Of a DNA stretch of 38,086 nt, positions 1 to 38,086 are shown piece by piece. The notes below the pieces were generated by a model. That model did no database searches and was not told the origin of the DNA. It saw only the letters and a program-made list of their open reading frames with translations. Positions within the stretch are counted from its first letter, which is position 1. The number at the start of each line of letters is the position of its first letter. The stretch lies in contig JAFZBK010000040.1 of assembly GCA_017561825.1 (NCBI GenBank), positions 1 to 38,086 of the forward strand, in the 5' to 3' direction. The translations under genes were made by a program, and so were the position numbers. Source of the stretch: Prevotella sp. (GTDB lineage Bacteria > Bacteroidota > Bacteroidia > Bacteroidales > Bacteroidaceae).

Positions 1-245
1 AACACCTAACATAAGACCTAACATTTTAGAAGCAAGAGGCAAGAACTTTTGGAGCAGCGAGTGCCACCATGCTAGCAAGATTGGCCGAGTCGTGACAAAA
101 GTCAACGAAGTTAAGCAAGAAGCAAGAATGAGATTCGCTAGAACAAGGTTGTCAGTTTTTCGTCTTACGACTGTTCTAAGTTGACATGTTAGGTGTGATG
201 TTAGGTGTGATGTTACCTCTTTGTTAGGTGTTACGTTAGGTCTTT
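1..245. repeat. Inverted arrays of a 12-bp unit flanking a ~160-bp core
   Basis: Positions 1-24 hold two tandem copies of a 12-bp unit (AACACCTAACAT, AAGACCTAACAT). Positions 186-221 hold the same unit inverted (ATGTTAGGTGTG twice, then a diverged ATGTTACCTCTT), with two further partial copies to about 245. The arrays face each other across about 160 bp. The window starts inside or at the edge of the left array, so the true boundary is unknown. No convincing gene lies in 1-623; apart from this, the stretch holds the palindrome array and the gpmI terminator. Confidence 0.75.
51..97. repeat. Dispersed 47-bp repeat, copy A
   Basis: This segment aligns without gaps to 2307-2353, with about 37 of 47 bases identical; both end in GAGTCGTGACA. 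Weaker similarity may continue downstream (GTCAACGAAGTTAAG here, GTTAACGGAAGTAAG near 2366). Read as codons the two copies give related peptides (EQR-P-...-W-SRD), but copy A carries an in-frame stop, so it may be a decayed coding fragment. No family is recognised. Confidence 0.5.
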
Positions 246-376
246 AGGGTGTCAAAAACGCGTGAAACACCCATATACAGGCACTTTCTTCCGTGAAACA
301 GTTAGGTCTTGGGCAAAAACGCAAAATTCTTTTTTTTGTTCAGCCGAATTGCAATTTGGCTGCATGGAACATAAGA

Positions 377-459
377 GTTCCCAGCATGGGAACAAAGCAT
401 TCCCAGCATGGGAACAAAACATTCCCAACATGGGAACAAAACATTCCCAACATGGGAAC
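377..459. repeat. Four-copy array of a 17-bp palindrome, 22-bp period
   Basis: Copies lie at 377-393, 399-415, 421-437 and 443-459, each starting exactly 22 bp after the last. The core is TTCCCA-nnn-TGGGAA; the central triplets are GCA, GCA, ACA, ACA. Linkers are 5 bp and A-rich. The arms are constant while the centre varies, which fits either a short hairpin or a two-fold symmetric protein site. The same unit recurs at 543-559 and at 22043-22103. Confidence 0.9.
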
Positions 460-542
460 AAAACATTGGATTTCATCCCACCTTTTCTCGCCATGGCAAA
501 GCCGAAACGAGTTTCGCTTTGCTCATCTGGCTTAACGAAAAG

Positions 543-559
543 GTTCCCAACGTGGGAAC
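543..559. repeat. Solitary copy of the 17-bp palindrome
   Basis: GTTCCCAACGTGGGAAC is a perfect 7-bp inverted repeat with a 3-nt centre. It starts exactly 100 bp after the last copy of the array and lies just beyond the gpmI terminator. Confidence 0.85.
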
Positions 560-568
560 AATAATAAT

Positions 569-600
569 AAACCCGGATACGGAATTCGTACCCGGGTTTT
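569..600. terminator. Rho-independent terminator of gpmI, usable in both directions
   Basis: The arms AAACCCGG and CCGGGTTT extend inward through TACG/CGTA (one bulged base each side) around a GAATT loop. Read on the minus strand, the direction of gpmI, the stem is followed by TTTATTATTATT; on the plus strand it is followed by a T run. It lies 23 bp past the gpmI stop codon. Confidence 0.85.
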
Positions 601-623
601 TATCGCTTTACAGCGCAAACTTC

Positions 624-2144
624 TTAATCAGTAATCAGGTTCTCACCCGACATGTCAGCAGGCTGCTCCAATCCCATGATGTGGAGGATGGAGGGTGCAA
701 CGTCGGCCAGACGACCGTCCTTGACGGTGGCAGAATTGTTGTTAGTGACATAAATGAACGGCACGGGGTTCAGCGAGTGAGCGGTGTTCGGGGTACCGTC
801 GGCATTGATGGCATTGTCGGCATTACCATGGTCGGCAATGATGATCGCCTCGTAGTCGTTAGCTTTGGCAGCCTCAATCACCTCCTGCACGCAGTGGTCA
901 ACAGCCCATACAGCCTTGGCGATGGCGTTATATACACCTGTATGTCCCACCATGTCACCGTTGGCGAAGTTCACCACGATAAAGTCGTATTCCTGTGTAT
1001 TGATGGCACCCACCAGCTTATCCTTCACCTCGTAGGCACTCATCTCAGGTTTCAGGTCGTAGGTAGCCACTTTGGGAGAGGGCACCAGGATGCGGTCCTC
1101 GTTCTCGAAGGGAGCCTCACGACCGCCGTTGAAGAAGAAGGTTACGTGAGCGTATTTCTCGGTCTCGGCAGTGTGCAGCTGTTTCTTGCCCTGCTTGGAG
1201 AGGTACTCACCCAAGGTGTTCTCCACATTCTCTTTCGGGAAGAGGATGCTCACGTTCTTGAAGTTGGCATCATAGGGAGTCATGCAGTAGTACTGCAATC
1301 CAGGGATGGTCTTCATACCCTGCTCGGGCATATCCTCCTGTGTGAGTGCGATGGTCATCTCCTTGGCGCGGTCGTTACGGAAATTGATGAAGATCACCAC
1401 ATCACCTTCCTCGATGACACCATTCACGGAAGCGTTATGGATGGGCTTGATGAACTCATCGGTAACACCCTCGTCGTAGCTTTCCTGCACAGCCTTCACC
1501 ATGTCGGTAGCCTGCTTACCCTTACCGTTGACGATCAGGTCGTAGCCTTCCTTTACACGTTCCCAGCGCTTATCGCGGTCCATGGCATAGAAACGACCGA
1601 TGATGCTGGCGATGGCTGCATCGTTCTTCTCGCAGCAGGCAGTAACCTGCTCGATGAATCCCTTACCGCTTTTGGGGTCTGTGTCACGACCATCCATGTA
1701 GCAGTGTACGAACAGCTGGTTCTTCAGACCGTATGCCTTACCGATCTCGATGAGTTTGAAGAGATGGTCGAGGCTGGAGTGAACGCCACCGTCAGAGGTA
1801 AGACCCATCAGGTGCAGTTTCTTGTTGTTCTCCTTAGCGTAGGTATAGGCGGCCTTCACCTGCGGGTTCTCCATGATGGAGCCGTCCTTGCAGGCACGGT
1901 TGATCTTCACCAAGTCCTGATACACGATGCGTCCCGCACCGATATTGAGGTGGCCCACCTCAGAGTTTCCCATCTGACCGTCGGGCAGTCCTACGTCTTC
2001 TCCACTGGCCATCAACTGTGAGTGAGCACTCACTGCGGTCAGGTAATCCAAATACGGGGTTGGTGTGTTGTAGATCACGTCTCCCTTACCATGTTGTCCG
2101 ATTCCCCATCCGTCGAGAATCATCAATAACGCTTTCTTTGCCAT
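624..2144 (-). CDS. gpmI: 2,3-bisphosphoglycerate-independent phosphoglycerate mutase
   Basis: GpmI interconverts 3- and 2-phosphoglycerate in glycolysis and gluconeogenesis, a cytosolic enzyme with two Mn ions. At 506 residues it has the family's usual length. The N-terminus [15 protein letters not shown] contains the metal-binding Asp (residue 11), and [15 protein letters not shown] contains the phosphorylated Ser (residue 61). DHGNAD near the C-terminus is another alkaline-phosphatase-superfamily metal site. An upstream in-frame Met exists at 2177, but it overlaps the promoter -7 box (2175-2182), so the start at 2144 is chosen. It is monocistronic, with its own promoter and terminator. Confidence 0.97.
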
Positions 2145-2174
2145 AATGTATTTATTATAAATTCTTTCGGGCTG

Positions 2175-2206
2175 CAAAGTTACGATTAAGTGAGCGAAAA
2201 ACCAAA
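2175..2206 (-). promoter_or_regulatory. gpmI promoter (Bacteroidetes type)
   Basis: On the minus strand, TTTG (2206-2203) is followed after 20 nt by TAACTTTG (2182-2175), matching the -33/-7 consensus TTTG-N19-TAnnTTTG. The start codon of gpmI follows about 30 nt downstream. Confidence 0.75.
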
Positions 2207-2556
2207 TTTTGAAGCATCAAAACAAAGAAAAGCTTGCATTTCATTTGTTGGGATGCTGCAAAATAAGACCGAAGGTCCAAATCTATTTGGGTTTTTCCGA
2301 ACCGATGGAACAGCGAATGCCATCAAGCGTGCTTGAATGGCTGAGTCGTGACAGAGGATAACATTGTTAACGGAAGTAAGTTCGGCGAAGCCAAAGTTAC
2401 TAATAAGTAAGGAGACTGCAAAAGATATGTTTCAAAATCATTATTTTTTGTTATACTTTTCATTTTCTTGGTATGGTGGTGGACAAATATCAGGAATATT
2501 TCGTAATTTAGCGGTCGAATTTATCTAATCGTATAACTATTTACTTAATAAAGGAT
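2183..2556. other. Intergenic region between gpmI and the esterase
   Basis: This gap between divergent genes holds the gpmI -33 box, copy B of a dispersed 47-bp repeat (2307-2353) and an AT-rich leader upstream of the esterase. A weak -7-like TAATTTAG (2504-2511) has no good -33 partner. Small hairpins at 2267-2290 followed by GTTTTT look too short to be a strong terminator. I see no gene or structured RNA here. Confidence 0.5.
2307..2353. repeat. Dispersed 47-bp repeat, copy B
   Basis: This is the partner of the segment at 51-97 (about 79 percent identical, no gaps). In this copy a short open frame begins ATG GAA CAG CGA and reads MEQRMPSSVLEWLSRDRG before a stop. That peptide resembles nothing I can name. 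Confidence 0.5.
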
Positions 2557-3792
2557 ATGATCATGTTGAAAAGAACAATTGGAATCGTGGTGGCCAGTAT
2601 GACCATGCTGACGGTTCACGCACAGAAAAACATCCCCTTGGTGTATGATGCTGAGAACACGGGGAAGAACTTTAAGGCACCTGCAATGCCTGGTTATGAC
2701 GGACTCCGTGAATGTCGTACTTTGCCGAATCCTTTGGAGTGGTCGAACGGTAAGGGCAAAGTGAAGAAGTTCAAGCAGTGGGAGCGCCGCCGCAACGAGA
2801 TCGCCGCCGAGATCCAGCACTATGGTATCGGTGAAAAGCCCGTGGTTGACAGGAGTCAGGTGAAGGCGTGGATGAATGGCGACACCGTGTTTGTGGACGT
2901 AACAGTGAACGGTGAGGTGTTGCATCTTTCTTCCACCATCCGCTATCCGAAGGGAGGACAGGCACCTTATCCGCTGATGATCGGTACCAGTAATATTTCC
3001 CTGCCGCGACAGATGTTCGATAGCAGGAACATCGCCACCATGACCTTCCATGAGAAGCAGGTGAACGACTACGGACAGTTCGGTCGTCATCATGAGCGTG
3101 GAGAGCATAACTTCGACCGTCTGTATCCGCACTTGTCAGAGAATGGTGCCTACAGTGAGTGGGCATGGGGTCTCAGCCGACTGCTTGACGGTCTGGAGAT
3201 CCTGGGTGAGGCTACTACAAAGATCGACATGAAGCATATCGGTGTGACCGGTTGCTCGTATGCTGGTAAGATGGCACTGATGTGCGGTGCCTTTGATGAG
3301 CGTGTGGCACTGACCATTGCCCAGGAGCCTGGTGGCGGCGGTGCTGCTGCATGGCGTGTATCCAAAACCTTGGGCGAGGTGGAGAGTCTGGAGCGTACCG
3401 ACTATCACTGGTTCAAGGAGAGCCAGCGCGAGACATTCTCGGGTGACAGTCTGTATCGTTTGCCTTACGACCATCATGAGCTATGCGCACTGGTTTGTCC
3501 GCGTGCCTTGCTGATGCTGGGTAATCCCGACTACAAATGGTTGGCTGATGAGGCGGGCTATGTGTCGATGAACGCAGCAAGAAAGGTATGGGAGTATTTC
3601 GGCATAGCCGACCGTATAGGCTATTCCATCGTGGATGGGCATGGTCACTGTCAACTGCCGCAGTCGCAGTATCCCGAAGTGGAGGCCTTCATCGATAAGT
3701 TCCTCTTGGGCAAGGATGCTGATACCCGTGATGTGCAGGTAGCCCCGATGTTCAAAGGAAAAGTTGACCTCAGCAAGTGGATTAAGTATTAA
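2557..3792 (+). CDS. Secreted CE15-type glucuronoyl esterase
   Basis: The family hydrolyses esters between 4-O-methyl-glucuronic acid of xylan and lignin alcohols. The 411-residue product starts with a Sec signal peptide (charged MLKR, hydrophobic stretch, VHAQ). The alpha/beta-hydrolase core has nucleophile Ser234 in GVTGCSYAGKMAL, an acid candidate Glu257 in AQEPGGGGAA, and His364 in GHGHCQLP. In most CE15 enzymes the residue after the Ser is Arg (GCSRxGK); here it is Tyr. ATG at 2557 and ATG at 2563 are both possible; AAAGGA is better spaced for 2563. It is a lone gene, convergent with ftsZ. The fold is secure, the exact substrate less so. Confidence 0.82.
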   Translation: MIMLKRTIGIVVASMTMLTVHAQKNIPLVYDAENTGKNFKAPAMPGYDGLRECRTLPNPLEWSNGKGKVKKFKQWERRRNEIAAEIQHYGIGEKPVVDRSQVKAWMNGDTVFVDVTVNGEVLHLSSTIRYPKGGQAPYPLMIGTSNISLPRQMFDSRNIATMTFHEKQVNDYGQFGRHHERGEHNFDRLYPHLSENGAYSEWAWGLSRLLDGLEILGEATTKIDMKHIGVTGCSYAGKMALMCGAFDERVALTIAQEPGGGGAAAWRVSKTLGEVESLERTDYHWFKESQRETFSGDSLYRLPYDHHELCALVCPRALLMLGNPDYKWLADEAGYVSMNAARKVWEYFGIADRIGYSIVDGHGHCQLPQSQYPEVEAFIDKFLLGKDADTRDVQVAPMFKGKVDLSKWIKY

Positions 3793-3797
3793 TAACA

Positions 3798-3829
3798 GCC
3801 GCCCTTTTCTCTCACGAGGAAAGGGCGGC
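3798..3829. terminator. Bidirectional hairpin between the esterase and ftsZ
   Basis: GCCGCCCTTT pairs with AAAGGGCGGC around a loop of about 12 nt. It lies 5 bp after the esterase stop codon and about 70 bp past the ftsZ stop on the other strand. There is no strong T tract on either side, so termination is inferred from the stem and the convergent context. Confidence 0.65.
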
Positions 3830-3896
3830 AAAGGTATTATGTTCAAAAAATAATGAGGATAATTTTTATGTGTTAGATTATTTATCCTTATATGTG

Positions 3897-5219
3897 TCAG
3901 GCAAAGCGGATGGTGCCCTGCACGGCTTCCTTCTCCTCTTCTGCGGGCTTGACATTGCCAGCTGCCTTGTTGCGGATCTCATCGAGCACCTGACGGGTAC
4001 GTTTGTACGTTGGTGTCTGCTCTACATCAGAGATCACATCGTCGTTGTCGAGGTCTTCCTGACGGAAGATGAAGATATGGGGACGACGCTTGTACTGTGT
4101 GGTGGAGCCATCCTTGCCGTAGTATCGGTTACGACGGTCGAGACGTTCTGCGGCCTTCTCCTCCTCGGCGGCGATACGATCGGCTTCTTCCTGCGTGCGC
4201 TTGCCGAAATGACTGCTCATGCCATCCACATCCTCGATGCCGAAGCCGGTGGCCAAGATGGTTACCTTCACCTTGTCGCCTAACTCAGGATCAGTGGCAA
4301 GACCCCATTTGATCTCGAAGTCGTTACCGAACTTAGCCATGAAGTCGTTCACATCGTTCATCTCTTCCATCATCAAGCCCGTCTGTGTCTGCTTGTCGCT
4401 ATTGAAGGAGATGCTCAGCAAGATCTTCTTGGAGTTGAAGACATCATTGTCGTTGAGCAGCGGTGAGTTCAGCGCATCATCGATGGCCTTCTTCACACGT
4501 CCTTCACCTTCGCCGTAACCTGTTGACATGATAGCCACGCCACCATCCTTCAAGACGGTCTTCACGTCGTTGAAGTCGAGGTTGATCAATCCATGTACAG
4601 TGATGATCTCAGCAATCGACTTAGCCGCCACGCTCAGAGTGTCATCGGCCTTGCCGAAAGCATCAAGCACAGTGAGCTCAGGATAGATCTCGCGCAGACG
4701 CTCGTTGTTGATCACCAGCAGGGCATCCACATGCTTCGACATCTCCTCTACGCCATCCAAGGCTTGGTCAATCTTCTTAGGACCTTCGAAGCGGAAGGGG
4801 ATGGTGACGATACCCACGGTGAGGATGCCTAACTCCTTACTGATGCGGGCAATGACAGGAGCAGCACCTGTTCCTGTACCACCACCCATACCGGCAGTGA
4901 TGAAGGCCATCTTTGTACCGTCTGAGAGCATGTTGCGCACATCGTCGATGCTCTCCTCGGCAGCCTTGCGGGCTTTCTCGGGTTTGTTACCGGCACCCAG
5001 TCCTTCCTTGCCTAACTGGAGGTGAACGGGTACAGGACTGTCGTTCAATGCCTGGTTATCGGTGTTGCACAGTACGAAGGTGACATCGTGGATGCCCTCG
5101 CGGTACATGTGGTTAACGGCATTTCCGCCACCGCCACCAACACCGATCACTTTGATGATACTGTTCTCTTTCTCTGGCTCGCCAAAGTCTAATATGTTGA
5201 ATCTGTTATCGTCTAACAT
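3897..5219 (-). CDS. ftsZ: Cell division protein FtsZ
   Basis: This is the tubulin-like GTPase that polymerises into the Z ring. The 440-residue product has the nucleotide loop GVGGGGGNAV (26-35), the tubulin signature GGGTGTG (112-118) and the T7 catalytic loop NLDFNDVKTVL. After the globular core (to about 320) comes a charged linker. The segment ISDVEQTPTYKR (396-407) looks like the conserved C-terminal peptide that binds FtsA. Unusually it is not terminal: about 33 more residues follow, ending GTIRFA. The gene is the last of the dcw cluster, 52 bp after ftsA, and is followed by a hairpin. Confidence 0.98.
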   Translation of the reverse strand: MLDDNRFNILDFGEPEKENSIIKVIGVGGGGGNAVNHMYREGIHDVTFVLCNTDNQALNDSPVPVHLQLGKEGLGAGNKPEKARKAAEESIDDVRNMLSDGTKMAFITAGMGGGTGTGAAPVIARISKELGILTVGIVTIPFRFEGPKKIDQALDGVEEMSKHVDALLVINNERLREIYPELTVLDAFGKADDTLSVAAKSIAEIITVHGLINLDFNDVKTVLKDGGVAIMSTGYGEGEGRVKKAIDDALNSPLLNDNDVFNSKKILLSISFNSDKQTQTGLMMEEMNDVNDFMAKFGNDFEIKWGLATDPELGDKVKVTILATGFGIEDVDGMSSHFGKRTQEEADRIAAEEEKAAERLDRRNRYYGKDGSTTQYKRRPHIFIFRQEDLDNDDVISDVEQTPTYKRTRQVLDEIRNKAAGNVKPAEEEKEAVQGTIRFA

Positions 5220-5271
5220 AATTGTATATATTTAATGGTGAATGATTGTTTGAATGGTAATAGGGAAGGGG

Positions 5272-6726
5272 TTACTCTTCTTCGGGCTCAGCAATGAGGT
5301 TCTTGAAGAAGTTCTTCAGCTTGCCAACGGTCTTCTTTCGGTTCTCCTTCTTCTTCTCCTCTTCCTCTGCCTTACGGGCAGCCTCGGCAGCCTCTTCTTC
5401 AGCTTTGCGGGCAGCCTCTTCCTCTTCCTGTCTGCGCCTCTCCTCTTCGGCCTTCAGCTTCTCTGCCTCTGTCTGAATGACGCCAGGACCTAACTCGTTG
5501 GCCTTGCGTGGCTCGCGCTCAGGATTAACAGGTGCGGGCTTGGTTTCCTTGAAGAGGTCGCCATTGGCATCCACCTCAGCACCTGCGCAGTTCATGTCGC
5601 CCTTGGCCAGCAGACCGAGGATGGTGTTCATCGTGCCGTTGTGGGCAGCAATCATCGGATCCTTGGCACTGATGCTCTGTGTGACGAACTTGGCGATGCG
5701 GATCTTATCGATATGGGTATGGTTGCGGAAAGCGGTCTCGATATTCTTCATGTTCGAGCCACCACCCGTCAGGATGATACCTCCCAGAAGACGGTCGGCA
5801 TATTCTGACGGTACCTGGTACCATACATTCTCGATGATCTCCTCGATACGGCCCTCCACGATGGAGATGAACTCACGACTCTTCACTGAGCGGTCAGCAT
5901 CAATGCTCAGTGACATGTTGTTGTCGATCTCGCCATTGTCTGTCCAGGCACTGCCGTATTTCAGCTTCATCTCCTCGGCTGTGCTCTCTTCCATCTGCAG
6001 GGAAGCGATATCCTTGGTGATATTGTTGCTGCCCAGCGGAATCACAGCGAGGTGACGGAGGATATTCTTGTAATAAACGCTTACGGTGGTGGTGTCAGCA
6101 CCTAGGTCAACAAGGGCGCAGCCAGAACGCTTTTCAGCATCTGTCAGCACACTGTCGGCCAATGCCAGCGGAGCGAGGTACATCTCGGCAATGGGGATGC
6201 CTGCCAAATCGAAGCATTTGTTCAGGTTCCTGTAGAACATCTTACGCCACAGGATGTTGAGGAAGTTACCTTCGAGTCGTGTACACTGGATACCCACGGG
6301 GTCCATCTGATACTGGTTGTCAACCTTGTACTCCTGGGTGGCGGCATCGAGGATCTCCTGATCCTGATAGCTCATGTTACGGTTTGCATCCATCAGCTCA
6401 TTCACCATCTCCTGTGTGACGATGGTGTCGGCAGCAAGATTCTTGACGATGACGTTCTTCATGCTACGTATTGACTGACCACCGACGCCTACATAGACCT
6501 GTGAGATGCTGGTCTTGAGAATCGCGGTCAGTCTTTTGACAATGCTTGAGATGCTTTGTGCCGTCTTGTCAATGTTGTAAATCACTCCCTTGCGGATAAA
6601 CGTGGAAGAATCCTCCGTTACCACGGCGAGTACGGAAATACTACCGTCGAGGTTCTTCTTTCCCGCGATACCGGTCATCTTGGATGAGCCGAGTTCAATT
6701 GCTACGATGAAATCCTTTGGTGCCAT
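5272..6726 (-). CDS. ftsA: Cell division protein FtsA, with a long charged helix
   Basis: FtsA is the actin-fold protein that tethers FtsZ to the membrane. The 484-residue product opens with the phosphate-binding segment VAIELGSSKMTG; ALVDLGADTTTVSVY (second phosphate loop) and GGIILTGGGSNMKN (adenosine site) follow. From about 422 to 465 there is an almost pure Glu/Lys/Arg/Ala stretch predicted to form a single charged helix. TVGKLKNFFKNLI (466-478) is an amphipathic membrane-targeting helix, followed by the acidic tail AEPEEE. The helix would space the membrane anchor from the actin body. It starts 3 bp after ftsQ stops. Confidence 0.96.
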   Translation of the reverse strand: MAPKDFIVAIELGSSKMTGIAGKKNLDGSISVLAVVTEDSSTFIRKGVIYNIDKTAQSISSIVKRLTAILKTSISQVYVGVGGQSIRSMKNVIVKNLAADTIVTQEMVNELMDANRNMSYQDQEILDAATQEYKVDNQYQMDPVGIQCTRLEGNFLNILWRKMFYRNLNKCFDLAGIPIAEMYLAPLALADSVLTDAEKRSGCALVDLGADTTTVSVYYKNILRHLAVIPLGSNNITKDIASLQMEESTAEEMKLKYGSAWTDNGEIDNNMSLSIDADRSVKSREFISIVEGRIEEIIENVWYQVPSEYADRLLGGIILTGGGSNMKNIETAFRNHTHIDKIRIAKFVTQSISAKDPMIAAHNGTMNTILGLLAKGDMNCAGAEVDANGDLFKETKPAPVNPEREPRKANELGPGVIQTEAEKLKAEEERRRQEEEEAARKAEEEAAEAARKAEEEEKKKENRKKTVGKLKNFFKNLIAEPEEE

Positions 6727-6729
6727 ACG

Positions 6730-7632
6730 CTATACTGATTTTTTATTGTTGTCTTGTTTTAATGTGTCCTTTTTGATGGTTGCAGTAGAGTCTTTCTTCT
6801 CTTCTGTCTTGGGTGCCGGTGCGGTATATACCGGCATGCTCTTGACGGTTTTCTTGCAGATGATCTGGTTGTCGAACTCCAGACTGATATAGTGGTATTT
6901 GTTCCATCCTGCGGTATTCAGTCCGTACTGATAGAATTTCTCCAGACGCTCCAGCTTCTTGTTGATGTAGTCGGTGATCAGCGACTTCCTGGTGGCATCA
7001 TCCTTTGCCTGCGGCAGATAGCCTACGAAGATAATGTGTTCTCCTACACGAGGAACCAGTTCCACGCCGAGATCTGGCAGGATATTGATCTGTACAACCT
7101 GGTTCTTCCAGAACTCATTGGCCATCAATACCTCGGTGAGTGGAGCAAGATGACTCTTGGCAAAGCTCTGGTTAATATAGCCCGTAGCGATAATCAGGTC
7201 GCTGGTGTATTTCGAGTTGGGCATGATACCGCCCTCATCATCGAGATAGTAGTTCTCCCCCTTGACGTTCATGATGCGCACAACGGGCAGTCGTTGGGTG
7301 ATCTGAATGCACACATGACCGTTTTGTGTCTTGTAGCACTGAACGGTGTTCACGAAGGAACTGGTCTTGAGCACATCCTCGATATCCCTTGGATTGATGT
7401 TCTGCATGTGCTTCTCCAGCGGGTAGAGCTTGTTCTTCTCAAGTATTTTCTTGATCTCCTTGGCGCTGAGGAACCCGTTGGTGTTTTCATCAGCGATATT
7501 GATGCTGACCTTGGTGCACAACTTGGCTGTCTCGTCCGGTTTATTGAACGAGGTCATGGCGAGTACCAGATAAACCGCTAAGGCGAGATCCAGTATCACA
7601 ATGAGGGTCTTTTTCCAGTTGATGTGCATCAT
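6730..7632 (-). CDS. ftsQ: Cell division protein FtsQ/DivIB
   Basis: This is a bitopic divisome scaffold that links FtsA/FtsW-side and periplasmic components through FtsB/FtsL. The 300-residue product has a short cytoplasmic N-terminus, one membrane helix (about 9-26), a POTRA-like domain (about 40-115, containing FLSAKEIKKIL and the VNTVQCY strand) and a beta domain. It ends in a Lys/Thr-rich tail after about 270. Its place between murC and ftsA is the standard dcw position. The start is ATG ATG; either Met could initiate. The gap to murC is 7 bp. Confidence 0.9.
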   Translation of the reverse strand: MMHINWKKTLIVILDLALAVYLVLAMTSFNKPDETAKLCTKVSINIADENTNGFLSAKEIKKILEKNKLYPLEKHMQNINPRDIEDVLKTSSFVNTVQCYKTQNGHVCIQITQRLPVVRIMNVKGENYYLDDEGGIMPNSKYTSDLIIATGYINQSFAKSHLAPLTEVLMANEFWKNQVVQINILPDLGVELVPRVGEHIIFVGYLPQAKDDATRKSLITDYINKKLERLEKFYQYGLNTAGWNKYHYISLEFDNQIICKKTVKSMPVYTAPAPKTEEKKDSTATIKKDTLKQDNNKKSV

Positions 7633-7639
7633 TTATCTC

Positions 7640-9022
7640 TTACATATATCGTTTACGAAGAATCTTCTCCATCTGTGGCACCAGGTTGTCAAGATCGCCA
7701 GCACCTAAAACGACCAGTACTTCGAAGTCGTGTTTCTTCACGAAATCCAGTACCTCTTCCTTGGCAATCATCATCTTCTGCACCCCTTCCTTGAGGTTGT
7801 CGTAGATCAGTTGCGAGGTAACGCCTGGAATCGGCAGCTCACGGGCAGGATAGATCTCGGTGAGCACCACCTCGTCGAGCAGACTCAGACTCTCGGCGAA
7901 GTCGAGGTAGAAGTCGTGGGTGCGTGAATAGAGGTGCGGCTGGAAGATCACGGTGATCTTTCTGTCCTTATACAGCTCTCTGATGCTTCGCGCACTCTGG
8001 TAGATCTCTTTGGGATGATGGGCGTAGTCGCTGAGGAAGACGATCTTGTCGTTCTTCAACTTGAAGTCGAAACGACGGTCAACACCGCCGTAGGTCTTCA
8101 TCCCGTATTTGATCTCTTCGGCCTTGCACCCATTCAGCTGTGCCATGGCCATGGCGGCGATACCATTCTCGATATTGATAGGTACAGGCTGTCCTAACTG
8201 CACGTTCTTGATGTTCTCGATGGGTGAGATGAAGTCGAAGGTGATCTCTCCATTCCCGATACGGATATTCTCTGCGTGGAAGTCACCACTCTCCAGACCA
8301 TACTCATATACCTTCACGCCCTCTTGAACATCAGCCTTCATCTCCAGTCCTTGGTGGATAATCAGTGCGCCACCAGGCTGGATCAGTGTGGTATAGTGAC
8401 GGAAGCTGTCCAGATAGGCCTCCTTGGTACCATAGATATCGAGATGATCAGGGTCAGTACTGGTGATAACCGTCATCCAAGGCTGAAGCCAGTGGAAGCT
8501 GCGGTCGAACTCATCAGCCTCTATCACCACATACTCGCTCTCCTTACTGAAGATATAGTTCGTGCCGTAGTTCTTGGAGATGCCTCCTAAGAAGGCGTTG
8601 CAGTCGATATGACTCTGGTGCATGATATGGGCACACATCGTGGATGTGGTGGTCTTGCCATGGGTGCCAGCTACACAAAGTCCTTTGTTCGAGCGTGTGA
8701 GCATGCCCAGCACCTGTGCCCGTTTCTCTACATCGAAGCCGTTCTCGCGGAAGAACACCAGTTCCTTGTGCTCTTCGGGAATGGCGGGGGTATATACCAC
8801 GAGGGTGTGCTTGGGGTTCTTGCAGGTATGCGGAATCTCATCCACCTGTTCCTCATAGTGAATCAGTGCCCCTTCCTTCTCCATCTGTTTGGTAAGAGGT
8901 GATGGTGTCTTGTCGTAGCCAGCCACCACCAGTCCCATTCTCAGGAAGTAACGGGCGATGGCGCTCATGCCAATACCGCCGATACCTACGAAATATACTG
9001 CTTTTATATCTTTCTGTTCCAT
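7640..9022 (-). CDS. murC: UDP-N-acetylmuramate--L-alanine ligase
   Basis: MurC adds the first amino acid, L-Ala, to UDP-MurNAc at the expense of ATP in the cytosol. The 460-residue product has the N-terminal nucleotide-sugar loop GIGGIGMS (13-20), the ATP P-loop GTHGKTTT (119-126), and YAHHPKEI and PHLYSRTHDF in the central and C-terminal Mur ligase domains. Length and motif order are typical. It is separated from murG by 34 bp. Confidence 0.98.
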   Translation of the reverse strand: MEQKDIKAVYFVGIGGIGMSAIARYFLRMGLVVAGYDKTPSPLTKQMEKEGALIHYEEQVDEIPHTCKNPKHTLVVYTPAIPEEHKELVFFRENGFDVEKRAQVLGMLTRSNKGLCVAGTHGKTTTSTMCAHIMHQSHIDCNAFLGGISKNYGTNYIFSKESEYVVIEADEFDRSFHWLQPWMTVITSTDPDHLDIYGTKEAYLDSFRHYTTLIQPGGALIIHQGLEMKADVQEGVKVYEYGLESGDFHAENIRIGNGEITFDFISPIENIKNVQLGQPVPINIENGIAAMAMAQLNGCKAEEIKYGMKTYGGVDRRFDFKLKNDKIVFLSDYAHHPKEIYQSARSIRELYKDRKITVIFQPHLYSRTHDFYLDFAESLSLLDEVVLTEIYPARELPIPGVTSQLIYDNLKEGVQKMMIAKEEVLDFVKKHDFEVLVVLGAGDLDNLVPQMEKILRKRYM

Positions 9023-9056
9023 GTCTCTTTTTATGTTTGTACCTTTTAGTGAAAGG

Positions 9057-10172
9057 TCAGCTGTTCCTTTGTGCTATTCGGATTACCTCATCTGCAATGA
9101 TGTCTGCGGAGTTAGGAAGGGCAAGCTTCAGGATGTTCGTGCGCAATGACGAGAGTTTCTCTTCGTCTTTCACCGTCTTGATAGCCAGCTCAATGACCTT
9201 CTCGGGTGCCTCGCTGTCCTTGACATAGAGTGCCGCATCCTTATCTACTAATGCCATGGCATTCTTTGTCTGATGATCCTCTGCCACATTTGGCGAAGGA
9301 ACGAGGATGACGGGTGTGCCCAAAAGACAGAACTCAGAGATGCTTCCTGCACCTGCACGACTGATCACAAGGTCAGCGGCTTTATATGCAGCGCCCATGT
9401 CGGTGATGAAATCCAACACCTTCAGCATCGGCATCTCACGATGACCCTTCAGCTGTTCCAGGATACTGTTGTGGTAGTACTTACCAGTCTGCCAGATCAC
9501 CTGCACGCCGCTGCTCTCTATCTCATCCAAGTGCTGCAGCACACTCTCGTTCACGGTGCGGGCACCTAACGAACCGCCTACAATAAGAATGGTCTTCTTG
9601 GCAGGATCCAGTCCGAAGCTCTTGATGGCATCCTCACGACTAATGGTGGTCTCCAGCAACGACTGTCGTACGGGGTTTCCTGTCATGATGATCTTCTCGG
9701 CAGGGAAGAAACGATCCATGTGCTCATAGGCCACACAGATCTTTTCCGCCTTCTTGGCCAACAGCTTGTTGGTGACACCAGCGTAGGAGTTCTGTTCCTG
9801 TATCAGACAAGGGATTCCCATGGCGGCGCATTTGTTTAGCGTAGGACCGCTGGCGTAGCCACCCACACCCACAGCAGCCATCGGACGGAAGTCTTTGATG
9901 ATGCTGCGTGCCATTCGCTGACTCTTCCATATCTTGTAGAGCACCTTCACGTTCTTCAGCAGGTTTTTCCTGTCGAAACCGCAGATAGGCAGTCCTTTGA
10001 TCTCATATCCGGCAGCGGGAACACGCTGCATCTCCATGCGGTCTTCTGCCCCCACAAACAGGATCTTTGCTTCCGGGTTCTTATGCTTGATGGCGTTGGC
10101 AATGGAGATTGCCGGGAAGATATGTCCTCCTGTGCCGCCTCCACTGATGATAATCCTCAATTCCTTTTCCAT
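9057..10172 (-). CDS. murG: UDP-GlcNAc:lipid I N-acetylglucosaminyltransferase
   Basis: MurG converts lipid I to lipid II on the inner face of the membrane. The 371-residue GT-B enzyme shows the G-loop GGGTGGHIFPA (11-21), a second glycine loop GGSLGART at the domain junction, and the donor-binding segment SRAGAGSISEFCLLGTP followed by AEDHQTKNA. It lies between ftsW (33 bp upstream) and murC (34 bp downstream). Confidence 0.98.
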   Translation of the reverse strand: MEKELRIIISGGGTGGHIFPAISIANAIKHKNPEAKILFVGAEDRMEMQRVPAAGYEIKGLPICGFDRKNLLKNVKVLYKIWKSQRMARSIIKDFRPMAAVGVGGYASGPTLNKCAAMGIPCLIQEQNSYAGVTNKLLAKKAEKICVAYEHMDRFFPAEKIIMTGNPVRQSLLETTISREDAIKSFGLDPAKKTILIVGGSLGARTVNESVLQHLDEIESSGVQVIWQTGKYYHNSILEQLKGHREMPMLKVLDFITDMGAAYKAADLVISRAGAGSISEFCLLGTPVILVPSPNVAEDHQTKNAMALVDKDAALYVKDSEAPEKVIELAIKTVKDEEKLSSLRTNILKLALPNSADIIADEVIRIAQRNS

Positions 10173-10205
10173 GTCTTTGTTGTTTAGGTGATCCTTATAG
10201 GTTGC

Positions 10206-11477
10206 TTATGCCGCTTGGGCCATTGCTTTCCTTTCCGTTGTTTCGTCTTTTCGTTTGGCTGTGTAGCTGACGCTCAGGATGATGCCCACATAGACACAGT
10301 TCACGATGGTTGATGTTCCTCCCTTGCTGATGAGCGGTAGTGGCTGTCCTGTAACAGGTGCCAGTCCTACGGCCACGGCCATGTTGAACATTGCCTGTGT
10401 GACCAGCAGCAAGGCTATACCCATAATCAATAGGGCAGGGAACGCGTTGGCACATCTGTTGGCAATGGAGGCCGTGCGGAACAACAGGATGATATATAGC
10501 AGACAGACCACGGCTGCCCCCACGATTCCCATCTCTTCGATGATAATGGCGTAGATGAAGTCGGAGAAAGCCTGCGAGAGGAAGTCACGCTCCACAGAGT
10601 TACCCGGTCCTTTACCCACGATGTTCGAGGAGGCGATGGCAATCTTCGCATGACTCTTCTGTGCGTCCTTGTCAAGGTCAACTTCTTCGGGTGCGAGCTC
10701 CGTGTGATCCATGAAATCAACGATTCTCGCCCGCCAGGTATCGGCACGGTGGAAGATCTTCCCCATCACTCCTGAAGTTTCTTTCTTCTCCGTCACCTGT
10801 TCCGTCATGTTCATCTTATCCCCTTCGGCAACCTCTCGGGTGTCGTTACCAAGAAGCATGATGGTGGCGAAGCCAAGGGCTCCCAGCAAAGCCAGCACAC
10901 CCATGAGTCTTCCCAACTGTCGCTTGGGTACTCGTCCGATGAACATCATGATCATCACCGTCAGGAACAGCAGTGCTGCCGTGGAGAGGTTCTCCATGGC
11001 GATGAGGAAGATGATGGGCAGTGATACAAAGAGGATATATTTGAACGCACGACGGTCAGCTCCGTCAACGGTCTGCATAGCACTTAGGATCTGTGCCTCT
11101 GCGAGGATGACAGCCCCTTTCGCTATCTCCGAGGGCTGGAACTGAATACCGAACAAGCCTATCCATCGCTGGGCGCCGTTTGTTGACTGTCCCACAATCA
11201 GTACGGCAATGAGCATCACCAGTGAGATGACCAATGCGAAGGGGGTGACGATCTTGAAGTACTTACACTTGATGTTCATGGTCACGATCATGAACCCCAC
11301 GCCTAAGAACAGCAGGATGGTGTGGTACAGCACCGGCTTCCAGTAGTTCCCCGCCTTATAGGTCAGCGAGCTGGAGGCACTATACACCTCAAGCACACTG
11401 ACGATGCACAGCAGGAAGAACACCATCCAGATGATGCCATCGCCCTTGATTTTCAGTCGGCTCAGTTTGTTGAACAT
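10206..11477 (-). CDS. ftsW: Peptidoglycan glycosyltransferase FtsW (SEDS)
   Basis: FtsW polymerises lipid II into septal glycan strands together with its class B PBP partner, FtsI. The 423-residue polytopic protein has about ten membrane helices. The SEDS signature PVTGQPLPLISKGGTS lies near the C-terminus and the E-M-G-containing loop IIEEMGIVGA before it. A large hydrophilic loop (about 215-265) with NMTEQVTEKKETSG is the periplasmic region. It is followed 33 bp later by murG. Confidence 0.96.
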   Translation of the reverse strand: MFNKLSRLKIKGDGIIWMVFFLLCIVSVLEVYSASSSLTYKAGNYWKPVLYHTILLFLGVGFMIVTMNIKCKYFKIVTPFALVISLVMLIAVLIVGQSTNGAQRWIGLFGIQFQPSEIAKGAVILAEAQILSAMQTVDGADRRAFKYILFVSLPIIFLIAMENLSTAALLFLTVMIMMFIGRVPKRQLGRLMGVLALLGALGFATIMLLGNDTREVAEGDKMNMTEQVTEKKETSGVMGKIFHRADTWRARIVDFMDHTELAPEEVDLDKDAQKSHAKIAIASSNIVGKGPGNSVERDFLSQAFSDFIYAIIIEEMGIVGAAVVCLLYIILLFRTASIANRCANAFPALLIMGIALLLVTQAMFNMAVAVGLAPVTGQPLPLISKGGTSTIVNCVYVGIILSVSYTAKRKDETTERKAMAQAA

Positions 11478-11495
11478 ATATGATTCTCTATATGA

Positions 11496-12827
11496 TTATA
11501 GGTTTCGCGCGAGTGTCTTGAACTGCTCACCGCGGTCCTCCATATTCTTGAAGAGGTCGAATGAGGCGCAGCAAGGACTGAGCAGTACGGTCATACCCGG
11601 CTTAGCCATCTCGTAGCAGGCCTCAATACACTCCTTCATAGAGTGTGTGTCGCGTACAGGAATGCCCATTTCATCGAAGTTTTCGTGCAACTTGGTGTTG
11701 TCGGCACCCAGATAGACGATTCCTGCACATTTCTGTCTTACCAGCTCCTTGATGGGTGTATAGTCATTCCCCTTATCCTTCCCACCGATGATGAGGATGG
11801 TGGGCGTCTTCATGCTCTCTAATGCATACCAGCAAGCATCCACATTGGTCGCTTTGGAGTCGTTGACATACAGCACGCCACCCACGGTGCACACCTTCTC
11901 CAGTCTGTGCTCCACGCCAGGGAAGTCGCTGAGGCTCTTACGGATCACCTCTTTCTTGATACCAGCCACATCTGATGCGATACCAGCGGCCAGCGAGTTG
12001 TAGATATTATGCTTGCCCGTCAGCGAGAGTGCTTCCTGTTCCATGTTGAACGGGGTAGGGATCTCGATGGTATATTGTCCTTCCTCGATATAGCCGATGC
12101 TACCTTTCTCCTTCAGTTCCGAGAAGGGGAGCTGCAGCGCCTTGATATCGTATTTCTCTAACTCGCGCTTGATGATGGGGTCGTCGTTCCAGTAGATGAA
12201 CGCATCCTCCTCTGTCTGGTTCTGTATGATCCTCATCTTCGAGTCCACGTAGTTCTGCATCTTGTTTTGGTAGCGGTCCAGATGGTCGGGCGTGATATTC
12301 AGCAACACAGCCACGTTGGCACGGAAGTCGTACATGTTATCCAACTGGAACGAGCTCAGCTCAATAATGTAGTATTCATGGGGATCCTCAGCCACCTGTA
12401 GTGCCAGACTGTTTCCGATGTTACCAGCCAGTCCTGCATCATAGCCTGCCTCCTTGAAGATATGGTAGATCAGCGAGGTAGTGGTGGTCTTACCGTTACT
12501 ACCAGTGATACAGATCATCTTCGCATCGGTATATCTGCCTGCGAACTCGATCTCGCTGATGATATGAATACCCTTGGCGATGATCTTTTGGATCATCGGG
12601 GCTTCATCAGGGATGCCCGGACTCTTGATTACCTCGTCGGCATCCAGAATCTTCTCTTCTGTATGATGACCTTCTTCCCACTCTATCTGGTGGTCGTCCA
12701 GCATCTTCTTGTATTTATCCTTGATGGATCCCATGTCTGATACAAAGACGCGGAATCCTTCTTTCTTGGCGAGAACGGCGGCACCTGCTCCGCTCTCTGC
12801 TGCTCCTAATATGACGATCTTTTTCAT
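11496..12827 (-). CDS. murD: UDP-MurNAc-L-alanine--D-glutamate ligase
   Basis: MurD adds D-Glu to UDP-MurNAc-L-Ala in the cytosol. The 443-residue product has the Rossmann start KKIVILGAAESGAGAA, the P-loop GSNGKTTTT (109-117), NITPDHLDRY in the central domain and YVNDSKATN plus IIGGKDKG in the C-terminal domain. Family length and motif order are normal. It sits 6 bp downstream of mraY. Confidence 0.98.
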   Translation of the reverse strand: MKKIVILGAAESGAGAAVLAKKEGFRVFVSDMGSIKDKYKKMLDDHQIEWEEGHHTEEKILDADEVIKSPGIPDEAPMIQKIIAKGIHIISEIEFAGRYTDAKMICITGSNGKTTTTSLIYHIFKEAGYDAGLAGNIGNSLALQVAEDPHEYYIIELSSFQLDNMYDFRANVAVLLNITPDHLDRYQNKMQNYVDSKMRIIQNQTEEDAFIYWNDDPIIKRELEKYDIKALQLPFSELKEKGSIGYIEEGQYTIEIPTPFNMEQEALSLTGKHNIYNSLAAGIASDVAGIKKEVIRKSLSDFPGVEHRLEKVCTVGGVLYVNDSKATNVDACWYALESMKTPTILIIGGKDKGNDYTPIKELVRQKCAGIVYLGADNTKLHENFDEMGIPVRDTHSMKECIEACYEMAKPGMTVLLSPCCASFDLFKNMEDRGEQFKTLARNL

Positions 12828-12833
12828 TCTTCT

Positions 12834-14102
12834 TTATCTGATTTTTAAGGTGATGATGGTCAGGGCTGCAAGGATGATAGACACAATCCAGAACCTGACG
12901 GTGATCTTCGACTCATGGAACTGTCGCTGAGGCCAGCTCTTGAAGATGTACCTGCTGGTGGGATCCAGCTGTGAGTCGAGCTTACGGAAATTGTCGTGGA
13001 TAGGTGTGGCCCTGAAGACGCGCACACGCTGTCCTTTCCGCTTGTAGATCTTGAACACCTGAGTCTGTATGATGACGCTGAGGCTCTCCACAAAGAAGAT
13101 GCCGCAGAGGATTAGCAACAGCAGTTCCTTGTGGATGATCACGGCTACCACACCGATGATACCACCGATGGTCAACGATCCTGTATCGCCCATGAACACC
13201 TGGGCAGGGAAGGCGTTATACCAAAGGAATCCAATCATGGCTCCTATGAAGGCGCAGAGGAAGATAACCAGCTCTTGCGACCCAGGGACGAACATGATGT
13301 TGAAGTAGGCCGCATATTCTATATGACTGCTCACATACGCCAGTATTCCCAATGCCACACCGATGATGGCCGATGTGCCTGAACACATTCCATCCATACC
13401 GTCATTCAGGTTGGCGCCGTTGGATACGGCTGTCACCACGAAGATGGTCATGATCACGAACAGAATCCATCCTGCTGCACGAGCGTTCTCCCCACAGAAA
13501 GACGTGATCTTCGAGTAGTCGAGGTCGTGGTTCTTCACAAACGGGATGGTGGTCTTGAGAGATTTCACCGCTTCCGACTTATGTATCACCGTTTCCTGCC
13601 CTTGTCTGACAGTGGTCAGGTTCTCGTTGATCTTCGCGTCAGGACTCAGCCAAAGGGTGAGACCCACGATCAGTCCGATACTCACCTGTCCTACAATCTT
13701 CCATTTCCCTTTCAGTCCGTCCTTGTTCTTGCGGAAGATCTTGATATAGTCATCAAGGAATCCTAAGAATCCTAACCACACAGTGGTGATGATCATCAGG
13801 ATGAGGTAGATATTCCTCATTCGTCCTAAGAGGAGCACGGGCACGAGGATACTCACGATGATGATGATACCACCCATGGTGGGCACGCCTTTCTTCTTTT
13901 CACCAAACGGGTCGATGCTGGGATCACGTGATGTCTCAGCGATGTTCCTGCGTTTCATGTACTTGATGAAGTGTTCTCCGAACCAGGCGGAGATAATCAG
14001 CGCCAGGATCAGCGTGAGCAGGGCGCGGAATGAGATATACGACCAGAGGTGCGACCCGGGTATATCAAATTTCTCCAAGAACCTAAACAGATAGTATAGC
14101 AT
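12834..14102 (-). CDS. mraY: Phospho-MurNAc-pentapeptide translocase
   Basis: MraY transfers phospho-MurNAc-pentapeptide to undecaprenyl phosphate, giving lipid I. The 422-residue integral membrane protein is longer than the 360 residues of E. coli because of a hydrophilic insert at about 155-205 after LWLSPDAKIN, which I recall as common in Bacteroidetes. Catalytic segments are GVPTMGG, GFLDDYIK, NLNDGMDG and FMGDTGSL. The cytoplasmic loop that is usually PxHHHxE reads TPIHDNFRK here, so two of the three His are replaced. The gap to murE is 19 bp. Confidence 0.96.
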   Translation of the reverse strand: MLYYLFRFLEKFDIPGSHLWSYISFRALLTLILALIISAWFGEHFIKYMKRRNIAETSRDPSIDPFGEKKKGVPTMGGIIIIVSILVPVLLLGRMRNIYLILMIITTVWLGFLGFLDDYIKIFRKNKDGLKGKWKIVGQVSIGLIVGLTLWLSPDAKINENLTTVRQGQETVIHKSEAVKSLKTTIPFVKNHDLDYSKITSFCGENARAAGWILFVIMTIFVVTAVSNGANLNDGMDGMCSGTSAIIGVALGILAYVSSHIEYAAYFNIMFVPGSQELVIFLCAFIGAMIGFLWYNAFPAQVFMGDTGSLTIGGIIGVVAVIIHKELLLLILCGIFFVESLSVIIQTQVFKIYKRKGQRVRVFRATPIHDNFRKLDSQLDPTSRYIFKSWPQRQFHESKITVRFWIVSIILAALTIITLKIR

Positions 14103-14121
14103 GGTCTTACAATTTTATCAA

Positions 14122-15573
14122 TTACGACTGGAAGATCTCTTTCAGCACCTCTTTGTCATCGAAGTGGTGCTTCACTCCCTTGATTTCCTGATAGTCCTCA
14201 TGTCCCTTGCCGGCTACGAGGATCACATCTCCCTTCTTGGCCATCATACAGGCTGTGCGGATGGCTTCACGACGGTCAACGATGCTGATCACCTTGCGCA
14301 TCTGCTGCTTGTCGAGTCCTGCAAGCATGTCGTTGATGATGTCTTGCGGCTCCTCGAAGCGGGGATTGTCGGAGGTGATGATCACCTTGTCGCTCTGCTT
14401 CACGGCTTCCTGTGCCATCAGCGGACGCTTACCTTTGTCGCGGTTTCCACCTGCGCCACATACCGTGATCACCTGTCCTTTCCCGTTCAATACCTCATGG
14501 ATGGCCTTGAGCACATTCTCCAGGGCATCCGGTGTATGGGCGTAGTCAACAATAGCGGTGAATCCCTCGGGTGAGCGAACGGGATCAAGACGACCGTTCA
14601 CGCTCTTCAGTGTGCTCATCACTACTAACACCTTTTCAGGATCCTGTCCTAACATGACGGCTGCGCCATAGACGGCCAGTAGGTTACTTACGTTGAACTT
14701 ACCAATGAACTGCACGCCTACCTCACGACCGTCGATCTCGAGGTACATCCCCTCGAAATGACATTCCAGGATGCGTGCTTTGAAGTCGGCTGCTGCGCGT
14801 GTCGAGTAGGTCTTCACCGTTGCCTTGCAGTTCTGTACCATCACCATACCGTTCTTGTCATCAGCATTGATGATGGCAAAGGCGCTCTTCGGCAGGTCGT
14901 CGAAGAACATCTTCTTGGCGTTGCGGTAGTTCTCCACGGTCTTGTGGTAGTCCATGTGGTCGCGTGTCAGGTTCGTGAAGATGCCTCCTGTGAACTTTAG
15001 TCCACCGATACGCTTCTGGTGGATAGCATGACTGGAGCATTCCATGAACGCATATTCGCATCCCGCCTCCACCATCTTGGCCAGCAGGGCATTCAACTCG
15101 ATGGGGTCGGGGGTGGTATGACTGGCTGGTATCTCTTCTCCCTCGATGTAGTTGCACACCGTGGAGAGCAGTCCGCAGCGATAACCCAGCTGACGGAACA
15201 TATTATATAATAAGGTGGCGATGGTGGTCTTGCCGTTCGTTCCCGTCACACCCACCAGCTTCAGCTGTGCTGTGGGATTTCCGTAGAACAAGGTGGCCAC
15301 CTTACCCACGGCATCTTCCGTGGATTCCACCTGGATATAAGTCGTATTTGCTTTTGTCTCTGTAGGAATCTCCTCGCAGAGGATGGCTGTTGCACCGTTC
15401 TCCAGTGCCTTGGGGATGAAGGTATGACCGTCAACCTGTGTGCCTCGCATGGCTACGAACAGATGACCCTCGCGGATCTTTCTGCTGTCGATGTTCACAC
15501 CCGTTATGTCGATGTCTGTATCACCAACGATGCAGACAGGCTTGATATTCTTTAGTAACTCCTTCAGTTTCAT
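14122..15573 (-). CDS. murE: UDP-MurNAc-tripeptide synthetase (meso-DAP type)
   Basis: MurE adds the third residue of the stem peptide. In the 483-residue product the N-terminal substrate loop contains [10 protein letters not shown], the P-loop is GTNGKTT (111-117), and [21 protein letters not shown] and AGKGHE (454-459) mark the remaining active-site loops. The specificity motif DNPR (402-405) indicates meso-diaminopimelate rather than lysine, as expected for a Gram-negative wall. It starts 1 bp after the ftsI stop codon, which implies translational coupling. Confidence 0.98.
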
Positions 15574-15574
15574 A

Positions 15575-17731
15575 TCAGTTGAGTTTTAATGAACATACTT
15601 CTCCTTTTTTGATCTGATGACCGGCGGGCAGACTCTGGCTCACTACCTTACCGCGTCCTTCTATCCGCACCTTTACCTCCTTGCTCTCCAGTAGATAGAC
15701 GGCATCGCGGGCACCCATGCCTGTCACATCAGGCATCAGTCCTGCTTGCACATTGTCCGTCTTCGTTAGCATCACCTGGTTGTTCTGGTGCGATGTGGTT
15801 CCCCAGATGGGGTTACCGTTCGCATAACTGCCGCTCCAGTTCTCGTTGGTCTTCACACCTAACCGTGAGAGCACATAGTCGGCAGCGAGGATATTACCGT
15901 TCTTCACATCTGGCAGGAGCACCGACAAGGAATCACGTGCATCGGCCACGCTCAGTTTCAGATCCTGTGCCATGATACCCTCGGAAATATGGTGGAACAC
16001 CACGCCGCTCATGCCACCGCCTGATGCGGGAAGACCGGATTTCTGGATACATACGATACAGCTGTATCTGGGGGCGTCGGCAGGGAAGTAACCGGCGAAT
16101 GACAACAGGTAGTTCATCTGTCCTGACTTGTATCCGCCTGCACCTTTCGAGATCTGTGCAGTACCTGTCTTACCTGCCACCTTGAACGAGGGTGAACCAG
16201 CCTTCTTTCCCAGTCCTTGACTCACTACATGGTAGAGGATAGTCTGGATCTCCTTGAGTGTCTTCTCCTTGCAGATCTTCTCTCTGATCACCTCCGGTGG
16301 GAACTCCATCAGCACTTCTCCGTTCTTCACCACCTGCTTCACGAAGCGGGGACGCATCATCTTACCGTTGTTGGCGATGGCGTTGTAGAAGGTGAGGGTA
16401 GAGATGGGTGGAACCTGCGTCTCGTAACCGATGCTCATCCATGCCAAAGCTGTCTTACTCCAGTTGGCCCAATGCTTTCCCGTCTTGTCCATCTTCGGCA
16501 TACGGATGCGTGCAGGTGATGATCCCACCAATGGTATGCGCAGATCCTCAGCCAGTCCTAAACGATGGATGCCCTCCACGAATTTCTCGGGGTGCTTGCT
16601 ATAGTGCTCGTCGATGATACGACTCACGCCTATGTTAGAAGAATATTCGAGTGTCTGCGGCAACGACAGTCGTCCGTAACCGCCGCGATGCCAGTTATGG
16701 TCGCGCATCTTTGCTCCATGCATATCCATGATTCCACCGAAGGTTTCCACATGGTAGTTCGTGTCAACCACACCGTCATCCAATGCCACCATGATAGAAG
16801 CTGTCTTGAATACGGAACCCGGCTCCAGAAGGTCGGATACCGCATCGTTCTTCACCTCACGGTATTCACCGTCATCACATTTTGTCATGTTCACGATGGC
16901 CTTCACATCACCCGTCTGCACCTCCATGACGATGGCCACACCCACATTACCGTTGATCAGTTTCAGTTCATCGATCAGGGCGCGTTCGGCCAGGTCCTGC
17001 ATGCCCACATCAATGGTGGTCACGATATCCGCTCCATCAATTGGCGGACGCTCAGTAATGCTCAGGTATTTGTTCATCACCTTCTTGCGCTGCACGATAC
17101 CCGACTTTCCTCGCAGGATGGAGTCGAACGACAGTTCCAGTCCGCACCTTGCCGTATCCTTTGCACCGAACATATCACCTACGGTGCGCTGAGCAAGAGA
17201 GCCGAAGGGACGCTGACGCGCATTGAAAGCCTCGACATGGAAGCCTCCTGTATAGGGCCGTAGGTTGAACACGGGCAGTTTCTTCACTTCCGTGTAGATA
17301 TCATACTTCACACGCTTCTTCCAGATGGGCCAGTTCTGACTCATCTGTCTGTGACCTTCTTCAAGGTCGCGCTTGAACTCTGCCGCCGATTTCTCTGGGA
17401 AGATATCATGCAGTCCTTCGCAGATGCTGTCCACCTTCTCGTTCCACAGCGAGTCCTTCTCTGCACCGCCTGCCTTGAAATCCATGTACAGTTTGTATTC
17501 CGGCAGACTGCTCGCCATGAGTCGTCCGTCACAACTGAGGATGTTACCTCGTACGGGTTTCACATCCACACTGTCACGCTTCAAGCGGTCGGCCACCTTC
17601 ATCCAGTAGTCGCGCTTCACTGTAGCGGTATAGAGAGCCTTGCCTACAATCATGATGCCCAGCAAGACCATCAGGTAACCGATGATCTTGTAGCGCGGTA
17701 TGATTTTCTTTCTGTCGAAGAGACTACCCAT
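15575..17731 (-). CDS. ftsI: Division transpeptidase FtsI/PBP3 with a PASTA domain
   Basis: This class B penicillin-binding protein cross-links septal peptidoglycan with FtsW. The 718-residue product has one N-terminal membrane helix (about 15-36), a PBP dimer domain, and the three catalytic motifs SVFK (306-309), SSN (364-366) and KTGT (521-524). The C-terminus (about 660-718, [17 protein letters not shown]) is a single PASTA domain, common in Bacteroidetes FtsI but absent in E. coli. It follows the ftsL-like gene by 4 bp. Confidence 0.97.
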
Positions 17732-17735
17732 GATT

Positions 17736-18260
17736 CTAAGGCGTATATATTATATAAGGTGGCTGGTTGGGAATCTTCAGCACACTGTCCTTGTTGTTTT
17801 GTAACATCTCGAGCACATTACTCTCGCGGCATTTCTCCGTCAGCTCGCTTGAACTGGAGAGCGCCTTGTATTTGGCATCCGTCAGCTCGTTGTTCAGTCG
17901 GTCGATTTCCAGCATGTTCTTCTGACAACTGTATCTGTTGGATATATAGACGATGGTGAAACCTACGATCAGCAGGATTACCCCGATCTGTCGTCTGAGG
18001 AAATCAGTGGTCAGCCAGTCGCCACCCAGAATCTTTCTCAGTGTGAAGGTGGTTGACATCGGCTGCTCGTCCTCGCGTGCCTGTTCCTTGATGGCCTCCT
18101 GCAGCGAGAGCGGCTCCTCCTTCTCTTTTGCCGTATTACCGTTGCTTTTCACGACATCGGGCTGCTCCACGAGCTTCCCTGCTCCCGCAGGGACTTGCTC
18201 GTGGGCATCCTCCATCTTTGCTTTCTCATTCAGATTTAAAAGACTTTTGTCTTCATTCAT
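17736..18260 (-). CDS. ftsL: FtsL-like division protein with a long cytoplasmic N-terminus
   Basis: The 174-residue protein lies exactly where ftsL belongs, between rsmH and ftsI. It has one membrane helix (about 92-107, VILLIVGFTIVYI) followed by a short periplasmic coiled coil (about 111-150, with KNMLEIDRLNNEL), the FtsL/DivIC layout. The cytoplasmic N-terminus is about 90 residues, polar and probably disordered up to residue 65; E. coli FtsL has only about 37. Its ATG overlaps the rsmH stop (ATGA). The identity rests on position and topology, because FtsL is poorly conserved in sequence. Confidence 0.8.
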   Translation of the reverse strand: MNEDKSLLNLNEKAKMEDAHEQVPAGAGKLVEQPDVVKSNGNTAKEKEEPLSLQEAIKEQAREDEQPMSTTFTLRKILGGDWLTTDFLRRQIGVILLIVGFTIVYISNRYSCQKNMLEIDRLNNELTDAKYKALSSSSELTEKCRESNVLEMLQNNKDSVLKIPNQPPYIIYTP

Positions 18261-19180
18261 GTTGTATGTAATACTTTTTCGGCAATTCTTAGTTTCGCGC
18301 TTCTGCTGCGTGGGTTTTCTTGCTGTTCCTCATTATTGGGCACGATCACTTTTCCGTTCACGGCCTTGAAGGGAGTGTCAATTCTCCCGTAGAAATCTTG
18401 TTTTATCTTCCCCTCTGTGTTGCCCGCCTTCATGACATTCTTCACGATGCGGTCTTCCAGACTATGGTAGGTGATGACTGATAGGCGTCCGCCTGGTCTG
18501 ATCAGGTCGGTGGCTGCCAGCAACATCTCTTTCAGTGCGTCCATCTCGTGGTTCACCTCGATGCGCAGTGCCTGGAACATCCTGGCGGCATCTTTCTTCT
18601 CGTGTTCCCGCTGGAATAGGTGCTCAGTGACATGTAGAAGATCGTGTGTGGTCTCAATGGGTTTGCTTGCCCTAGTCTTCACGATGGCTGCTGCAATCCG
18701 TCTGGCGCTCTTCAGTTCCCCATAGAGGTAGAAGATGTCGGCCAGTTGCTGCTCATCGGCCTTGTTCACGATCTCTGCAGCCGTGGTTCCCCCTTTTGTG
18801 TTCATTCTCATATCGAGTGCGGCATCGAAGCGGAATGAGAATCCGCGTGTCTCATCATCAAGATGATGGCTCGATACCCCCAGGTCGGCCAGCAGACCGT
18901 CTATCTGCTCCACGCCGTAGTAGCGCATCCAGTTGCGCAGGTAGCGGAAATTACTTCTTACGAAGGTGAACCGCTCATCACCTGGAATATTCCTCTCTGC
19001 GTCTGCGTCCTGGTCGAAGCTGTACAGATGACCGCCCTTACCCAGTCGCCGCAGTATCTCTCTACTATGCCCGCCACCGCCGAACGTTACATCTACATAG
19101 ATGCCGTCGGGACGGATCGCTAATCCGTCAACACTCTCCTTCAAGAGCACCGGTACGTGATACACACTGTCATCTATCAT
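18257..19180 (-). CDS. rsmH: 16S rRNA m4C1402 methyltransferase
   Basis: RsmH (MraW) methylates N4 of C1402 in 16S rRNA using SAM. The 307-residue product has HVPVLLKESVDGL at the N-terminus, the SAM loop VDVTFGGGGHSREIL, DLGVSSHHLDD, RGFSFRFDAALDMRM and the C-terminal YHSLEDRIVKN and PRSRSAKLR segments, all family hallmarks. The start at 19180 lies inside a 7-bp tandem repeat that begins at the mraZ stop codon; the repeat offers several ATGs, but only this one opens the long frame directly into DDSVYHVPVLL. Confidence 0.97.
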   Translation of the reverse strand: MIDDSVYHVPVLLKESVDGLAIRPDGIYVDVTFGGGGHSREILRRLGKGGHLYSFDQDADAERNIPGDERFTFVRSNFRYLRNWMRYYGVEQIDGLLADLGVSSHHLDDETRGFSFRFDAALDMRMNTKGGTTAAEIVNKADEQQLADIFYLYGELKSARRIAAAIVKTRASKPIETTHDLLHVTEHLFQREHEKKDAARMFQALRIEVNHEMDALKEMLLAATDLIRPGGRLSVITYHSLEDRIVKNVMKAGNTEGKIKQDFYGRIDTPFKAVNGKVIVPNNEEQQENPRSRSAKLRIAEKVLHTT

Positions 19181-19204
19181 TTATCATTTGTCATTTATCA
19201 TTTA
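19170..19204 (-). repeat. Heptamer array at the mraZ/rsmH junction
   Basis: On the minus strand there are five tandem 7-mers: TAAATGA, TAAATGA, CAAATGA, TAAATGA, TAGATGA. The first begins with the mraZ stop codon TAA; the fourth contains the rsmH ATG. Each unit carries an overlapping start/stop (ATGA), and because 7 is not a multiple of 3, the array puts start and stop triplets into all three frames. Confidence 0.9.
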
Positions 19205-19669
19205 GACGTCTCTCGTCTCTGACGCTGACGTCGCCATCACTCTCTCCAGTGCTTTCCCAAAGTCATCTGGATCCATGAACGGCTTCTCGGTCTTGGCGCT
19301 GCTCCATATCTCGATGGTGTCGCCCATACCGATGAATTTGATGCCCTGCTCAATGCCGGCCATCTTCAGGTAACGCTTGGGTATCAGGAATCTACCATTG
19401 CCATCCAGCGTCACCAGTTCCACATCACTCACGAACTGACGGTAGATTTCCTGCTCTTCGCGGTTCCAGCGGTTCAGGCTCATCCGCATCGTGTCCATCT
19501 GCTCGTTCCATACCGATTCCGGATAGAGCACCAGACATGGCTGGAACACGTCCTTTCGCATCACCAACGATTCCTCGCTCGCTGCCTGTAGCACCTTGCG
19601 GAATATCGCGGGAAGGAAAACACGTCCTTTCGCATCTGTTTTTGCTTCTATATTACCTAAAAATCGCAT
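19202..19669 (-). CDS. mraZ: Transcriptional regulator MraZ
   Basis: MraZ is the SpoVT/AbrB-fold repressor of the dcw cluster and binds short direct repeats upstream of itself. The 155-residue product begins MRFLGNIEAKTDAKGRVFLP (first AbrB-like half, DxxxR) and repeats the motif in LDGNGRFLIPKRYL (second half). It is the first gene of the cluster. A -7 box and three 10-bp repeats lie upstream, so autoregulation is likely. Confidence 0.97.
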   Translation of the reverse strand: MRFLGNIEAKTDAKGRVFLPAIFRKVLQAASEESLVMRKDVFQPCLVLYPESVWNEQMDTMRMSLNRWNREEQEIYRQFVSDVELVTLDGNGRFLIPKRYLKMAGIEQGIKFIGMGDTIEIWSSAKTEKPFMDPDDFGKALERVMATSASETRDV

Positions 19670-19697
19670 GCGTACTTATTAAATATGAATTCGGCTT

Positions 19698-19705
19698 CAA
19701 AGATA
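19698..19705 (-). promoter_or_regulatory. Likely -7 box of the dcw cluster promoter
   Basis: TATCTTTG on the minus strand matches TAnnTTTG and lies 28 bp before the mraZ start. No clear -33 TTTG is found at the usual spacing; that region is taken up by the three MraZ-like repeats. A second match, TAAATTTG (19747-19740), lies just upstream of the repeats and could be an alternative promoter. Confidence 0.65.
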
Positions 19706-19710
19706 CAACT

Positions 19711-19740
19711 TTTCCTCCACTTTCCACCACTTTTCTCCAC
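19711..19740 (-). promoter_or_regulatory. Candidate MraZ operator: three 10-bp direct repeats
   Basis: On the minus strand the sequence reads GTGGAGAAAA, GTGGTGGAAA, GTGGAGGAAA in exact 10-bp phase, running on into AGTTG. Registered differently this is AAAGTGG plus 3 nt, close to the mycoplasma MraZ site (AAAGTGK-N3, repeated) and of the same spacing as the E. coli TGGGN-N5 repeats. It abuts the -7 box, where a bound repressor would block polymerase. Confidence 0.75.
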
Positions 19741-19815
19741 AAATTTATCAAAAACCTGCAAAATTTCTTGATTCTTTACACATTTTGGCGGTTTTGTGCA
19801 ATAATAGAATCGAGA

Positions 19816-19871
19816 AAGGAGGAAGGAGGTCAAAGGAACTTGGTCAAAGGGACTCGGTCAAAGGGAGGGAA
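19816..19871. repeat. Heptamer array between mraZ and glsA
   Basis: Eight consecutive 7-mers can be read: AAGGAGG, AAGGAGG, TCAAAGG, AACTTGG, TCAAAGG, GACTCGG, TCAAAGG, GAGGGAA. The first seven all end in GG, and the TCAAAGG units alternate to give a 14-bp period. It lies in the gene-free gap between the divergent mraZ and glsA. Confidence 0.8.
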
Positions 19872-19887
19872 ATAATAAAAATCACGC

Positions 19888-20063
19888 CAGGGCTTTGATG
19901 CCCTGAGCGTACCTTAATGAACGAGCGACGAGTAGGAGCGGTTGAGCCCCTCCATATAGGGAGGGGATGGGGGTAGGTGGATGTCTCTTTTGCCTCTTTT
20001 CTCTGCGCCAGAGAAAAAGAGGGGAAAAAGTTTCTTTTCTCTGCGCCAGAGAAAAAGAGGGGA
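19888..20063. repeat. Cluster of REP-like hairpins
   Basis: There are four hairpins in a row. They are CAGGGC-N6-GCCCTG (19888-19905), CCCCTCC-ATATA-GGGAGGGG (19947-19966, running into a G-rich tract), and two near-identical copies of CTTTTCTCTG-CGC-CAGAGAAAAAG followed by AGGGGA (19994-20025 and 20032-20063, 38 bp apart). G-rich hairpins of this look are common between Bacteroidetes genes. I see no gene in this stretch. Confidence 0.7.
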
Positions 20064-20174
20064 TGGGTTTTTGTAGCCCAAAAGAAAAATAACGGAAAAT
20101 GATTGTCCCAAATAAAGACAAAACATTTTTCTTATTTTTTTCATCAAAAAGACACATATTTCCAAATTATTGTG

Positions 20175-20182
20175 TATTTTTG
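20175..20182 (+). promoter_or_regulatory. -7 box of the glsA promoter
   Basis: TATTTTTG matches TAnnTTTG and lies 18 bp before the chosen start at 20201. No -33 TTTG is seen at 19 bp. Its position excludes the upstream in-frame ATG at 20099. Confidence 0.6.
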
Positions 20183-20200
20183 CATACTGTTTCTAACATC

Positions 20201-21028
20201 ATGGATCAAATAACTGAAAAAACAGTCGATGTAGAGAGCATCCTGAAAGCTAAGATGGGCAGTAAGGCCAAATGGGTACCATCCCCGCTGGTCAGCTGGC
20301 TCAAGCATATCTTGCACCAGGATGAAGTGAACAGATACCTGTGGGAGAGTCGTCATCTCACAGGCACTGAATGGCTTGAAGAGTGCGTACGCTACCTCGA
20401 TATGACTCTCGAGTTGGAGGGAGAGGAGAACCTTCCTGACAAGGATGACGGCAAGTTATACACCTTTGTCAGCAATCATCCCCTCGGCGGTGCCGACGGT
20501 GTGGCCCTGGGCAGTATTATCGGTCGCCACTACGACAGTCGTTTCCGTTACCTCGTGAACGATATCCTGATGAACCTTCCTGGTCTTGCACCCCTCTGCA
20601 TCCCCATCAATAAAACAGGTAAGCAGAGTCGTAACTTCCCCGCCATGGTGGAAGCAGGCTTCCAGAGCGATAACCATATGTTGATGTATCCCGCAGGACT
20701 CTGTTCGCGGCGTATCAACGGAGAGATACACGATCTGCCTTGGAAGAAGACCTTCATCACCAAGAGCGTGGAATATCAGCGCGATGTGGTGCCAATCCAT
20801 TTCGGAGGACAGAACTCAAACTTCTTCTACCGTCTCAGTGGTTTTTGCGATAAACACATCAAGAAGGTGAATATCGCCATGTTGTTCCTCGTAGATGAGA
20901 TGTACAAGAATGTGCACAAGACCTTCCGCGTGAGCATCGGTAAGCCGATACCTTGGCAGACCTTCGACAAATCGAAAACACCAGCACAATGGGCACAGTA
21001 TGTGCAGGACATTGTCTATCAACTATAG
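20201..21028 (+). CDS. glsA: PlsC-like acyltransferase, probable glycine-lipid O-acyltransferase GlsA
   Basis: The 275-residue product has the 1-acylglycerol-phosphate acyltransferase fold: FVSNHPLGGADGVALG (90-105) carries the catalytic His93 and Asp99. The spacing is H-x5-D rather than the usual H-x4-D. It is followed 13 bp later by a GNAT acyltransferase of the GlsB type. In Bacteroides such a pair makes glycine (serine-glycine) lipids: GlsB N-acylates glycine with a 3-hydroxy fatty acid and GlsA adds a second chain to the hydroxyl. The start ATG at 20201 is chosen because it follows the -7 box. The acyltransferase call is firm; the GlsA role is inferred from the pairing. Confidence 0.8.
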   Translation: MDQITEKTVDVESILKAKMGSKAKWVPSPLVSWLKHILHQDEVNRYLWESRHLTGTEWLEECVRYLDMTLELEGEENLPDKDDGKLYTFVSNHPLGGADGVALGSIIGRHYDSRFRYLVNDILMNLPGLAPLCIPINKTGKQSRNFPAMVEAGFQSDNHMLMYPAGLCSRRINGEIHDLPWKKTFITKSVEYQRDVVPIHFGGQNSNFFYRLSGFCDKHIKKVNIAMLFLVDEMYKNVHKTFRVSIGKPIPWQTFDKSKTPAQWAQYVQDIVYQL

Positions 21029-21041
21029 AACTTCAACAACC

Positions 21042-22034
21042 ATGGAACAAGAGATTATCAGTCCTGTCAGCAAAGAGCTGCTGAAGAGTGAACTCACCCG
21101 TGAGCGACAGCTCCGAATGACCAACAAAAGCAATAACGAGATCTATGTAGTGACCGCACACCAGGCACCCAACGTCATGCGTGAGATCGGTCGATTGCGT
21201 GAGATCGCCTTCCGCGAGGCAGGCGGTGGCACGGGCAAGGAGGTGGACATCGATGAGTTCGATACCTGCGACAACTGCTATAAGCAGCTTATCGTGTGGA
21301 ATCCCGACGAGGAGGAGATCATCGGCGGCTACCGCTATCTGATGGGTACCGACTGGGAACTGGATGACAACGGACAGCCTATCCTCGCCACCAGTCATAT
21401 GTTCCATTTTTCTGAAAAATTCTTACGCGACTATATGCCCTATACCGTTGAGTTGGGCCGTTCTTTCGTCTCACTTGAATACCAGAACGTACAAAAGAAC
21501 ACCAAGAGCATCTTTGCGTTGGATAACCTCTGGGACGGTCTTGGAGCCCTTACCGTGCTCTTCCCCAATCTGAAATATTTCTTTGGTAAGATGACCATGT
21601 ACCCCTCGTATGTGCGTAAGGGCCGTGACATGATTCTCTACTTCCTGAAGAAGCATTTCGACGATAAAGAGAACTTAATTACGCCGATGAAACCGCTCGT
21701 TTTGGAATCTGACCCCAATGAACTAGAGCGCCTTTTCAGCGGGAATAATTTCAAGGAGGACTACCGTATTCTGAACTCTGAGGTTCGTAAGATGGGTTAC
21801 AATATTCCACCATTGGTAAACGCCTATATGGGTCTATCTCCCACAATGAAACTCTTTGGTACCGCCATTAACTATGGATTTGGTGATGTGGAAGAAACGG
21901 GTATTTTGATTGCTGTTGATGAAATTCTTGAACAAAAGCGCGTTCGTCACATCGACAGCTTTATCAAAGAGCATCCCGATGCATTAAAGATCACCAGCGG
22001 TGCGAATAACGTTATTTACAAGGAAAAAGAGTAA
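21042..22034 (+). CDS. glsB: GNAT-type N-acyltransferase, probable GlsB
   Basis: This 330-residue product belongs to the hemolysin-like/OlsB-related acyltransferases. Diagnostic segments are GRLREIAFREAGGGTGKEVDIDEFD, read here as GRLREIAFREAG then GTGKEVDIDEFD, followed by IIGGYRYLMG and TVELGRSFV. Its likely reaction is transfer of a 3-hydroxyacyl chain to the amino group of glycine. An upstream in-frame ATG at 21000 lies inside glsA, so the start at 21042 is preferred. The gene ends just before a palindrome array and converges on dgt. Confidence 0.82.
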   Translation: MEQEIISPVSKELLKSELTRERQLRMTNKSNNEIYVVTAHQAPNVMREIGRLREIAFREAGGGTGKEVDIDEFDTCDNCYKQLIVWNPDEEEIIGGYRYLMGTDWELDDNGQPILATSHMFHFSEKFLRDYMPYTVELGRSFVSLEYQNVQKNTKSIFALDNLWDGLGALTVLFPNLKYFFGKMTMYPSYVRKGRDMILYFLKKHFDDKENLITPMKPLVLESDPNELERLFSGNNFKEDYRILNSEVRKMGYNIPPLVNAYMGLSPTMKLFGTAINYGFGDVEETGILIAVDEILEQKRVRHIDSFIKEHPDALKITSGANNVIYKEKE

Positions 22035-22042
22035 TTGAAATT

Positions 22043-22103
22043 GTTCCCAGCATGGGAATGAATTGTTCCCACGTTGGGAATAAAGTGTTCCCATGTTGGG
22101 AAT
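22043..22103. repeat. Three-copy array of the 17-bp palindrome, 22-bp period
   Basis: Copies at 22043-22059, 22065-22081 and 22087-22103 have the same TTCCCA-nnn-TGGGAA arms as the array at 377-459 (the last two as TTCCCA-nnT-TGGGAA) and the same exact 22-bp spacing. Central triplets are GCA, CGT and TGT, so the last two copies are in the opposite orientation to most at the first locus. The last copy abuts the dgt stop codon (22104-22106); the first begins 8 bp after the glsB stop. A bidirectional terminator role is plausible. Confidence 0.9.
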
Positions 22104-23441
22104 TTACACAATCGGCAGACTTATACCGTTGATCTTCTGATAGACGTCGAGGGCGTAGATGTCGGTCATACCGCTGATATAGTCGATGACTGCCATGAGG
22201 CGTGCCTCGAGGTTGGGGTCGTTGATGTCGTACTGACTGCTGACACGGTCGATCAATTGGCGGGAATAGAAGCGGTCGGGATAGAGGATGGCCTCGGTCA
22301 TGGCATCCATCAGTGTAGCCATAATCTTGTAACCACTGAGTTCCACGTCAAGAACGGGCTTACTGCGGTAGATCTTCTGTACGGATATCTGCGTACATTG
22401 CTGGTATGCGATTCGTTGTGGCTCATCGATGTGGTCAATGAGCGAGCCACTCATGGTACCGTTCATGATTTCTTCCTCGTGGCGCATGAACGCCTCCACG
22501 CAAGCACTCTCGAGTTTGCCAATGGCACATGCCCGCATATACACCACCTTTTCATTATCATCATCGATACCCTCATCGCAGATGCGTTGACGGATCTTGT
22601 TTTGACTCTCCACATCAAAGAAGCTCAGGAGCATGTGTTCTGTTTCCTCGAAAGAGAGGATCTTCAGTTTATGCGCGTCCTCAATGTCCATGATCTCGTA
22701 GCAGATATCATCAGCTGCCTCTACTAAATAGACTAATGGATGACGGGCATAGCGTAGAGGTTCACCTTCGGCTGAGAGTCGCAAAATGCCCATTTCATCG
22801 GCGATTCGCTGATAGAAGGGAAGCTCGGTAGTGAAGAATCCGAACTTTCCTTTCTTACCTGCTGCAGCAGAAACGAAGGGGTATTTTACAATAGATGCGA
22901 GGGTAGAGTAGGTCATGACAAACCCACCATCACGACGACCTTTGAAACGATGGGTAAGCAAGCGGAAGGCATTGGCGTTACCCTCGAAATGCGTGATGTC
23001 GTTCCAGAATGTTTCGCTGACCTGTGACTTCAATTTTATCCCGTTCCCCTCGGTGAAGAAGGTCTGAATGGCCTTCTCGCCACTATGACCGAAAGGAGGA
23101 TTACCCAGGTCATGCGACAGGCAAGCGGTACTCACGATGGTGCCTATCTGCGGGAAGAGGGTGTTGGCGAGTTCTGGCTGTTTGCTGAGAACGCGGTGAG
23201 CCACATCATTACCCAATGACATACCCACACTGGCCACTTCGAGCGAGTGGGTAAGGCGGTTGTGTACGAAGATGCTGCCCGGAAGCGGGAACACCTGTGT
23301 TTTGTTCTGCAGTCGGCGGAACGGTGCAGAGAAGATCAAACGGTCGTAGTCGCGCTTGAACTCCGTACGATCGTCGTGCCGCTCACTGTGACGGTTCTCC
23401 TGTCCCAGTCGTTTGTTGGATATCAGTTGTTGCCAATTCAT
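22104..23441 (-). CDS. dgt: dGTP triphosphohydrolase (HD superfamily)
   Basis: The enzyme cleaves dGTP (and in relatives other dNTPs) to deoxynucleoside and triphosphate. In the 445-residue product, NRLTHSLEV contains the first metal His (65) and CLSHDLGNPPFGHSGE contains the HD pair (110-111); VEAADDICYEIMDIEDA holds a further Asp ligand. The start is set at 23441 (MNWQQL) because the -7 box lies immediately upstream; the longer frame to 23528 would begin before the promoter. It is divergent from dut. Confidence 0.93.
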   Translation of the reverse strand: MNWQQLISNKRLGQENRHSERHDDRTEFKRDYDRLIFSAPFRRLQNKTQVFPLPGSIFVHNRLTHSLEVASVGMSLGNDVAHRVLSKQPELANTLFPQIGTIVSTACLSHDLGNPPFGHSGEKAIQTFFTEGNGIKLKSQVSETFWNDITHFEGNANAFRLLTHRFKGRRDGGFVMTYSTLASIVKYPFVSAAAGKKGKFGFFTTELPFYQRIADEMGILRLSAEGEPLRYARHPLVYLVEAADDICYEIMDIEDAHKLKILSFEETEHMLLSFFDVESQNKIRQRICDEGIDDDNEKVVYMRACAIGKLESACVEAFMRHEEEIMNGTMSGSLIDHIDEPQRIAYQQCTQISVQKIYRSKPVLDVELSGYKIMATLMDAMTEAILYPDRFYSRQLIDRVSSQYDINDPNLEARLMAVIDYISGMTDIYALDVYQKINGISLPIV

Positions 23442-23445
23442 GTTG

Positions 23446-23476
23446 CAAAGATACGATTTAGTGAGTGAATAACAAA
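23446..23476 (-). promoter_or_regulatory. dgt promoter
   Basis: On the minus strand TTTG (23476-23473), a 19-nt spacer and TATCTTTG (23453-23446) match the Bacteroidetes consensus exactly. The -7 box ends only 4 bp before the start codon, so the mRNA is leaderless or nearly so, or initiation is further downstream than chosen here. Confidence 0.75.
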
Positions 23477-23492
23477 AATTATTTGTGTTTTC

Positions 23493-23523
23493 TTTGTATT
23501 GTGCGCAGTTCTTCGTATTTTTG
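23493..23523 (+). promoter_or_regulatory. dut promoter
   Basis: TTTG (23493-23496), a 19-nt spacer and TATTTTTG (23516-23523) match the consensus exactly. The start codon of dut follows 27 bp later. The -33 boxes of this and the dgt promoter are only 16 bp apart, so the two may influence each other. Confidence 0.85.
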
Positions 23524-23550
23524 CACATTGATTTGTAAACCGTTCAAGAC

Positions 23551-23988
23551 ATGATAAAGGTAAAAGTAGTGAACAAGGGGCACCAGCAGTTGCCCGCCTA
23601 TGCCACCCCGCAGAGTGCAGGGATGGATCTCCGTGCAAACCTCGATGAATCCGTGGTATTACAGCCACTGGAGCGACGACTGTTCAAGACGGGTCTGTTT
23701 ATCGCGCTGCCCGAAGGCTATGAGGCACAGGTGCGACCGCGAAGCGGACTGGCCCTGAAGCATGGAATCACGGTATTGAATACTCCTGGCACCATCGATG
23801 CTGACTACCGTGGCGAGGTAGGTGTCTGTCTGATCAACCTCTCGCAGGAACCGTTCGAGATCAACGACGGCGAGCGCATCGCACAGCTGGTCATTGCCAA
23901 GCATGAGCAGGGTGACTTCGTGGTTGTGGAGGAACTTGATGAGACGGAGCGTGGTGCAGGTGGCTACGGACATACTGGCGTTAAATAG
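23551..23988 (+). CDS. dut: Deoxyuridine 5'-triphosphate nucleotidohydrolase
   Basis: dUTPase converts dUTP to dUMP and PPi, keeping uracil out of DNA and feeding thymidylate synthesis. The 145-residue product has the five trimeric-dUTPase motifs in order: AGMDLRA (I), [11 protein letters not shown] (II), [10 protein letters not shown] (III), [11 protein letters not shown] (IV) and [10 protein letters not shown] (V). It is the first gene of a run with the TPR lipoprotein, DUF4292 and EnvC-like genes; the join to the next gene is a heptamer array. Confidence 0.98.
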
Positions 23989-24014
23989 AATTGATAATTG
24001 ATAATTGATAATTG
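23989..24014 (+). repeat. Heptamer array at the dut/TPR junction
   Basis: AATTGAT is repeated three times and then AATTG plus A, starting on the base after the dut stop codon. The last unit contains a TTG (24012) that is in frame with the downstream lipoprotein, although the ATG at 24033 with AAGGAG upstream looks the better start. Confidence 0.9.
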
Positions 24015-24032
24015 AAAAATAAGGAGATGATT

Positions 24033-25781
24033 ATGAGATGTGTTGTAATGACTGCGGTTGCCGTAGTCATGACTTCTTGTGTGTCCATAAAAAGTGGTGG
24101 CACATCTCATTCCACACTCCACACTCCACACTCCTCGCTATCCTTCAACGACTCCCAACGACTGAAATACTTCTATTACGAGGCAATGAAGCTGCAGGAC
24201 CAGGGGAAGTTCGCGGCAGCGTTCGACCTGCTAAAGCATTGCGAGACCATTGATCCGCAAGCAGCAGAGGTGTACTATGCAGAGGCGGTCTATTATGCCG
24301 AGCTGAACAACGATTCGATGGCACTGGCATGCATGAAGAAGGCAGCCGACCTGAACCCGAGCAACGACACCTATCTGGAACGACTGGCCATTACGCATGT
24401 CAATTCACGACAGTTCGATGAGGCAGTGAATGCCTACGAACGACTGTATGCCAACCACAAGGACCGTCTTGATGTGCTGGATATCCTGTTGCAGCTGTAT
24501 AACCAGCAGAAGAACTACGACAAGATGCTGTCAACCCTTGAACTGGTGGAATCCCTAGAGGGAAGTAATGAGCGACTGGCACTTTCGAAAATGCGCATCT
24601 ATTCCGTGCAGGGTAAAAAAGACAAGGAATACGAAACGCTGAAGGAATTGTCTGACAGTCATCCGAACGACATGAACTACCATGTGATGATGGGTAACTG
24701 GCTCCTTCAGAACGACAAGGATGACGAGGCGCTGGAACAGTACAAGTTGGTTCTAGAGGAGGAGCCTGACCATACAGGCGCAAAGATGTCGATGCTCGAC
24801 TATTACCGTACTACAGGTGCCGACTCCTTGGCACAGGTGCTGCAAGAGGAGATGCTGATCAGTCAGAACACCCCTACCAACGATAAGGTGACACTGATGC
24901 GTCAGGTAGTGGCGGATAATGAGCAGTCAGGAGGCGACAGCACACAGGTGCTCTCACTCTTCAAGCGCATCCTGGCCGAGCCGCAGAAGAATGCGGATAT
25001 GTACGAGCTCTATGTGGCATACATGAAACTGAAGCAGATGCCAGAGGACAGTATCAACAGCGTGCTCGAAAAGGCATTGGAGGTAGCACCCGACAATGCT
25101 GGCGTGCGATTCCAATTGGTACAGTCGAAATGGATGAGTCAGGACTATGACACGGTGATTGCCCTCTGCGAGCCCGCTACGGAGTATAACCCCGATGAGA
25201 TGACGTTCTACTACTTCCTGGGTTTGGCACATTTCCAGAAGGATGAGCGCGACAAAGCCTTGGATGCATTGCGCAGGGGTGTGGCGCAGATCAATGAGGA
25301 GAGTAATAAGGATTTCGTGTCTGACTTCTACGCCATCATGGGACAGATCCTGCATGACAAGGGTCTTGATGATGAGGCGTTCGCAGCCTACGACAGCAGT
25401 CTGCAGTGGAAAGATGACAATATCGAGGTACTGAACAACTACGCTTATTTCCTGAGTGAACGGGGCGAACGACTCCAGAAGGCGGAGCAGATGAGCTTCA
25501 GGACCATCAAGGCGGAGCCCACCAACAGTACCTATCTGGATACCTATGCGTGGATCCTCTTCATGCAGGAACGCTACGAGGAGGCGAAGATCTATATCGA
25601 TCAGGCAGTGCAGAACGATTCCGTGCCGAATGCGGTGATCATCGAACATGCAGGTGATATATATGCACTTAATAAGGACATGCAGAAAGCCGTGGAATAC
25701 TGGAAACAGGCGCAGGAAGCGGGCGGCAACAGTAAGGTGCTAATTAGGAAAATCAGACAGAGGAAATATCTTAAGAGGTGA
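24033..25781 (+). CDS. TPR-repeat lipoprotein
   Basis: The 582-residue product has a lipoprotein signal (MRCVVMTAVAVVMTSC, lipid-attached Cys16) and then a low-complexity Ser/His/Thr segment encoded by a 7-bp repeat. The rest is tetratricopeptide repeats, for example the unit beginning AAEVYYAEAVYYAEL and the unit LNNYAYFLSERGERLQKAEQM. It is presumably a periplasmic-facing outer-membrane scaffold. It precedes DUF4292 and envC in the same run, so a cell-envelope role is likely, but no specific function can be read from it. ATG at 24033 is chosen for the AAGGAG six bases upstream; ATG 24027 and TTG 24012 are in the same frame. Confidence 0.85.
   Translation: MRCVVMTAVAVVMTSCVSIKSGGTSHSTLHTPHSSLSFNDSQRLKYFYYEAMKLQDQGKFAAAFDLLKHCETIDPQAAEVYYAEAVYYAELNNDSMALACMKKAADLNPSNDTYLERLAITHVNSRQFDEAVNAYERLYANHKDRLDVLDILLQLYNQQKNYDKMLSTLELVESLEGSNERLALSKMRIYSVQGKKDKEYETLKELSDSHPNDMNYHVMMGNWLLQNDKDDEALEQYKLVLEEEPDHTGAKMSMLDYYRTTGADSLAQVLQEEMLISQNTPTNDKVTLMRQVVADNEQSGGDSTQVLSLFKRILAEPQKNADMYELYVAYMKLKQMPEDSINSVLEKALEVAPDNAGVRFQLVQSKWMSQDYDTVIALCEPATEYNPDEMTFYYFLGLAHFQKDERDKALDALRRGVAQINEESNKDFVSDFYAIMGQILHDKGLDDEAFAAYDSSLQWKDDNIEVLNNYAYFLSERGERLQKAEQMSFRTIKAEPTNSTYLDTYAWILFMQERYEEAKIYIDQAVQNDSVPNAVIIEHAGDIYALNKDMQKAVEYWKQAQEAGGNSKVLIRKIRQRKYLKR
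24111..24134 (+). repeat. Heptamer repeat inside the TPR lipoprotein gene
   Basis: TCCACAC is repeated three times, followed by TCC, covering codons 27-34 just after the lipobox. Gain or loss of one unit would shift the frame, so it could act as an on/off switch; three copies is a low number for frequent slippage. Confidence 0.85.
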
Positions 25782-25805
25782 GAAGTGAGAGGTGAGAAGC
25801 AAGAG
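25778..25805 (+). repeat. Heptamer array at the TPR/DUF4292 junction
   Basis: The units are GTGAGAA, GTGAGAG, GTGAGAA, GCAAGAG. The TPR stop codon TGA (25779-25781) lies in the first unit, and the GTG of the second unit (25785) is in frame with the DUF4292 gene. Three of the four units contain GTGA, an overlapping start/stop. Confidence 0.85.
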
Positions 25806-25826
25806 ATTAGTTATAGAGAAATAGAT

Positions 25827-26744
25827 ATGAAAAAGAATATTGTTAGGTTGATGATGGTGGCAGTAGTATTTGCTGTTACCTCATGTGGCACAAAGAAGCA
25901 TCTGGTGAAGGAACCCACTGTGGTGACACCTACTCCCACAACCCCGTCGGGACAGGTAAAACCTACTGATACCAAGGGCATGGAGGATCTGCGGAAGCAA
26001 CAGTTTGCCGAGAAGGTGCTCGACAACACCGTATATGTGGATAATATCACTTCGAAGATTGAGTTTACGATCAAGTCGGGCAGCAAGGATATCAGTGTGA
26101 ACGGAAAGATCCAGATGCGGCGAGACGACGTGATCCGCATCCAGCTCTCCGTACCCGTATTGGGAATGGAGGCCGGACGACTGGAGTTCACCAAGGATTA
26201 TGTGATGATCGTTGACCGGATTCATACGGAGTATGTGAAGGGTGACTATAACAAGGTGGAGTTCCTGAAGAACAACGGACTGGACTTCTATTCCTTGCAG
26301 GCACTGTTCTGGAATCAGCTGTTCCTGCCTGGCGAGAAGACCATCACCAAGGATAAGCTGAAAACCTTCACTGTGGATTTGAAGAATGATCCCAAGAACT
26401 CCACGCTGTCGCTCAAACGCGACCGTCTTTCGTATGTGTGGCAAGCAGACAATACCACCGGACTCATCAAGCAGGTGGATGCCCAGTATAGCAGTCAGCA
26501 GAGTGGAAACACCAAGCTGCAGTGCACCTACGACGACTTCCGTCCGCTGGGCGTGAAGCAGTTCCCCACCAATATCACGCTCGATATGAACACCTCTGCC
26601 ACGCAGAAGGCCAAGCATATCAATGTGAATATCCGCATGAAGGGTCTGAATACCGACAGCAACTGGGACACCCGTACCACGCTGTCGAAGAAATACAAGG
26701 AAGTAACGGCTGATGATGTCCTCAAAAAACTGATGAACTTTTAA
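25827..26744 (+). CDS. DUF4292 lipoprotein (LolB/LolA-like fold expected)
   Basis: The 305-residue product begins MKKNIVRLMMVAVVFAVTSC, a clear lipoprotein signal, then a Pro/Thr-rich linker (TVVTPTPTTPSGQ). The body (about 60-300) is beta-rich with KIEFTIKSGSKDISVNGKI and alternating hydrophobic strands, as in DUF4292. From memory, this Bacteroidetes family often sits beside an EnvC-like gene, as here, and is thought to adopt a lipoprotein-carrier-like fold. The start ATG at 25827 is chosen because it gives a complete lipobox; the upstream GTG at 25785 would add a charged leader. Its stop overlaps the envC start (TAATG). Confidence 0.82.
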   Translation: MKKNIVRLMMVAVVFAVTSCGTKKHLVKEPTVVTPTPTTPSGQVKPTDTKGMEDLRKQQFAEKVLDNTVYVDNITSKIEFTIKSGSKDISVNGKIQMRRDDVIRIQLSVPVLGMEAGRLEFTKDYVMIVDRIHTEYVKGDYNKVEFLKNNGLDFYSLQALFWNQLFLPGEKTITKDKLKTFTVDLKNDPKNSTLSLKRDRLSYVWQADNTTGLIKQVDAQYSSQQSGNTKLQCTYDDFRPLGVKQFPTNITLDMNTSATQKAKHINVNIRMKGLNTDSNWDTRTTLSKKYKEVTADDVLKKLMNF

Positions 26745-28411
26745 TGAGAAGAATCCTGATCCTTTTCCTGGTATTGACATTTACCTTGTCACCCTTTGCG
26801 CAGACCAAGAAACCGCAGCAAAAGGCGACGACGGTGAAGAGGACGACTACTGCCCAGAAGAAGACTACGGCCACCCCGCAGAAGAAGTCCACTACAGTCA
26901 AAAAGACCACCACTCAGAAAAAGACTACGACAACCAAGAAGGCTACTACTACGCAGAAGAAGCCCGTCTATACCAACTCTGAGATCAAAGGACTGCAGAA
27001 CCAGCGGGCACAGATCCAGAAGAAGATCAAGGAACAGGAGAAGTTACTTCAGGCTAACCGTGCTGATGTAAAGGATCGGTTGAACAACCTGTATGTCATC
27101 AATAGCGAGATCGAGCAGCACCAGAAATCCATCGAGGGCATCCAGCGTGATATCACCAGTATTGAAGGGAATATCGAACTGTTGGAGACACAGTTGGCCA
27201 CCTTGGAGAAACAGCTCGATGAGCGGAAAGCGAAGTACGTGAAGTCGTTGCGCTATATGGCTCGCCACCGCTCCTTCCAGGAACAACTGATGTTCATTTT
27301 CTCTGCCAAGAACCTCGCACAGGTGTACCGTCGTATGCGCTTCGTAAGGCGCTATGCGGCCTATCAGCGGGCGCAGGGTGAACAGCTGAAAGCCAAGCAG
27401 CAGCAGATTGCCGATAAGCAGGATGAGCTGAAGAAGGTGCGCGGAGAGAAGAACAATCTTTTGTATAAGGACAAGAAAGAGAAGGCTGCCCTGCAAGGTA
27501 AGCAGGAGGAGCAACAGCAGATGGTGACCAGTCTGCAGAAACAGCAGAAGGTCATACAAGGTGTCATCGACGAGCAGCGGAAGAAGGATCAGGATCTGAA
27601 TGCGCAGATCGACCGACTGGTGGCTGAGGAAATGGCCAAGGCGCGTATCCGTGCTGCAGAAGAGGCTCGTAAGAAGGCTGCTGAGCTGGCTGCCGCGAAG
27701 AAGAAACGTGAGGAGGAGTTGGCTCGTAAGAAGGCTGAAGCTGAGAAGGCTGCCAAGGAGAACGAGCGTCGTATTGCTGAGGCTAAGGCGCGTGAGGAGA
27801 AAGCCAAGGAGGAGGCTCGTGCTGCCGCCAAGAAGAAGGATGCGGAAGCCAAGGAACGTGCTGAGGCTAAGGCGCGTGAGGCACAGGCTGACCGTGAGGC
27901 AGTAGAGCGCAAGGCGGCCGTGGAGAACAAGCGTCGTGAGCGTGAGTTGGCGGAAGCCAGTAAGGAAACTACTTCGGTCTCTACACTGAATACTGAGGAC
28001 CGCAAGTTGAGCAGTAACTTCGAAGGGAACAAAGGTAGGTTACCACGACCCGTTTCTGGTCGTATAGTCCGCCATTACGGACAGAATAGTGTGGATGGAC
28101 TCAAAGGGGTGATGCTCGACAACAAGGGCGTGCATTTCAAAGCTTCACCAGGAGCAGCCGTCAGTGCTGTATTCAACGGTGAGGTGAGTGCCGTGTATAA
28201 CTTCGGTGGCAGCTATCTGGTGATGGTGCGCCACGGTGGTTATATCTCCGTCTATTGCAACCTGAGCTCGGTAAGTGTAAGCAAGGGCAAGCATGTGAAC
28301 ACAGGACAGAAGATCGGCAGCGTGGGCTCCGATGGTGTCATGCAGTTCCAGTTACGCAGGATGCGGGGCGGAAATGCTGAGACCTTGAATCCTGAAACCT
28401 GGATCAGGTAG
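26744..28411 (+). CDS. envC: EnvC-like murein hydrolase activator with a degenerate LytM domain
   Basis: The 555-residue product has a signal peptide (to about 20), a Thr/Lys-rich linker (about 21-68, repeated TTKK/TQKK), a long coiled coil (about 78-260), an Ala/Glu/Lys/Arg-rich helix (about 290-410) and a C-terminal M23/LytM fold (about 440-555). In the LytM part the zinc ligands are missing: GVHFKASPGA replaces HxxxD and MQFQLRR replaces HxH. That pattern is seen in EnvC, which activates amidases rather than cutting the wall itself. No ftsEX or amidase gene lies in the window. Confidence 0.85.
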   Translation: MRRILILFLVLTFTLSPFAQTKKPQQKATTVKRTTTAQKKTTATPQKKSTTVKKTTTQKKTTTTKKATTTQKKPVYTNSEIKGLQNQRAQIQKKIKEQEKLLQANRADVKDRLNNLYVINSEIEQHQKSIEGIQRDITSIEGNIELLETQLATLEKQLDERKAKYVKSLRYMARHRSFQEQLMFIFSAKNLAQVYRRMRFVRRYAAYQRAQGEQLKAKQQQIADKQDELKKVRGEKNNLLYKDKKEKAALQGKQEEQQQMVTSLQKQQKVIQGVIDEQRKKDQDLNAQIDRLVAEEMAKARIRAAEEARKKAAELAAAKKKREEELARKKAEAEKAAKENERRIAEAKAREEKAKEEARAAAKKKDAEAKERAEAKAREAQADREAVERKAAVENKRRERELAEASKETTSVSTLNTEDRKLSSNFEGNKGRLPRPVSGRIVRHYGQNSVDGLKGVMLDNKGVHFKASPGAAVSAVFNGEVSAVYNFGGSYLVMVRHGGYISVYCNLSSVSVSKGKHVNTGQKIGSVGSDGVMQFQLRRMRGGNAETLNPETWIR

Positions 28412-29489
28412 TCTTCGGGAGAACAAGACCATTGAACAGCTGTAGGTAATCACCTGTGGCTGTTTCTATTTCTGATATCTTTATGAATTCGTCGGCAGCA
28501 TGGGAACGACTGCTCTCGCCGGGTCCTAACTTCAGCGAGGGGAACGACATCAGTGCCTGGTCTGACAAGGTAGGTGAGCCGAAGGGAACCATACCCATAT
28601 CCACGCACCGCTGCACCAGTGGATGATGTGGGTCGATGTGCGAGGAATGCAGACGGAAGGAGCGGGCAGTAACCTCGCTCTTCAGGTGCTGGCGGATCTC
28701 CTCGAACACCTCCTCATTCTTGTAGAACTCGTTCGTACGCACGTCAACCACCATTTCGCAGAGGTCGGGAATGACATTATGCTGCGTGCCTGCATGGATC
28801 ACGGTAACGCTCATGCGTGTCTCACCGAGGAAAGGACTCACCTTACTGAACTGATGATTGCGCAGCCAGAGGAGGTCATCCAACATTTCATAGATGGCGT
28901 TCACACCTTCGTTGCGGGCCGCATGACCGGATTTGCCATGCGCCTTCACATCAAGTACCATCAGTCCTTTCTCTGCAATGGCGGGCTGCATACCTGTTGG
29001 CTCTCCAACAACAGCTACATCGATAGGGGGTAGGAGAGGGAGTGCACGACGGATGCCGTTTTCGCCTGATACCTCCTCTTCTGCAGAGGCGAGGAAGATG
29101 ACGTTATACTGTTGGGGATGGGAAACAAGAAAACGGAATACCTGCAGCAATGAGACCAGTCCGCCACCACAATCATTACTGCCCAAGCCATAGAGCACAT
29201 CATCCTCTACAGTGGGCGTGAAGGGATTTCTTGTCCATGATGCCACAGCCTTTACGGTATCGATATGGGCATTGAGCAACAACGTGGGGCGCCCCTCGTC
29301 ATACTGCGGATCCATGATCCATACGTTGTTTCCTTCCCTAACGGGCGTGAAGCCGTAGGCAGAGATGGTCTCCACCAAAATATCAGCTGCCTTTGCCTCA
29401 TCACGACTCACGCTGGGTGTGGCAATCAGCTGTTTCAGCAGGGCAACCGCATCCCGTGTATAATCCTTACAGATAGAATCGTTTGTCAT
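28404..29489 (-). CDS. argE: M20 family deacylase/peptidase, probably ArgE-type
   Basis: The family hydrolyses N-acyl amino acids; the best match in style is N-acetyl- (or in Bacteroidetes possibly N-succinyl-) ornithine deacylase of arginine synthesis. In the 361-residue product NAHIDTV holds the metal His75 and catalytic Asp77, GLGSNDCGGG the bridging Asp106, and ASAEEEVSGENG the catalytic Glu and a metal Glu. A dimerisation domain follows (AHGKSGHAARNEG). Its 3' end overlaps the envC stop region by 8 bp on the opposite strand. The substrate is not certain: no other arg gene is nearby. Confidence 0.75.
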   Translation of the reverse strand: MTNDSICKDYTRDAVALLKQLIATPSVSRDEAKAADILVETISAYGFTPVREGNNVWIMDPQYDEGRPTLLLNAHIDTVKAVASWTRNPFTPTVEDDVLYGLGSNDCGGGLVSLLQVFRFLVSHPQQYNVIFLASAEEEVSGENGIRRALPLLPPIDVAVVGEPTGMQPAIAEKGLMVLDVKAHGKSGHAARNEGVNAIYEMLDDLLWLRNHQFSKVSPFLGETRMSVTVIHAGTQHNVIPDLCEMVVDVRTNEFYKNEEVFEEIRQHLKSEVTARSFRLHSSHIDPHHPLVQRCVDMGMVPFGSPTLSDQALMSFPSLKLGPGESSRSHAADEFIKISEIETATGDYLQLFNGLVLPKTT

Positions 29490-29511
29490 CTCACTTCTTG
29501 ATAGTCAGCAA

Positions 29512-29519
29512 CAAAAGTA
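29512..29519 (-). promoter_or_regulatory. -7 box of the argE-type gene
   Basis: TACTTTTG on the minus strand matches TAnnTTTG, 22 bp before the start codon at 29489. No -33 TTTG is found at the usual spacing. Confidence 0.55.
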
Positions 29520-29593
29520 CGGATTTTTCACGGAATCCCTATCATCCTGACGTTTTTTTTTGCTTTTCTTATCACAATTTCGGAAAAAAGCAT

Positions 29594-29601
29594 TATCTTT
29601 G
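29594..29601 (+). promoter_or_regulatory. -7 box of the acyl-CoA ligase gene
   Basis: TATCTTTG matches TAnnTTTG, 20 bp before the ATG at 29622. The -33 position has no TTTG. It is divergent from the argE-type promoter across a 132-bp gap. Confidence 0.6.
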
Positions 29602-29621
29602 CAATAGAAAAACAAGGGCTT

Positions 29622-31430
29622 ATGCAGAACAACAGCCACCTTTCAGTGCTCGTTCACGAGCAGGCAAAGAAATACGGGGAGAAAACAGCACTGAACTATA
29701 GAGAGTTCGGAAGTCTGAAATGGCAAACGGTTTCTTGGAACCAGTTCTCTGAACGTGTGAAGCAGGTAAGTAATGCCATGCTGAACATGGGTGTGCATGT
29801 ACAGGAGAACATCGGTGTGTTCTCACAGAATACCGTGCAGTCTCTTTATACCGATTTCGGTGCCTTCGGCATCCGTGCCGTCACAGTACCCCTCTATGCC
29901 ACCAGTAGCGAACAGCAGATCCAGCATGTTGTGGGAGATGCGGAGATTCGTTATCTTTTTGTAGGTGAGCAGGAGCAGTATGACAAGGCGCACCGTGTGC
30001 TGCCTTCGTGTCCTACCCTCGAGAAGATTATCGTGTTCGACCGCTCCGTGCGGATGGTGAACGGTGATCCCAGCTCCATCTACTTTGATGACTTTATGCA
30101 GCTGGGCGAGAACCTGCCGCGGCAATCGGAGGTGGAGATGTTGTGGAAGCAGGCCAGTTGGGATGACATAGCCAATATCCTTTATACCAGTGGTACCACA
30201 GGCGACTCAAAAGGTGTGATCCTTACCTACGGACAGTATCATGCTGCTTTTGAGGCGAACGACAAGTGTGTGCCAGTGGGAGAGAACGACCGCGTCATGA
30301 ACTTCCTGCCCATCACGCATATCTTCGAACGCGGATGGCTCATTCTGTGTATGACGGAGGGTGCGGAGATCATCATCAACACCTATCCGAAGGAGATACA
30401 GCAGTCGTTAAAGGAGATGCATCCTACATGTATGTGTGCCGTTCCCCGCTTCTGGGAGAAGGTGTATATCGGCGTGAAGGAGAAGATCGAAAAGGCCAAT
30501 GCCGTGGAACGCAAACTGTTCTACAGGGCTCTTGCTGTAGGAAGAAAGTACCATGCCGAGTTTGTGAGCAAGGGCAAACGTGCACCGCTGCCGCTGAAGC
30601 TGGAGTATGAGACCTTCGACAAGACCTTGTTCTCGTTGGTACGAAAGCAGTTGGGATTGGAGAAGGGTAATATCTTCCCCACAGCAGGTTCGTACGTGTC
30701 GGCCGAGGTAGAGGAGTTTACGCATTCCGTAGGAATCTGCATGATTGTGGGATACGGTTTGACCGAGAGTCTGGCCACGGTGTCGTGCGACCACAAGGGA
30801 GAGCCTTACACCATTGGTAGTGTGGGTCGTCCCATCGAGGGTATTGAGATACGCATCGGTGAGAATGACGAGATCCTACTGAAGGGTCCGACCATCACCA
30901 AGGGCTATTACAAACGTGATGCGCTGAATGCGCAGAGTTTCACAGAGGATGGGTTCTTCAAGACGGGTGATGCTGGCTACCTCAGGAATGGCGAGCTGTT
31001 CCTGAAGGAGCGTATCAAGGAACTCTTCAAGACCAGTAACGGTAAGTATATCGCGCCGCAGATGATTGAGGCCAAGCTGCTGGTGGATAAGTATATCGAA
31101 CAGCTGGCAGTCATTGCCGACCAGCGTAAGTTCGTGTCGGCCCTCATCGTTCCTTCCTTCCCCGAACTGGAGGAATACGCCAAGGACAACCGCATCGACT
31201 TCAAGAAGCATGAGGATCTGTGTCAGAACGAGAGGATCATCCAGATGATTGCCGAACGTATAGAGACCTTACAGCAGCAGTTGGCCAACTACGAGAAGAT
31301 CAAACGCTTCGTGTTACTGCCGAAGCCGTTCACCATGGAGTCGGGCGAGCTCACGAACACGCTGAAGATCAAACGTGCCGTGCTGAACAAGAACTACGCC
31401 GAGCAGATCGAAGAAATGTACAAGGAGTAG
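29622..31430 (+). CDS. fadD: Long-chain fatty acid--CoA ligase (AMP-forming)
   Basis: The 602-residue product activates fatty acids via an acyl-adenylate. The AMP-binding P-loop YTSGTTGDSKGV is at 188-199; VGYGLTESLATVS is the second core motif, and FFKTGDAGYLRNGELFLKERIKELFKTSNGKYIAP, in parts TGDAGYLRNGELFLKERIKE and LFKTSNGKYIAP, covers the hinge and C-terminal domain. The length and the continuation ...PQMIEAKLLVDKYI are typical of the bacterial long-chain (FAA1-like) subgroup. prfB follows 39 bp later. Confidence 0.92.
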   Translation: MQNNSHLSVLVHEQAKKYGEKTALNYREFGSLKWQTVSWNQFSERVKQVSNAMLNMGVHVQENIGVFSQNTVQSLYTDFGAFGIRAVTVPLYATSSEQQIQHVVGDAEIRYLFVGEQEQYDKAHRVLPSCPTLEKIIVFDRSVRMVNGDPSSIYFDDFMQLGENLPRQSEVEMLWKQASWDDIANILYTSGTTGDSKGVILTYGQYHAAFEANDKCVPVGENDRVMNFLPITHIFERGWLILCMTEGAEIIINTYPKEIQQSLKEMHPTCMCAVPRFWEKVYIGVKEKIEKANAVERKLFYRALAVGRKYHAEFVSKGKRAPLPLKLEYETFDKTLFSLVRKQLGLEKGNIFPTAGSYVSAEVEEFTHSVGICMIVGYGLTESLATVSCDHKGEPYTIGSVGRPIEGIEIRIGENDEILLKGPTITKGYYKRDALNAQSFTEDGFFKTGDAGYLRNGELFLKERIKELFKTSNGKYIAPQMIEAKLLVDKYIEQLAVIADQRKFVSALIVPSFPELEEYAKDNRIDFKKHEDLCQNERIIQMIAERIETLQQQLANYEKIKRFVLLPKPFTMESGELTNTLKIKRAVLNKNYAEQIEEMYKE

Positions 31431-31469
31431 CAATCACACATTGCTTCGACAAGAGGAAAGAGAGAAAGA

Positions 31470-32588
31470 ATGATTACACAAGACCAATTGAAGGATGTCC
31501 TCAAACGTGCAGATGATCTGTACCGCTATCTGGACATCGACAAGAAAAAGATAGAATTTGAGGAGGAGGATCTGCGTACGCAGGCGCCCGACTTCTGGGA
31601 GGATCCCAAACGGGCGCAGACGCAGATGAAGAAGGTGAAGGACATCAAGCGGTGGCTGGATGGCTATCAGGAGGTGCGTACCTTGGCTGATGAGCTGCAG
31701 TTGGCCTTCGACTTCTTCCACGATGAGATGGTTACCGAGGAGGAGGTGGATGAGGACTACAACAAGGCCATCGCCGCCATTGAGGATCTGGAACTGAAAA
31801 ACATGCTCCGTCAGAAGGAGGATCCCATGGACTGCGTGATGAAGATCAACTCGGGTGCTGGTGGAACGGAGAGTCAGGACTGGGCTTCGATGCTCATGCG
31901 TATGTATATGCGGTGGGCTGAGGCGCATGGACATAAGGTGACGATCAGTAACCTGCAGGATGGCGACGAGGCGGGCATCAAGAGTGTGACCATGGAGATA
32001 GAGGGTGGTGAATATGCTTACGGATACTTGAAAAGCGAGAACGGTGTGCACCGTCTGGTACGTGTCTCTCCGTTCAATGCCCAAGGTAAGCGCATGACAA
32101 GCTTCGCCTCTGTCTTTGTCTCTCCGCTGGTGGATGATACCATCGAGGTGTATGTTGATCCCGCCAAGCTGTCGTGGGACACCTTCCGCAGCTCTGGCGC
32201 TGGCGGTCAGAACGTGAACAAGGTGGAGTCGGGCGTACGACTGCGTTATTGGTACACGGATCCGGATACAGGTGAGGAAGAGGAAATCCTCATTGAGAAT
32301 ACGGAGACGCGCGACCAGCCTAAAAACAAGGAGCGTGCCATGACCTTGCTGAAATCACAACTCTACGACCGTGCCATGAAGAAACGTCTGGAGGCACAGG
32401 CAAAGATCGAGGCTGGGAAAAAGAAGATCGAGTGGGGCAGTCAGATACGCAGCTATGTCTTCGATGACCGTCGTGTAAAGGATCATCGCACGAATTACCA
32501 GACTACCGATGTGGACGGGGTGATGAACGGAAAGCTCGATGGATTCATCAAGGCCTACCTGATGGAATTCCCGGTGAATGAGGAGTGA
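31470..32588 (+). CDS. prfB: Peptide chain release factor 2, without programmed frameshift
   Basis: RF2 recognises UGA and UAA and triggers peptide release. The 372-residue product has the anticodon-like SPF (200-202) in RVSPFNAQGKRMTSF and the catalytic GGQ (245-247) in SSGAGGQNVNKVES. The N-terminal domain is complete in one frame: at the place where many bacteria have CTT TGA C (+1 frameshift), this gene reads TAT CTG GAC (YLD, residues 20-22). Autoregulation by frameshifting is therefore absent. It is followed by a small membrane-protein gene. Confidence 0.97.
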   Translation: MITQDQLKDVLKRADDLYRYLDIDKKKIEFEEEDLRTQAPDFWEDPKRAQTQMKKVKDIKRWLDGYQEVRTLADELQLAFDFFHDEMVTEEEVDEDYNKAIAAIEDLELKNMLRQKEDPMDCVMKINSGAGGTESQDWASMLMRMYMRWAEAHGHKVTISNLQDGDEAGIKSVTMEIEGGEYAYGYLKSENGVHRLVRVSPFNAQGKRMTSFASVFVSPLVDDTIEVYVDPAKLSWDTFRSSGAGGQNVNKVESGVRLRYWYTDPDTGEEEEILIENTETRDQPKNKERAMTLLKSQLYDRAMKKRLEAQAKIEAGKKKIEWGSQIRSYVFDDRRVKDHRTNYQTTDVDGVMNGKLDGFIKAYLMEFPVNEE

Positions 32589-32634
32589 GGAATGTGAAAA
32601 GTGGAATGATCATCTATAAACTATAAACTAAAAT
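32583..32634 (+). repeat. Partly heptameric spacer after prfB
   Basis: From the prfB stop codon onward the sequence can be read as GAGTGAG, GAATGTG, AAAAGTG, GAATGAT, then CATCTAT, AAACTAT, AAACTAA. The CTATAAA pair (32614-32627) is exact; the earlier units are degenerate. The prfB TGA lies in the first unit. Support is weaker than at the other junctions. Confidence 0.5.
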
Positions 32635-32645
32635 ACGGAAATATT

Positions 32646-32789
32646 ATGAGTCAGAAAAGAAAAGCGCAGCGTGCTCGTCATGAGGCAGAAGTTGCAAAGA
32701 AAGGTAAGGACGTAGTAATGTGGATTATCGTCGCACTGATTGTCTTTGCATTGATCTTCTTGGTGATCAACACCGTTGCCATGATGTAA
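32646..32789 (+). CDS. 47-residue single-pass membrane mini-protein
   Basis: The frame opens with a basic MSQKRKAQRARHEAEVAKKG and continues into one strongly hydrophobic helix (about 24-42, MWIIVALIVFALIFLVI), ending NTVAMM. The positive-inside rule puts the N-terminus in the cytosol. Its TAA overlaps the ATG of the CYTH gene (TAATG), which supports real translation and coupling. No family is recognised. It lies between prfB and a CYTH gene. Confidence 0.75.
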   Translation: MSQKRKAQRARHEAEVAKKGKDVVMWIIVALIVFALIFLVINTVAMM

Positions 32790-33310
32790 TGAGCGGCTTC
32801 GAGATCGAACGCAAGTTCCTCGTGCGAGGAGAAGACTACCGCGACCAGGCATCTGGCAGTATTCGGATCAAACAAGGGTATATTTGCAGCGGACACGGAA
32901 AGACTGTTCGCGTACGTTGCTGTGACCATTGCGGATACCTGACCATCAAGGGTCCTGCGGATGCGTTGGGCATGAAACGGTATGAGTTCGAGAAGGAAAT
33001 ATCACTCGAAGAGGCGGAGCAGCTGATGGCGCTCTGTGAACCAGGGATCATCGACAAGACACGCTATCTGGTGAAAAGTCCCGATGGCGTGCATACCTTC
33101 GAGGTGGACGAGTTCTATGGTGACAATGCCGGACTAGTAATGGCTGAGGTGGAGTTAGGCAGTGAGGAGGAACCGTTCGAAAAACCTGATTTCATCGGTG
33201 ATGAGGTGACAGGTGATAGGCGTTTCCATAACGGTCATCTACGACAGTTCCCCTTCATTCTCTGGCGCGGAACCATACCCAGAGCGTTCCGACACCTAAC
33301 ATTAGAGTAG
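32789..33310 (+). CDS. CYTH domain protein (triphosphate tunnel family)
   Basis: The 173-residue product starts MSGFEIERKFLVRG with the CYTH signature ExExK (Glu5, Glu7, Lys9). It continues with alternating charged strands of the tunnel fold: IRIKQGYI, KTVRVRCCDHCGYLTIKG, KRYEFEKEI, KTRYLV, FEVDEFYG and GLVMAEVEL. Family members hydrolyse inorganic triphosphate or thiamine triphosphate, or cyclise ATP; which one applies here cannot be told. The start at 32789 overlaps the mini-protein stop. The last 56 bp overlap the VanZ-like gene on the other strand. Confidence 0.88.
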   Translation: MSGFEIERKFLVRGEDYRDQASGSIRIKQGYICSGHGKTVRVRCCDHCGYLTIKGPADALGMKRYEFEKEISLEEAEQLMALCEPGIIDKTRYLVKSPDGVHTFEVDEFYGDNAGLVMAEVELGSEEEPFEKPDFIGDEVTGDRRFHNGHLRQFPFILWRGTIPRAFRHLTLE

Positions 33311-33665
33311 CTCCTGTGCTGTTGGCCAGGAAGTCGAGCCATTCGCCACTTCTCCTGCCACCCGTGCAATAGGCCTGAGCCAACTCGATCAGTCCGCTCA
33401 TGATGATGGGAGCAAGCCATCCCCAACGAAGAATCTTCTTCCAGCTGAAGGTGGTGGGTTGGTTCTTGAGGGGGTGCCAACGAAGGTATTCCGTCCAAAT
33501 AACCCCGCAGGTGCAGAGGTAAAGGGCGATATGTGTCCATTTATCGATGAAGCGGATATGACTTAAAGGAGTCTCTGGTATGGGTGCTAGACAGAGTACC
33601 CAGATGGCTGCGAGGCAGCAACAGGAGAGGGGGTACTTTCTGATGTATGGAAGGATGTATCTCAT
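33255..33665 (-). CDS. VanZ-like membrane protein
   Basis: The 136-residue product has about four membrane helices and the VanZ-family landmarks: SHIRFIDKWTHIALY near the second helix and IELAQAYCTGGRRSGEWLDFLANSTGA before the last, read in parts ELAQAYCTGGRRSGEW and DFLANSTGA. VanZ itself gives low-level teicoplanin resistance, but most relatives have no known function. The start at 33665 (MRYILPYIRKYP) is chosen because the -7 box lies just upstream. It converges with and overlaps the CYTH gene. Confidence 0.8.
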   Translation of the reverse strand: MRYILPYIRKYPLSCCCLAAIWVLCLAPIPETPLSHIRFIDKWTHIALYLCTCGVIWTEYLRWHPLKNQPTTFSWKKILRWGWLAPIIMSGLIELAQAYCTGGRRSGEWLDFLANSTGATLMLGVGTLWVWFRARE

Positions 33666-33684
33666 CTTATTGTGAATTTTGGTG

Positions 33685-33692
33685 CAAAAGTA
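33685..33692 (-). promoter_or_regulatory. -7 box of the VanZ-like gene
   Basis: TACTTTTG on the minus strand matches TAnnTTTG and lies 19 bp before the start codon. The -33 box is not evident. Confidence 0.55.
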
Positions 33693-33733
33693 CAATTTTT
33701 CAGTCATTTGACAGACCCAAAGAGTAATAAAAG

Positions 33734-35098
33734 ATGTCAAACAGTTTAGAAAGAGGTAATTTTGGGACGAAGTTAGGGGTGATCCTGGCTACGGCAGGCG
33801 GTGCAGTAGGCTTGGGTAACGTGTGGCGTTTCCCTTACGTGACCGGTCAGAACGGTGGTGCAGCCTTTATCCTGATCTACTTCATCTGTGTCCTGATCAT
33901 GGGTATTCCCGTGATGCTTTGCGAGTTCCTCATCGGTCGTCATGCACAGTCAAATACGGCGCGTGCCTATACCAAACTGGCCAATGGCACACCATGGAAA
34001 TGGGTGGGCTATATGGGGGTGCTCACGGCAGCACTGATCATCGGCTATTACGGGGTTGTGTCGGGCTGGACCTTGCAATATGTGCTGGCTTCTGCCACCG
34101 GACAGCTTCATGGTACGCCAGATGACTTCCGTGCGTTGTTCTCAGAGTTCTCCACCAATCCCATCAAACCGATTATCTGGATGGCATTGCTGGTGGGGAT
34201 GACGCATTACGTCATCGTGCATGGTATTGAGGACGGCATCGAGAAGGCATCGAAGATCATGATGCCTCTACTGTTCATCCTCCTTCTGGTCTTGGTTGGC
34301 TGCTCGCTGATGCTTCCTGGAGCCATGGACGGCGTGGAGTTCCTGCTGAAGCCTGATTTCTCGAAGATCACGGGCAAGACATTTCTCGAGGCGTTAGGAC
34401 AGTCGTTCTTCTCTCTCAGCATCGCGATGGGCTGTCTGTGTACCTATGCCAGCTATTTCAAGCGTGAGACGAACCTCGTGGGCACGGCTTTCCAGATCTC
34501 TATCATCGATACGTTTGTGGCCATCCTCGCGGGCTTGATGATTTTCCCTGCCGCCATGTCGGTAGGTGTGCAGCCTGATAGCGGACCGTCACTGATCTTC
34601 ATCACATTGCCCAATGTCTTTGAGCAGGCGTTTGGGTCGGTACCTGTTGTGCAGTATGTGGTGTCCCTGGCGTTTTATGTCCTGTTATCCATTGCTGCTC
34701 TCACCTCGAACATCTCCCTGCACGAGGTATCTACCTCGTTCCTCAGTGAGGAGCTGCGTATCGGACGACGGAAGGCGGCAACCTTCGTGTCGGTGATGTG
34801 CGTGGTGGTGGGTGCTGTGTGCTCATTGTCGTTAGGCGATTGGGACTGGGCTCGGTTGTTCGGGATGCCGATTTTTGATTTCTTCGATTGGACCACAGCG
34901 AATATCCTGCTGCCGTTAGGCGGATTCTTCACTTGTCTGTTCATCGGCTGGTATGTGGAGCATAAGCTGATTCATGATGAGATCACCAACTGGGGAACCA
35001 GTAACTATCATTTCTTCCACTTGTTCGTCTTTGTGGTGAAATTCGTGTGTCCGCTGTTCATCTTGTTTGTGTTCCTGCATCAGATAGGATGGGTGTGA
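33734..35098 (+). CDS. Sodium-dependent transporter (NSS family), copy 1
   Basis: The 454-residue product is a LeuT-fold symporter. The unwound TM1 with sodium and substrate sites is ATAGGAVGLGNVWRFPY, followed by TGQNGGAAFI and the extracellular-gate and TM2 segments. TM6 to TM8 include SFFSLSIAMGCLCTYASYF and MIFPAAMSVG. About eleven to twelve membrane helices are expected. Bacterial members import amino acids with sodium; the substrate is unknown here. It is followed 55 bp later by a close paralogue. Confidence 0.92.
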   Translation: MSNSLERGNFGTKLGVILATAGGAVGLGNVWRFPYVTGQNGGAAFILIYFICVLIMGIPVMLCEFLIGRHAQSNTARAYTKLANGTPWKWVGYMGVLTAALIIGYYGVVSGWTLQYVLASATGQLHGTPDDFRALFSEFSTNPIKPIIWMALLVGMTHYVIVHGIEDGIEKASKIMMPLLFILLLVLVGCSLMLPGAMDGVEFLLKPDFSKITGKTFLEALGQSFFSLSIAMGCLCTYASYFKRETNLVGTAFQISIIDTFVAILAGLMIFPAAMSVGVQPDSGPSLIFITLPNVFEQAFGSVPVVQYVVSLAFYVLLSIAALTSNISLHEVSTSFLSEELRIGRRKAATFVSVMCVVVGAVCSLSLGDWDWARLFGMPIFDFFDWTTANILLPLGGFFTCLFIGWYVEHKLIHDEITNWGTSNYHFFHLFVFVVKFVCPLFILFVFLHQIGWV

Positions 35099-35100
35099 CA

Positions 35101-35156
35101 AATTGATAATTAAAAATTGAAAATTGACAATTGATAATTAGGATTGAGTATTGATG
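35101..35156 (+). repeat. Eight-unit heptamer array between the two symporter genes
   Basis: The units are AATTGAT, AATTAAA, AATTGAA, AATTGAC, AATTGAT, AATTAGG, ATTGAGT, ATTGATG. The array starts 2 bp after the stop codon of the first symporter and its last unit ends with the ATG of the second (35154-35156). Most units contain TTGA, an overlapping start/stop. Confidence 0.85.
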
Positions 35157-36509
35157 GAGGGACGCGGATCTTTTGCGACGAGGTTGGGTATCGTGCTGGC
35201 AACGGCGGGATCGGCTGTGGGCTTGGGAAACATCTGGCGATTCCCTTACATGACCGGTCAGAACGGTGGTGCGGCCTTCATCCTGCTCTATTTCGCATGT
35301 GTCTTCCTCTTGGGCATACCGGGCATGATCAGCGAGTTCATCGTGGGTCGCCACGGTGAAACCAATGCTGCCCGGGCATACGATATCCTTTCCAGAGGGA
35401 AGCCTTGGAAGCTCGTGGGCTATCTGGGCATCCTCACGTCAACCATCATCCTTGGCTTCTATGCGGTAGTGGCCGGCTGGTGCCTGGAGTATCTCTTCGC
35501 CTCCGTGATGGGGAAGATACAGGGCGATGCCAGTTATGTGCAGCAGTATTTCCAGTCGTTTTCCAATGATCCCATCAAACCTTGTCTGTGGGCAGTAGCC
35601 TTTATCCTGATCACGCATATCGTTGTTGTTCGTGGCATCCAGAAAGGCATTGAGCGCGCTTCGAAGCTGCTCATGCCGGCTCTGCTGATCCTGTTGGTCA
35701 TCATCGTGGTGGCCTCCTGTCTGCTGCCTGGTGCGGATAAGGGTATTGAGTTCCTGTTGAAGCCCGACTTCTCGAAACTCAGCGGTAGCGTGTTCTTGGA
35801 AGCATTAGGTCAAGCCTTCTTCTCACTGAGTTTAGGTACAGCCTGCTTGTGTACCTATGCTTCGTATTTCGATAAAAACACTCATCTGACAAGATCGGCG
35901 GTGCAGATAGCACTCATCGATTCGATGATAGCAGTGATGGCAGGACTGATGATCTTCCCTGCCGCCTTCTCAGTGGGAGTGACACCCGATGCAGGTCCTT
36001 CACTGATCTTCATCACCCTGCCGAATGTGTTCCAGCAGGCTTTCGCCGGCGTGCCTTTTATGGGTTACCTCATCTCCGTGATGTTCTATGCCCTGTTGGT
36101 ATTTGCTGCGCTTACTTCCACCATCTCTATGCACGAGATCGGTACGGCTTTCTTCACGGAAGAGCTGCATGCTCCGCGCAGCAGGTCGGCATGGATCGTT
36201 ACCATCGTGTGCTGCCTGATTGCCGTGGTCTGCTCCTTGTCGATAGGCGCTTGTCCTGATATCAAGTTGTTGGGGAGCGATCTGCTGACGTTCTGCGACC
36301 ATCTCACCGCTCAGTATCTGTTGCCGATGGGGGCGTTCCTTACCAGTCTGTTTATCGGATGGTACGTACCGCGCAAGGTGGTGAGGGATGAATATACCAA
36401 CAAGGGAACGCTTCGTGGAGGCTTCTTCCCGGTCTATCTCTTCATCGTCAGGTTTGTCTGCCCAATATGCATCCTTCTGATATTCCTCCACCAGATGGGA
36501 GTCGTCTGA
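35154..36509 (+). CDS. Sodium-dependent transporter (NSS family), copy 2
   Basis: The 451-residue paralogue of the preceding gene keeps the same landmarks: ATAGSAVGLGNIWRFPY in TM1, TGQNGGAAFI, AFFSLSLGTACLCTYASYF and MIFPAAFSVGVTPDAGP. Residues around TM1 (GSA for GGA) and TM6 (LGTACL for IAMGCL) differ, so the substrate range may have diverged. The start is placed at ATG 35154; a TTG three bases upstream is in frame. The gap to the next gene is 26 bp. Confidence 0.92.
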   Translation: MEGRGSFATRLGIVLATAGSAVGLGNIWRFPYMTGQNGGAAFILLYFACVFLLGIPGMISEFIVGRHGETNAARAYDILSRGKPWKLVGYLGILTSTIILGFYAVVAGWCLEYLFASVMGKIQGDASYVQQYFQSFSNDPIKPCLWAVAFILITHIVVVRGIQKGIERASKLLMPALLILLVIIVVASCLLPGADKGIEFLLKPDFSKLSGSVFLEALGQAFFSLSLGTACLCTYASYFDKNTHLTRSAVQIALIDSMIAVMAGLMIFPAAFSVGVTPDAGPSLIFITLPNVFQQAFAGVPFMGYLISVMFYALLVFAALTSTISMHEIGTAFFTEELHAPRSRSAWIVTIVCCLIAVVCSLSIGACPDIKLLGSDLLTFCDHLTAQYLLPMGAFLTSLFIGWYVPRKVVRDEYTNKGTLRGGFFPVYLFIVRFVCPICILLIFLHQMGVV

Positions 36510-36535
36510 AGATATAACCCTTTAATCTGAACGCT

Positions 36536-37480
36536 ATGAAATGGAAAGAATTCTTTTATTTGCAGAAATCTGATCGTCAGGTACTCATTGTACTCTTGAC
36601 CGTCGTTGTTGTGGCCCTTACCTTATTATATATATTAGGTGAGCGGTATGAAGCCACGGGAACGCCAACCGATTCGCAGTCAACAGAAAAGATCCTGTCT
36701 GCTGAAACAGATCCTTCTTTGTCAGGTGATGATAAGGCATCTCCAACGGAACTGTTCCCCTTTGACCCCAACACAGCCGACAGTGCCCAACTGCTGCGCC
36801 TGGGGTTGAAGCCGTGGCAGATCAAGAACATCTACCGCTATCGGGCCAAGGGTGGCGTATATAGTCGTCCTTCTGATTTTGCACGACTGTACGGTCTTAC
36901 GGTGAAGCAGTACAGAATGCTGGAGCCTTATATCCGTATCTCGCCCGACTACCTGCCTGCATCCACGCTCTATCCTGAGAAGGACTCTCGTCAATTTGGC
37001 TCTTCTGGCGCATATTCCTCGAATCGCCCCAGCGAGGGTACGTCTTCATTCAATAACCATTCTGCTTCCAGCTACTCTCCCAAACTCTCGCCAGGAGAAA
37101 CAGTTCTCCTTAATACCGCTGATACCACTGAGCTGAAGCGTGTTCCTGGCATCGGTAGCTATTTCGCCCGTGCCATCATGCGCTATGGCATACGACTTGG
37201 TGGTTACTGTCGGGTAGAGCAGCTGCGTGAGATCAACGGATTCCCTGAGGAGGCGCTTCCGTATTTCACTATCGAGAGCCCAAGGGTACGACAGCTGAAC
37301 GTGAACCAGCTCACCCTTGAAGAGCTGCGCAAACACCCTTACATCAACTTCTATCAGGCTCGCGCTATTCTCGACTATCGTCGTCTGCATGGCTCACTTC
37401 ATAGCTTAGACGACCTCAAACTCCTCAAGGAGTTTCCGCCAGAGGCCATCAAACAACTTGAGCCCTACGTTTCATTTTAA
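36536..37480 (+). CDS. Membrane-anchored helix-hairpin-helix (ComEA-like) protein
   Basis: The 314-residue product has an N-terminal membrane helix (about 18-35, LIVLLTVVVVALTLLYI), a Ser/Thr-rich linker, and three ComEA-type helix-hairpin-helix units. These begin FDPNTADSAQLLRLGL, LLNTADTTELKRVPGIG and LNVNQLTLEELRKHPYI. A second Ser/Pro-rich linker (about 140-185) separates the first two. Such proteins bind double-stranded DNA; ComEA acts in DNA uptake, but no other competence gene is present here, so the role is open. Confidence 0.85.
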   Translation: MKWKEFFYLQKSDRQVLIVLLTVVVVALTLLYILGERYEATGTPTDSQSTEKILSAETDPSLSGDDKASPTELFPFDPNTADSAQLLRLGLKPWQIKNIYRYRAKGGVYSRPSDFARLYGLTVKQYRMLEPYIRISPDYLPASTLYPEKDSRQFGSSGAYSSNRPSEGTSSFNNHSASSYSPKLSPGETVLLNTADTTELKRVPGIGSYFARAIMRYGIRLGGYCRVEQLREINGFPEEALPYFTIESPRVRQLNVNQLTLEELRKHPYINFYQARAILDYRRLHGSLHSLDDLKLLKEFPPEAIKQLEPYVSF

Positions 37481-37537
37481 CCCACCAACCCACCTAATAT
37501 GCCTGAAACGCTGTGCCTCCGAATTCACAAAATGACT

Positions 37538-37955
37538 CAACATACACGGATTTTGCTCGAAATGCCTTTAGATACGAGGAAAATAGTTGTTTTCAACATA
37601 CACTAAGGGTACACCAACATACACTATAGACCCACTAACATACACGCAACATACACACCGACGAGTTGTTGAGAAGACAACCATGAATAAAGTGGCACTT
37701 TACTGATAGTTTGTGACGTTCAAACTCGAAAATTCTCACGAGAATTTGTGAGAAAGAAGCCTACTTACTATGAGAAAGTGCCATAGTTTCTATGAGAAAG
37801 TGCCATAGTTTCTATGCGCAAGTAGCCTACTTGGCAGTGTATGTTGCGTGTATGTTAGTGGGCCTATAGTGAACCTTTGTGTATGTTCCGTGTATGTTGA
37901 AAACAACTATTTTCCTCGTATCTAAAGGCATTTCGAGCAAAATCCGTGTATGTTG
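37538..37955. repeat. 418-bp element with 119-bp inverted arms
   Basis: The left arm 37538-37656 and right arm 37837-37955 are equal in length. The outer 66 bp are identical as reverse complements; then 18 bp differ; then 35 bp match with one mismatch. Each arm carries five copies of AACATACAC. The 180-bp centre contains further palindromes, including AATTCTC-AC-GAGAATT (about 37730-37745). No gene is seen in 37481-38011. It could be a non-autonomous mobile element, a structured RNA or a protein-binding array. Confidence 0.92.
37769..37827. repeat. 22-bp direct repeats in the centre of the inverted-repeat element
   Basis: Two exact 22-bp copies (37769-37790 and 37791-37812, starting TATGAGAAAGTGCC and ending ATAGTTTC) are followed by a diverged partial third. 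CATAG-TTT-CTATG spans each junction. An inverted relative, TGGCACTTTACTGATAG, lies near 37693-37709, so the centre can fold on itself too. Confidence 0.8.
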
Positions 37956-38011
37956 CGACAGTTTAGTGAATGTAGTGTACTGAATAAGTTGACAAAATTT
38001 GAGTTCAACTT

Positions 38012-38086
38012 ATGAGTAGAAATGTAAAGAAAAGTAGAGAAGAAAGTCTGGAGATACTTCGTGAGTATCTGACCACCGACCAATCA
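38012..38086 (+). CDS. Start of a possible transposase, cut by the window end
   Basis: Only 25 codons are present, beginning MSRNVKKSREESLEILREYL. The basic start and amphipathic helix resemble the helix-turn-helix N-terminus of insertion-sequence OrfA proteins. Upstream, TGTAGTGTACTGAATAAG (about 37971-37988) could be an IS end. The family cannot be settled from so little sequence. Confidence 0.4.
   Translation, partial: MSRNVKKSREESLEILREYLTTDQS

Follow-up and report, generated by a model that had tools for sequence, protein, structure and literature searches.

The arrays of 7-nt units that recur at gene junctions of this Prevotella sp. genome are probably the arms of small, mobile-like elements built around an S23/IVP gene, along with non-coding derivatives of these elements and solo arms. 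The observed basis for this reading is that most of the IVP genes examined are bracketed by arrays, that the two arms of an element match, that array period is linked to IVP type, that non-coding copies are dispersed in the genome, and that element-free sites are found in relatives. The arrays look neither like products of slippage nor like a translation device.

The stretch of DNA analysed (the window; 38,086 nucleotides of contig JAFZBK010000040.1) had been described in a sequence-only reading as carrying arrays with a 7-bp period at several named junctions. These arrays are present in the sequence (Table 1), and the gene names agree with a Pfam check. No Rfam family matched in the window, and searching 700 bp around its arrays gave no matching partner that scored 16 or more. 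The units had been called unrelated; many of them in fact group into a few box families. The unit family of the dut/TPR array recurs in the arms of an IVP element at G000:C13 (L185), and the unit type of the TPR/DUF4292 array in those of the group D IVP genes. The TPR-internal array reads SHSTLHTPHSSLS on the coding strand; by eye, it is similar to the non-coding elements described below at their right arm and inner boundary (GTGGAGTG-AGATATG). The array in the gap between mraZ and the acyltransferase gene resembles GGTCAAAGG / GACTCGG stretches at L119:5006 and L021:10572. At the mraZ/rsmH junction a related array was found in G094, and none was recognisable by eye at 14 other aligned loci. 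G094 also carries an array at the dut/TPR junction and an AGTTGAY-type array at the NSS1/NSS2 junction. At the junction upstream of the gene after prfB, G083 and G081 have paired elements unrelated to the array of the window.

Table 1. Arrays in the window (positions in the window; main threshold, score 11)
Array	Position	Strand	Description
mraZ/rsmH junction	19167..19204	-	unit AAATGAY, five boxes; starts at mraZ stop codon
mraZ-acyltransferase gene gap	19828..19866	+	14-mer (2 x 7), GGTCAAAGGGACTC
dut/TPR	23989..24018	+	unit AATTGAN, four AATT boxes; directly after dut stop
inside TPR gene	24101..24134	-	minus-strand unit GGAGTGT (array 24108-24134), then AGATGTG inward
TPR/DUF4292	25774..25805	+	AGAGGTG/AGAAGTG, five boxes by eye; detected span 25774-25797; overlaps TPR stop
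spanning prfB stop (weak)	32576..32606	+	GAATGAG/GAGTGAG; score 9
upstream of gene after prfB (weak)	32614..32633	+	CTATAAA; score 10.5
NSS1/NSS2	35101..35139	+	unit AATTGAN, six AATT boxes

The excess of period 7 over periods 6 and 8 that had been claimed was borne out. Across 41 stretches that make up 28% of this genome (831,186 bp), with low-complexity and non-primitive units left out, approximate arrays at the main threshold numbered 9, 137, 15 and 19 for periods 6, 7, 8 and 9 respectively, and a Markov-3 control yielded 0 arrays at period 7. Exact arrays with at least three copies in an initial 434 kb of this DNA numbered 20 for period 7, 1 for period 6 and 0 for period 8. Over the whole genome, three consecutive AATTGAN units gave 172 matches, versus 0 for the reversed control. 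The arrays were then placed relative to gene boundaries from a home-made gene caller: 75 of the 137 lie between same-strand genes, which upholds the proposed enrichment at such junctions. Convergent genes flank 11 arrays and divergent genes 7, another 5 are at stretch edges, and for 39 the midpoint falls within a called ORF, with 7 of the 39 extending past the ORF end.

The sequence-only reading had offered two interpretations: a mechanism that makes 7-nt units, which points the right way, and spacers for translational stop-and-restart, based on 7 mod 3 being 1, which we regard as highly improbable. Stop-and-restart would suit the presence of an array in 27 of the 98 same-strand gaps of 20-59 bp, the closeness of arrays to the upstream stop (within 3 bp in 24 of 78 array-junction pairs), and the orientation of AATTRA arrays in same-strand gaps, 25 sense versus 7 antisense. 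However, it sits badly with the arrays of the same kind that relatives carry with periods of 8, 9 (a multiple of 3) and 10, with arrays located within ORFs and between convergent or divergent genes, with the pyrimidine-rich sense strand of 23 of the 75 same-strand-gap arrays, and with inverted array pairs around non-coding interiors. Start codons within arrays, also claimed earlier, hold for rsmH, whose ATG at 19180 is inside the array, but not for NSS2, whose start lies beyond it; the in-array TTG at 24012 (TPR) and GTG at 25785 (DUF4292) are only the first possible starts that a mechanical ORF list offers, and each is followed by a downstream ATG (24027 and 25827). On the IVP-element reading, gene junctions would be places that tolerate insertion, and the arrays would not be there for translation restart. 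Given the sense bias of the AATTRA arrays, they may affect expression.

S23/IVP proteins (PF05635) are about 120 aa long and form a four-helix bundle. Each of the 6 IVP genes that exceed the family cut-off in this genome has an array on either side, the two being inverted relative to each other and matching in their units. The four of its IVP proteins that were scanned scored 93-108 bits against Pfam PF05635 (cut-off 33.8) and 100-113 against TIGR02436 (cut-off 24), and the L185 protein matched structure 2rld with an E-value of 1.6e-40. The structures 2rld and 2gsc have five chains each, and Xanthomonas S23 is described as a homopentameric toroid in PMC4990558. The span between the arms is 405-513 bp, mostly IVP ORF, and the elements are situated, as judged by eye, beside or within protein-coding sequence. 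The two arms of L185 have a common unit in different order, those of the pair L026:19212/19296 are perfect copies in register, and at three G094 loci the units are mixed with 14-nt palindromes.

Inverted flanks were scored for 84 IVP ORFs (L183, L192 and L193 dropped, and 1 of 85 lost to a short flank), the loci outside this genome being the best-scoring ones plus those in 40 hand-picked regions and hence not a random sample. A score of at least 16 was reached by 60 of the 84, versus 22/420 swapped flanks, 6/1500 random loci and 0/53 small genes; the 24 ORFs scoring below 16 count against the IVP-element reading. Also against it, period-7 arrays were absent at L183 (G083, just over the cut-off) and at L192 and L193 (this genome, under the cut-off). 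S23/IVP was found in 157 of 198 sampled genomes of the phylum, and among 30 IVP loci taken phylum-wide, 13 scored at least 16 (null 6/150) and 7 at least 20 (null 5/150). Among plasmid IVPs of cyanobacteria, Gemmatirosa and Azospirillum (16 of 20 records), the flank score was at least 20 in 9 of 16.

Array period follows the type of the IVP protein. The periods of IVP arms range from 7 to 12, and on the IVP protein tree array period changes 16 times, against a minimum of 29 in 300 shuffles (68 labelled rows of 83; tree without 1 of the 84 proteins, shorter than 80 aa). At one junction G081 has period-9 arms and G083 a period-7 pair. The IVP of G016 is of period 8, yet 4 period-7 and 0 period-8 arrays were found in 60 kb of that genome, and no period-8 arrays were found in 20 kb of G122, which also has a period-8 IVP. 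As the number of all IVPs correlated with AATTGAN load with a Spearman coefficient of only 0.30, clade A was tested alone: of 105 genomes with a clade A IVP (presence defined by a cut-off of E 1e-25 that we chose), 73 carry AATTGAN arrays, versus 12 of 45 without (p 1.8e-6, kinship ignored). Against the IVP-element reading, seven genomes with no detected clade A IVP have 9-192 AATTGAN matches; very many matches were found in two such genomes, G141 and G085, whose assemblies are 81% and 68% complete.

Copies devoid of the gene are dispersed as well. A non-coding element with a 59-61-nt interior between paired arms is present at five unrelated loci (C13, two in C11, C50 and C1), three of them found by BLAST (E 3e-8 or better) and two, weaker hits, recognised by their arms and interior. 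The interiors are 68-84% identical (shuffled sequences, at most 63%) and the flanks have no similarity; like MITEs, these elements are short, have no coding interior, end in inverted repeats and are scattered over several unrelated loci. One site is 119 bp long in G083 versus 18-19 bp, free of the element, in G007 and G106; the element-free sites are from other species and too diverged for a target-site duplication to be read. Within 700 bp, a matching partner scoring 16 or more was found for only 13 of the 137 arrays, versus 4 of 137 in the null, which counts against the reading, and solo arms are the majority, including those of the window. Two further candidates were set aside. A second interior (L015:6535 and L114:5733; 89% identical over 151 bp) occupies equivalent positions in paralogous genes, the alignment with flanks having 66% DNA identity, and therefore gives no evidence of a move to a different site. 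As a mark of solo arrays, the motif GAWTAC of the inner boundary (two variants included) was considered; present in 13 of 137 arrays of all kinds versus a 2% background, it is enriched but not general.

Replication slippage with a 7-nt polymerase footprint could instead grow heptamers, the IVP genes merely lying in repeat-rich gaps. Heptamers are dominant among the long repeats of many bacteria, for which slippage has been proposed (Mrazek 2007, as reported in PMC4679880); the units are homogenised, neighbours sharing changes (AATTGAY in G000 versus AGTTGAY in G094); and 79 two-unit stretches of period 7 appear at the laxest threshold, though along with 149 of period 6 and 49 of period 8. However, we consider this explanation unlikely. 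At the main threshold array length peaks at 30-33 bp (61 of 137 arrays), with a median of 4.43 units both in all arrays of this genome and in period-7 IVP arms, and full units number three in 33 arrays, four in 71 and five in 19; the monotonic fall with copy number that marks slippage-made repeats is seen for period 6 in the same DNA (5, 2, 2). Likewise, substitutions in AATTGAN arrays do not spread over all unit positions: units deviate in 67% of cases at position 7, in 14% at position 5 and in 1-3% at each of the others (50 arrays selected by a fit of at least 82% to AATTGA, which favours those six positions), and over all families (129 arrays) there is only a modest contrast with a random spread. 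Plain slippage thus fits poorly with the lengths and fixed positions of the arrays, nor would it predict inverted, unit-matched pairs at IVP genes or the link between period and the IVP tree. A typical period-7 arm is 32 bp long and consists of five short boxes 7 nt apart, as with AATT boxes each joined to the next by GAN. Only period 7 agrees with a count of five boxes: at periods 8-10 the detected arms measure 29-32 bp, or about 3-4 units, and some cyanobacterial arms are longer.

The proposed element would consist of an S23/IVP gene between two inverted tandem arrays; short non-coding derivatives would keep paired arms of that kind, and solo arms would be its commonest form. The IVP pentamer may recognise the array of boxes, in DNA or in RNA form, and aid the spread of the element. 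Pairing and spacing would outweigh exact sequence, so that unit sequences would drift together within an element. Alternatively, the elements might act solely at the RNA level, the arms pairing in the transcript and being cut by RNase III as in 23S rRNA intervening sequences (IVS), with IVP binding RNA and not DNA. The protein family is common to both, in vitro RNase III cuts the Coxiella IVS, which has a 28-bp terminal stem (PMC4990558), and paired arms are complementary, some of them perfectly in register. But the elements of this genome, where inspected by eye, lie between or inside protein genes, some arm pairs such as L185 differ in unit order, and a stem cannot form from solo arms, which makes a purely RNA-level role improbable.

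Several known systems come close to the IVP element. In REPIN/RAYT, according to PMC3116915, a protein gene is also tied to its own repeat family, the repeats are dispersed as inverted pairs or singlets, for the most part in intergenic DNA, and co-evolution of protein and repeat has been proposed. However, the RAYT protein is a Y1 tyrosine transposase whereas S23/IVP is a four-helix bundle, the REP repeat is a palindrome whereas ours is a tandem array of a 7-12 nt unit, and here there are several IVP copies per genome. The 23S rRNA IVS with an S23 ORF have the same protein family and complementary termini, which the 60 high-scoring IVP ORFs display as well; their mobility has been proposed in PMC4990558 but not explained. 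Unlike these IVS, our elements lie, as judged by eye, among protein genes, have tandem termini of period 7-12, occur in several copies and have non-coding derivatives. The fold of Avd, from diversity-generating retroelements, is homologous to that of IVP (PMC10053308), and L182, an IVP of this genome, matches the Avd and bAvd models weakly, below both cut-offs.

It is possible, although we would not lean towards it, that S23/IVP rings cause a large share of bacterial heptamer repeats, this protein family, which has no known catalytic domain, reading tandem box arrays (with five boxes matching five subunits at period 7) and spreading them, along with its own gene, non-coding passengers and solo arms, across Bacteroidota, Cyanobacteria and other phyla; 23S rRNA IVS, and perhaps Avd, would then be special cases of one element class. 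If the arrays are the arms of IVP elements, two puzzles would meet, the cause of heptamer repeats and the function of the S23/IVP protein, and a single protein together with a single 32-bp oligonucleotide would suffice to test both. Caution would also be called for where IVP genes inside CRISPR-cas or other operons are taken to belong to those systems.

Heptamer repeats of cyanobacteria are named STRRs. The sequence-only reading knew of no such repeats in this group, but the heptamer TAACTGA has been reported from five Bacteroidetes as well as from Beggiatoaceae and cyanobacteria (MacGregor 2015; PMC4679880), GGGNATC from Xanthomonas and Nostoc (PMC4692102), and heptamer-repeat sites from Geobacter metallireducens (PMC2700814). 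In their available parts, these three papers propose regulation, G-quadruplexes or slippage and name no S23 gene. No link between S23/IVP and heptamer arrays appeared among the open-access literature matches listed, bioRxiv preprints being outside this scope. Compared by published descriptions alone, the Xanthomonas, Beggiatoaceae and Geobacter repeats resemble our arrays: known heptamer arrays are mostly intergenic, with a core and variable positions in GGGANTN, and nearby inverted pairs are reported for the Xanthomonas heptamers (PMC4692102). Among the Geobacter 'class 3' sites, 15 of 16 consist of five tandem heptamers, drawn as hairpin-like pairs (PMC2700814).

Tandem heptamer arrays had been noticed at gene junctions by the sequence-only reading, and these arrays are present in the window sequence. 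The period that it stressed also stood out in a census of the draft genome to which the window contig, C62, belongs (2.98 Mb, 69 contigs). For the window's dut, the nearest relatives with a name come from Prevotella and Prevotellaceae. With a tolerant detector applied to 41 stretches of this genome (831,186 bp), 137 arrays of period 7 were found versus 9 and 15 of periods 6 and 8, and a Markov-3 control gave none at period 7; period 9 yielded 19 arrays and period 14 yielded 72, the latter being probably mostly harmonics of period 7. If the sampled stretches are typical, extrapolation gives ~490 period-7 arrays for the genome. Three consecutive units of the commonest family, AATTGAN, match 172 times genome-wide and the reversed control unit 0 times. 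Such matches (range 0–192) occur in 85 of the 150 genomes of a genus sample including this one, in which the reversed unit is not a clean null because a few genomes are rich in control matches (42 in G139), probably representing another array family. When genes were called with a home-made caller, 75 of the 137 arrays lay between same-strand genes, 11 between convergent and 7 between divergent genes, 39 in called ORFs and 5 at stretch edges; 27 of 98 same-strand gaps of 20–59 bp contained an array. The window also carries arrays of 22-bp units, a repeat class distinct from the heptamers (see table).

Pairs of inverted arrays whose units match attracted attention, and one such pair, in the relative G083, enclosed a gene of the S23 family (hereafter IVP; PF05635, a four-helix bundle of ~120 residues). 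All six PF05635 genes over the cut-off in the window's genome are enclosed by inverted matching arrays, each with its own unit; two weaker hits (L192 and L193) have no enclosing arrays. One of two IVP hits is enclosed in G083 (L180, not L183). In another relative, G094, three IVP genes are enclosed (L186, L188 and L191) and three others have GTTCAAA units mixed with hairpins. Three IVP genes with such mixed flanks (L178, L181 and L184) lie inside 6 kb on contig C4 of G094, the GTTCAAA units being mixed with 14-nt palindromes (GGCGGCAAAGCCGC). Among the 84 IVP ORFs with both flanks available, the inverted-flank score was at least 16 in 60 (22/420 for swapped flanks, 6/1500 for random loci, 0/53 for small called genes) and at least 20 in 49 (9/420 for swapped flanks). 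The 60 flanked ORFs have arms of period 8 (21), 7 (20), 9 (6), 10 (6), 12 (2) or 11 (1), four being unassigned. One IVP flank in G109 (L220) is occupied by a period-8 array far longer than the usual arm (score 165.5).

We then compared arm period with a tree of 83 IVP proteins, which has few columns and many weak forks. The deep clade A (11 proteins) is exclusively of period 7, with mostly AT-rich units; group C (13 proteins) has period 8 in 12 and one unassigned; group D (18 proteins) has period 7 in nine, mostly G-rich, period 8 in three and six unassigned; and group B, the remaining proteins with a GGAGTTA-like core, has mostly periods 8–12 and a few period-7 rows. Parsimony on the 68 labelled rows required 16 period changes, and none of 300 shuffles gave fewer than 29; with period 7 set against the rest, the corresponding values are 5 and 13. 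Period changes being fewer than in any shuffle, the IVP gene and its arms are inherited together. Of 105 genomes with a clade A IVP, 73 contain AATTGAN arrays; of the 45 lacking one, 12 do (Fisher p 1.8e-6). For genomes at least 90% complete, the counts are 26/44 and 5/26 (p 0.0013). The association is strong without being strict, since 9–192 matches are present in seven genomes in which no clade A IVP was detected. Arrays were also counted in G028 (140 kb; period 8, 10 arrays; period 7, 4), G059 (120 kb; period 9, 16; period 10, 6; period 8, 5; period 7, 6) and G004 (60 kb; period 9, 6; period 7, 4), although coding repeats may account for some of the period-9 rows. Two genomes run counter to a simple period rule: G016, with a period-8 IVP, has four period-7 arrays and no period-8 array in 60 kb, and G122 has no arrays in 20 kb. 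In L160, from G081, period 9 dominates (19.9 kb; 10 arrays, versus 2 of period 7); the G081 genome nonetheless has 38 three-unit AATTGAN matches.

Paired arms also occur around gene-free interiors, and these are dispersed. A 59–61-nt interior is present at five loci of the window's genome with differing heptamer arms: three are BLAST hits over the full length (E 3e-8 or better, query included), and two came from weaker hits and were identified by arms and interior. The interiors are 68–84% identical pairwise (shuffled interiors, at most 63%), and the outer flanks showed no mutual similarity at E 1e-3. A sixth, less certain candidate is 63–68% identical. Sites lacking an element were found as well: a 119-bp paired element of G083 is absent from G007 and G106, where the same neighbours lie 18–19 bp apart; G082 has no pair there in a protein-level alignment, and the insert of G081 is another one, 206 bp long and with arms of period 9. 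At the window's prfB junction, a pair of ~165 bp is present in G083 and an unrelated one of similar size in G081, and G082, G106, G033 and L030 have 33–48 bp without a pair, G033 with a short ATTAAA-like array. The unit after dut is AATTGAN in the window, GTTTATA in L044, AATTAGG in L105 and AATTAGT in G083. These differing inserts and units look like recurrent independent events at similar places. Most arrays, including those of the window, lack a partner; by analogy with REPIN systems, whose singlets are interpreted as remnants of pairs (PMC3116915), they may be remnants of pairs. By eye, the array inside the window's TPR gene, bounded by AGATGTG, looks like a single leftover arm of the non-coding family. 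At the dut/TPR junction of three loci, the right arm of a paired element encodes the hydrophobic part of the TPR signal peptide (VIIITNFSLLVPNFSFAQ, FTFLSLLSFPSFPISFAQ, ALFTFHLSFFTAFAQ), an apparent exaptation. The paired elements in two paralogous genes (L015 and L114) are 89% identical, versus 66% for the full alignment with flanks, a contrast possibly due to conversion or homing between copies.

Loci and coordinates of arrays and elements
Locus	Position	Feature
L179, L182, L185, L187, L189, L190		Enclosed IVP genes, window's genome
L126	806	Sixth non-coding candidate
L126	3060-3132	Inverted AATTGAN pair, arms 9 bp apart, within called 464-aa ORF
L170 (G083)	10469	Right arm in TPR gene 5' end
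L160 (G081)	10370	Right arm in TPR gene 5' end
L042		Right arm in TPR gene 5' end
L015	6535-6685	Paired element, equivalent place in paralogue
L114	5733-5881	Paired element, equivalent place in paralogue
Window	362-467	22-bp units, palindromic core (GGGAAC...TTCCC)
Window	22038-22103	22-bp units, palindromic core (GGGAAC...TTCCC)
Window	37749-37832	22-bp units

The period-7 arrays do not look like products of slippage. Their length peaks at 30–33 bp (61/137; median 4.43 units), with three full units in 33, four in 71 and five in 19, a distribution that declines for period 6; at the laxest threshold, two-unit stretches number 79 at period 7, 149 at period 6 and 49 at period 8. Arms of periods 8–10, as detected, measure 29–32 bp with fewer than five units. 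In 50 AATTGAN arrays, units deviate at 1–3% at positions 1–4 and 6, 14% at position 5 and 67% at position 7, the selection by fit to AATTGA favouring positions 1–6. Of the 50, 29 begin at the first A and 24 finish at the last T of AATT; the pattern is one of five AATT boxes spaced 7 nt (32 bp). Across all families (129 arrays), the most variable position reaches 0.349 versus 0.269 for a random spread, only a modest excess. TRAP is a ring protein that wraps tandem triplets, and by analogy an IVP pentamer would read the five boxes of an array. A Xanthomonas S23 protein is described as a toroidal homopentamer (cited in PMC4990558).

Neither heptamer repeats nor S23 proteins are new; among the matches listed in searches of the open-access literature, bioRxiv preprints aside, we found no paper tying the arrays to these genes. 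According to MacGregor 2015 (PMC4679880), TAACTGA is found in Beggiatoaceae, cyanobacteria and five Bacteroidetes; for the marine Beggiatoaceae, a role in translational regulation is suggested there. TAACTGA is a rotation of TGATAAC, which differs by one base from the TGATAAT of the present arrays. The account of GGGNATC arrays in Rehm 2015 (PMC4692102) has some as inverted pairs, generally without mobile-element association. For Geobacter metallireducens, 15 of 16 listed 'class 3' sites consist of five heptamers in tandem (PMC2700814). Beyond the genus, the 30 best-scoring IVP loci of a phylum sample scored at least 16 in 13 cases (null 6/150) and at least 20 in seven (null 5/150). Sixteen of 20 plasmid records with S23 genes (cyanobacteria, Gemmatirosa, Azospirillum) were analysed: the period-7 score was at least 10 in 13 and the inverted-flank score at least 20 in nine, whose units include GGGAGTA, GGGAACA and AAAAGCT, the swapped-flank null being high (up to 29.5) because the units are alike. 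On three cyanobacterial plasmids (L312, L313 and L322), the S23 gene has cas6 and cas4 as its neighbours in two cases and cas10 and a Cmr3-family gene in the third, and the array flanks suggest that these genes are insertions rather than cas genes.
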